Source: Ectocarpus siliculosus (lineage: Eukaryota > Sar > Phaeophyceae > Ectocarpales > Ectocarpaceae). From it: DNA of 64,000 bases. A program made the position numbers and the translations under genes. Below the pieces are notes generated by a model. The model did not search any database. It was not told where the DNA came from and was given only the letters and a program-made list of their open reading frames with translations. The stretch spans positions 463,964-527,963 of the forward strand of contig FN648885.1 in the NCBI GenBank assembly GCA_000310025.1, given 5' to 3'. This document shows positions 1-64,000 of the stretch, one piece after another. The number at the start of each line of letters is the position of its first letter. Within the stretch, counting starts at the first letter, position 1.

Positions 1-1538
1 GGGGATCATCTTTTTTGTAGATCATTTTTTGGGTCGTCTCTTTTGGGGGGGGGAGATCTAATCAAAATACACCGTAACAAATGGCCAAACCGTGAGTTTG
101 GCGAACGACAACCTCGAGTTCCCAACAGGCAGGTGATCTCCTCGTCTCCTCGAGGTAAGAAAGCAAAGACAGCACGACTGCTGCTGTGGTTGTCGCGCAC
201 TCGCCAAGTTGCCACACAGTACGAGTGAGACTTTTCACACTCGCACACCACACAACGGGAATATGTCCTCGTACAGTATGCTGACCAACAGCAGCGCGAC
301 AACTAGCGGCAAGTGCTGCTGCTGCCACCGGTGCCGCAAGCTAGTCTAACACAGATGTGCCGCCGTTCTCTGTAGTTTTGCCCCCCCTCCCGCCGAGGTT
401 TGCGCCTGAGGGTGTTCCCGGCCCGCGCGGTTCAGGGAGCTCACTGGCCGCAGCCCCATCTCCATATCTCCACACAGCCGCATACCAGTGCAACCTCCAC
501 CACAGCCTATTCGTTGTTTTTGCCGCACACTCAACTCCAACTCTCGTTCTGGTTTTGGTAAAGCGGTGAAGATCCCCCACGCTTTTGCACAGAGAATTTT
601 GTGTTTGCGCAGAGAATTCTATGAATCTTGCTCTTCTCGCTCGGGGTTGGGGTTTGAAGTCTGGGTGCAAAAAAGCGGGTAATGAGACCTAGCCTCAGCT
701 TTGTGGAAAAGCGGTTAACCCCTTTTAGGACGCACAGAAAAATTCAGTGTTGTTGCGAAATTTCTGAAATGTAAGAAAGAGAACGAGCGATGACTACTGA
801 TTGGATGATGCGGGCAGCAGTTCCAGTCCTGGGTGCAATTGCAAAGCTGTCTCCTCACCTGAGCCCTGAGCCGACCCTTGTCCAAAACCCCTATCAGATG
901 GCCCCTCGATTTGATAGGGATTACTAAACATAACTGCCGGAGCGTGTTAAACAGGGCACGAAAAGGAAGTTTTTTTACATATTCCTCAGACCCAGCCCTG
1001 TGCCTCCTTTCATCGGTGGGCGAGTTGCTTCTCCCGCGGTGCCCCTAATGGCGCTTTCCACCTACGCACAGGATAGTCGCGGCGCAACTTCGCACATGAA
1101 CCTGCACTGCATGTATCGTCCCGCGATTCTCCCTGCCACTACCCTCTTACTCCTCCCCTCTACAAGGCACGCACACTAGGCTATAGCTCTCCCCGTGTAC
1201 CCCCGGCACCCCCCTTTGTCGAGGAGTCCAAAGGTGGAGGATAGGGTTAGCAATTCTTCGCGAGCTAGAACACGTGAAGAATAAAGGGGCCAAAAAGTGG
1301 CCCCAAATGACGATCTAGCCCTAGAGGGCACGCTTGTTCTCCCAAGAGTTCTGCGGATCTTGCCGTTCTAATTCTTGGTCTCGGTGTGACGTCTGCTGGG
1401 TGCAACAAAGCGTGCAAGACACGGCATCAAACGCTTTTGGCGATCGAGGGTGGACAAACGATGCTGCTGCTGCTGCTGTCACGACATTGAGTATCCCCCC
1501 ATTCTACACACGCGCGTTTTGATTTCGTTGTACTCTAG
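1..1538. other. Left edge: no supportable gene; probably intron or upstream part of the gene ending at 2006
   Basis: No exon with a convincing protein and both splice sites was found here. The best candidate is a GC-rich open segment around 374-500 on the plus strand, rich in proline and alanine, preceded by a TAG acceptor-like site. Its downstream phase cannot be tied to the exon at 1539. Two stretches near 600-685 and 1335-1410 resemble each other loosely and may be diverged copies of one repeat. Because the exon at 1539 begins in phase 0 behind a clear acceptor, at least one upstream exon must exist here or left of the window. Confidence 0.4.
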
Positions 1539-2006
1539 GAAGTGCAGATCGAGAATCGACGGCAGACGTACGGCAACAAGGCCAGCAGACGCCAACACTT
1601 CTACTCCAAGGCCGAGCTTGCCACCTTCAAGCGTGCCTGGCACTGCCACGTAAAGTCGAGCAGCAGGCCGGTGAATGGGCTGATGGCGTGCGGGTGCCCC
1701 GGCTGCGACTACGACTACGACGAAGGGCGGGCACCGCCGACCTTGCAAAAGGTAGTCCCACCCGCTGACTACAACCGTTGGGTATGGGAGGGTTAGACAA
1801 GTGTTTGAAGCTAGAGTATTTGGCTGCAATTGACTTATAAATCTCTGCCGGAAGACGTGAAATTTGTTTGGCTTTTCTCGTTGTAGAAGCTGGCGAAACT
1901 CGCCACGCTGATCGAGCTGCTGTCGCGACTTTGCTTGAAGAGGTTGTGTGTTGTCGAAAGAGGGCGGCCGGATCGCCTGAAGGGGAGGACCACCGAAAGA
2001 AAGTAG
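1539..2006 (+). CDS. 3' end of an unrecognised plus-strand gene (two terminal exons)
   Basis: Two exons fit together: 1539..1751 (71 codons) and 1887..2006 (39 codons plus TAG at 2004-2006). The first follows a TACTCTAG acceptor and ends at AAAAG/GTAGTC. The second follows TTCTCGTTGTAG. Both junctions are phase 0 and the joined frame is open. The first exon is basic and aromatic (HFYSKAELATFKRAWHCHVK) and carries a Cys/His-rich patch with the core CGCPGC, followed by DYDYDEG. The patch could bind a metal, but no family was recognised. The C-terminus is Lys/Arg/Leu-rich. A longer ORF on the opposite strand (1479-2009) covers the same DNA but lacks splice or domain support. The 5' part of the gene is not identified. 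Confidence 0.5.
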
Positions 2007-4630
2007 CACATCATGTCCGATGCAGCACAGCGCAGCTTTTGGCTGACGAAGGTTCTCGTGAAAGACGTGTGCGAGAGAGTACAGACATCTCTAGATCATC
2101 CTGTGCGTTGCGCTGTTGTTTGCATTCCGCATGTATTTTCCCCAGTACAATACATGTCCTTGTCGTGCCAGTTAGTGTATCTTTAGCTCAGCTGGGTGTA
2201 TTTCTTTCGCTCTGCGCGGCGTCCCCTTGTCGGTGTTTTTTTTCTCAAGATATGTGTATATGTGTTTGTGGTTGCCTTCGCGCGCCACTGATGTTGCCAT
2301 TCGCACACTATTTAGTGGGGTCCCCCGGTGTTCTTTTGACCCCATCTTTAGCACGTTTGCACCCGGATGGGGCAAACGTGTGACGCGACAACAGCAGTTG
2401 GCAGTATGAATATGGTATTCGTGTACCTTTCGCGGTGGGGAGGTAATCCGATTATATATCGGGAACCCTCCTCCCCGCCCTTACGCCCCCAAGACCACCG
2501 CCGAAATGCTTGAAGAAGGCTGTAGATCAGACAGCGTTGGTTTTGAAGCGCTCAGAAAATGGGTCCTATTTCCGTGCTAGTGTGGTCAGGGTGTTCGTGC
2601 ACATTGTTTTGGTTGATCGTGATGTGACAAGGTTTCCGTTTCAGTTTTAATTGATGGGTTCGCGCTTTGATGTGTTTGGGAAATATGGTATGCGCTGCGA
2701 TGATGCAGAAATAGTTCTGGTCAACCGGTGAATCGCGTGCAGTGCCGGCACGCTGGTAAGATACGCCTATTTCAAAGCTACTGTATAGGATTTAGCGTTG
2801 CGCCGGCGGCTGAGCCCGATGTTTTCATTTCTCTATTTGTTTTTACATCTGGGGCTCGATTTGTTGTGAAGATGTCTCTTATGAGCGGGTCAGTGCTGTA
2901 GTTTGGGGGGAGGTTTAGAGCTCAATGCCATTTCTTTTACTCGTGGTACGGGCAGGAGAACTTCATATATACGGCGGTATGAGGCCTGTAATAATTTTCC
3001 TGGCGTCGGGGTTGGTAAAGCATAGCGCGGTCGTTGGTATGTTTTGGCACGGCAACGTAGCGTGGAATTTACTGCGACAAGCAGGGTGGGAAGCCACTTC
3101 ATCTCGGTGAAGATTAAACCGGTCAGTTTGGGTTGATGTTTGATAGCGGAAACACAATGTTGTTTTCAGACTGGCGGTGGAAACGGGGCCAGACGATGCC
3201 GCAACTTCAAGAATGACGTTTTAGTTTCACTCGAATCCCACAGTGATGGAGGGAGCAACGTATTCGACATATTTCGTGCCGTGCCGAAGGGGGTGTACTT
3301 CCGGCCGCAGGTGCTTTGTGTGGTACCTAAGAATAGCTGTGTGTTGTGTACCTGGTAAATTTTTACACTTTCCGGGGGCAACTGCCTCCAAAGCGATACA
3401 TTGGAGGGTGTATATGTTGTCTCGTTGCGAGGAGAAGGTAGCGTGTGCTGGATGCACATCAGCTCCGGTTGGATTGTTGGGGCAACCAACCGCCCAACGC
3501 TCGACCTTGTTTTTGTTTTGAATGGGGTAGTTGTAGTGATGTGTTCGGGGGTAAATAGCATTCCTCGGCATGACTGGCTGCCAAGTGTCAGATAGGTGGA
3601 CAAGCGCCACGTTATAGCTAAGAGGGTACCAATATTTATTTCTTTTATGGGTGTGGGCGTTGTAGTGCCGTGCTTGGACGCACCATCATGGTATCTGTCA
3701 AGATTTTAGTTTGCAGGTTACGGGGTTCGGGAGGGGACTTAAACAGTTCAGATTTTACACAGGTCAATGCTGTTGACAGCCCTTGCATCTTGGCACTTGA
3801 TTGCAGTAGTCGTTATTTTTTACACGTTACCAACTTTGGGGAAAACATTGGCCTGTTCAATCCGAAAACAGCTTCAGTTGCGTCGTATCGTCGTTTTGTG
3901 CTCTGCAGTACTGGATGGCACTTTCAATCCACTGACGTGGCAGCAGAGGGCACAACCCGAACAATTGTCGGTCAACATTGGTCAACATCGGTATCATCAC
4001 CGTACACCGGAGTATCCCGGAAGGGAGCACTTCACCAAAACCGGGAAAGTTATATAATGTAGGAAGGTGCCGTAAACGGGATCACCCGCTACTGCTGAGT
4101 GTCCATGAACCCCGTCGCCGTATGAATAAGCACTACCCATTCAAAGACGGCGATGCTGGGCCGATGTGTGTTTGAACTCCCGGTTGGTTACGTCCGCCCC
4201 GCGGTTGGAGGCAGCACAGGACCTATAGCACACACCCAGTAGAGATGTATGCAGAGACCTGAGGATAAAATCCCGTTGGCCCGTGAATTGGTGAAACAAG
4301 GAAACAACCGCCAACTGCTGCGACCAATAACAATCGGATGGCTCTTTAATGGATTGTGTGTAATCTTGCCCACTGTTGAACCTAGCCCCTCCGCTGATGG
4401 ACGGTCAAACCGCCTCCCTCTCCCTTCACGGGGCCCTGCCTCTAGAGAAGGAGGTATTCTTGTTCGACCAAGAGCCGGAGAATGCTAAGCTATTCCACTA
4501 GACTTACTTGAGTACGAGGTTGAACCATTTATTGGAAAAAACGCTACAGAGCACAATATTTGTAGATACCACAGCTTGGAACTACTCTGCAACACTCTCG
4601 GATCGTGATCACCATCACCACCGCGGTGTA
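2007..4630. other. Convergent intergenic region (2.6 kb)
   Basis: This lies between the stop of the plus-strand gene at 2006 and the stop of the minus-strand gene at 4631, so both 3' untranslated regions should be here. All ORFs are short, with no recognisable domain, splice pattern or codon-like composition. A TTAGCTCAGCTGGG string near 2180 resembles a tRNA A box but has no partnering B box or cloverleaf. No other RNA gene or mobile element was seen. Confidence 0.6.
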
Positions 4631-5036
4631 TCAAGCAGACACTGGGCTTTCGGTCTGTCCTAAGGTCTCGAGAAATTGCTCTTCCTCCTTCAATGCCGAC
4701 GATCGTTGCGAACACGCCCTCTCGATGTTGTCCAACTCCTCCAAGACCGCGCTGGACAAACCAATGCCCAGCGCGCCGAGGTCGTGACGTTCCGTCCCAC
4801 TGATCCCGCCCACAACCTGCTGCCCTATCATGGCGTCGATTTCGACGCTACTACCACTACCCCGACGTGTGCTGCTGAGAAAAGCTTGGGCTCCTGGGAA
4901 ACGTCCGGGCCCTTCCAGACCACCCATGTCACTTGCGATTTTCGATTCTTGTGGGTTATCAGACACCGTGAGGGGCGCTGGGCTGAATCTCGCTGCACGG
5001 CTGGACATGAGGAAAACGCTCTGTTCTCTCGTGCAC
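4631..5036 (-). other. Last exon of the FBF1-like gene with the diagnostic C-terminus
   Basis: The exon begins after the acceptor GGTTCGGCCCAG (minus strand) with one base completing a split Glu codon from exon 15, and runs 134 codons to TGA at 4633-4631. Its end reads LEELDNIERACSQRS, then KEEEQFLETL. The match in shape to the C-terminal segment of animal FBF1, which ends a few residues after a similar EQFFLETL-like string (recalled, not aligned), is the main reason for the family call. The rest of the exon is not obviously structured. Confidence 0.6.
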
Positions 5037-8000
5037 CTGGGCCGAACCATAAACAAACGAACAAGGGATACGAAAGTAGCGCGGGCTCGTCGCATTTCCT
5101 TCATGGTCATTCAACTGTTGAATTCGGAGCAAACGGAAAGCTGCTGGTGATGCGGGTCTCTACGCGCGCGGACTGTTCCCCGCGAGGTTCCCTTCAAGAA
5201 TCCTGCAATACATTCCCAAACTGGGCAACAGTTTACCTCGAAATGGATCAAAACTTGCATATTTTCGTTTGAATCATAGTTGGCCTCGATTGAAACTCGA
5301 CAAACTTAAACTTACCATAACGTGTTCCACTCACCGGAAATGTAACGACCATTCGGAATCTACAATAGTCTTATGAGGTTGTCAATGGTCCCTATATTTC
5401 CGACCAGAATGGTACGCAGTCCGTCAACCAATCGTAGAAAACGAGACCACTCACTCGCGTATGTCTGCAGCTCTCCGCGCGAGCCTCCCTAATTCTCGCC
5501 CCATGTCTAGCCCCGGGAAGGGAGGGGCCGAGGAGATGGCCTGCAGGGTCGCCTCTGCCGCCGCGATTCCGGTGAAGGGGAGACCGATTCCTCCCGTAGA
5601 GGTAGGGTTGCCTGAACGGGGATTGGTATTGGCTCAAGGGGGTTGGTATGGGCTGGACGAGGGTAACATGGCCGACAGGAGCAATAGCAATGGTTGTCAG
5701 GGTAATTTGTCGATGGGCGACGCTTCCATGCTCTGGATGGATCTGTTGGCGCCGCAGCTGTTTTATTTCCAGGGTATCGTGATTTTACCATGCTAGCATA
5801 TGAGAACGGAAAACTAAACTTGTAATGACCTTGCATAGGAAGGTTGACATGTATGGCCACATGGTCACTAAATCCCACACACGGGCAGAAATCGGGCACA
5901 CCGGGCCTTCAGAAAAGTCACTGCAGCACGACTGGCACGCCATGAATAGCGGACTAAAGGCTTGTACCCTAATTTAGGACGGGGAATCCCAACGCGGGTG
6001 TGACGTAGTCGTGCCAATGTCACATAAGCCTTCAACTCCGTGCACATTCACGTCTACTTTATCCGCGAATGACGAACGGGCCACCCACGCACCACTACGT
6101 TCTTCGGATGACCGTGCGAGGGGCAACTGTCTTTCTCTCTCTCTCTCAAGGTCTCGTGTGCTCGCCGGGATTCCCTTGACAACAAGAGGGAAAAGAAGCA
6201 ACACCACCCCGTTGCCTCCTGCACCTGCTAGCCCTAAGGTTGCCTCCGTCGGTAGACCCGGCATCTTGGCAACCACCGACCCTCCCCCACCGGTATCGCC
6301 GCCGCCGCCGCCTCTGCCGCTACCAGCTTGCTCTCCTGGAGACATGTTGCGATGCGAAAGCGCGATGTCGGCTGCTGCTGCACTTTTCCCTTTTGCTTGT
6401 TGTCTCTGCTGGATGGCGAATGCTCTGGACAGCTCAGCCTTTAGTCTTCGCGACGTTGACAATTCCGTGGCGGACTGAGCTCTCGCCTGTAAAGTAATAA
6501 AAGAAAGCGTGAAGGTAAGATAATACCAATAGTCGAAGCACCATGGGTTCGAATGTTCACATGATTCTGGGTAGTTGAGGTGGATGAGTGATGTTCCCTT
6601 GCACAACCAGCTTGATGAATATAACATTCGGGCTTTCTCTTGAAAAAAAGATCCTGCTATCCTTCAATGAAATGCTCACTCAAAGTGCCTGCACGGCGAT
6701 CCCGAAGCGATGCTGCAGAATATTGTGTGCTGTAGCAAGGAGATACATACACGTTGGGAACATCTGACGAAAAAACACAAGCAGCTTCTGTGGCATGGCT
6801 AGGCTCATTCCCCGCTGACCGTTCTTTCCAAAGTTCTTAGGGTCAACGCTGTCTGAAATCCCGTCAACCAAATTGCTAATCGTTTCTATTCCGTGGAGTC
6901 TCAAAGCATGCTTCCCATAGACCACGGTGCGTTGTGGTGTGTACCATTGGAGAAGTTATGGGGCTTTGGCTGACCATATGCTTCGAAGGAAAGGATATTT
7001 ACAGCCTACTGCTGTCACGATTGCCCCTCGACTCTTTGCTTGCGTGCGGAAAACATTTTCGACGGAAGGTATAGCGTTGGCTTTCTGAATGAAAGGTAGG
7101 AGATGATACGTAAGGCCGTGCCTGCGTCCAGGCCAGCGAGTGATTGTGTAGACCGAAAAACAGACCGGATGAACGCCAAGTGTAACGGGAAGCTTCCTCC
7201 AGAGATGAGATTACTTGTACCAGTGGAGAAAATCGGTTGCGATATGTAGTGTGGTCGTTTCTGCTACTGTTTCACTCCGCACAAGACTGGAGGTTGTGGC
7301 TCGCCTGCGCGATGCTAGAGCGTTCCGCCTCTAGCCGACGAGCAGCCTCCTCGGTCCGAATATATCGTAGTTGCGCCGCTTCCCTCTCCTCTGCTGCAGT
7401 CTTGGATGCGGCCAGGGCTCCCATCTTCATGGCTTCCGCCTCTCGCTGGCGCTCGATGCTCTCGTCCGTTTTCGCTCGAACCTCCTCGAAGGCACGTTCG
7501 AGCTCTCTCGCTACAGCTTTCAAGCGCCTGCGCTCCACCTGGAGCAAGTTGATTGTTATACGAGGGCACGTTTTTTGTACCAGATAAACGTCAAGATGAG
7601 TATAGAGTAGCGGATACAACAATGGCGGTGGCGGGCGCGAAACGTCGACATAATGAGAGGGAGATTGTTGGACCTAGTCGTTGCTCAGCGTCGCCGTCCG
7701 CACGCGAACATGGACTATCATAGTGGTATTCTAGCTCGTGCATCGAGTAGGACTGAAACGAAGAAATAATGGGAGACACACCAAGCAGAGGATGAACTGA
7801 GGCCATCGACCGGATTTATTGGCACGCGTACGTCAAATCCAAGGCAATCTCAATGCAACCCTTCGTCAGAGCCCACTCACCCACCTACCTACCCATCCAC
7901 CCACCTCGTCTTGGTCTCTCAACCGGTCAAGTGTTTCGCGCACGTGGTCCGCCTTGTGCAGATCCGCTCTAGCACAAGACAGCCTGGCCTCGAATGATGA

Positions 8001-11000
8001 CGCTTCTTTCTCCAGGCTCTAAGCAATCAGACCAGCAGTATTGGGGGAGCGGCGACACGAAAAAGAACATGACCAGGTCGACTAGACATCCCTTTCAGGA
8101 ATGACTCCATTATTGCGGGAATTACACTCCACATCCGAATAAGATGCATGTCAGCAACTTTGTCACGAAACAACTGTGCGGCGTGCCGTGCAAGACTTGG
8201 TGTTGATGCCGCGATCGATGGACATGAACGAGGCTTGGACTGTCTTCTGTCACCTGTCTTGCGAGGTTGAGCCTTCCCTCTTCGTCGGCATGCTGCCGGG
8301 CCATCTCCTCCGCCGCCTGTGAGGTTGTAGAGCAGAAACGCCTTTATTCATCGAGAGACATTCTCTGATTGTATCTTGCTGAGATTTGTTAATGAGGATG
8401 CAAAAGAGAGTAGTGACAAGAGACTCACGAGGGTGAGCGTGGTCGTGCGCAGCACCCGGCGAGCTCGTTCCATTTTCCATTATTTACGATGGGTGATTCA
8501 CATTGTTCCCCTTTGACGGAAGCGGGAGAAGGTTTTCTACGGGTCAAAGCATTCAACTGTTGCTATGAAACTGTGTCTAAATCTGTCCGTTTTTCTGCCA
8601 GCGTTCGGAGGAACATCGTTCCTTGACAAGACACCAAAAATAACCGATATGTATCACAGGTGTGTGTCTGATCGGCAAGCCGAACGTGCTTTCGCTTCAC
8701 CCTGTTTCCAACACACTACGTCGTCGTGCTTGTTCGATACTTTTGTCCCTAAACCTGAACCCGGCTCCTGAACAAGTCATTTACAATCCACGGATTCTAG
8801 GAGAGGGGACCCTTCCACGCCCAAGAACCCAGATCGATCTGCCCTACCATGGCCGAAATCGGACTTGCGCAGGATAAATCATGCGTTCGACCCCCACGGA
8901 ATCGAATCCTTCCTGCAGATATTTCCGCCTGGATTGTGCAATGAAACCGTTTGCCAGCTAAAGGAAGTTAGGGCGGGTTCCGTGGGAATGCGTGGGTGGC
9001 ACAAAAGTGCACATACCTTTGATGCCGAAATCTGCAAAGCCGCGAAACTCTCACGATCCGTTTCCAGCTTGACCCGCTGTACAGGTAGGTTTGGTGGCAA
9101 ACAAGCAAAAGAAGCAGGAACATGCGGGACAGAATCAATGTGAGATACGTGTTGTCGATGGGGTGGAGAAGTACATCGCTACGTGCCAGTTGTGAACCCA
9201 CATAAATGTGTTTTGTCTGCGGTTCAAAACCTCTGCGCGTGTGCGAACGGTTTTTTACGACGATAGCAGGGTAGGCCACTCCTGTTTCGCATCCCATGCT
9301 AAGCTCGTGCACGAGCACACTTTAACGCCCGTGTGGTGTTGCTGAAGACATCGGGCAGCATCTGTTCGTAGCTATCATCATGATCATGGGGAACAAGGTC
9401 TTAATGGCGGTGGATAGCGTGATCTGCTTTCGCTTGGTACGGCAACAACAACAGCAGCGTCAACTTTGTCCCAGTACTGTAGTTTCTTTTGGCGCATGCG
9501 TCCGTCATGCTTGGGCGAGGACCTACTTCTCTCATAGTGCGGCTCCCATTGTAAAAATAACACGAGGGGCAGGAATTTCATACGTAAACATATCACTGTT
9601 TAGCTACAGTTTTCCGGTCGATTGTGGCGTCGATGTTGATCTGGCGTACGACACCTGCTCCGCTAGTCGATCGCTTTCCGCTCTCGCCGTCGCATCCGCT
9701 TGTCGCTTGTCCCTTTCTAAGGCGGCGCCCCTCACCGCCAGCCGTTGCCGTTCCTCTTCGACGCTCTTCCGAACGCTCTCGACCTCCGCAACCATGGCAC
9801 CCTTGGGAAGTCGGTTCACGGGGCTTGGTTAGGGCCAGGAGTACTCTGCCCATTCGGAGCCTAGCGCTCTGCTTTGGTGCACCTTCGAACGACCTCAACT
9901 CCCGCAATCATGACCGCATGGTAAAGAACGAAGAGGTCCAAGAGACTTTCGCATTTTAAGCGCTCGCTTTTTTGTTGTTCGGTAGCACTAATAGACATCC
10001 GCCACGGGCAAGACCCCGAGGATGAACCGCCTTCTTGCCAAGTGAGGTTGGGAACTCGCTGGGGCTACGAGCATTTATCCCAACCATGGCCTCCCCTGAA
10101 ACCTTGTATTGCTACATAGTAGGAAGACTGTTGGAACCAGGCGTAGGAGTCTGTTTATCTGTCGTGTTGCACGTCGACAACCCTCTACTTCTCGAATATA
10201 TTTCGACTAACCACCACCGCCTAACCATACACATGGTCCCCCTAGGCATCGCCGTCAATCAAAGCATGTCCGCGGGAGATCCGGCAGCTCAGACTGTATT
10301 CCGGTGGTTCCCGAGAGGTAAGGTGCCCGCAAAGGTCGTGTCGTACCTGGAGAATTGATTGGTTCCTTCTGCCTACCGCGGGTGGTGCCGCAATCGAAGC
10401 CTTAATCAGTGTCTACATCGTCATACATTTTACAGTAGTGTTGCGTATTCTCCCTGCAAGGGGGATTCGGCGTCATCAAAGCTTAGTTTCCCGGCGAGCA
10501 CCGCACCTGGAGGGCCTCCATTCTCAAGTGCTCCTGCCTTAGCCTTTCCCTCTCTCCGGCATTCTGGCCTCGAAGTGCGCTCATCACCTTGCAGGGAGTC
10601 GCCGATGGGCAGATAGATGAAGAGACCTGAACCGTACCCTCTCTCTTGAGCGGTTGGACTTCCGAAGAAAAACAAGAATTCCATCTATCGCTCCAAACGA
10701 GATCATCTAACCATACCCTTAACCCAACGGATTTTCAGTAAACGTTGTCTCCAAAGAAACACATGTCACGCCTACGATCGCGCGGAGAACGGCACCGTAA
10801 AAGCCGTTCCACCTAGGCGAACGCATTGCGCCACGCAGGTCAAAGGAAACCCTGCTGTTCGGTTAAACGTCACGCGTGTGGTTCGTCTACATAGGGCAAT
10901 TGCGTCCGTCCTGTGTACGTAATGTGTGTGTGATACATATCGCGTTCTTACCTGGTCCATGGCCATGAGGGTACCCTGAAGACGCTGCACCTCGTCTTCG

Positions 11001-14000
11001 GCCGTCTGTTGCAAGAACGAAGAAACGAGTGCCGTGGTGCATAATTAAAGGAATATGTAAGAAGATGGTGTGTTGTGCTCGACTCGCGCAATCAACTTTC
11101 AGTTCGAGCAGTACAGACCGCACACGAACAATATTGTCATAGTTGGGGACATCAGAAAGCTGAAGATCCTAGCGACCCACGATGAAAACAACCCCTTACA
11201 ACAAGCACCTAGTTGTATCTGAATACAAGAACAGCAGTGCAGCTGAAACGTCGGTAGTGCAATGGTACGAGCACCTGCTGCGCGCGTCTGGCGGACTGCT
11301 CTAGCTCTTTGATGAGCCTCTCTCTGGCGTCCATGTGCCCTTCCCGAGACACTTCAGACACGTTCTTGCGCTCAATCATTTCGGACCGGAGGAGTTTCAC
11401 TGCCCCCGCGCTCGCTTGGACCTTGTCGCAAACACCCGAAACGTTGCACGCACGAGAAAAGCAGGGGGGGGGAAGAGTACCTTGGCTTCAGCACCTGCTG
11501 TTTGGGGTACGTGTGTCCGGTGTCAACCTGTGCATGCCAAGAGAGAAGAATTGGAAATAATTCCTCGAAGCCCACGACCGCCGTGTGGTAAGTTGTGGAG
11601 CGATTCTCACATGTCGCTTGCTGCTGGTCCCACATCAGGTGGACACAAGATTGGGCAAATTGATAGCTTTAGTCAGTCTGTATGGACTTCTGCGCCCCAA
11701 CGTGCACGTGGAGAGAATCATGGGCTTTCCAGTGGAGGAGGTGGGCCTACAGGTGGGAGGAAGTCTTAGAGGGGTGAGTCCAGGTGGGAGGAAGCCTTAA
11801 ATCGGTGAGTCTCACAACGAGGAGACCTTGTTTCTTTCAACTAGGGGCTGGGGCATGCCAGTAGTTATACTTGTATGCAACCAAGGCTTTCACGTGAGGT
11901 GGGTGTGATATTGTTCATCGTTTTTTCGCCAGTTCTTCCGTCGTAGATGACTAAGCAAATCAACTCGTCATCGCAATGATCGACAGAGGCAAGGTGGCTA
12001 GCTCCAGGAGCAGAAGAAACCGCAACCTTCCAAAGGCCGTTTAGGATATATCTTCTTCCTTTCCGAGCTTGAGAAAATCTTAACTACTCGAAGTCCCCCT
12101 TCGGCTTTGTCCCCAACCTCTTCAAAAGGAACCCCAAGAACGTCTGAGGTCGTTCCGAGTGTTTGAAACGTTTCCCGCAAATCTCTCAATCCTTTTTCAA
12201 AAAAGAAGATGAACGGGAAGTTGGGAACGCGAAAAATGGAGCAGGACACCGGACCGGTGACGATTCCCTCGTACCACAATATTTCGAGGACCAACTGGTC
12301 GTGGTTAACGGGTCTGCCGCATCTCATCACATTTAGCAGATCACCTGTTCAGCCAATGTCTCGAGGGTCTTGGAGTCAGAATTTCTTCGCCTCGTGTCCT
12401 CGAGCTCCTCCCTGTGCAGCCGCTTCAACTCGGACAGCGCCTCCTCTTGCCGACGTTCTGCTTTGCAGAGGTCTTCCTACAAAGCAGTAGTGCATACACA
12501 GCGCATGAAAGCGATGGGAGACGAAGACTCTAGCTCGCTGCGCAAAAGGCTAGCTGATTGACAGAGCAAACCTGACGGGTTCCACGAAGGACACGGAACA
12601 TGGTTCTCACAAACGGTTCATTAGACAGAGTGGTGCGCATCAAACAGACGTGCGGGTTGTTCCACAAATACTTGGATGAAACCAGCCGCGCTCGACTACA
12701 ATCAACAACATGAGATATCCTTCGCCCCGCAATATAAGGGTTAGATAAACGTATTGTACAAGCCCGTACGATGTTCATGTAGGCGAGGTAAGTACCAACG
12801 CGGGGCGAGCGTCCGCCGACCGGAAAAATGTACACGCGCTACAGTACTGCTGCTGATGATGATGATGATCCGGCGCTTGCCTGGCGCCGAGCCTCCGCAT
12901 CGGATATCTTCTTGAGGCATGACTCTTGCTCCGCTCTCAAGTCCCTTGCACTTCGAGACTCCACCGCTGCCAGTCGAACCGTGTGTTCGGCCGCCTCCGC
13001 TTCCAGCTGACTGATACGTGCCCTTCGATTGGTTGGCATGACATCATCAGAGGCTCAGGCGTTAGGTTAAGGGAAAATAACGATCGACCTCACCCTCCCC
13101 CCCCCCCGCCGAACTTTTGCAACCCGGTGACACACTTGCAGGGTGAACGAACACGAAGGCTGACCGCACAGATCTAGGTATATCGTCGAAAATGTAAGGG
13201 TCAGCATGCCTTTTACAAATTTTACTCTGCTCTCACGCAGCAATTGTAAAAGCGCATGCCCTCTACACCGTAGCCCCACCCCATGTGCTTGATGATGCCC
13301 CGACTGCCTTACTGGCCCTTTCCCCCTTCGGTTCATCCCAGAATGGCGATGATCTTGAAGCGCTTTCTACTTAACGAACCTGGCCGCAGCTAGAGCTGCC
13401 TCCGACTCAAACGCTCGAGCCTGCGCCGCTGCCGTAGCATCCCGCGCCAAATCTGCATCTCTCTGGAGTCTCTGCTCATCTCGTGCTACCTTTGTTGCTA
13501 CGGCCTCCTTTTCGCTCGCAAGCAGCACCAGCTGCCGCTCGAGGGAAGCGAGCACCGAGACATCCACGCCTCTCGATTCGGCGCTGTTCTCGCTCCTCGA
13601 AGAAGAAGCAGCAGCAACACCGCTGAGGAGATCCCTGTTGCTGCTGCCGTTCTTTGACCCATGATCTAAGGGGCCGAGAGTACCACGACTGTCGATGAGC
13701 GCACGTGTGTCCAATGCCCTGTCGCTCTCGCTTCCAGGTAGCGCTGCCGAAGGCACGCGTTCCGCTGACGATGGGGTTGATTCGGTACCAGTACCTTTGG
13801 TAGCAGCGGCCGTCACAGGTGTTATACCAAACGCGGTTGCACCTGTGGATGACTTCGTGGGCTCGCGAACGGCGGCGGGGAGGGTTGGCGACACGCCGGG
13901 CGCAAGGGTCGAGCGAGAGCTTCCGTTATCCCCGGCACGCTCTCCTGTCCCCGCCACTCCCGATCCTGCATCATCCGCTCTCCCAACACTGAGCGTTGTA

Positions 14001-17000
14001 CGTTCGAAAGTTGTTTCCGCCAGCATCGCTGTCGCCAATGGGCTGGCTGTGGATGGCATCGATGCTAGGCTTGTGTTGGCAATCGAAACGCCGGCATGTT
14101 CCATTTCCCCGTCTGCTACCGTCGACGACTCGCCCCGGCGGGACCGTCTCCTGCGACCGGCCGGCAGCGTACGCCGTGGCTTGCGGCTGCCCTCCATCGC
14201 GGACGGCGTGAACCCCAGCGCCAAATCCAGCTTAGCGTCGTCGATGGTTTCGTCTTCTCCGATGCCGCCGTCTGTCGGTCCTACACCGAGAAGGCCTGCA
14301 GACCATTCCACCTTCTTGTCCACTTCCGCCTTTCCTAGGTCTAGTCTCGGTACCGCGAACGAGGATCGATCGGGGTGCTCCGACCCCGGACGTGATTTGG
14401 TGGTGGCTGCGCCAGCTGCTATCGCGCTGTTGTTGTCCTCGCTCGAGGAGTCTGCCATCAAGAGAGCTGTGGCAGGGGAAAGCCCTTCCGTAATGGAAGT
14501 TGAGGGTCGCCTGCTTATTCCCGAAGAAGCCACAGCAGTGGACCACGGCTCCGATGTACGATGCTCTGGTTCACGAATGCCCCCACCATTGCCGTTACCC
14601 TCAGCGACGGTTTCCGCGGCTGTCTCGACAGGGACAGGGGACTTCGTGGGAACAAGGTTGAGCGAAGATTGCGGCAACCCTTTCTTTTCGAGCAAGTCTT
14701 CAGTGGGCGGAGTCCCGCCACCAAGCTTTTCTCCTTCGTCGCTGCTACTACCTGGGAGGATGTCCAGGGCATCGACGCCGACGAGATCGTCGTCAAAGGT
14801 TACTCCCCGCGACTTCGGCTTTCGCGACTGTGCCGTAGGCTTGTCTGCCCCGGCCAACGCACTCCGTCTTGGGACTTGGTCGCCATTTTTTTTCACGATC
14901 CCTGGTCCGCTTGAGGTCAACTGCCGCCGCGCGTCACTAGCACCGCCTACGCTTCCAAGACTGCCCGCAGAGTCTCCAACCATGGTCCTGGCACCAGCCA
15001 CCGACGCCGATGCTTCTGGAGCCGACCCGTGCACTCGCGAGCCTGTTTCTTCCCCTTCATTGCCCGCTCCACCGTTAATGCCATCTTCCTCCGTTCTGCT
15101 TTGCTCGCCATCGGTGCTTGCACGTGACAACAACGCTCGTGTCGGTGACCTCGTCGTCGCAAGTGCAGCGTTGTTTCGCGTCCCGTCCGCGACGGCGTTT
15201 GTCACCCTTGGATCCACGCCGCCGGAATGAGAGTCCTGCAAAGCCCTTCCCTCTACCTTCCTCGACTCACCGCCCATACCCTCTTCGGACGCCTTACCGT
15301 ACGACAAACCGTCTCGACTCCCGCTGTAGGTCAAGCCCCGACCTGGGCGGGAGGGAAGTGGCTGGCGGCTGCGGCTATCCGTCATAACGTCTGAGCGGCC
15401 TTTTCGAGGACTGGACGGCGGTGAAGGCGACCTCCGTTTCGACGTGCTTACCGATGAGGCAGGTGGAGGGGTCGCAGCAGAAGTGTCCAGCTGGTTGTGT
15501 GGCGGTTTTTTCCCGTCTTGTCTCCCCGGGCTCGTCGACCCTCCATGTGGTAGCAGCGGCGGCATGGGTCCCGTTGCTGACGCTGACGCCCCGCTGGGTT
15601 CCGGCATCAGCGTGGACGGGTCTGTCATCTCGAGAAGCGCGTCCATTTCATCAGGGCTGTCGAAGTCTTCGTCAAGGTCGATCCCTGTTCCTGTCGTTAC
15701 CGCTGGTTCTTCGTCCGGTGGCACCCTGCTGGCTCCTCTCCCCCCTCCTGCTGGAGCCGTCACAGCGGCGGTGCTCAGCGGCATATCTCCACCTAGAGCA
15801 CCTACTGCTGTGTCGAGCGCAAGCCCACCAGAAGATGACGGCTGAACTTGTCTACCCCCAAGAAAGGAGAGGTTTCCATCGTCTTGTTGACTCCCTCCCC
15901 TACCGGCAGCATTGGGCGTGGTCGATGGACCACCCGTGTGAGGGCTGCTGCTTCCTATGGTTGTGCGAGACTCGCTTCCTGTATTCCCGGGCTTCGGGGC
16001 CGTGTATTTCGAGCGTCCCTTGCTTGTCTTTTTCTTGGGCAGGCCGAAGGAGTCGGTGGAGTCGTAGTTCAACGCCTCTTCCTGTGCACTTTCCCTGGAG
16101 CTCTTTTTTCCTTTGGCACCCTTTGAATGAGTAGAAGAAATGCATGAAAGGAGGTGGGGGTGTGGAGAGTATCGTATGTGTTTCGACGCCAAATGGAATA
16201 GCCATGAAGACTGGCTAGTGTGGGAGTGCTGGCACGGACACAACCCGCATAGTGTGAGTACTCAGGGCCCCCACAATACACAGTGTGAGTTTGGGCCCGT
16301 TTGAGACCACTTTGAGCGTCACTCACATGCCTCAAAATAACTCCACAAAGAACAGCAGTGCGATGCTGCCCCGGTATGTGTGGACGTGCACTGCGTATGG
16401 AGTCACCCTCTTGCATTGTGGGTGCAGCTTTAACGTACATACCGTGTTGGGTTGAATGTTATCTGTTTCATATGACGGTCTCGCTTCTGTTCACGCTACA
16501 TGTACACTTAAATCTCTCCCACCGCGCAACTCAACAGATGTGCATGCGATACTGCTCCGAACGTCATGGTTTACAGGAGTCCCGGCTGGCTCACCGCCGT
16601 AGCCCCCAAGAACAGGTAGCTGTCATCTTCCGGCTCTTCGACATCGACAGCGGCGACGGGGTTTAAGTTCGAGAGCGTGCTACCGCTCTCCCAGCCCTCC
16701 TTACTGCTGTTGCGTCGTGATTCTAATCCGGAGATGCTGGGGCTGGCGTCGGAGTCGTTGTCACGGGCGTCATTCGATGATTCCTTCGATCCTCGCCGCC
16801 GTCTTACGCTGCTCTTGGATGTTTGGTGCCCAGCACGGTCGCTTTTGTCCTTACCGCCACGCTTTTTTCTGCTCGAGGACAGCTTTTTTCCCTACGGGCA
16901 CAGCGGTAGCAGTGGGCAGGTCAAGAGGCGTGCGTATCATTGGACCTACGAAGTATTGTGCGGTAGGGTAGACCCCGCGCAAGGTGTGGTTGCGTTCCGC

Positions 17001-17554
17001 CGGTCGACGTTTTAGAACAGACACAACTTCGTATCTCTTTTGGATCGAGATCCGCTGCTTCGATGCCGTCGAAGTTAATGGGACTAGGCGATTTTCGTGT
17101 GGGCTTGAAAACATGCTGTGCAGAGCATGATCATTACGCCGGTGTCACCACTGATTTGACCGGCATGGCAAGATCTCCTCTCAAACGGACTGCATGTTAC
17201 ACCAACACCAGTTCCTAAGATTCAAGATCTGCCGACGATTTGAAAATCTTTCCAAACAGCAGAGCAGTAAATAGCGGTACTGCTGTAGATTGAGAGACTC
17301 AAACACACCTTCTTGTCGGGGTGTGCTTCGCTCCCTAGCCTCTCCTCTTCCAGTCCCGAATCGTCCTCCTTACCGCTCCAGCGGCTACCGACCACACCCC
17401 AACCGCCCTCTTCTTGGTCGTCTCGGCCAACGCTTGGTCGGCTCTTGTTTCCAAGCGGAATAAGGCCACCGGTGAGAGTACTGCTAGATACGGCGGTGTT
17501 AGAGCCAGTTCGAGGGCCTAGCGGCAAGAGCCCGCCAGCCAACGATTTAGCCAT
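4631..17554 (-). CDS. FBF1: FBF1-like coiled-coil protein (probable basal-body transition-fibre component), 16 exons
   Basis: Exons in transcript order, high to low coordinate: 17309..17554, 16595..16891, 13380..16120, 12881..13022, 12345..12476, 11275..11421, 10952..11005, 10507..10587, 9655..9801, 9017..9076, 8254..8316, 7905..8018, 7305..7538, 6225..6486, 5455..5611, 4631..5036. They total 5,283 nt (1,760 aa plus stop) and every junction keeps phase. The ATG at 17554-17552 has A at -3 and G at +4. Residues 1-1040 are Ser/Gly/Pro-rich and probably disordered, with acidic patches such as DLDEDFDSPDEMDALLEM and DDAKLDLALGF. About 1045-1530 is a Glu/Arg/Ala coiled coil. The C-terminus ends with LEELDNIERACSQRS followed shortly by KEEEQFLETL, which resembles the end of animal FBF1. 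FBF1 is known as a transition-fibre protein gating entry to cilia, and brown algal swimmers have flagella. Family assignment is by eye; another centrosomal coiled-coil protein is the main alternative. Two introns look GC-AG (donors at 12880 and 7304). Confidence 0.6.
11751..11812. repeat. Two-copy tandem repeat, 31-bp unit, intronic
   Basis: Two adjacent 31-bp copies, each starting AGGTGGGAGGAAG and ending GGTGAGTC plus one base, lie at 11751-11781 and 11782-11812 with a handful of mismatches. They sit inside an intron of the minus-strand FBF1-like gene. No function is apparent. Confidence 0.8.
13380..16120 (-). other. Giant exon 3 of the FBF1-like gene (2,741 nt, disordered region)
   Basis: This exon supplies about 914 residues (182-1095), over half the protein, while the other 15 exons are 54-406 nt. 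It opens after a pyrimidine-rich acceptor (minus strand, CTACTCATTCAAAG) and closes at CCAG/GTTCGT. Its product is low in hydrophobics and rich in Ser, Gly, Ala, Pro, Asp and Arg, with short acidic/hydrophobic islands (DEDFDSPDEMDALLEM, VTFDDDLVGVDALDIL, DDAKLDLALGF) that look like linear motifs in an otherwise flexible chain. The last 50 residues switch to heptad-like sequence (SLERQLVLLASEKEAVATKV), the start of the coiled coil. GC-rich composition leaves long open frames on the opposite strand, which I treat as shadows. Confidence 0.7.
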
Positions 17555-17810
17555 TTACCCACCCCACCCCGCCCGGCAACGCTACAGCGAGACAGCGAGA
17601 GCTGTCCCAACAAAATAACCCCAAACCGCTACAATATGCTGCCCAAGTTAGTTGTTGCTCACGGCGGTCACAGGTGGGCTAACTTCCTGGTACCGCCGGT
17701 ACCTCCGCAATATTTGTTTGCCCTGCGGAGCCCCCATGAGCGGCAAAGCAACAGCGTGCACTCACTAGCAGACACTGACAGCTCGGGCACGCGCTGCCCT
17801 CGCGTTTGCG
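17555..17810. promoter_or_regulatory. Head-to-head (bidirectional) promoter region between the FBF1-like and giant SH3-DUF3638 genes
   Basis: Only 256 bp separate the two start codons, which face away from each other, so both 5' untranslated regions and both core promoters must fit here unless upstream non-coding exons exist. The FBF1-proximal end is C-rich with a GC-box-like CCCCGCCC. No TATA box is obvious. A perfect pair of GGTACC hexamers separated by GCC (17689-17703) forms a dyad. GGCAAC near 17574 and AGCAAC near 17750 match one half of the RFX X-box consensus that drives cilia genes in animals; neither has a convincing second half, so this is weak. Confidence 0.7.
17689..17703. promoter_or_regulatory. 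GGTACC-GCC-GGTACC dyad in the shared promoter
   Basis: Two self-complementary GGTACC hexamers are separated by three bases, giving an almost perfect 15-bp palindrome near the middle of the 256-bp intergenic region. Such symmetry suits a dimeric transcription factor. No factor is known to me for this site in brown algae, so binding is an inference. Confidence 0.35.
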
Positions 17811-20800
17811 ATGGCTGACCAGACTTGCATTGCGCTGTTCGACTACCAGGGTGACGGTAAGTAGCTTGCAGGAAGAAGCTGTTGTGAGGCATGCTCTCTA
17901 GGCTCACAGTTTTCGTTGCCTGCCGGAGAGAGACAGCTCTTTCCTCCCGACAGAGCGGGAGCTACAACATTTAGCTTCAGCATGATGGCGCGCTGTATGG
18001 TACACTACGAGGTGTGATTGTTGACGAGGATCTGCGCTGAACTCGAACATGTCAAAAGCTAGGGCTATAAGTTGCAACCGACATCTTCCGAGTGCTCGCT
18101 GAAGGCCATTTACGTACCAGAGGCCGAAATTCTTCTGCCAATGTATGCATTGGACTCCTCTGCGATCGTCGAACAAACGGGAAACGGCCGCGGATTGATG
18201 TCAATGCTGTGCTACAGCAGTACAGCAGCAGCACCAATGCAATGCTACGACATGGTAGTGCTCTCGGCCCTGCTGCCTGCGTTATTGTTCGTGCAGGCAA
18301 GGAGCAGCTAAGCTTCAAACAAGGAGATGTCATCAGCCTGAAGCGTGTACCCCCGGGAGAGGGGTGGGGCTTGGGGAAGCTCAACGGGAAGGTGTGTTGT
18401 GCTGACTTTATTGTGTACCACTTGGCGGGAGAAGAGGACGCGACTGATTCCGTCCGCATTTCTCCGTCCTCCACCCGCCGAACAATTACAAGCACATCCA
18501 CACCCACCCAGGATAGACAACTAGCGTAACAGCAGTAGCGGCTTTTTGTGCTGGGAACCGTGGGCGGGAGGGGTGCGTCCCACCAGCTGGGAGAGCACGC
18601 GCCGCTTGGCCGACTGCTACTGCTGTGGTGTTGAACAATCCTTCGACGCAAGTGCAACAAAGGCGTTGCGAGGCTTGTATCTGACCGCAGGAGTCTATTT
18701 GCAATTCAAATTTGGTGTGGATACAGACGTGTGGAAATGCAGAGCATTGTGTCGGCGACATACCAATGGCAATGCCGATTCCCCCTACCATCAGCTGTTG
18801 TCTTACATTGAAACCGTTCCGTTCTCTCTTCCCAGTACCTTTTCTGTTCGTCCTATTGTAGCCAACACTTGACGCGGTCGATTCCCGTGGTCACAGGCTA
18901 ACTTACCCAAAGAGGTACCATATACGAAAATATAATGGTACAGCAGAAATAAGCGCCGTGCCGTCGGGAATCGTGCTACAAAACATTCCATTGCCGTCAC
19001 CAATGCCACGGCGCTTCACCGCGGGCACACACTATTTTCTTGCTCAATCGGAAGGATTGATATCTTGGCACATCAGATGTACAAGTACATCCCCCCGCAC
19101 CCAGTTTTCAAAGACCAGCATCACACGGCAAGCACGTACAGGGGAGTCAGTATGTTACTCTTACCCTGAAGAGAAGGTGGTTACGGCGATCAGTGTCTCG
19201 GTGTTTTGTGGGGAAACTGTCGCACATGGCAGAAACAGTCGGATTTTCTAGCGTTAGTAGTGTACATATGCTCTGCCTCCAAGAGGTGTGGTGCTTACAA
19301 TAGCAGTACCCTGGCGAAGTTTTCTCAAGACTGCGTAGTACAATAGCGCAGTCATGTGGGCCGCCTGCCCACCCTATGCCCTGTTACGCCCAGCTGAACG
19401 TTTCAAGCCGAACGAACGACCCTTCCCACCGCTCCATGGTTACCTTCCTGCCACCCTACCACCGTCTCAGACCGGCTGGTTCCCCGTCAACTATGTGGCG
19501 ATATCGAACCGCGCAAGACCGGCAGCAGCCCCTCCGCCGGTGCCGACAACGGCGACGGCAGCAGGAGCAGCGCCAGCGCCGGCGCCGGCGCCAGCTACGG
19601 TCCAGGGGTTGCCGGCTTCGAACGTTCCCGCTTCCACCTCCAAGGCGGCACGACCTGACAACTTTTGGCAGCAGCCGTTCTCCGCCGGCGGGAGCGGCGG
19701 TGGTGCAGGCGGCGGGGGTGGGAGAAGCAACTCGCGGAGTAGCCTGCCTTCTGCGCTTCCCCCTGGAGTAAGCGGCGGCGGTGGGGGGACGAGCGGGGGG
19801 TCTGAGATGGTGAAAGCTCTGTTCGATTACGTTGCTCAGGTACGTAGGAATCAATTCAATGGGGTCTTGCGTTCGGCTGTTATCGTTTGTGGGAGTGTTG
19901 GTTCGTTGGGAAATGTGGATGACAGATATAATGTTCCCAGACAGATTAAACACACATGCAAACCAGTAAAAGCCCATCGGGGTCTCCGGCAAAGCGCCGA
20001 GACTCGATGAATCTTTGCGATCTTAGGAGTAGAGGCCATCTACAGGCAGATGTTGAAGGCTGCATTGCTGCATTACTGCATTGAATCCCGTCGATGGTGG
20101 GGTACTTCTCCATCGATGGTGCGTGTGTGTTGCGTGCTGGAAGACGTATTGTGGAAGCTCTGCTCGAACAACGTCGCTCGGACATGGAGATTCTTGTGCT
20201 ACAAATGTGCGTGCGGTTTTTTCCTGACGAACGGATGGCTAAGGCTCCGGCTTCCTTGGCACGCGACACACACCGACCGCAAGTGTTGACTTCATCTACA
20301 CCCACACCAGCTACTTCTATTATGTACGCCCCATTGTAGCACGACGCAACATGGTCTGGAATAGTAAAGGTGGGCACTGCTCCATGTCGGTAGATCCAGC
20401 CGATCCGACAAAGCTGAATCAAGGCGCGAGACACGCTCTTCACAGGTTGCACGGGACATGCTGAGCACATACGTGTTGTGTCGCTCGTTGCTGCTGCCTA
20501 TTCTAGGATACGGACGAGATCGGGTTCCGAGTCGGAGACATGATCCACGTGCTAGAGAAGAAGGCCGAGTGGTGGAAGGGGACCGTCGGCGGCAAGACCG
20601 GCCTGTGAGTGTCGTAGCAGCGCCGCCCGCACCCATGGGTACACGCTAACATTGCTCTTGACGCTTGTTTTTTTTTAACCTTCGATAGTACCTCAGGCAA
20701 TTTTTCTTGCCGAAGGTGTGGTCCTGGCCGTCTTGTATGAAAGTTTGAGTTCGTCTTTTTCGCTGGGGCTCTCTTCAAGGGGCTCTGTCCTGTGTCGAAA

Positions 20801-21924
20801 CAACGGTTTCTGTTGTCTACAGCGGTTTCTGGGAAGGGCCGTTATGTTGTTGTGAGTCTCGCCTTCGAGCAGGATGCGATGTGTCATGGTGTTGTGATGG
20901 TCGTGTCCCCCGTTTTTTTTCTTCTTCGCCTGCCCTGTCTGTAAATGCCGAATAATTCATGGTCAAGCGTTGAAAAGACGAAAAGACAAGTTGCGAGAGA
21001 GGAGGGGCGCGCAACAGGAAGCAGTCACAAGATTAGGAACGCTGCTGGAGCATCTACCAAAGTCGGCTCACGCGCGGTCACTTCCATCCCCAGAGACCCT
21101 CACGATGCGCCTTGTCATTTTTCCCTTGAGCAGTATTCAAAACAAGCACATTCATCAAACACTCCCCTTTCAGACCTCTCGATGTTGTCTCGTACACCTG
21201 TTGTCCTTGTCCTTGTCCATCACATCCCACCCGTTTGCAGCTTCCCCAGCAACTACGTGGAGCGCCAGGCCGTGACTACCGCCGTCCAACCGTCGGCTAC
21301 CACGGCCGCCGCCGCTGCCGCGGCCGCCGAGGCCACGGCGGCAGCGGCCGCCGCAGCGCGCGCAAGGTCCACCCGGAACACCGGCCTGTCCTCGCCGAGA
21401 CGGCGCGCGACCATGGCGGCGACGGCACCCACCGCCGGCACCACCATCGATTCGCTGGATCCTCTAGCTTCGCCGACCCGTCAGCAGCATCGGCGTACGG
21501 GGACGCCCCCGACGGCGCGGTCGGGGTGGGGGAGCCCCAACAGACCGGTCTCGATGCGGTCTCCTTCGTCGCTCATGTCGAGGATGCCCTGGTCGCCCAC
21601 GGGGAGGTCGGCGTCCGCGAAGGTGCCCCCCCCCCCCGGGAGCGGGGTGGCCGTCCCGACTGCGGTGCCTCCTCCCCCGCCGGCGGCGGCTGCCCAGACG
21701 CTCGTGCCTACCGTCGTGCCGCCCTCCGTCCAGGTGCCGGCACCACCGGTGTCGGCGGCGACGACGGCGCACGTCGGGGGGGCGGGGAGTGGGGCGGCTA
21801 CGAGCGGGCAGGGGCTGCTGCTGTCGGCGCCCTCGGCGGGGAAAGCGTCGACCAAGCTTTTCGGAGGGGCGAGGAGCTTGCTGAGAGGAATGTCCACCCC
21901 GGTGATTGGTGCCGGCCCTTTACA
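17811..21924 (+). other. Segment 1: exons 1-5, two SH3 domains and linker (residues 1-430)
   Basis: Exons 17811..17856, 18297..18391, 19471..19839, 20507..20604, 21241..21924. SH3-1 is split over three exons: CIALFDYQGDGKEQLSFKQ, GDVISLKRVPPGEGWGLGKL, then TGWFPVNYVAIS. SH3-2 is VKALFDYVAQ, DEIGFRVGDMIHVLEKKAEW with the next Trp, then GLFPSNYVE. Both show the ALxDY box, the acidic/Gly RT-loop to n-Src pattern, the Trp, and the PxNYV end expected of SH3. Between them lies an Ala/Pro run and then Gly-rich sequence (about 60-158). After SH3-2 comes an Ala-rich run followed by Pro/Ser/Thr-rich sequence with PPPP strings, a possible intramolecular SH3 ligand. The ATG is chosen because SH3 begins five residues later and no upstream in-frame exon was seen. 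Confidence 0.8.
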
Positions 21925-24900
21925 GTGAGTAACGGGTCGTAGTACATGGTGGAGGGGTGGAAAACGGCGTGTGGTAGATACGGTACAGGTACCGCTGGCG
22001 AGAGTTCGGGGTTCGTGGAGAGGTGACGCGGCGCCGCGCTAGTGGTACGAGTTCGCTTCGACAACGTTGCATGCGTCCAGTATGGTAACTTCGGTCTGAT
22101 GTCGTTTCGGCCCAAGTGCCGGTTCGCTCATGTTGTCCGTTTTGGGACCGATTCTTGCGTTCGATGTTGTAAGCCAGCTCCCCGTCTTTTCGAGTCGACA
22201 GCACCGACTAAATATCTGCACTCGTTTCTTCATGCAATGACTCGCGAATCGCGTCGTTCCCTTTGTTCGTCCGTTGACGTGGTATGGCGGTACTCTTCCT
22301 TGTTGCAGAGGCGGTCCGAAGCTGTCGTGGCAGACTTGGGCGTTCGCCGACATCATGGCGGACGCCTACATGAAGAAGCGCACGAGCGAGATCCCGGACC
22401 TGGTGGCCTTGGCGGCTAGCGCGGCCTTCGTGTCGAAAGCTCTCGGAGCCCTAAGCCAGGCGAGTGGGGTTTCCTAAGTGCGGCCATGTTTAGGATGTTT
22501 TATTTGTTGGGGGGGGATCTGCGGTCGTGGTCAGGATGAGTCGCCTGTCCAGCACTCTTCCCGAAGGGGGGGGGGGGGGGGGGGGTACTCATAGTCGTGC
22601 ATGCCGTAGTCGTTGGACCATTGACCTCGCATCCCTACAAAGCCGCCTGTTCCAGTACTCTTCCCGAAGGGGGGGCAGGGGGGAATTATCTGGCGTTGCG
22701 CCGTCAGGAGATTGGAAGTCGGGGTCGTCGAGCCAACCTTATGGGAAAAAATCGATGGATTTGTTTGGTTTTTGTGTTTTGTGTGTTTCAAGAATCGTGG
22801 GTCGTCTGTATAGTGCTTCCCACTCTGCTTGACCGTAGAACCTCCTCGCCTTCGTTTCTTGTGTTGGTTGTGTTTCTTTGTGTGTCTCTTCTGTCTCTTC
22901 TGTCTGTCTGTCTGTCTGTCTGTCTGTCGGTCGGTCTTGACCGCAGGTGTCGCAAAGCCCTATCCAGCGCCAGCTGCACCGTGTCTTGGAGGAATGCGGC
23001 GAGAGCTGCAGCAAGTTCCGCGTGGGCGTGGGAGACAATCAGGCGTTTCTCATGGTGAGGCAGAGCCGCGCAACTTCTATAATTTCAGCAGCAGCTTTTT
23101 TCTGATTGCCAACATGCTCCATGTGCAAACGTACATGCCATGGTTGGCAGGAACCGCAAGCCTGAAAGTCTGCGAGGCTACGAGGCCTCATCGACTTCGG
23201 ACGTGCAACATGATCCCCTGTTAGTTGCTATCGAGGCCGAAGGTTAAGGTTTCCCCAGAGCTGTCTGGTTATCCTTACCTTACCTCACCTTACCGGACAG
23301 TGAGTTTGTACGCTTCGTTTTCGCCAGACCGTGGGACCAACGTCTCTTGGCTATCGTGCGCGATGTAGGATAGATTAGTGTACTCCTGGTTATTTTCGTG
23401 TTCTGTCTGTTTGTATTTTTGGTGCTTCCCAGAGTTGTTCTTTTGTCTGGCGAGCGAGCGGCACACCGAGGTTTCATGGGAAAGTAGGCCAGCGTCAGCC
23501 CTTGATGGGTGGGGCCGGGTCCCTTCTCGCCCCGTTGTGCACTTTGACCGAGTAAGTAGACGTGTTGAAAACATTACATTCGTTACTGCTAACATCGGCA
23601 AGCCGTTCATCAGCAGGCGTGACGGCGGCGGTGTTGATGAGACGCTGTTTCGAACACCCCACCTCTTGCTCTGTCGATCTCCCATCGCCTTCTGCCGCTG
23701 TGATAAATAGTTCCTCAACGGCTGGGTCCAGAAGATCAGGGGGCTCGGCGTGGGGGACCTAGGGATGGCGCCGTGCGGGTGGGTCCGGGCCGACGGCACG
23801 GGTCATTCCGTGATTTTCGTGGTAATGAGGCGGGACGCCGAGGTGTTTTCCGTTTCGATCGTCAACCCGTACGGGGAGGGGACGGAGTACCACGCCCAGG
23901 AGGCGGACCCAACCCGGGGGAAGGTACGATACGCGCCGTTAATGATGTGGCTTTACTAGCATAAATACAATGTAGTTGGGTCTGGGGTATGTAGCTCTCA
24001 AGGGTGTCGGAACAGGAGTGACTGCCGAATGGTGTCGATAGCGAGAGAATGATACCCAGTGTCCGGCGAAATGTGGGTTAAGGGTGTGAAGATTCTGGGT
24101 GGGAGTCCGCAGGGGGAACGACCCCTGCCTTTGCGCCGGGGGTGACGCATGTCGCGGTTGGGCGGTAGGTAGGGTCGGGAGTACCGAGGCGTAGGAGACT
24201 TATCCCGCCACCGGGATGGCGTTGTGTCCAGGAGGAGTTTGGGTTGTGAGTTGGACGGGTGGGAGGCTGATGACCCGCCGGGCGAGGAAACGTGCGTGCG
24301 GATGGGGGGCGTAGGGTTTTAGGGGCTTAGGCTGCGTTATGATCGTCGGTTGCGGGTTGGCGTTGGTGGTTAAAGTCCTGGTATGTAAGATGTCAACGTT
24401 AATGTTCACCCTACCTCTTTTTGCTTGCTGTCGGTCGAACGGTGGCGAGCGTGCGTTCTTTAAGACGTCCCTTTTATAGCGAAAGGTCTTGCACGCTAGA
24501 GAATGTATGTGTCGTTACTTCCGGTTCTGCTCGGACTCGGCGCGGTAACATGAACAACTTGACTGCGCAGGTGGTTGGGGTTCGGGTGGTAGGCCTCCAA
24601 GCCACAACCAATGCTTACAAGCAGGTGGCATCGATGAATAGGACTTTTGCCCGTTTCGCTCTTTGTTTTACTTGTGATGGAGGTCCTCCAACAACTAGCT
24701 TTGTTCTGCTGCGGTGTCGGTTGCTGGCAGATGAGGTCCGTGGCGTCGCTGCTACTGAAAGACGTGCCCGGGTACCGTGTCCGAGACTCGTCGTTCTGGA
24801 TGCTGGCGTACCGGCAGCTGGTGCACGCGAGGCCTGAGAACGGGCCGGAGCACTTGTACGAGAGGCTCCTGCCCTACCTCAACTCTCGCCCCCTGCTGTC

Positions 24901-27900
24901 CAACGTGCCTGCGGGCCTGTCTCAAGACGTGAGGTTTATGTTTTTTTTGTTTTTTTTTTGTGGAGATCACCTCCACAACGGGTGCTTTTTTCTCCCTTAT
25001 GCATACGTCTTTCGAAGACGATTCACTCTTTTCAGTTTTTTCTTTGTATCTTGTTTGTAAGATTGATTTTTTCATACTGTGTTTACTGCTGTGTTTGGGT
25101 CATCAGGTTTTCTCTCCTTGGTGTGCGTGTCTTATGCTGTCCGTCCACGTCTCTCTTCCCGACACGTTCACCCAAGCCATGCCTTAAAGTGGTTGCTAGA
25201 TCACTCGGTAGATACGATTGCTGTTTCTGCTGTAAAAACACGAGAATTATCCTCCCCTTGAGGGCCAAACTTTTGGCCGGAAGCACTACTGCTCTGAGTT
25301 AAAGCAAACATGAGCCCCACTCCTCGATCGGCCTGATGTTGTTTACTGTATTTTGGGGGGAGAGCTTATCACAACTTTTCGAATCGAGAGCGGACTACGC
25401 GGTTTTGGCACCGCGTGTTGGTGGAACCCGTCAGCATGTGTTCTTGAAAAATTGAACTGCTGTTCGTCTTGTTTGCAATGTCAATGTATCAATCAGGCCC
25501 CGCGAGAGCGATGCTCGGGGTATGGATTTCCGGAGCTGACAAAGCAACCCTCCGGGGGGCATGATTTTCCTGCCCCGCCCGGACCTTGTTGTACAGTATT
25601 CACCCGCTGGAATCGTCTCTGTTGAAATGGTCGCGTACGTTTACGCTTTAGTCAATCTGTGCTTGTTACTGCTCCTGCTGCAGCTGCCTTGCTTTTGCCG
25701 TAGTGTTGCTGCTGCTGATGCTGATGATGATGATGTGGCTTTTGGCGTTGCAGGCGGAGATCGTGTTCCGGACACCTCCACGAGGAGGAAACCCTTCAAA
25801 GGCACGCACCATTTGGGAAGCTACCCGTCACTGCCTCCATCTCATGGGCCTTAAGAAGCCCCAGGTATGTATGGTTAGGTTCTGTCATGGTTCTCTCATG
25901 CCTCTGCGGTTGCTCAGATATCCAAGCGTGCTGCCATCGCCTCAAGCCGAATTATCCTTAGTTTTCTGTTTTTTAGGCTTTCGGGTTCGCTGACAGCCCC
26001 CTCTCTGCTGTCTGCTACTATCCTTAGCTCGTTCCCCTCCCCCTCTGGTGCCTCATTTCAAATATTGGCAGCCTGGGATTCGCCCTCCCACCTACTTATG
26101 TATGTTGCACAACAGAACAGCAGTAGCGTACACAGCAGTGGCCAACCTTGGCTATCTCTGTACTGCAGCTGCACTGTAGGGGTATAACCGTGCTCTGCGT
26201 CGAACGAGGTATGTACATGATACAACGATCAAGAGCGCAAAGGAAACAAGCGAGTAATGGATATATGCATACCCCCCTTCGATCCCAAGTGCGAGTGAGT
26301 ACCCACCCGATCTCAACCACCCGGTCTCAAGCATGTGAATGTTTCAGCGCGACCCCTTATCCCCGTACCCTTTTCTTGGTGGCGACGTCTCTCGTTGGTT
26401 TGCGCAACACCAGGCCAAGCGTACGGCTGTGCACCTGCGTTGGACGATGCTGAGGATGGCTGAGGGGGAGCTACCTCCAGCGGGCGCGGCGAGGCTTAGA
26501 GGGAACGATGCCGTGCCTCTGCAGCTGGCCTGTCGAACAGTGGCCAAGGCTGCCGCCAAGTTTGCCTTAGGCGCTGAGTCCAACGATGCGGAGTTGCAGG
26601 TGTGTTTTGCCCCCCCCCCCCCCTTCCCGGGGTTTGCCATCAAGGTTGGGTTTTCCTCGCTTGGCAACGACGTTGTAATGCAAGCTGATCGCTTCGTGCG
26701 CTCGACAACCAGGTTACCGCTTTTTTTTTTACCTTTGTTTTGCTGATAACCTTAAAGGGTGATCGAGTAGATTATATTGTGCGTCGTCGAGAACCCTCAC
26801 TCCGCGCGAAGGGGATGGATGATCGCACCACGTTGTATTATATTGGTCAAGCACCCTCTAGGCAGTTACACAGTGCTTATAGCTGTTGTCTCTGGAAGTG
26901 AAAGCACCAGAAAATAAATTAAGTCATAAGTCATTCGCAGCAGTCATGCGTGTGCAAGGAAGTAAGCACAAGATGCCGAACACCCTTTGCAGGCTCAGCG
27001 CACTCTCCATGCGACTCGCCTAATACCCCACGGCACTTCACGCTTGTAGTTGCGATAACCTGCTCCGGTGAAAACCCGGCGTGCTCTGTCCCGGTTTTGT
27101 TGGGATGCGAGGCCAATGACTCCCCCCCGGTGTTCTGCCATCGGGGTTGGGTTTTCGTCGTTTGGCAACGACGTTGTAAAACAAGCCGCCGCCCCCGGTG
27201 TTTTCCATCGGGGTTGGGTTTTCGTCGCTTGGCAACGACGTTGTAAAACAAGCCAATTCACTTCGTGAACTCGGCAACCAGGTTACCGGTTTTTTTTTTT
27301 ACCTCTGTTTTTTTTTTGCGGTAACCATGAATGGTGGTCGAGTAGATCATGTTGTGCGGGGTCGAGAAGCCTCATTCCGCGCAAGGGGGATGATCGCACC
27401 ACGTTGTGTTAAAATGGTCAAGCATCCTCGAGGCAGTTACACAGTGCTTTCAACTGTCTCTGGAGGTGAAAGCACCAGAAAATAAATTAAGTCATACGCA
27501 GCTGTCATTCGTACGCAAGGAAGTAAGCACAAGATGCCGAACACCCTTAGCAGGATGTAGCTCACCCTTCATGCGACTCGCCGAATACCTCACGGCGCTT
27601 CGCGCTTGGTGATGTGAGAGCCTGGTCCGGTGAGAACCCGGCGTGCTCCGTCCCGGCTTTGTAGGGATGCGAGGTCAATGGTCTAACGACTACGGCATGC
27701 ACGACTATGAGTACACCCCCCCCTGTCCCTGTTTTGTCGTCTCTGTCGAAGGATGACGGGAAGCGTCAGTGTGAGATATGAAGGAATGCGCTAGGCAATG
27801 CGTCGTGGAATGATGGTGCTTCCCAGTCTCTCACGGCCGCTAAAGTTTGCATGTCTGCCTTGCTTCATAGTTGTTGCTGGACAACGTTGTTTTTTCTTCG

Positions 27901-30900
27901 ACTTGGGGAACGTGTTTGAATATGATTTCTATTTCGAAGTAATTATTTCGTGCCCCTCACAGCAGCATACCTCTCTCTGCTGCTTTCTGGGTGATTCTCG
28001 TCCCTTCTTACGCCCTCTCTGGTGATCAAGGAAGCTCCAGCAGAAGGTTATGGTGTCCAAATCTTTGATGTTATTGTTCTTTTTTATTCCCCATCCACCC
28101 ACGGTTCCTTCTCGCTTCTCTAGGCGATCAAGCAGACGGTGGACGCCGTGCAGTCTCGAGTGAAGGCCTTGACAACGGTGGGGAGCGGCGGCGGTGCGGG
28201 GCTGCTGGAGTGCCCGTCTAGCCTGGAGCTAAACCCCGACAAAACGCCGTGGTCGGCGGTGTTTCCCCTTTTCGGCAGGCTAAGGAGGGACGCCTCTGTG
28301 GAACACCTGGCCGGGGTGAGCGAGTTTTTTGTGCTACAGGCGACTAATACTGTTTTGGGTTGTACGGTCGTGGCTCCGATATAAGTCATGTATGTGATAA
28401 AGGCTCTTGACCCTCTTATGTTGACGCCCCCTCTTATACCTGAATAAGAGGGTACCCAACTACTCCTACGGCGCGTCGAGTCCGTGCCAACCGAGTTGGA
28501 CCCTCTTACATGGGAGTGACGAGTGTAGGAAGTTAGTGAGAGCGTCGAATGTTACGGCGGTCGTGTTGGAAGCGTGACGTTGTCTTGACCTCGCCCGTGT
28601 GACGCGCGTTTTTTTGGGAGGGCAGGGTAGGGTGGAGATTGACGTTGAATGAAATGTGTTGGGCGCGATGGGGTGAAGATCGCACGGGTATGGTATGATA
28701 TCATCTATCATCTATCATCTAGCAGTGCTGTATTGGGTGAAGGCGTGTACGCGTGACAGCTGACGACGTTTTGTTATTCGAAGGGGCGATGTGGAACATC
28801 AATCGTCACTATAGATAGGTATGCCCGAGAAAATAGATACTGGAGTTCAACCCGTTCTCCTCGGCTGATAATGTAGACTGTTTCGATTCGGGCACAGGAA
28901 ACCCCCCTGTATCCCCCCCCCCCCTAGCCTGTCCCTGGAATGCGTACACGGCACCGTTATGGCCTGTGTTAGATTTTTTTGGTTTGAAGCATGACCGCGC
29001 CAACACCACGCCCGCTTGACGCAGGAGCACAAGCCACCCCCGATTCTCCGTCCCGTGGAGTTAACCGTCGTGCCCGACTCGGTGTCGACGTTCGAGGACG
29101 TCGCTAACACGCTCACACGGTGCTCCGAGGTTTGCACCCTGCTCTCCAACCAGCGGAACGTGATGAAGAACACCTTCTTCCTGAGGGCCTCGCTCATCAC
29201 ACACCTCGTCACAAGGGTGGGTCGTTCGGGAGTGCTACGATACGGGATACCGTAAGGCTGTTGCGGCGAAGGGACTTCTGCCGGTGTGGTTTTGTTTGGT
29301 GTGACAGGAGGAGTTTTAGGGCCTACGGTCGGTGGAAAGGGGATTTGGCGGCCTATCATGGGTAGAAGAAATGTTTTCTTGAGGACGTCGCTTCTCAAGC
29401 ACCTCTCATGAGAAGGTTATCGAGACAGAGACCGAACCGTCCCGTACACGTACCCGTCCCGCACCCATACCCGCACAGGTGATACCCATTCCGCTGCCGA
29501 ACGCCTCTCCAAAAGCTTCCAAGGAGTGCTTCTGGCAGGCTGCGGGGAGGACGATGCGATACGAGACTCAGTCACACATTCTCCGACTCCTGGTGAGGAC
29601 TGCGTTCCATTTGGGTACAGTACGTATGTGCTGTTGGAGTCCCACCTTCCATTTGGGTACACTACATTTGTGGTGTTGGAGTTTTCACATTTTTGATATG
29701 CTGCTAATCGCAGCTACAGCAGTTGGAGAATGTACTTCGGCTTTAAACGGGCGGGGAAGGATTTTCCTTATTTTTGACCGGCCTGCTTGTGTATGTGTGT
29801 ATGTGTGTGTGTGTGTGTGTGTTTTTTTCGTGCCCTTGGTGGTTGGTATTTTGTCTGGACGTGAGATTTGAGAACAAGGCAACTCATCAAGGCGGTGGTG
29901 TCTCGCCGCATCCATATACTAACATCGTCGTCCCCGCCGCGAAAGTTCTTCAGACGTGCGGGTGACAAAATCAAGAGCGCCGTAACCCCTTCCCCTTGAG
30001 GCTGACCCTAGCCGTTATCCTCTTCGTCTCTCAAGCCCCTTGTTTGCGTTGTGTCCATCTCATCTATTCTGGCGCCAATCCACGCGCCTTTCGGTGTACA
30101 TTTGAATTACCAGCCGGGGTTACACAGGGACTTAACCTTCTTTCTTTTTAACCGTGCTCTCGGTTGTGTGTTTTCGCCTCTTTTCGTCTTCCAGGACCTC
30201 GTCAGCAGGCACTTCGCGGCGGCGTCGCTGTCCCTCAAGGTCACGCGAAGCTTCGACGCGGTGCGGATGCTGACCATGTCGTGCCTCGCGGCCCTGACGG
30301 ACGTCGTCATGCGGGTGATCGCGTGCGACACTCCCTCCCCGTGCTCGTTGCACTACAGCGGCAGGGCGAAGGGTGAGTGTTAGGAGATCGGGCTCCTTGA
30401 CTGGGTCTGCTGACTAACGTAGCAACATCGGGGCGCGATCGTGTTGAGACTGCTGTCGGTTTGGTTACCGACATTAATGCCTTTTTACTGCGAGGTGTAC
30501 AACTGCGGGGAAAGGAGGACCTGCGAGCTTCATTGTTAGGACAGAAAATGGGGCTATACTTTTTTTTTGTGTACTGCCCAGACAAAGTGATCGTTCACCA
30601 AGGCACTATTTACAGTTGCCTCTACTGCGGTGTTACTCACTCACGTGCACTTGCGTATTTTGTATTCGTTGCCATTAATATTGTCGTTTTGTTGTTTTTG
30701 CCCTTGTCATGGTCTAGCTGCAACTGAATGACCATTTGTGCCCACTACCACTAAGTAGGGCTGACTTGTTCCCTGTGTGCCCAGTCTACTTCAGCTTCTC
30801 ACTCTTCCACCCTCTCTCCTCCCGCCCCCCACTCGCTGACCCGCTTTTTGGATCGAATCACCAATCACCACAGGTCCCGTGTTTCCCTTCGGTTTTGAGA

Positions 30901-33900
30901 TGGGCTTCTTCGCCGTGGAGAGCGAGGGGGCCAAGCTCAGCGATCCTGGTGAGGTTGAACCCCGTGCTTTCTCATGTTTTTAGCTTGTACTGCTGTATCG
31001 CGATTGTGTTCGTTATTGTTTGCGGTGGTTTTAAATTTGTATTGGAAGGTTTATCTGCCCGTAGCTTGTCTGCCCGCCAGTAGCTCTTGGAGTTCGTTCA
31101 GGTGTATGCATATGAATCAGTATTTGTTCCGACGGTGTTTTCGCAAGGAATCTCGTTTTTGATGGCAGGCTAAACGGTTGCGCCCAACGCTGTCGTGCGT
31201 GGATCGGTATTGCTTGAACACTGTCGTTCGGAAAATATTGTTTTTGTGTGCAGCTTTCCAGGCCGTGCGGTGCCAGGTGCTGGACTACTTCGTCCGTCAG
31301 AGAGAGGGCCTGAAGGAAGACCACGTTCTGTTTTCGTTCGAGCGGAGTATGACCTTCTCCAAGGCAGAATTCGCCCTCACCGACCAGGTATTGTTGTCGT
31401 CACATGACAGTTGTAGAATTGCATATGTTCCAACAATCTGACCCTCTTCTACCCGTGACCATGTATAGAAGTGCAGATTAGGTATTGTTGTCATCACACT
31501 TGTGTAAGAATGTGCCCATGTTGCAACAATATGATCCTCTTCTATCACTGACCGTTTGTTAGAGAGCAGTGTTTTTTCGGCTTGCCTTTATTCTCTATCT
31601 GTGCGCAAGGTCTGTGTGTTAAGAGTCGTAGCAGAGTGCAGCAGCAGAGGCCGACGCAGAGCTTTAAATGGAATGAATAAAGTGGGACGGGATGGAACGG
31701 AATTAATATGTTGTTCCGCTCACTCGAGCCATTCCGCCTCTGGTCGTGTCAGATCTGCCTGCATATGGGATTTTCCCGGCATGAGCCGTGGCTATACCTC
31801 TCCGGGGACAACCCCGAGCTGCTCGACGTGTACCCAGAGATTGGGTACCTTCGGGATATCGTCTACCTCCTCAAGGCCTTCATGGCGCCCACATCGGACG
31901 CATTGCCAGAGGTATGTACCGCACCTGCCTTCCCCAAAAGACGCTACATCCACTTCCCCTAACATACGTCTATTAGCCCTAGCGCCAACGCTCATTCTCT
32001 TGACGGCTTTGCCCGGCGGTCATGTGTTTGGTACCTGCTTTCCCCCAAATATGCTACACCCCCCGTACCATAACATTCTTCGTCTTCTATCACTGTCAAT
32101 TGCACAATCCCTCAACCTCTGTGAATGCTTGCACGGCGATCAATCACATGGGGGTGTTTGCTTGGTAGGTAAAGGTGGACGCTGTGGTAGCAGCCCCAGA
32201 GTATCTGGTCATGAGTTGCAGTGATATTGATCCTTTTGCATCTCTTCGGGACGAGGTTTGTGCATTTCACGGAGCGTTAATCGATTGAGCACCTTTCCTG
32301 GTTAAGCTTACGCAGGGTGTCTGTCCCCCTTCTATATTTTCTGAGGATTACTGATCGATAGACAGGTCGGCCTCATTATCAGTCGCATGTTTGCGTGTGG
32401 GGCGTGTCCTTCGGCGTTAATCTTTAGAGCTACTCGCCGCGGAGACGGCAGACGGACAAGACGAGTTAGGAACTAGACTGTTTTCGTGTAGATGTGCAGG
32501 CATTTGTTGACAATGGATTGGTTTACCGGAGTCCTTGTTGTGGGCCACACCGGTTTCTTTGACCTTTTTCACCAGTTTGTGGAATGGCCGTCGAGGAGAG
32601 CACTCTCAGGTTCCTTTCTCCATCCGGTTCCTCTTCCCTGCCGTCGCTCGTTTCTCAGATTAAAGCTTGGACTCCAGCGGACGCGCGGCTGCACTGGAGC
32701 TGGAAGAGCGTCGACGAGGGCTACATCGTCAAAGTAAGCAGGCTCTCGTTGTTTTACCTCCATGCACGTATTTCATGCGCACCGTACCTCTGACACAGCC
32801 AGTTTCGAGGGAGGTGGTCACATCCTACATGTTTTCTACGTCAACTTGACCCGGTTTTGCTTGTTATCCAACACGCCGTGCGACTGAGCGCGTACTCTTG
32901 TCTTTCGCTCGTGTGGTGTGTTGATGCCGCTCTTGACGCCCTTCCTCTGGTTTTGATCGATTCCAAGTGTAACTGTCTTGTTGGTAAAGTAGAGGTCAGA
33001 CACGTTTAGTAGAGCAACATAATGACGAGGACAACAACTCAACAGCATGTTAACACTCCGTGTATTTTGCAAAGTTGTGCATACGTGCGATCTGTGCGCA
33101 CCTTCCCTTCCACTGGTCGTTTTGGCGTGTGAACCCAATGCTATTGTTTGTCGTTTGCCGGTGTGTGTGTGTGTTTGTCCTGTTCAGGGGTTCGGTGGGC
33201 ACACTTTGGACTGCCAGGCGTTCATCGACGACGACGGGAAGGCCTCGAGAGGCGCTCTTGCAGCATTCCGAAAGTGAGATGTACTTTATATATGCGGCAA
33301 TTGGGTGTACAGTCAGGACACTGTTGTTTTGCCATATACTAACTGTAATGTAGAACAGTCCTGCCTTGATCACCTATAGGAGGGTAGTCACACTGCTGTA
33401 TAGGCCGGTCGCCCCGGTGGTCTAGTTGGTATTCTCGAAACCTTCTAGAGGTCAGGTCAGGGGTTCGAATCCCGGCGTAAGCGAGCTTTTCTTGCAAAGT
33501 GAGTTTTCTCTCGCTTCCGCTCCTGGCGTAGTGGATAGCGCTAGTTCGTGTGTACACAGAGGGAAGAGAGTGCTGAACTCTTCTCTCAATAAAAATCGAA
33601 GGCAAAGTACCGCAGGAGGAGAGGGTAGAGAGGGGCTCTTCTGTGTGACCACGGGTTGGAGTAAACGGCACCAGTGCTGTGAGCGCTGATTTGAAGTCAA
33701 GACAAAAAAAAAACAAAAAAAACAGTCCTTGATGCCCCGAGACGCTGACTTCGTCTCCTTGTAAACGTCAGGTGGTGCTGTTGCAGGTAGTACCACACTG
33801 GGTACGATGTGGTACCTAAGTGTTGGTGCGTGTTTTCCGTCTGTTTCGTAAACCAGCGATACCGTCCGTCTCCAAGCTTTCGGTTTGTGTTGTTGCTCAA

Positions 33901-36900
33901 GCGCACCATGCCAATTTCTTCTGTTTTTTATTTTTTTTCTACCCTCCCGTTCAAATCGGTGTGCCGTTCGTCGTGGTCATCGTGGTTGGTGCGGTCGGCA
34001 GGTTCTTGAAGGGGATGAACATGTCCAAGACGCGCGCTCCTCCCTCTGGGGCGAACCCTTCCAACCTTGTGGAAAAGAGGATCGACAACGAAGACGACGT
34101 ATTGCACGTACAGGTATGTACTGTATTTGTATCCCACACGGCCGTAGGTAATGAAGACGACGTATTGCACATGCTGGTATGTACTGTAGGTGTCCCACAC
34201 GACCGTAGTTAGTGAAGACGACGTACTGCACGTACAGGTATGCGCTGTAGGTGTAACCTGCACCAACGACCGCAGTAGATACAAAATGCATCCGCTTGAT
34301 CTTGGGGGGGTCCTGCGGTGATATGCACGCGCCTTGTGGCGAGGCCCTGATTCGTGTTAGGTCTTCTGCTACCGACGGTGCTGCTATCTCATCTCTATCA
34401 GCCGCTGGACATAGCAGAGAGAGGCGGCCGGTAAATCTGTGCCTATTGTAGTTGGGTTGCGATGAAGTCCCTACGGCTTGCATCGCCTCGCATGTGGATA
34501 CCCTGCATTTATTTGTTTTTTTGCCGGTCTCCGGGGAAACATTTACGTTTCAAGGTTTTGCGGGCGAAGACAATGAAACGTCATCCAATGCATATCATAC
34601 CATGTCAGATACCCCCACAGCGGATATTGTGGGCAATGTCATTCGCTGTTAGAATGTAGCAAAGTTTTAGACTTGGATGGCGTTTTGTTTTTTTTCTTTC
34701 TCTAAATCGTCTTCCTTCGATTCTATTTTTTTCCCGCCGTGATGCAGAGTCTGCCAGACTTCGGAGACCGACTCCGGTCGCGCGACTGCGAGCTAATGCT
34801 GCAGTACCTCACCGTACCGTACTTGCGGATCCCCCTCGTCATCAAGTTTTTCGCGGACCCCGTTCGCATGCAGGTATGATATTGTGTGCATGGACTGCTG
34901 CCGCCCCCCCCCCCCCACCAAGATGTAGAAATACAGCTACACATGGTGTATTTTGCCAACAGGCAGTACATCCCGCACCCGGACGTCGCCCATTTGATGC
35001 AGTCAGGCAGAAACTGTCGTGCTCCAAAATCAATAGCAACAATCCGCAAGATCGTGTGCCAAACAGGATGCGCCATATTTAGGAGCACGTGGGAGTTAAG
35101 CACTTGAGGCTCAAAAGGGTCGAAACTTACTTTGTAAGCGCTTGACCTTGAGAACAGGTGCTCCGTTGAGAGTCCAATGCTACGCTACCAGTTTATTGTC
35201 GCTGTTGGGTTACTTACCCCCCAGAACACGTACGAAACGAGCCTCAGGCAAATGAATATGTTCTTTACGACTGCAGGCGGCCTTCTGCACGCCCATGTTG
35301 AACGTTGCGCGTTCGCGTTGTTGCGGCGAACCCTGGCGAAGCATTCCGAGGGCGTCGTAGGGGCTCCAGCTCGTATTTTCGTCTTATTCGCGACTGAACC
35401 TATGAAGTACAAATCTCGACCAGATGGTTAGGGTGACAACGTAATTGTGCCGTTTGTTCGTTCGTTGCACTTGTTAGTGCTCCACCCGTTGTCTGATGTG
35501 CATCCCGCTCTGTTTTTTCTTGTCGTGACGTCACGGATGAAATTCGTTGGCACACCGTTGACTGCGGCGACCTCTGTTGGTCAGGCGTTGTGGAGCGAGG
35601 ATCTGCAGGAAGTATTGGACGCCTCTCTCTTCGAACCGGCACAGTGGCAGGTGACTTGACAAAAGACATAAAACGGTTTTTGTTTAAGGGTTGGTTGAGG
35701 TTGGCGTTTTGCTACCTACTGTTCGAACCGTTGTACAGGAGGCAACATTCGTGGGCGCGTACGATTTACGGTTAGGGGTGGGTTGTTACAGCGTACCACT
35801 TTGTTCGCGCTGTGCACAGCAGCAAGTCCTAACACCCGATCAGTGCCAGTGCCCCTCTCGCTCGGAAGAATGGATTGACTGTTAATAGTTCATGTGAAAT
35901 GCGTCGTGAAGATGTGCTGCTACACTGTTTGTGCTTGCATCATCTTTCTTTTTTGTGGTGTGACGGATTACCGTACCGTACCGTATGATGCCAGGCCGCC
36001 GAGACGAAGGCAATACCGACCCATGTTCCGGCGGAGACCAGAGATCACCTCACCACGCCGTGCGGCCTGCTTTTCAACGAGCTGCTCAAGAGCCCCAAGG
36101 TATGCGTGCACACTCCGCAATGTTGACGCGGTAACGCACGTCAGGTTGTTGATCATGTTGTTGTTGTTGCTGTGGCTGTTATTGCTGTTAACGTCTGTCT
36201 GTTTCGCGTTGCTGTTGATGCTTGTTGGTGTTGGTGTTGGTGTTGTTGATAGCATCTACCATCTGTTCCGCCTTGCCGTCGATTTCGGCCAGTACGCTTG
36301 TCGTGCCTCCTCAAGCTACCCGTACATGGGGGTTTCGTGAAGACCATGCTGGCGATATCCAACTCTACGCACCTAGTTGATGCAGTATTTTGTACTGGCA
36401 TGAAACACCATAGCACTCTTCATTTGTTTGTCTTTTGGTTTGTGTGAAACCTCCAGATTTTGCTTTCGAGCTTGGACTGCATGCTGGAGACGGCCCTCGA
36501 GCTGGACACGGGTCGATACACACCCGCGCAGAGCCCCCTGATTCTCTACATCTTCCGTCTGGTGGTGAGGGTCGAAGGGTTCCTCCTTTTCTTGAGGGAC
36601 GAAGGCCGCTGCCGGAGGACCAGAGGACTGAGAAGAGAGGACAGGTGGGCGTGCTTTTTTTGTAATCTCTCGGGGACCGAAGATAGTGGTGTTTCGTATT
36701 CTTCGTGCTCCTTTCTATGACAATGTTGTGGTCAAGTCCGGTGAGAGCTCTGCTGTACAGTTTTTGTTGTGACGGCCGCTAGTGGCCTCGTCCTCTCCCA
36801 CTTTGTCGGGCCAAGTTGGTCAGAAGACAAGTGTTCCAGGTGAAACAAAGATGATGAACTCACGCGAAAGATGTGAGACATGACCAAGATGTACCAGAGT

Positions 36901-39900
36901 GTCGTTTTGCCAGGTAGAATGATTCAAGGAGCTCTCTTTTTTTTTTTCTGTTTCCAAGAAGGGGGCCAGGGGTCAGAGGGACGAGGAGGGCCACAGGCCA
37001 AAGTTTTTGAAAACCCTGTTTCGCTCTCGCGTCATTGGCGTTGACTTTTCGCAGGGACCCCCGCGTGCTGGACGAGTTGGCTAGGGCGCAGGGGCGATGG
37101 CGCCGCAAACTGAACAGCGAGGCGTTCCCAGTGCTGGAGAGGTGGCTCAAGCGAGCAGCAAGGTAAGACTACTGCTGTACATGCTTCGATGTTCATGGAC
37201 CTGGCACCACCCGCAGGACATTGTTTTCGTGGTTTGATCGCCGGGGCTGGACCAATAAATACCTCAGGGTCGCTAAGAGTGTTTCTGTCACCAACAATAC
37301 CCGCCTTGTTCTAAAGCAGGGTTTTCGCGCCATCCCTTCTTGTTGTTGTCGTTTTTTTTTTGTGGGTTGGTTCCTATTAGGGACGGAGACACCAAGGTCG
37401 CCTGCATCCTTCACGCGCACCTGTTGCTGCTCTTCAAGAACCTCGGCGTCGATGACGTCAATAAGACGGTGGCCTCTGTTGTTCTCTCCGCACAGGTTTG
37501 TTTTTGAGTAGAGCAATCTGTTCCGTACTTAGAACTGCAAGCTAGTTTCGAACGGTTGTTTGATCGCGCGGCTCCCATCTACTCTCCATATCCCAACGCT
37601 TCGATTGATTGGCACGGCGGGTTTACATTCGGTCCCGTTGAAGACTAGTGTGACAAAGGTGGCTGTTCCTGACGTTGTGTTCTCCCTGCATAGCAGTTTT
37701 CCTCGGGATGCTTGGAATGCTCTATTTTTGTTGTCGAAGGTCGTCACAATCTTTGCCGGACGCCCTTCCTTCCGACATCTACGCAGTAGCGGTAGAAGCC
37801 CGCAGCTGCAGCCGCAGTCACCCGCTGCTGTCTCTGCATCCTCAGTTCAACAAATACATTCTCCTACGACAACAATTATTTTTTTTGCGAACGCTGTTGT
37901 TTTTGTCGTACCATGAAAGGTTTGGCTGATGGTGCACCACCGGTTCGATCTGGAGGCCGTCGACGGAGCAGACGGGATTCGCAGGGCGTCTGGAGGAGGA
38001 GGAACCGGCGGCGGGATTGACAGGATGAGCCGGGCGCTTCAGATCCCTCCGACCGAGGTGTTCGAGATCATCACGCAGCACCGGTGCGGCTTTGCTGGAT
38101 TGTGCTGCGGTTGTGTGTGGGAAAAGATCGCTTTGCAACTTGGGCAGGTTTTAGGGGCTCTGGTCCAACGTTTGTTGAAGTTTTGGAGGCGGTTTAAAGT
38201 GGCTTTGAAGACTGATGTCAAGTGTGCTGCTATATAGAATAACGGATTATTTTGTTGTGACGCTGGCCAAAGTGTGGGAGTGCCCGCCTTGCCTGTCGAT
38301 GATAGTGTCTTACCCGCCACGGCCCACGCATTTGGCGGTGAAGAAGAGCCGGCGCTCTCCCCTCGTTTTTTTTTTGTTCCCCCCGCCCCTCCTATGTATC
38401 TCCATCTTCGATAGACGCATTTAAAGTCCATGTCCGACTGACGACTCTCCTTTTTCGCTTTGCTTGTTTTTTTTGTTTTTTATGTACTCGGTGGCGCACA
38501 GGGTGAAGATTCTGCAGTGGATGGAGGCCAACCCTCTCCTCGCGGACAAGGTTCTGGAGGGAGTGGTTCGAGTCATCACCCTCACCGGCGACCGCACCGG
38601 GCTCTCTCGTAAGACTGACGTCCTCTTCAAGGACCGACACTGGGAGAGCATCCAGAGGATCAACTGCAGGGGAAGGCGAGTGGGGTTGGATTGACCGCTT
38701 GTGCTGCGGTTGCAGTTGCGCGTCTGAAGCGCCAAAATTGGCGCGTCGTGGGTTGATTGTGAAGAGGGAGGAGAGGCGCAGTCGGGGCGAGGCGTTGGAT
38801 CCGGTGCAGCGTACGGCCATGTGCTATTCGTGGCCGACACACGGGAGAAATTGTTGGAATGGAAGGTGCCGGATGCAGAGGAAGGCGGTATGTTGCCACA
38901 ATTTTGATGTACTTGTACAATGCCCTGTGTCACTTTACATGTCAGAGTCGAATCGATGTTTGACGCTGCTTTTTTTTCTGTCGAATCAATCGTTTTAGTG
39001 ATCCACTTTATTTCCGTTGTCTTTCTCTCTCTCTCTTTCTTTTCCCTGTTTCTTTTTCTCTCTGTCGTTGTCGTTTGTTCCTTCATCCCTTTTTTGACCG
39101 GGGTCGATCGTCTGTACCTCGGGTAGGAACCTATTCCCTTGGTTGTTTTCTTTTTCTTCTTTTCGTTTGGGTAGAAAAACAAATAGCGCATGGGAGGAAT
39201 TTTCTGGTGTCCAGTTCTTAGTTTTAGAGAGGTGTACCCCTATTAGGGGCAGTTAGCTTGTGACCACGGAAGGCGGCCGCGTGAGTTGTATACTATAGTA
39301 TAGTATAGTATAGTATAGTATAGTACGGATATTAGAAGGTACTGAGCGGATACCGGAATGGTTTAAATGTGAAGACAACAACAACAACAACAACAACAAC
39401 TCACCAATTCGCAACAAATGCCATTCAAGCTGAAACTCCTGCTGTCCTTGACATATGTTGCGGCATAAAATCACTCGACCAGATTCGTGCCCGACACGGA
39501 AGTTGTGCGGCATCAGCTGGCGCAGCAAGAACTGGAAGGATCGGCGGCGCTATCGTACGAAGAGTATCTCAGGAGGCTGACTCAGGCGGTAGACACAGAG
39601 GTCAGTGGCTTTATTGAGCTTCGTAGCTCGGTGGAAGTCTTTGGACAAATGGTTTAGTCGACGAGCCTGAGGTGTGTGCGATGTATGTGACGCACACAGT
39701 CGACAATGACCTAATGAGGTACACCTGCGTATTGCATCGGTCGACGGAGTTACTCGATTTCCGGAATTTTCTGGTGGTCCATTGTCACGGCACACTTGGA
39801 CCGCTACGAGGTTTCGCGGTCTCACTGCCGGACTAAAAACTTGTCGGAGGTGCTGCAAAAAAGGCTACGATGGCCAATAAAAAGGGCTAATGAAAACTGC

Positions 39901-40313
39901 TTCCGTTTCAACCAAACGCCTGTATTCTTGGTGTGCGTGTGACTCACATGGGCTGGTCGGCTCTTGGTCGAACGATGAAACCAACCACCTTGGAAAGTGA
40001 TGTAAACCAATCTTCTGTCTTCCGCTAAGGACGCCGCGTAGGTAGGAGAGTAGACACACGTTTGAGACGTGTGTACGGTGTGTCAACCGTGTAACTCTTC
40101 CGATTCTCGGTATTTTGAAACCGTTTCCTTGCGACCGATGCCTCCGTTCAGGTGAACACCCAGCTGGGAGAGTTTACCTTGCGCCGACACACGATGGAGA
40201 CCCTTCCCCGGTCTATCGAGGAACACCCCGACTTCCAGTCCATCTTCGGCCTTGCGGAAGATACTTCCAGGTGAACAACACCAACAAACCGTCTCTGTTG
40301 CTACTTGTGGTCG

Positions 40314-40365
<52 letters not shown>

Positions 40366-40370
40366 GGTCG

Positions 40371-40401
<31 letters not shown>

Positions 40402-43400
40402 GGTCGTTGTTGTTGTTGTTGTTGTTGTTGTGGTCGTTGTTGTTGTTGTTGTTGTTGTTGTTGTTGCGGCTGCGGCGGGTGCTGCTGCTAGTACGTCCCA
40501 GGGTCACTGGCGGCTTAAGTACATTAGAGCGTTGCAGGCAGCTCTGCTTTTTCACATATGGAAGTGCTGCTTCTTTGACGTACACGACGGCAGCCGTTTG
40601 CAAGCATTCCCTGAACGTATTACTAGGCCTCTTGTTTTTGTTTGTCGAGGACAGGGATACACACATTTACAGCATGAGCGTATTGCTCGACAACGATCGT
40701 TCACGGGGATGTAGGGAGGCTGCTGGAACTCACCCAAACGAAAGGTTTACGGAGAAGCGACATTGCGACGTAGGTGTCTGAAAACCCTTAGGCTCCCACG
40801 AACTCGTACCCCCTAGCACGCAAGAGTGCCTCACACGCCGCCAGCCTCTCTCAGCTAATGGAATCGGGCCTCAACGATCATACAACGGTCATATATATAG
40901 CTCCAGAAAATCACGACTTTAGTGGCGCCAAGTTGACGGTTCGTACCAAGACCAAGAAGGGTTCCCGAAGGGGGGTGTTTTCGTTTCTGCCTCCTGCCCA
41001 GGGCTAACTCGAGCAATCTAACTCGACTTTGGGCCACGTACGGCAATTTTCAACGGGGTACGCTAAACGAAGATGTAGCTGTCTCTTTTTTTGTACCTGG
41101 GGCTGGTCGGATGTCGGAAGAGTTTTTCGCTCCATCTGTCCATCCGTATCCTGTCAGATCGCACCGTCATACTGCGATCACCACGTGACAGAAACTGATC
41201 ACCAATAGTTATTTTCGCATCTTACAATTGGCAGCACATGGCAGCACACGCCTGTGGGTCCGATGACGGGCTAGCTCCCCGCTTATCCTTAATTTTCCTC
41301 TGACATTTCGTCGCCAGTACGACGCCCTCATGCTTGCCTGCAGAACACAGCGCTATAGCATCACAACGTCATGCCACACCACTACGTAGCAACCGAGCTG
41401 TAGCAATCGGTCCAGGGGGTGGGGGGGGGCGTTTTCATTCGAAACGCACGGCGACAGTAACATTTATCGTTAACCAACAAGTGCCACCAAGGCAATAACG
41501 AACCCAATTTTGGCGTCGTCGTGACAGCACGGTGGGGTGCGCGGAGGTGCTCAACACCACCCGTCGCACCTGGCTGAGGCTGGTAGGACGTCGGCACGAC
41601 GTGCAGCTGTGGGACATGGACACTCGCGTCCCTCTGCTGGCGTACAAGCGGCCCTACACGGGGAAGGAGGCAGCGGGAGAGGCATGGGTCGCCGCTGTGC
41701 TGGAACCCGTGCGCTCGAGGTGCGTTTTTTTTATGTAGGCATCGCTGTGTATGTCGCAGTTTCGTCCCTTCCTTTATTCGGATAGCGTCAGTTTGCAGGC
41801 TCTTCTTCCGTGGTGTCGTTGTCGTTGGGCACGTGGACACCAAGAGATACGCGTTTGTGCGGTTGTTGTTTGTGTTGTTATTGGAGGTGGGGAATAAATC
41901 CAGTTGCGAGTAGATATCTCTACGTAAGTATGCAGCGACCGCCGTCGCTATGGCTGTCTCTTCTTCTTGATACTCCCTCGACTCGACATGAGACACATGC
42001 ATACTCGGGATCAAGACTTGGAAGGCTTGATTCTCCCGGAAATTTCCGTGTGGGTCGTCAGGTGTCCGTCCTCCTTGAACCAGTCTCTCGGTATCGATAG
42101 TGCTGACGTAACGGTTGTACGGGCGGTGCTGACTGGCGTTCCAATTATCTGGTGCGCATTTTTCATTGCCACCGTACGCCAGGTACTTCCCAGACCTCAG
42201 GCTGTTTTTGCCTCAGGGGGCCTACACGGACTCCCACACCTTCGCCCACCTGTCTGGGTATCACGTCGTTAAAGTCAAGGAGCCAGCTCATCATGGTGTG
42301 TTAGAATACTAGGGTTGATAGGATAAGGGCCGAAGAGTCAGTGCATCACGATGCGCGCTGAGGTGCAGAGTTTGCCTTGACTGGTACTGTTTTGGACTGT
42401 GTTACTATTTGTTGCATCCGTGCTGGTGTCGATACAGCGTGTACTCAGTCTGTGGCTTCATTGGGTGTAGGCTCAAGCGTGTTTTAGTCTCATAGGAAAC
42501 CGTCGGGTATGGGTCTTTAGTTGCTCTGCTGTGCATGGTGCTTCAACAAAGGCTGTGGTGGTGTTGCGCTCTCTGTTTTGTACACGAAGAGGTCAATAGA
42601 AACCGGAGCAGAACTCGACATGGGCCGTGTCACCAACAGTTGCCATTCCCGTGTTGAAATGGGTGTGTTTGGGCACAACATTAACAACGCCCTACAGGTG
42701 CGGAGCCAGCGGAGGGAGAGGAGGAAGCGAAGACGGTGACGAGGGAAGTGAAGTACCTCAAGGAGGTGGTTGTCGCCAAAGACCCTCCGGTGGTGCACGT
42801 GTTTGACGTTGTGGAGCACGGCCGACGCTTCTACCGGACTCTCGCATTCTCGTCCGACGCGTCTCTCTCGCTCGTCTCCAGCCCACCGTCCGGGGTGAGA
42901 ATTAATAAGACTCGCGGCGGGCTGACTGACTGAGTGATTCGATTCGGAACGCGTGACCATATCGTTCGAGGTGTTGTGAGAGAAGCTCGTGGGCGTTGAT
43001 GTGCCGCTGTTAGTGTTGCGTTCAGAGTAATGGTGCGCATTTTTGACGGCACCTGATCTCCTTCTTTAGCTTACGACACAGGGAATTAACCCTTTGAGCC
43101 TGACAGTTATGTCTTGGTCTCAATTCTTCCACCTCGTGGTCAGGCGAGCCGCCAGCATGACGACCTCGGTTTTTGTTCTAACCCTCGTCCGAAACTTCAA
43201 CCTCCAATATTTTTGTTGTTTCTTTTCTCCCCCCCCTCCTGGGGCATTGGAAGTGGTCTGAAGAGGCGGGAAGTGTACCGATAGAATAAATTGAATAGGG
43301 AAGACATTTTTAAACCACCTTTGGCAATGTAGGCAGGAACGATTGGCCATCGGTGATCGGTCCTGTAGGAACAATGCTCCATCCTGTCGAGGACGTGTGG

Positions 43401-46400
43401 TCAATGGTCTAACCAATGGTCTAACCGCTAAGGCATGCAAAAACACAAGAGTACGCCCCCCCCCCCCGATGGTCAGGCAAGCCGACGCGACGACCCCGGC
43501 GCTCACCTGTCAGCGGGAGATCCTCTGTCCAAGCCCTTCAGGGAGAACTCTTTGGTTATCACGAGGGCCGCAGAGGTATAACGTCCACGTTCACCAGCGA
43601 TAACGTTGATTCGAATGGTAGCATACCTCGTCGTTCAGATCGATTCTGCACGAGCTACTGCTGTATGTAGTCGCGCCGGGGCTGCTTTCTTTATCCTGAC
43701 CTTGAATCACGATTTTCAGGACGCCATGTATTCATAGCTTTTTCGCCTCAATTTTGATTATTGATCCGTGAATCAATTCCTCTCTTTAACGCCTCTGTGA
43801 ACCTCTGTTCGCTCGGATCTGCCCTCGCAGGTGAAGGGTGCGGGGGATTCTGTCCGAATCCCGGCCCGCCTGCTGCTGGGCATTGTGCCAGAGGTGCTGC
43901 TTCGATCCTTCCACTTCTGGCAGTATCAGGTGCAGCGATGCTTTGCGGTATCTTGTTCTGTGGTTGTGCAGTCTTGTGTGCTGAGACAGATGCTATCCTT
44001 TGAGTTCAAAGTGCTTGATGCTGAGTATTGTCTGGGGGTGTTGCGTGGATGATGAACCGGATGATAGGATGCAGCTGAATCGCTGTGATGATGGATATGC
44101 ATTAGATTAGTGCGATTGAGGTTCGGTCTACCAAAGTCGTTGTACCTCATTCATGCGGTAGGCGGGTGTTGGCTAGATTGTGCTTGGTTTCGAACTTGCC
44201 TCCGTTCACATCTCCCCCCGATATTTGTCTGATGATGTTGCAGTCTCGCGAAATGATACTCTTCCGATGTTTGCTATTGCTACAACTCAGCACTCACCGC
44301 CGAGGTACTACTCCTGGTTTTGTATTTCGTGGTTGTTGCATACCTTTCCACAGGACGACAGCTTGGTCGGAGTACCGTCCAAGCTCAACCGTTACAAGCG
44401 GGCCGGGACCAAAGCCATTGACCTCAACGACAGCAACAACAGCGACACGGAGGAAGATACTGATGGAGGAGACGACGGTGACAGCACAAACAAGAAGACC
44501 GCCGCCACAGCAATCGATAACAGCCTCGAGGACGGCGAGGGGGAGGGTGATGTCGGGGGCGGCGCGGGGCTGACTCTCATCAAGATTCGGCTCTTCAAGG
44601 AGGCCAAGAAGGATGAGGCGAGTGAATTTTTCCGGTTACCTTGAGCATAGTGCTTGCTGCTGCCACGGTTGTTGTTGCTTCTACTGGTTTCTTCCTGCTT
44701 TCCCAGCTCAAGGGTTTCTGTTGCTGCTGTTTTGGGTACTGCTGTTGCTGTACTGCGGCTCCTGCCTTTTCTGACGAAGTGCCGAACTAATGATGTGGAA
44801 ACCTTCGTGAAAAGTTTGTCACAGCAGTGCTGTAGACACGCGCTACAATGCTCTACCTCTTATTTTCCCTATCCTTGGTAGTTTTTTTCTCTCCCCCTAT
44901 CGTTTTGCCAGTTCCGTTTCCCTTTCCATCCGTTAGTTACCCCTTATTCTTGTCGCCGTCCTCCTCTTCTCCCTTTCCCTTTTCCTCTCCCCATCCCTCT
45001 CTTGCTTTGTCCGTTCCTCTCTATCTCACACACACCCATACACACACACTCTCTCTCTCTCTTCTCTCTCCGTTCTTGCCTGCCCCTCACCTTGCCGTGT
45101 CCTCATGTCCCGTCCACCGTCTCCTCGTCGTTGTTTTCCCGACCAACACAAACAAACACCACTACAGTCTGGGCATGGCCACAGCGAAGCCTTCGGCGTG
45201 ATCACCCGAGTCGTTTTCCCGGACGTGAGTCTCCCCCACCTCGCCAAGGTCCACGCTCCGGACGCGATCGAATCGTCTTCGTCGCCGCCATCGGCTTCCT
45301 CAGACCCTTCGATGTCATCTTCCGCTGGTAGCGGCCAGCAGCAACAACCTCTAGTGCCGGTCGGAAGCGGCAGCGGCGGAACTAGTGCCATGGACGCTGA
45401 AAAGGCGGAGGTGATTCAAGTCTTCACCGTTTTTTGGCACTACGTTCGTTTTTGTTTCCGTCAAAGGTTGAAGTACGTATCATTTGCCGGCCCGAATTGG
45501 TCGGCACGCTTAATTTGTTTTTAGTAATCTGCTATGTTTCTTATTTCCGACTATCGTTTCGTGGTACTAGTCTGCATGGTTTGACACTTGAAGTCGGGAG
45601 GCGGCTCTTGTTGTGCCGATATTCGCCGTTCAATTTTCACCCGCACTACGAAGCAGAGCGTCAATCAAATTGTCTTTTACGTAGTTTCCTCGTGACGCGA
45701 TCGATCCCGGCACTACTGAGCCTGCACTACGGCGCCCCCTCCCTCCCCCCCCGCTGAACTCAAACGATTGCTACATTCAATGGAGCTTTTCCCGTTTTGC
45801 ACACTTTTTGTTGGTGACGTGCTATTTTCGCGTTTGGAGGTTTTTTCTGGGTCCATTTTGATTTCATTTATTTGACTTCTCGAAACGGGCAAGTTGACCT
45901 GTGACCACAGAAGGCGTCCGCAGTTGGACCAGCACGGGTATTAAAAGGTATGTACTAAAGCAGAGACCTGGACGACTTTTTAACGTGAAGACAAGATCAT
46001 AGACATCTACAGCTCATACTATTTGCTGTACTGTACTGTACTAGGCTGCCGCCGAGGCGGAGCTCCTTGACACGCTCGTGGGGCTGGTGGCCTTGAAGGG
46101 CGGCACCGGCGGGGTGGCCCCGAACGGGGGGGGCGGCCTTGGGGCTGAGGCGGGATCCCTCGGGAACGGCCGGTACGCCGTGAAGCTGTCGGAGGGCAGG
46201 GAGTCGAGCGGGAAGGTGGATCAGTCGACGCTCCTCAACTTGCTCTTCGTTCCAGACGGCAGGTGAGAACGAGAAAGAGCAAGGAATTCGATGGAGGAGT
46301 GGCAAAGGGAGTTGTTCTTTGCTTCTCTAGATTGTTGTCTCTGAGCCACCACCGGCTTGTTTCCTTGTGCGGCTCGGTAGGCCAATAGGAATCTTCGGCC

Positions 46401-49400
46401 AAGGTGCAATATTATCTGCTAGATACATGAACGTGACAATGAAACGTTCTGAACGTGGAAGCTTCCTCCGAATGGTGCTACATCCTATGCACGATGCCCC
46501 CTCGTCAACGCATCCCCTGGGGTGTCGAACATGCCCCCGTCCACTATTGAGAACCCCCTGAGCTGCTATCAGCACAACCCTCTCAACAAATTCCTATCGC
46601 GTACACCTGGCGTTACGCAGCCCGATGAAGGTCTTGGCCAAGGCTCTCCTGCGGTTGGACGGCCTCAGCCACGTGTTGGCGTGGACGCGGGACCCCGTAC
46701 TGGCCTGCAAGGACCCCGCCTCCTTGGACTTCGTGGAACTCCCTCGTTTGAGACTGCGCTTCGAGGCGAAGGCCGACGGCCCTGGAGGGAAGGTGGGTTG
46801 TTCGTGTTGCCAGACTACCTTAGGCGCGTAAGATAACATACCCGCTGGTACGGATTCCGTACCCCTATTGCTCCACGGGGAAGAGGAGGATATGCTAAAA
46901 TCGAATGATGTTCGGAAAGCTCTGGACTAGACGGGCCCAACGCCGCCATTTTCGGCACCGTCCCCCTTTTTAGCTGCAGAGTATTCTTCGAAATCGGTCC
47001 AGGGGGTGTGACATATCATGCAACGTGCGTTTCTTTGTCCTTAGCTGTTCTTCCTGCGGTTGTAGTGGCTGCTTTGTCCTTTTCCCACAGCTCGCTTGAT
47101 CTTTGGAGGATCGGAGGATCTCGCACCGTGCGTGGGAGAAATTGTAACGTTTATTTTCTTTAATGTCTTGCCTTTCGTGGGCGAATTCCTCTTCGCGTTT
47201 GACGCCTCCGCTGTATCCCATTCCGTTGTCCCATGCTGCAAGTAAGTGATTGCAGTACTGGGAGGACCTCGGGTAAGATGACCACTTGCAAACATTTGCG
47301 TATCCGTGGTCGACCGTGTTTTGTGTAGGTGCGGCTTCACAGCCTAGAACACGCCGGGATGTTCATTAGCGGGGCGGATGGGGCAGAGATGACCAAGCTT
47401 GTCGAGGTGAGAGATGGCTCATACACACGAAAGTCGCCCCAAACGGTTGACCTGTAGGAGTGCAGCTGAATATCTGGTTTCAGTAGTCGTCACATCCGGC
47501 TGACTTGTGGCAGTATCTGTGTTTGTTGTTGCGCGCGAGGTACAAGTCTTGGGAACATTGTTGACGATGACAACGATGCTATGATACGTGTGTTGTTGCT
47601 GACAATAACGGCAACTAAATGTTAATGAAGACACAATAGCGATGGGTGTTGGACCATGGGCTCCCTCGATGGACCAGGGCCCACGAGCCCTGGCGAAACA
47701 AATGTGATTTATTCGTCAATCTAGCTCCACGTCTGCCATTGTGACTTGTTCTGATCGCAGTCTTGGTTGGGAATGTTTTTCCTGCGGTGTTGTTGAACGT
47801 GGTGCACAAACATGTTGAGCCGATACAATTTATGGTGATGTGGGTACCAACGCGCCCGACGATCTGTGCGTGTGTGTTTGCAGGGACTGCCGTCGTCGCT
47901 GCTGCTGGAGAACTCTGAGAAGGACCGCTTCTTGCTGCTTCCCTCTGCCACTCTGCCCGGACGACCAGAATCCAAGGTGCTATTCAGTTTCAAGACCATG
48001 CAGCCCTCATACCGCCATTTCTTGGTCCCAATGCGGATATTGCTTGTTCTCAAAAGTGTCTCTGTTTTCGTTTTTTTTTCGCTGTTTCTTGTTGCAGATT
48101 TCTGGGGCACATCGTTGGGTTTTTGCGCGTACGCGCGCACCGCACCGCACGGCAGCTTTCCATGTTGACGTGTTCGTTTGTGGCTTTGTCATTGTTGCCG
48201 TTGTCCATGCAGTTAAGGGCGCCTTCCCCTTGTTCCTCGCCTTCCATCCTTTATGTGGGTTCAAATGACTCGTGGAAATGGCCCGTCGCCAGTCACGCTG
48301 ATTATCTGAGCACGAGAACATTGCTTTAACGCTGCTTTGCATCGATTGCAGGGCACTCCTTTCTCCGGAGAAGTCGTCCTCAACCGTTGCGACTCGTGGT
48401 GGCTGCGCTGCGTCGGGGACGGGGCCCGGCACCACCTTTACCCCGTGCACGTCAGCGGCTGTCTGCTCTCCACGCCTTCCCTGAGCGCGGCGCTCTACCT
48501 CCTCGTGTCGAGATTTGTGGCCGGGCAGTACGAGCAGGTGTGGAGACGTGGAGATGAGTTGCATCTAGTCTATGTATCTGCCGCTTGTTTCTGTTGCCGG
48601 CCGGTGGTTCGTTTTTTTTTTTGTCGTGGCGCTTGCTGGTTGTGGATGTTTATGTTTGGTGGTGAGCTTGGCGTGTATAGCCCTTCTTGGTCGGTACGTC
48701 GACACCTTGTCCCTATGGTGACGATCGACTACATGCAATACGTCTTTCGTGCGGCGTAAGTGGAATGACAACACGCACACGCGCTCGGCCCGTTACCCCC
48801 CCCCCTCGGCGCTCCCCCCCCCCCCCTCGGTCACACCATCCCTCTTGACCGCNNNNNNNNNNNNNNNNNNNNNNNNNNNNNNNNNNNNNNNNNNNNNNNN
48901 NNNNNNNNNNNNNNNNNNNNNNNNNNNNNNNNNNNNNNNNNNNNNNNNNNNNNNNNNNNNNNNNNNNNNNNNNNNNNNNNNNNNTCTTCCGTCCCCAAGG
49001 AAGTAAGCACAAGATCCCGACCACCCTTAGCAGGAGGCAGCTCCCCCTTCTTGGGACTCGCCGAATACCTCACGGCGTTTCGCGCTTGGTGATGTGAGAG
49101 CCTGGTCCGGTGAGACCCCGGCGTGTTCCGTCCCGGTTTTGTAGGGATGGGAGGTCAAGGGTCAAACGATTAGGGCATGCAGGATTATGAGTCCCCCCCC
49201 CCCCCCCCCCCCCCCTTGTTGGCGTTACGAAAAAGGCCTTCTCCATGGTAGAGGGCTGCGTGACCGACCTGCCTCTAGGCAAAGAGGAGGCGGGAAGCCT
49301 TCGTTGGCTGGGACACCTTGAGCACGACCACCACCCAGACGCTGTGTCTTGCCGCCTCAAGCTCAGCCTTGCCGCCGCGCCCTGCCCGGAGATGTCGGCC

Positions 49401-52400
49401 GTGCTCCCGTGGGACATCGCGGAGCAGGTTTGTGGACTGGCAGTAGACTGGAACGTTACGCCATGGCATATGCCGGGGAAGCTGATCATGCCTGATCCAT
49501 CTCACATCTTTTCGGTTCACTGGTGCGGTCGTTTCTCTCCTCCGCTGCGGCCAGTCAACCTGACGCATTTTCGATGCTCTACAACGGTCGTTTTCTCTCA
49601 TGCGCTCAACCAAACTGAAACCAAACCAGGCGCACCTGTACGTGACAAGACGTGGACACGTGTCCGCACACTGCCGACTATCGCCCGAGGAGGAGCTGCT
49701 GGTGCTGGACAAGGCTACCAAGGTCTGTGGCGAGGCGATGGAGGCTGCAGCTAAGGAGAACGCCGCGGGATCGGCAGCCCACTCGTCCATAGGAGCACAA
49801 GCGGGAAGGTATTACTGTGTATGTATTATTTTGTGATTTCTTGGGTGTGAAACTCGTCTTGCATGAGGCCACGGCGTGTAACGCGAGTGAACGGTGTATT
49901 ACGTTGATCTGCGGTTCGTTAGCCTGGAGTGCATGTGCGGTTTTTGGCGGTTACGGGAGAGAGTCCTGCGGGTCCAGCTCACGCTCAAATAGGTTCTAGA
50001 TATGCATATGAAAAAAAATGTGGCCATACCCCTCAAGACATGGGATGGAGGCGTCCATGCTACAGCTAGTGTTGTTATGGTTGTTGTTGTTCGAGGCAGT
50101 CGGCTCGTACTGATACAGCCGTAGTATTCCATATGAGGTGCTGTTGTGGGCTGCGGTGGAAGGTACCCAAAGCGAATGATGTGTCCGCTCCAGCAGAGGC
50201 ACTAGGGCCTGTGTCCTTTGTTTAGGGTCCTCCTCCTCCTCCGATTTTGCCGATGATTAACATTGTTGCTGCTGCTCTGCTGCTGCTGCTGCTGCCGTTG
50301 ATTTACACGATGCAACAACAGGTTGCTGGACTCGTTGATGGGCAAGGCTGGGCCGAAGTTCAAGCCGATCAAGCCTCGCGTGGAGATGAGCCTGGAGGCC
50401 AGTAATCGGAGAGAGCTTCTCAAGGCCCTCATCCACGCGGGGGCAGGGTCAACAACGGGAGAGGTGAGCTCAACAACAAGTGCTCACGGCTCTTGGTCGT
50501 GGTGTCTTGTTCTCATCTGCGGTCTGTGTGTGTTGTTTGTAGAGGTATGTATCGCTGCTCTTGTGGTAAAGACGGTAGCGTACCGTGCCAGGTTGGGCTC
50601 ACCCCCCGCCGCAACTGTTGGCTGTATCTGTTGGAGTCTCGGGTTGGAGATAGTTCCTCGTTTCGTACGCTTGTTTCCGTGTTGTCTTGCCTGCGTTCTT
50701 GTCATCGTGGTCATCTGGTATGCTTTTCGTGTTGTTGTCCCTGGCATTACTGTTTGTTGTTCAGGTGACCGCGAGGGTCAACAGCCGCCCCCCGTTGAAG
50801 CTGCAGTCGTTCGACGGCCTGGTGGATCACTCGTGCATGGAGGACCAGGAGAAGAAGGGAGGCCTCTTCTCCAAGGTACATAACCAAAGGAAGTCATTTA
50901 CCAGAATGTCGCCATGGCATGAGGAGACTGGGTTTCGCGTGGGCGTGCGAACATCATTTTTTGGCGTCAGAATGGACTTACAATAGTCCGCGTGGTATAT
51001 TCTGCTTGCACACGAGTCTCTGCCATGCGCTGTGCGGCGCCTAAGGTATCATCCATTTTCCGGTTCCCCATACGACCACGAAGTATGCCACACCAGCAGA
51101 CCCACTCTTGACTTGAGCGTACAACGTTCTCCAGGTCCAGTCGCCCCCAACGAAAACGCCTGACTAATCACCCGGTGCTCATGTTTATGTTTTGTTTATC
51201 TGCGAAATGCGTCACAGTCCCGCCCTCAGTTCCCCTTCCCAAGATTAAAGAAGTTCCCACCAACAAGCAAAGCCCCTCCCGGAAGTGAGAACTCATCACC
51301 AAGCTGCAGGCTTGATTGATTGTTGACGCTCGCAGCCACGACGCGTACCCGTTGCCCCCAGATGAAACACGTCATCTCAACCAGCTACAGTCCGCCGGTG
51401 GACGCCAGCGGCGCTGTCGCGCTCTTGGCTCTGGACCAGTGGCTCGAAGACGGCCTTAAGCTGGAGGAGGGAAAGTACGGCCTCGGCTTTCCCTTCATGT
51501 ACTTGCTTCTCACCGGGAGTATGGGACTCAAGGTGAACCCCCCCCTGCGTGCTCACACAGCGATTGTTTTTCGTTGAGTGCCTCGGGGCGACGGTGTGGT
51601 ACTACTTCTAAAGAGTGTTGAGTTTGTTAGGTTTTTTCTGGTTTGGTCTGAACTTGTAAACGTGTGGCACATGTGCTTTAGTTTTTGCTGGAACGGGGAA
51701 ACATGAAACCGAACTTGGCCTATTTACATCCCTTCTGCTCACCGGGACCATGGTGAATGTTCTCTTTCATGTCCGTGATATGTACCGGTAACCTCTCTGA
51801 AGCTCCTGATGGAGGCTTTCCTCGGAGAAACGTAAAAAATGTAGCCTGCCCGCAAAACTCCCTTTGTGTATTCCCAGCCAGCCGTAAAATGTCTGTCGTA
51901 CCCCCTCGAGAACGTTTCTCTCTCCGCATGAGCTATGCATCACACTGTTTGGCTGACGTTCATCTTTCACACCTTTGTCTGCTGTTATCGCTGTTGCCGC
52001 TTCCGTTGTTGTTGCTGCTGTTTGTTGTTGTTGCTACTTCTGTGGCAGGTGCTCCCCGAGGACAACACGTTCAACTGGGGAGCGGTCTTGCTGCGCCTGC
52101 TGCCTTGGGAACAGACGCAGCGCAAAGACCTTGTCATGTCGGTGCTCAGGGCCTTGGCGTACAATCCGTCTCTCGCCGTCGATGCTCCCAAGTGGCAGCC
52201 AAAGGTACCCGCGTAAAGCATGATCTTGTCATCGCGACGTTGACGAAGATATTTTTCTTGCGTCACTTCTCCAGCGCTCTGGTAGGTTGTTCAACGGTGT
52301 CGTTCTAGCGTCCTTCGCACAATGTTGAGCTGTCCTTCTGGTGCTGGAAGATGTCGGTTCGAACCCTTGCAGAAACAGAAGAAATAAACAATAGAGAAAA

Positions 52401-55400
52401 TTGGGCATGCCCAGACACCGCCCATTTGCCCAGAATGACTAGAAGAAAACGAAACGGTTATTACTCCCACGCTCCCCTTGTTCGATAATTTCAGTCTTCG
52501 AAGGCGTGTTTCAATCCCTCTGGGCTCTATTGTCACACAAATCCAGGCTCGGTTAAGGAACACGGCGGCGGTAGCACGGTGACCTGTCCTACCTGCCTTC
52601 ACTTCCCTTGAGGAATCAATCGTCCCACCGAAGGGGGTACGGGGTCCACGGCACCACCCGCCACCCTTAACGACTATTCTAAAGTCGGGTGCGCAACGCT
52701 ACCCTGGCGTCGTCGCCAGACACGGTGGCGACGGCCCCACGGTAGCGTTGGCACCCGAGTGCAGCAGGGTCGTTTAGGGTGGCGGGTGGTGCCGTGGACA
52801 CCGTAACCCCGCCTGTTGGACGACTCCTCAAGGCCGTTTGTGGCGGAGTGACACTTGCAAACCTTTTACGTTTGTCCTTGCTGACATGGTACCACTTACT
52901 TTCCGCCACAGGTACATTTTCCAAGCACAGTACGCTCTTACCTTGCCTATTTGTCCAAAGACATTACTCCGATGCGGGGCATCACAGAAATATCCTCTGC
53001 AGTGGCCCTACTATTTTTTTTGCTTTTTTCGAATTGCTATTTACTAATATTGGTATTTTCCTGAATCCCAAGGAACTCGAAAGGTTGCCATTGACAACGT
53101 GTTTTTTTGTCTACAAGTACGCCTTCAACAAACCTCCACTCTACGCGAGGATTTTGAACTCGCTGATGACGAAAGAAAAGTTGCTCCGCCAGTCGCAGTC
53201 CTACCTGCTTCCCGTACTAGTTCAACGCAAGACTATGTTTCTACTCTCAACGCGAGACTATATGTGCAATTGTTTCGCGTATTGTTTCACCTCCTACTCT
53301 TTGCCTTGCAGATGACCAAGGAGAAGCTGCTCCGCCAGGCGCACTCGTACCTGCTGTCGAAGCGTAGCTCCGTCATCTGGCCTCGGTCCCACCTGGTCTT
53401 CCACCCCGCCACGACGGTGTCTTGCTCGACCCTGTCGGTGTTGCAGCGGGTCGACAGGAGGTGGTTCGCGCTGAGATTGCCGGACGCGGCGATGTCCTCG
53501 CGACCGCTGGTGCCATGGGTGAGAGGGGGTACAGCAGGCAGGCGCCATAACTTTGAAGCCTCTTGTTTTTGCCTGTTTATGTCATTTTGTCTGCGGGGCA
53601 TCTCGACATGGAGTACATGGGTGGCGGTGTAGTTTGTTTTTGCTGTGTTTCTCTTGTTGTTGGTGCCGTCCGGACTCTTTAGTCGTATGTGTTATTGTGT
53701 AGTTCTTCTGCTGTCTTTTTCTGAGCAACTACATGTGAACATCTCTTCGTTCAGGTCGTGCATGCTTTCAGCATCGGTGTTGTTCCTCGCTCATGCTGAC
53801 GTGTTGTTCTCTTTTTTGTGTTCCTCCATGTTGCTGTTGTTTTTATTGTTGGTGCTGTCAAGACTGTTCCGTCGGAGGGCGGGCAGCTATCGCTGACCGC
53901 GGACGACTGCAAGGCGTTTTCAAGCTTCCCTCTCGCTCCCGTGGGCATCTCCTCGTACGTCCGGACCATCACCAGAAGAGACAAAGGTCAGCGCACGACG
54001 AGAGAAAACGTGTTCCGGTGATTTATGTGCTGCTGCTGGTGTGGCTCTGGTAGTTTATTTTGTTTTGTTAAATGGATGATACGGAGGTTAGGTCCTGGGG
54101 CTCCGTATATCAAACCAGGTACGAATAAGAATCCTAGTCAAGATACACGCAGAAGCAAACCACCGATGCTTGGCGTGGTTTGTCGCAATTTGAGGTGAGT
54201 GGTGTATCTGGGGATTGAACAAATACAGCATGATGTCTCGCTAGCCCTGTACATGGTGTCGCCCCTTGTGATCCTCGATGGACGCTTCGGCAGGGTCTTG
54301 CGGGGGTTTAGGCGGGTACTCAAAGATAATGAGCACTTTGCTTTGTTTTTTTCCCCAACCTCCTGTCTCGGATTGCACGTACGCTCTTTGTGGTTTTGGT
54401 GAGACAGGGCTCAGAGAGGTGGAGTCCCGGCTACCGTTTGCGGTGGAAGGGCACCCGTCGGCCAAGTCACACGTGGCGAAGGAGATGCTACGCCGCCTAA
54501 AGGAAGATGTGCAGTACTTCGCCAACGAGGTATGGAGTATGTACATATCTCTCGCCGAAGGTTGTCGATCGTCCAAGAAGCCTTTTTCCAATGTCTGTGT
54601 TTTTTTTTTGTGCTTTCGACAAAATTCCGCATTTTCCCCCAGGGCTACGGTGCACTTGAAACGCTACGACCAGTAAACAACATAATACCTTTCGAAAAAG
54701 GTGATCGACTTTGCACATATGCGAAAATTGACACATTCTCGGTATGCGGATCGATCCACGACCTCGGTGTACTCTACCTCACGTGAACTCAAACATTGGC
54801 ATGGATCTTGATCTTGAAAAGACCCACGATGACCGAGGCGGCGTTGCTGTTCTGAACACATTCCACGGTAACCGTTGCAAATTTTCATTGGAGAACCAGC
54901 AGCATTTGTGACGGTCCACAATGCTGTCCTCCGCACTCCGTTGCTTGTATTTCCCGGAGTTAGACCGGTTCGAAAGACTGCTGTCCGTAGCATAACTGCA
55001 CTATTACATTACGCTTGATGCGTCTTCATCCGGCCCTTGTTCGCTTGACCTTGCGCTGTCGTTTGGTTGTCCTCGCGATGCCACATAGAGCAACACCCAA
55101 ACCACCCCGGAGCTGGTAGGGTTCTCCATGCAAGAGGTGGCGTCTTACGTCAGGCAGCCATCTTCAGCGCACGCCTCGGCGCAGCGGGTGAGTCCGGTTT
55201 CAATAGTCTGGGTCGTTGTTCCGCGCTCCTTGTATTGGGCAATGGGGATTATGTTCGCGCGCTCTTCTTACGCGATGTTTATGGAGCCGTGGTTGGAAGT
55301 TTTGCGCGGCCTTCGTGGTAGCAAAAAAGCCCTCAATTTGGACAATATCTTACCATGCGATCCATGATGTATGAATATCTTTCTTTGCCTCACACTTGGG

Positions 55401-58400
55401 ATATGTGACGGGCGGTTTCACGCAACGACATCGCCATTTGTGAAAATGGTTCTAAGTGCAGCCCGAATTTCCTTCACCTGCTTTGAATTCGGACCACACG
55501 CATGGTTCTTCGACGTGGGGTCCAAGCCCTGGCCGTTGTTACACACTGCTTCCGTTGGCTGTGTTGTACGGACTTCGTGCCCGAGCTGCGTTCCCTACCT
55601 CACTGGGCGCGTGCCTTAAGAGACACGAGTAGTGAGTTGGTGCCGCTCTTGAACCTTGAACCACCTCCCAAGTATCGACCGCATACCTTTTGTGTCGAGC
55701 TATCCCTCTTGTCCTTGTCCTCACTCCAAGAACACCGGCCCCAAAGCATAGTACAAAGCAGTGTATCTTTCATGCGGGGCGAATTTATCCATGCTATGAG
55801 TTCCTTATCACCGCGTGTGGAATGTTTTTTTTTTTTTCCAGCTGGGCGGCCTGGTTGAGGGTCTACAAGCCCTGCTCCTCAAGGACAAGGCGTGGGTCAG
55901 GACAGCTCTCGGTCTTCTGAGGCGAACAGTCTCCGGGGATTGCGCCGGCGGCAGGGTGGCACCACCCGATGGGGCGGGGATAGGCGCGAACGACCAGCGG
56001 CGGCAGCTGTTGGGCTTCGACCTCGGCAGGTCCGTCGGTCTCGAGCTGGCGCCATCGATGCAGATGCTGGCCGAGCTGTCGTTGTGCTCTCAGGGAGAGG
56101 AGGTGAGGGAGTGGGCCGTCGTTTGTGAGTGAACAAGCGGCCTTGCTCGGCTTTTGAGTCTCGTGATACATAGAGTCCACGTGAGATACGGCCAGAGCCT
56201 TTGCCGTGCTCGAGGCGTGGGGAAATGTGCTCAGCGTGTGTTGATTTTGGGCAAGACGAAGGTTGAAAGTTGGGGGCTACCGGCGGTGCACATGGAAACC
56301 CGTGGTCATAGAACCGACGACGCGCGCCGCCGACCTTACCGTATAGGGAAATGGATCAACCATGGTGTAACGTTCCCGTCGCTGCTCTTGTCTCGGTACC
56401 GGGCCAGATTCTGGGGTACATCAACCCGTGGCTGACGTTGCAGAGCGCCGGAGCTTCCCGTACGGTGGCGCGCGAGGTGCTGGATGTTTTGATGGGCCTG
56501 CTGCTCGTGTCCAACCGAGTTTCACAGGCTAATCGGTGAGTACTGTACCTCGCTTCCAGGGAGTCGTGAGCTTCAGTGATGCTTTTTTGCGGGTTGTACC
56601 GCAAGGTACTCGAGTGAGGACACACATGCGAGCCGTGAGAGGCCGCTACATATCTTTGACGGGTCAGACTGCGCAGCGGTGAAGACAGCGTTTTTCGACT
56701 GAGAGGATGGTTCAAGGGAGCTTGGGACCCTGTGTGAAGTGGGTATCCGGTAGGAGTTGCAGTTGTTTCAGGCCAGTGCCGACAACAAGCGACAAGTGTT
56801 TACGCGCCCCCCCACCCCCCGACCCTGATCAGGCATCATAACCGTCCAAGGTGCCCTTTGATGAGTGCTAATTCCATGGTGCTTGATATGGACCCTGTCG
56901 CGGTCGACTCATGTTCGCGAATGGCGTGATTTTTTCCTGCATGTTTTTTTTCCTCGAGCGTTTTGACCACGGAAAACAGGTTCTTAAAATCGCAAGTATG
57001 CATAGCGGGTAAGAACATCGACCAGATATGAGCGAGATCCATGCTTTTGATGCATGTAAGCGAAGAAAGACACCACACCAGCGACACGGCTGACACTTGT
57101 ACCCATCTTCGACCGGTCTCCAGGTGTGTGACGATGGCGAACAGCCTGCTATCTGCCTTGAAGGGGCTGCATGGACAAGGGGGGAGCAACCAGCTTGCCG
57201 AAAAGCACGCGCAGATCCTCACACGACGGAGCGAGGTACGCCGGTTACATGGCTATTGTTGTTATTGTTGCCTAGCCCGCCCACTTTGCGTCAATCGGTT
57301 ACTCGGTTACTCCTGATGGTACTTACCGATAAATCGACCTCCTCCCCCGCGGTCTATCCGGATCATCTTGCCGAGCAATCCCAGCTCATTCAGGAACACG
57401 GTTCCCTCGTTCCTGACCAATCAATCAACTATGTCCTCAACTCTTTCCTATTCCTTGCCAGGCTCTTGCGGATGGGTTGTCGAAGGGGAGGCATTACGTC
57501 TTCCCTGACGAGCAGGGGAACACCGCTCTCGATCCCCGTTTGCTGCTGGTGGAGTTCAACTCGAGCATCTTGCTTCACCAATCGCAGGTGGATTTCTTGA
57601 AAGCATGTCTTCCCTTGGTCTTTTTGATGCGTACGCGGCGCGGACGATGAAGCTGCTTTGTTACCAAGAACCTGTCTTGTCTTCGCCCTTGGTCTATCGT
57701 CTATCGCTCATCAGCACCTGTAGCTTGCTAGGGCTGGGGGCTCTCGCGAACGACGGAAGTGATGCCGACCTAGCTCACCTCGAAGTGTGCCGTGCCGACT
57801 TTGGTGTGCCTTGTGCGAGTTATCGGCTGTGTGCTGTCGTCCTTTTGCACTTAATTTGAAAACAAGTTCCAAGTTTGTCATCGATCTCCGGCATCGGCAC
57901 TTCCTTTTCCTGGGGAAACGCGTGCGTGTGTTCGAGAACAAACTTGAATTTGAAGTCGAAATCTGAAAATTTGTGTACTGCAGTGAATGTTTTCAGATAC
58001 ATGCAGCTGTCCGGTCCTCGTCTAGGCTGTACGTTATATTGCTTCTTTGCTTGTTCCTTGCCCTGTTTGGAAAAGGTTTCGCTGATTGGACGGTTCATGT
58101 CCAAGGCTACGGCGGGCCAGTCGATGTGCCACCAGATGATCATGGGTGCGGGGAAGACTACCGTCGTGGCGCCGACGTTGGGATTGCTTCTTGCCGATGG
58201 ACGCCGCCTAGTGATGGAGGTACAGTACGGGTTATGCTCACGACTGCAACACCCATGACTGCGGTTTTCACCGCGGTTGACGTTGGGCGTAGTAGTTCGG
58301 TCACGACGGCTGTACCACAGTTCAAGAAGGAATGTGCACCGTTTTCACCGGTGTCGACGGCCAGTGTTACTGGATTGATTGATTGCGGCAAATTGCATTG

Positions 58401-61400
58401 ATTGATTGTATCGTAGGTCAAGAATTAGTATCTGCGCTTGGTGATTGTTAGTGGTGGAGGTACGCAGACGGCTCATGTCTATCAAACACGATGCTCTACA
58501 GCGGCCGCTTGCCGATGTTGACGGCCCCCAAGTTGTTGGTGGTCTTGATCCAAGACAGTGGACACGAGGTTAGCTTGAGTGAGTGCTGCTTGATGCATCA
58601 GTTGTCCTGTCGATTGCAGGTATGGAGCATGACGACGGCACGTCGAGATGGAATTTGAAACTTGCACGATACTTGGTAAAATCGTCGGTGGCGATAGTCA
58701 CCCGCGTTCGCTGTTGGGCGCAGGGTACCTGACATTTCCATGAAGCGTTTCGTGATGGAGGTATTCTGACTTTCTCTCTTTGCTAGTAGTCTGCCATGCC
58801 GTCAGCACAACTCAAGCTTTCTACTTGCGAAATCGGTGTTTCCCTCTCCAGTGCTTGATTCGGCCCTTTCGTTTTATCGTATCTGGTCAATTTTTCTGCG
58901 GCGATTTTTTTTGTCGAATCGAACGGTCAGGTGGTGCCCGACCCCCTGCTGGACTTCTGCTTCAACGTGATGAGGTCTGCCTTCAGCGTGACGCTCAACA
59001 GGCCCGTCTACGCGTTCAAGTTTGACCGCTTCATGGAGGTTACGCCCGCCATCCTAGAAAAGGTATACTGGGTATTATATGTGTAGGACGGTTACAGAAA
59101 AGAGGTGCACATGTAACACATGTATCTTCTACTCCGGAATTTGCTCAAAGTAGGTTGAATGGGTATTCGCCTTCGCCCACGGCCCCTCAATGGCACGTGA
59201 TGGTTATGCTCAGACAATGCGTACCTGTTATTGTTGCCATAGCGAAGTGTTCGGCAAGCGAATCGGAGTAGCACAGAGGGATGTTTGTTCCTGAAGGGTC
59301 CGCGAGTTATGAAGACCAAGGTCTTGATATGCGAATTTACCTGGCACAACTCGTTTGCCGTTGTGGACATGTTTGTAGCTGGCGGGACATACATATGCAA
59401 ACTCAGCTGTTCGTGGTGGCAACACCAGAACCACGGTGGTGTTTTTTGGAGACACCGTGCTACACACAATTACACAAGAACAGCCTTTGGTATGTCGTTG
59501 TGAACTTTGTTGAGCCCCTGCTGCTGCCATTTGTTCCCGTACGCGACTCACCGTTGCTTGTGTGCTCGGAAGTTGGAATGGAGTTGAGTTACTGTTTTGA
59601 TTGAGTTTTTTTTTGTGCGTTGTTGTCGCGGTCGCCGCGACAAACAGTAGTGCGGTAGAGGTGGTGAATGCGAAGCGGAAGATCACCGAGGTGCTCACTA
59701 ATGTACGTACGCAAGCGTTTGTCGCACAAAACGTCGTGTCAACCAGTCCACAATCACCATCACCATCTCTCATTTGGTGAGACGCACGCTTAAGAACCAG
59801 TACTGTTACGAGAGCAAAGAGCTTCCGTCGTCAGGAGAGAAGGAAAACCATCGTACAAGGGTATCACGCGTGTCTGCAACATTCCAATATGTATTGTATT
59901 TTCAGGTAGTGGAGGCTAGAGACCGCCGCTCCGTCATGGTGACGACGCCGACGTCCGTCAAGTCGTTCATGCTCAAGCTGGTGGAGCTGCTACATAAGCT
60001 CGACACCAGCCGCCTTGAGAGGGCCGAGATTCGGGAGGACAACAGCGGGGCTGCCGGGGGGATCCGGTACGTGACTGTCCTTGCAACCCGACACATCGAC
60101 AGCATTTTACGTGCTTGTGGCATTTTGCCAACGTGAAAGCTGGGGCGGCGTTGTTTTGGTTGGCGGTGGCGTACTGGAAAATATGGAGACATCTTACGTT
60201 TGAAATCTTCATGTCGTTGCATGTGTCTATTGTCATTGTTGGCGTTCTTCTCGCTTACTTTCCTCTGCTGCTGGAGTCTAAAAACGTTTCGTGTCTTGAT
60301 GGAAAACGACAAATAATAGGCGTGCGCTGGGCATGCGCCCCGGGTGGCGGAGGGCGCCGGCCAAGCTGGAACCCGTGCAGGAGTTGAGGAGGCAGGCGGA
60401 GATTGCCGTGAGGGTGCTCACGGTCTTCAGAGGCGCCGCACTGCTGCTGGACGAGGTACAGCAGTAGACCGGCAAAGTTTGACGTTTTGTCTCGCCGACC
60501 GTGATGGACTACAGACTATGCAGGGTATACCATGTTCTACTGGGAACTTTGTGTGGTTACGTTGTCCGCGTGCGGGGTGCCGAGGGAGACCAGCTTATTG
60601 ATAGTCAGGTCGTGGGTCCACGCTTCGTGGATCTGTGGTACAGTATGTATCAGTGCCCAACAGAGTGATGTTTCCGCGGAGCTGATGCGGCTGGCGAGCG
60701 GCACTCTTGCCTCTCGTGCTTCAATCATACATAGTGCATCGAATAGTGCGGTACGCACGCATCTTGCAAATTTGTTCCGCCCATTTCTGAGACTGTTTGG
60801 CCTTGGTCGGCATCATCGGTTTCCTCCCACAGGTGGACCTTATCCTTCAGCCGCTCAAGAGTGAGCTCAACTGGCCCCTTGGTGTCAAGCGACCCCTAGA
60901 CTTCACTCGGGCGAGGCCAGGCAGTCAGCTTGGCAACGGCCTGCGGTGGCAGGTGCCGTTCCACCTGCTGGAGGCGTTCTTTTACTACACCGAGGGGAGG
61001 ATGGTGGTCGACTTGGCCTTCCAGGACAGCCGAAGGTGGGATGATAATCTTTTTTGTAGTTTACCTTTTGCGTTGTCGTTGATGATGTTACATGTAGGTT
61101 GTGTTTCACTTTGTGCGACTGTGTTTGCGTCAGTGCTGCTCACCTTGAAGTCGTCTCGGTCTGCTGGAGGCTCCCTCTTCGCTTCACCGGCCCGACTATT
61201 TAGCGATCCTGACGTTGATTCCAATGCACGCCGTCAGTACGAAGAACAAGTTTTCTCTCCTACAAGTATTCCCAAAACGTATGCACAGTCTATAATATAG
61301 TTGCACAGCAGTACTTGTTTTTCTTGAGGTTGTTTGCCTACAAGGGCATTCTCAGCTGGCCCCCTCCTGTTCATGCTGCTACATATTTCGCGGCGAGAAC

Positions 61401-63695
61401 GATTGTCTCGGCTGTTGGTGACATTGATTTCCTGTTGATTTCGGTTCATTTTTTTCAGAGCGAAAGCGGTCCTTGAGGAGATTCGCGTCGCCATCGACGA
61501 GGGCTGTGCCGCCCGCCTGCTCCAGAAGACCCCGCACGTGGTGCTGCTGTCCAAGAAGTTCTACCACGAGAAGCTGATGCCGTTGCTGGCGCAGTGGGTG
61601 CTGCTGTGGATGCGGCAGAGACGGCTGAGAGAGGTCACCGATGAGGTATACTACGGTATTCAATGTCTTTGGCGCTGTCGAGCGGACATTTTCGAGAGGC
61701 AGTACCTCATGAAGTGGGTAAATCTTGTCACCGGATTGAGGTGCGACTAGATTTTTGGTAGAAGATTTTTTATCGCAGTTTATGGTTGAGCAGGTTTTTT
61801 GCTCTTTTGGTGCGGAATGAGGGTGGCACCACACCCGCCTTTTCCTCGCTGTTTCCCCCTCCGCTGTCGATGGCGTCTTTCTCACTGTGCTGCCCATCAG
61901 CACCGTTGATGAGGTACAAGTACCAAATAGAAGAACCCGAAGCATTTTTGAGTGAGGAGAGTATGGTTGGTTGGTGGGCCGTGCACTGGCAGGTGAAAGG
62001 CCTGCTGTTTTGTTCCTCGCCGTCCGTTTGCCACGGCAATCAATGCAGTTTTGTTTATTTTGGCGTTCTATATTTGTTTTCTGGTTGAAAGGTGGCGCTG
62101 GAGTACCTCCTCAAGGGACCCACGGCATCGGGCGAGCAGGTCAAGGCGGAGGTCAAGTCCAAGCTAAGCGATGATCACATCAAGGTACGAGGCGGGCTCG
62201 CGAGTCGTGATGAAGAAAGCACAAAGCTTATCCGGTGCTTGCGTTTAGTTGGTGCCTGTGGTTTGTGTTAATGTCCAACTCGTTTGGCCCTAGGCGCGCA
62301 CCAAGGAAGGTTTTTAATGGGTGATGCGAATTTGGGTTCTCATTACATGGGGATGGGAGGTATCATGAAAGTGATTGCCCCTCTTGCGTCTTCCACTTCC
62401 CTCTTGTATCTCCTTTTTGTCTAGGTGCTATTTAGACTGACGAACGACTGGTATTGCTTACACTTTTCCCCCGTTTTTCGCCAAGCATTACATACTGCAC
62501 CCCATTCCCGTTCTGCCACAGATGCTCAACCTTACGCACGACTGGTTGAGGTCCTTCCTGCCGCACGTTCTGACCAAGATCGACCGAGTCAGCTTTGGCC
62601 TTCTCACCCCGGCCGACCTCAAGAGAGCCCTAGAGGTGATTGATGATTGATGCACCTGTCGAGCGTAGATTTGGCGCTACACTATAATAGCAGTTGGCGT
62701 GACGTTGCATGCGTTCAATGTTCGGGAGACAAGACACGTTGGTAGGTTTTCTGAGATCCATTCTCGTTGGCATCAGCGTTCGCCCTAGACAAGATTTGGA
62801 GGTAATACATCCCGAGCAGTGTGGCAAAGGATACCAGTAAATTAGCGGTGAGAACTGATTCGTAGCTGGTGTCTGCGTAGGTCGATCGGTTTGGTTGCAA
62901 TGGCGCATTTGAGGAGCATACTCCGCAGGCGCCAATTGATGCACCTGGAGATATTTATCGTGCAGTGTTTAACGTATTTCTCATTTATTTGGAAGGCTTG
63001 GTCGATGTTCGAGCATGATCGGGTGCGACCCGGAGGACACAAGCCACAGGGTATTCAGCTGTTTGTAGCGGGCAAAGGTGCCCAGTGCCGTGCTCCGGTT
63101 TCGCGGAAGAGGCTCCGGGACTATATTGTCTCATTGTGTCACGCTATTTTGACGCGTTGTAGAAGTACATCGCTTTTGGACTTTTTTTGTCGCCTTTTTC
63201 CTCGCTGTGCATCTCATTCGCGGACGATGCGTGTCGCTTTGACGTTCACCAGGCCGACCCGAAGATGCCCAAGTCGCGCAAGCTGCTGGCCGTTCCGTTC
63301 GTCGGCAAGGACGTGCCGTCGAGGGCGTCAGAATTCAGCCACCCGGACGTCGTCGTCGGTGAGTCAAATCGAACCGTGTTCGCGTAGTCTGTTGACGCCA
63401 CCAAGAATGGGGCCTCACTTCCGGAGGTTGTCACAGTAGCTATCACACGGCCCTCGGCGTCTACCGCTGACCTCCGTGACTCCTGTTGTCTTGTCAGGGC
63501 TGACCATCCTGGCCTACCGTTACGAGGGCCTGCGCATGTCAGACTTCAGGGCCAACCTTCGGGCCCTCAAGGAAGAGATGGAAGAAGAGCAGAGCGGCCC
63601 TTACCACCTACGCCCCGCTTGCCGGACGTTGGTGCGGTGGGTCACGCTGGCAGGGGGCACCGTGAGAGGCGTGAAGCACGGGGGCGGAAAGAGCG
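17811..63695 (+). CDS. Giant two-SH3 DUF3638/DUF3645 protein (putative ubiquitin-thioesterase-family protein), at least 67 exons, 3' end probably beyond window
   Basis: One reading frame runs through 67 exons from ATG 17811 to a donor at 63696 (10,426 coding nt, about 3,475 aa); exon coordinates are in the eight segment entries. Order: SH3 (residues about 6-58), Ala/Pro/Gly linker, SH3 (about 160-211), low-complexity linker to about 430, a long conserved-looking region, DUF3638 (about 2929-3374) with helicase-like GAGKT (about 2994-2998) and LLLDEVD (about 3171-3177), and DUF3645 (about 3385-3422). Fungal and protist members of this family carry the same C-terminal pair and are often auto-annotated as ubiquitinyl hydrolases; I see P-loop-like motifs but no proven protease centre. 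SH3 domains imply binding to proline-rich partners. SH3 and DUF parts could be two genes wrongly merged, but phase, lack of stops and lack of another start favour one. It either splices at 63695 or reads through to TAA at 63704-63706. Confidence 0.75.
22560..22660 (-). repeat. Inverted fragment of the dispersed intronic repeat, with a 20-base G run
   Basis: After a run of 20 Gs (22566-22585) the sequence is the reverse complement of the 3' end of the repeat units at 27.2-27.7 kb and 49.0-49.2 kb (the part around GGCATGCACGACTATGAGTA). The flank AGCACTCTTCCCGAAGG reappears nearly unchanged near 22652-22668. The fragment lies in intron 6 of the giant gene. The G run is prone to sequencing length error. 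Confidence 0.75.
22901..22934 (+). repeat. CTGT tetranucleotide microsatellite in intron 6
   Basis: About seven tandem CTGT units end just before the TTGACCGCAG acceptor of exon 7 and form its pyrimidine-rich tract, so length variation here could affect splicing. Confidence 0.85.
26605..27725 (+). repeat. Two tandem copies (about 0.5 kb each) of a dispersed repeat in intron 11
   Basis: Copy 1 runs from about 26605 to 27125 and copy 2 from about 27195 to 27725. Shared blocks, in order, include GGTTGGGTTTTC, TTGGCAACGACGTTGTAA, AACCAGGTTACCG with a T run, GATCGAGTAGAT or GTCGAGTAGAT, GCAGTTACACAGTGCTT, GAAAGCACCAGAAAATAAAT, GGAAGTAAGCACAAGATGCC and GAAAACCCGGCGTGCTC or GAGAACCCGGCGTGCTC. The head module (GGTGTT, CCATCGGGGTTGGGTTTTCG to AAAACAAGCC, about 65 bp) is itself doubled at the junction (27127-27256). 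No coding capacity, terminal inverted repeats or poly(A) tail were seen. It is a non-autonomous repeat of unknown class. Confidence 0.75.
29605..29688 (+). repeat. 42-bp tandem duplication just inside intron 14
   Basis: Two copies starting TTCCATTTGGGTACA or TTCCATTTGGGTACAC lie at 29605-29646 and 29647-29688, beginning 13 bases after the exon 14 boundary. Both contain GTGTTGGAG or CTGTTGGAG. No function is inferred. Confidence 0.8.
29787..29822 (+). repeat. GT dinucleotide microsatellite, intron 14
   Basis: A nearly pure GT tract of about 36 bases with two TATGTG interruptions, followed by a T run. Confidence 0.9.
31385..31553 (+). repeat. 94-bp tandem duplication including the exon 17 donor site
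   Basis: AGGTATTGTTGTCGTCAC at the exon 17 boundary (donor at 31388) recurs 94 bp later as AGGTATTGTTGTCATCAC (31480 onwards), followed in both copies by an ATGTT...CAACAAT...GA.CCTCTTCTA series and a GTGACC or TGACC element. The second donor would shift the frame and bring in a stop, so it is probably not used productively. Confidence 0.8.
33354..33728 (+). mobile_element. tRNA-derived SINE in intron 20
   Basis: A tRNA-like head starts near 33408 with a good A box (TGGTCTAGTTGG, 33418-33429) and a textbook B box (GGTTCGAATCC, 33462-33472) at the right spacing for an RNA polymerase III promoter. A non-tRNA body follows, then an A-rich tail (33703-33722). AACAGTCC flanks the region on both sides (33354-33361 and 33721-33728), a possible target-site duplication, although about 45 bp precede the tRNA-like part on the left, so the exact 5' end is uncertain. 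A second A-box-like string (TGGCGTAGTGGATAGCGC) at about 33524 suggests a composite head. It does not fold as a full tRNA gene. Confidence 0.7.
34090..34275 (+). repeat. Triplicated 61-63-bp unit carrying the end of exon 21 and its 5' splice site
   Basis: Three consecutive units start GAAGACGACGTA at 34090, 34153 and 34214. Each has a GGTATG donor exactly 24 bases in (donors at 34114, 34177 and 34238). The first is the annotated exon 21 donor. Using the second would add 63 bases, exactly 21 codons without a stop; using the third would hit a TAG. Units 1 and 3 keep CACGTACAG before the donor, while unit 2 has CACATGCTG. Confidence 0.85.
39240..39402 (+). repeat. Dispersed repeat copy with TATAG and AAC microsatellites, intron 29
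   Basis: The stretch holds CTTGTGACCACGGAAGGCG, a TATAG pentamer array (39291-39325), a GATATTAGAAGGTACT element, then TTTAAATGTGAAGACAA leading into about nine AAC units (39375-39400). The same blocks without the microsatellites recur at 45893-46000, so this is a copy of one small repeat into which simple arrays have grown. Confidence 0.7.
40312..40467 (+). repeat. GTT trinucleotide microsatellite of about 155 bp, intron 31
   Basis: Some fifty GTT units are broken three times by GTGGTC. The array starts 42 bases after the exon 31 donor. It creates long artificial poly-Val, poly-Leu, poly-Cys and poly-Asn open frames that are not genes. Confidence 0.95.
43390..43475 (+). repeat. Short fragment of the dispersed intronic repeat, intron 34
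   Basis: GTGGTCAATGGTCTAACC is locally doubled (AATGGTCTAACC twice) and followed by GCTAAGGCATGC, an ACAAGAGTACG stretch and a C run. This matches the 3' end of the family at 27.2-27.7 kb. The upstream part is not conserved. Confidence 0.6.
45027..45072 (+). repeat. CA then CT simple-sequence tract, intron 36
   Basis: A CACACA stretch passes into CTCTCTCTCT within a longer pyrimidine-rich region leading to the exon 37 acceptor at 45167. Confidence 0.85.
45893..46000 (+). repeat. Second copy of the repeat seen at 39240, intron 37
   Basis: CCTGTGACCACAGAAGGCG, GGTATTAAAAGGTA and TTTTTAACGTGAAGACAA occur in the same order and spacing as at 39256-39380 minus the TATAG array. Its class is unknown. 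Confidence 0.65.
48853..48984. other. Assembly gap (132 Ns) in intron 42
   Basis: 132 undetermined bases sit between C-rich sequence and a copy of the dispersed repeat, as expected where an assembler fails on a repeat. The flanking exons 42 and 43 join in phase, so no exon needs to be missing, although one could be hidden. Confidence 1.
48985..49217 (+). repeat. Third copy (3' half) of the dispersed repeat, next to the gap
   Basis: From GGAAGTAAGCACAAGAT through GGTGATGTGAGAGCCTGG to GGCATGCAGGATTATGAGT and a C run, this matches the second half of the units at 26.6-27.7 kb. It also ends in a C homopolymer (about 49193-49215), so C/G runs seem to be part of the element. Confidence 0.8.
50264..50296 (+). 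repeat. GCT trinucleotide microsatellite, intron 44
   Basis: About ten GCT or TGC units with one CT interruption, 25 bases before the exon 45 acceptor. Confidence 0.85.
53118..53213 (+). other. Candidate cassette exon duplicating the start of exon 49
   Basis: Between exons 48 and 49 a 96-base segment with a CTACAAG acceptor and a CCC/GTACTA donor is open and phase 0 at both ends, so inclusion would add 32 residues without a frameshift. Its end encodes MTKEKLLRQSQSYLL; exon 49 begins MTKEKLLRQAHSYLL 146 bp downstream. Of 15 codons, six differ silently and two change the residue, a pattern expected if the copy was, or is, under protein-level selection. Neither splice site is strong. It may be a real constitutive or alternative exon or a decayed one. 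Confidence 0.4.
57462..62635 (+). other. Segment 7: exons 56-65, DUF3638 domain (residues 2929-3374)
   Basis: Exons 57462..57587, 58076..58219, 58931..59062, 59661..59702, 59906..60066, 60320..60455, 60833..61035, 61459..61645, 62092..62184, 62522..62635. Diagnostic strings: CHQMIMGAGKTTVVAPTLGL then LLADGRRLVME, RSAFSVTLNRPVYAFKFDRF, VMVTTPTSVKSFMLKLVELL, FRGAALLLDEVDLILQPLKS, TPHVVLLSKKFYHEKLMPLL and LTHDWLRSFLPHVLTKIDRV. GAGKT and the LLLDEVD block resemble motifs I and II of superfamily 2 helicases, so nucleotide binding is plausible; the family's automatic ubiquitin-hydrolase label has no support visible here. Exon 59 is only 42 nt, and its acceptor (GGTAGAG) was chosen because nearer AGs place a stop or break the frame. 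Confidence 0.8.
63253..63695 (+). other. Segment 8: exons 66-67, DUF3645 domain (residues 3375-3475), continuing past the window
   Basis: Exons 63253..63358 and 63498..63695. The joined frame reads LAVPFVGKDVPSRASEF, SHPDVVVG and LTILAYRYEGLRMSDF, which is the DUF3645 signature (PF-x-x-KDVP-S-x-x-x-EF-x-HPD, then a hydrophobic helix and Tyr-rich turn). It is followed by CRTLVRWVTLAGG. In relatives I recall the protein continuing well beyond this point, and AAGAGCG/GTGAGA is a good donor, so I expect more exons to the right. Without splicing the frame stops at TAA 63704-63706 after four residues. Confidence 0.75.
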
Positions 63696-64000
63696 GTGAG
63701 AAGTAACATGGTTTTGGGCCCCGTCTAACGTCAAAGCGACACGAGGCTGTTGCAGCAGCAGCCTGTAGAGCCTACACCACAAAAGATCAGCAGCCGTTTT
63801 TTGGTCCGTTTATGATCCAACAAGCCACCCAGCAAGTTCTCTTGCAACATGTTATTAAAGACACCCCCACCCACCCACCCACACACACACACACGCACAC
63901 TAACTCATCCACCATTACATGCACGCAACAAACCCTTGTCATCTCTACCCCCTGCATTTAATTACCCCCGTCCCCGCTTCAACAGGCACCCCTCCACCCC
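63696..64000. other. Right edge: probable intron 67 or 3' flank, with a CA/CCCA simple tract
   Basis: After the GTGAGA donor at 63696 (or the alternative TAA at 63704-63706) no further exon of the giant gene was recognised. A CCCA then CA microsatellite occupies about 63862-63899. The C-rich, T-poor composition differs from the other introns of this gene, which leaves open that the gene ends here. Confidence 0.5.

Follow-up and report, generated by a model that had tools for sequence, protein, structure and literature searches.

Does this Ectocarpus siliculosus locus, which begins in a window of 64,000 nucleotides (the whole stretch of DNA that was analysed), encode a single protein in which SH3 domains are joined to a DUF3638/DUF3645 body, and what might such a body do? 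DUF3638 has been described as 'widely distributed among eukaryotic proteins', with its mechanism undefined, in a 2025 study (PMC12615304), and the name also occurs in reports of an expansion in a fungus (PMC6627653), in a table annotating lineage-specific genes of Aspergillus oryzae (PMC6237848) and in a figure legend listing large gene families of microsporidia (PMC5423893). 'SecA-like helicase-related domains' are described in Amoebophilus effectors, in a text whose relevant part does not mention DUF3638 alongside (PMC3482391). In the searched portions of the literature on DUF3638, with subscription journals mostly outside, neither a tie between DUF3638 and SecA nor an SH3 fusion was found. 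On balance we lean towards one gene for a giant SecA-like motor, at least 4,776 residues long, that is regulated through SH3 domains and calcium and has a body shared with Chlamydiota.

The predicted gene extends beyond the window

The window corresponds to C472:463964-527963 of a 189-Mb genome, in which the EsV-1-7 motif, expanded in brown algae, matched in all 150 scored of 880 candidates, which makes a brown alga likely. Exons were chained by a purpose-written predictor that combines a coding model with splice-site matrices and is partly self-trained, having been trained first on long exons from two paralogues and afterwards on the window gene itself. Three intron-cost settings gave 105, 98 and 94 exons, with 92 common to all by hand count from the listing. 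In the curated model, exon 8 (best placed at 23711-23923) and the 3' limit of the final exon were set by hand; it predicts 96 exons, with no stop in the frame from 17811, and a protein of 4,776 residues or more. The first-pass annotation had ended the gene at 63695 after 67 exons. This position is the end of the last complete exon within the window, but a donor (gtgaga) lies directly 3' of it, exon 63986-64209 comes next, and the coding frame continues past the window edge to about 78940 (window-extended coordinates); over the span to 63695 our model counts 69 exons. The coding end is followed by an assembly gap of 7,877 bases (79158-87034). A run of 132 Ns (48853-48984) lies inside a model intron and could hide a short exon.

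The features of the predicted gene are as follows, with slashes marking splice sites.

17811..19510, + strand: SH3-1, exons 1-3 (17811-17856, 18297-18391, start of 19471-19839); SH3_9 1.6e-12, SH3_2 4.9e-12, SH3_1 9.3e-12
19807..21262 (about), + strand: SH3-2, exons 3-5 (end of 19471-19839, 20507-20604, start of 21241-21924); SH3_1 1e-17
21263..21924, + strand: Ala/Pro/Ser-rich linker from SH3-2 to the body, with poly-proline PPPPPAAAA at 21668; from the translation
21924..22309, + strand: exon 5/exon 6 junction, ACA/GTGAGT ... TTGTTGCAG/A; from splice-site scores
22309..25864, + strand: start of the ancient body, exons 6-10 (22309-22459, 22947-23054, 23711-23923, 24731-24928, 25754-25864); from the chlamydial profile
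46621..50463, + strand: mid-body block common to chlamydial giants, aa 2172-2460; chlamydial profile, 43.2 bits, 3.9e-16
58076..58219, + strand: motor motif I MIMGAGKT (MGAGKT at 58142), DUF3638; from Pfam and alignment
58931..60066, + strand: DUF3638 continued (58931-59062, 59906-60066); PF12340 1.7e-25, best stretch covering profile positions 8-155 of 225
60353..61035, + strand: motif II LLLDE/VD, split by an intron (60353-60455, 60833-61035); at position 60441
61459..62635, + strand: part of the insertion that separates motif II from motif III (61459-61645, 62092-62184, 62522-62635); from the gene model and chlamydial profile
63253..63695, + strand: DUF3645 (63253-63358, 63498-63695); PF12359 1.8e-16, genome search 4.9e-14
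63986..64000, + strand: first bases of exon 63986-64209, poly-proline TPPPPPPE; from the gene model
64652, beyond the window, same frame, + strand: motif III GFSGT; from the gene model
65684-65853 and 66294-66418, beyond the window, same frame, + strand: exons with motif V; from the gene model
66371, beyond the window, same frame, + strand: motif VI QGAFRMRG; from the gene model
69860-70539, beyond the window, + strand: SH3-3; Pfam 7.5e-11
70864-71900, beyond the window, + strand: Glu-rich stretch; from the translation
72889-72989 and 75427-76200, beyond the window, + strand: EF-hands; EF-hand_7 1.1e-15
78023-78940, beyond the window, + strand: Vps62-like domain (PF06101), beginning only; Pfam 1.1e-7

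Domain content of the predicted protein

A Pfam scan of residues 1-4774 agreed with the first-pass claim that two SH3 domains share one stop-free frame from 17811 with DUF3638 and DUF3645, each family scoring above its cut-off. The N-terminal SH3 pair jointly reached 1.4e-27, and each member also passed when scanned singly; PF12340 (DUF3638) scored 90.1 bits against a curated cut-off of 31, and PF12359 (DUF3645), downstream of it, 59.6 bits against 25. Two SH3 domains were not the full complement, as a third lies beyond the window edge together with the EF-hands and the Vps62-like domain. All three SH3 domains exceed Pfam cut-offs and have, by eye, the ligand residues ALFDY, W and PxxY; in SH3-1 the landmarks are ALFDYQ at 17832 and NYVA at 19489. 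Exons 1 and 2 appear in all three model settings and exon 3 in two, the third setting beginning it further upstream. The EF-hands carry 12-residue Ca2+ loops of the DxDGDGxLxxxE type, DFDGDGKLGENE and DLDCDGYVSWDE.

The same HMM searches of the translation that recovered SH3, DUF3638 and DUF3645 gave no support for DUF6606 (PF20255), which had also been put forward: Pfam returned no match to it in the algal protein, and the genome search gave none anywhere, its controls included. DUF6606 is also unnamed in the literature searched, which lay mostly outside subscription journals. Residues 882-2902 contain no Pfam family above cut-off. Below cut-off were Transposase DDE over the Vps62-like part (0.0074, 16.5 of 23 bits) and Toxin_4 in the mid-body (0.22). 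NCBIfam, applied to two pieces of the protein, left the motor without a match and on the SH3-3/EF-hand piece gave a calcium-binding effector family (1e-6) and a deiodinase-related family (0.018), both below cut-off.

A probable SecA-like motor core

The GAGKT and LLLDEVD blocks that had been read as helicase-like are indeed present, the first within MGAGKT at 58142 and the second across an intron at 60441, and the D and E of motif II are invariant across the aligned relatives. The algal copy keeps all motor motifs and 22 of the 23 residues that are invariant among relatives. Structure prediction for the chlamydial core gives a helicase-superfamily-2 ATPase with SecA heading the PDB structure matches, by a modest lead. 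Both structure lists are headed by SecA; the four SecA alignments span 448-504 residues (rmsd 4.8-6.1), and the non-SecA ones about 320-345. SecA thus has the nearest fold to the chlamydial core, and it shares the motif order and an insertion between motifs II and III. As placed by sequence alone, this insertion lies at the position of the SecA preprotein cross-linking domain; it measures 180 residues in E. coli SecA, whereas DUF3638 proteins have 320-416.

Sequence comparison was less discriminating. SecA_DEAD (PF07517) gave no match at E<=1 across algal residues 1-4774, PDB sequence searches with the paralogue core and with the chlamydial core profile returned nothing reliable, and profile-profile comparison with SecA, UvrB and RhlE was weak and non-discriminating (12 rows; UvrB 0.0075, SecA 0.0081). 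Because this comparison is weak and places UvrB level with SecA, we go no further than to call the modelled core probably SecA-like. The protein belongs to the DUF3638 family as a variant and is not itself a SecA, from which it also differs in its giant size and added modules.

A possible but less probable reading makes the core a nucleic-acid helicase or a RIG-I-type RNA sensor and no polypeptide motor. Against it stand the first place of SecA in both structure lists, with longer alignments, and the large SecA-like insertion between motifs II and III; nor did any RNA- or DNA-binding family exceed its Pfam cut-off, the Transposase DDE match included. That the motor has degenerated and is retained as a mere scaffold is improbable: the N-terminal module has lost its GxC motif, as this reading would have it, yet every motor motif and nearly all of the invariant columns are retained.

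Besides true SecA, chlamydial genomes contain other large SecA_DEAD frames (3e-30 to 2e-12), among them G099:C4:142242 (5178 aa), G099:C1:867505 (3323 aa) and two in G105, at C1:1772200 and C1:1607233. The one from G099:C4 (L105) gave the best profile-profile E of seven targets, 0.00048. Such frames might link SecA to the DUF3638 giants.

An old body shared with Chlamydiota

A search of prokaryote genomes for DUF3638 gave 14 loci, of which the titles name ten as chlamydial, two as Verrucomicrobia and two just as 'bacterium'. Within the phylum taken to be Chlamydiota, DUF3638 is above the Pfam cut-off in 94 of 232 genomes (110 of 232 at E<=0.001), and many of the frames are of about 3,000 residues. 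From the chlamydial set (L031-L044 and L075-L094) a profile was built of 26 frames, including the repeats or near-repeats L033/L076 and L039/L080. It matched the algal protein at aa 442-939 (4.6e-14), 1619-1661 (1.3e-4) and 2172-2460 (3.9e-16) and, over the motor region, at aa 2966-3469 (1e-51) and 3556-4144 (5e-51), the latter skipping SH3-3. Since these matches run from exon 6 on, the SH3 exons precede an old body. In a homology test past SH3-3 the Glu-rich stretch alone matched (21 bits), and the placement of SH3-3 within the old body is for that reason a suggestion.

The chlamydial giants share with the algal protein the GHx module (E<1e-3 in 21 of 26 frames), the mid-body block and a motor with all motifs, and some also share the Glu-rich stretch following motif VI. 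They differ in having unbroken frames and in lacking, at E<=1 in Pfam, any match to SH3, EF-hand or Vps62 (six of 15 complete frames and three 5'-open frames). Our own SH3 profile found nothing below E 0.2 in the 26 frames. The Parachlamydiaceae genome that contains L031 (G004, 3.2 Mb) has 14 DUF3638 matches, a strong expansion, though some are perhaps fragments on short contigs.

The window copy is closer to L031 (26% identity over 844 residues, 184 bits) than to the paralogues in its own genome (best 53.5 bits). These two, on C23 and C9, have DUF3638, DUF3645 and all motor motifs. They differ from the window gene in size (about 2,800 aa) and in their models of 9 and 11 large exons, with no SH3 found nearby; identity to the window protein is 24-34%, in short blocks only. 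In a tree of 32 motor cores, from which L033 and L039 had been removed beforehand as repeats of other rows, the three algal copies group at 45/46 support on long branches, so that the tree fixes neither the origin nor the direction of transfer. Giant-virus relatives from Harvfovirus, Fadolivirus, Hyperionvirus and Hokovirus, represented in the structure library by models of pieces of 1,014-1,486 residues, have a predicted fold like that of the chlamydial core (TM 0.59-0.71, ranks 1-7). Two pattern scans for viral contigs found none, which is no proof of absence as giant-virus relatives turn up in the structure library.

One gene or several

Several observations bear on whether the SH3 domains and the motor lie in one gene, which we consider likely; as judged from sequence, the fusion of the SH3 domains with the DUF3638 body is supported, not proven, and we infer a single continuous transcript across the gene. 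We regard it as unlikely that the model has merged two or three adjacent genes, namely a DUF3638 gene (22309 to about 69379), preceded by an adaptor with two SH3 domains (17811-21928) and followed, in a split into three, by a gene for the SH3, EF-hand and Vps62 part, whose start would be the Met of SH3-3. Such a division would account for the weak donors at both junctions, that of exon 5/6 being at the 9th percentile (its score is reached by 6.8% of background GTs) and that of SH3-3 at the 2nd, each with an in-frame stop right after it (21926, on read-through of exon 5, and 69377); only 12 of the 95 introns of the model combine a weak donor with an immediate stop. It would also fit the Met shortly ahead of each SH3 and the 14 alternative start-exon combinations between exons 5 and 6, of which the best donor scores 4.8.

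Both junction acceptors, however, are good: that of exon 5/6 is at the 61st percentile of the gene's acceptors, with 1.2% of background AGs scoring as high, and the level of the SH3-3 acceptor is reached by 0.36%. Exon 6 has no in-frame ATG ahead of Met447, back to the preceding stop, although chlamydial homology begins before it, at aa 442. The gaps at the junctions, 384 and 484 bases, are comparable to the gene's introns (median 461 bases in the model) and leave scant space for a terminator and a promoter. The Glu-rich stretch, which follows motif VI in some relatives, here lies after SH3-3; it is, however, of low complexity.

The distribution of SH3 domains also argues against separate genes, as they are nearly absent from the rest of the genome. 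In the 189-Mb genome, SH3_1 matched two places about 49 kb apart, both in this gene and flanking the motor, one being exon 20507-20604 of SH3-2. The SH3_2 and SH3_9 models add one locus (C2:2782383-2783170) and a weak match (C1:2877700). SH3 thus seems very rare in the alga (two exons here, one other locus and one weak match with three Pfam models), in searches that are blind to introns and can miss intron-split domains. A profile of the three SH3 domains of this gene, applied to two 50-kb regions around the paralogues, gave a single match at E 0.52.

The N-terminal module and the thioesterase label

Exons 6-10 encode a module with GTGHS at 23795, GEGTEYH at 23873 and GGNPSK at 25784. A profile of 13 chlamydial sequences matched algal aa 442-638 at 29.7 bits (1.9e-11); the highest score among 200 shuffles was -0.0 bits, and among unrelated segments of this protein -1.3 bits. 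Invariant in the 13 modules are GH, N.G.G and GxC. The modules were chosen from the 26 frames for a GH-like motif, so that the Cys, not the His, is the unselected invariant; L039 lacks both the GH and the GxC residues, and five of the 26 frames have no module match under E 1e-3. By eye, the chlamydial GH and GxC resemble the dyad of a cysteine peptidase, the His preceding the Cys. The algal module keeps GH, but in its predicted exon the Cys of GxC is replaced. With the 13-row profile, nothing in the PDB scored below E 0.3 and Pfam gave no consistent match, peptidase families included; the AF2 model of the module was poor (pLDDT 49.5, from three rows).

The first-pass annotation had set a helicase-like reading beside the databases' ubiquitin-thioesterase label for the family. 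The former gained from the helicase-superfamily fold predicted for a relative, with SecA leading; the latter is most improbable here, for although the label 'ubiquitinyl hydrolase 1' is attached to two giant-virus relatives and GH and GxC occur in every row of the GH-selected chlamydial modules, a Pfam search of the algal protein returned no ubiquitin-peptidase or other peptidase family at E<=1, and GGNPSK stands in place of the Cys motif. We therefore rejected a ubiquitin-peptidase reading of the algal protein, in which the label is unsupported.

A possible mode of action

How might such a protein work? The core, comprising DUF3638, DUF3645 and the next about 400 residues, would form a tandem-RecA superfamily-2 ATPase whose nearest solved relatives are SecA proteins. 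It would belong to an ancient body whose degenerate GHx/GxC module is shared with the Chlamydiota giants and whose core is also found in giant viruses, and to which the alga would have added two SH3 domains and a proline-rich linker in front, SH3-3 past the motor, the EF-hands and the Vps62-like end. The SH3 domains may attach the motor to partners rich in proline, or may engage poly-proline within the protein itself, at 21668 and 63991, the second site lying inside the motor, after DUF3645 and before motif III. Calcium could tune the motor through the EF-hands, and ATP hydrolysis might, by analogy with SecA, remodel or thread polypeptide. To go by the name of PF06101, the Vps62-like end may set the protein at membranes.

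A more speculative and rather doubtful extension makes the protein a eukaryotic relative of SecA: in the cytosol of the alga, a motor under the control of calcium and SH3 domains would thread or unfold polypeptides, and its lineage, shared with the giants of Chlamydiota and giant viruses, would perhaps have been exchanged between endosymbionts, viruses and algae. A link to SecA-like motors would give the DUF3638 family a directly testable job, and the algal fusion offers handles in the form of SH3 baits, calcium and poly-proline switches.

Neighbouring loci

Upstream of the gene, two open frames overlap on opposite strands, at 13367-16261 (- strand, 964 aa) and 13665-15230 (+ strand, 521 aa), with no Pfam match at E<=0.01. 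Downstream of the assembly gap, a dynein heavy chain-like gene lies on the + strand of C472 at about 95970-132120 in window-extended coordinates (L027-L030), one piece of it matching AAA_6 at 4.9e-90.
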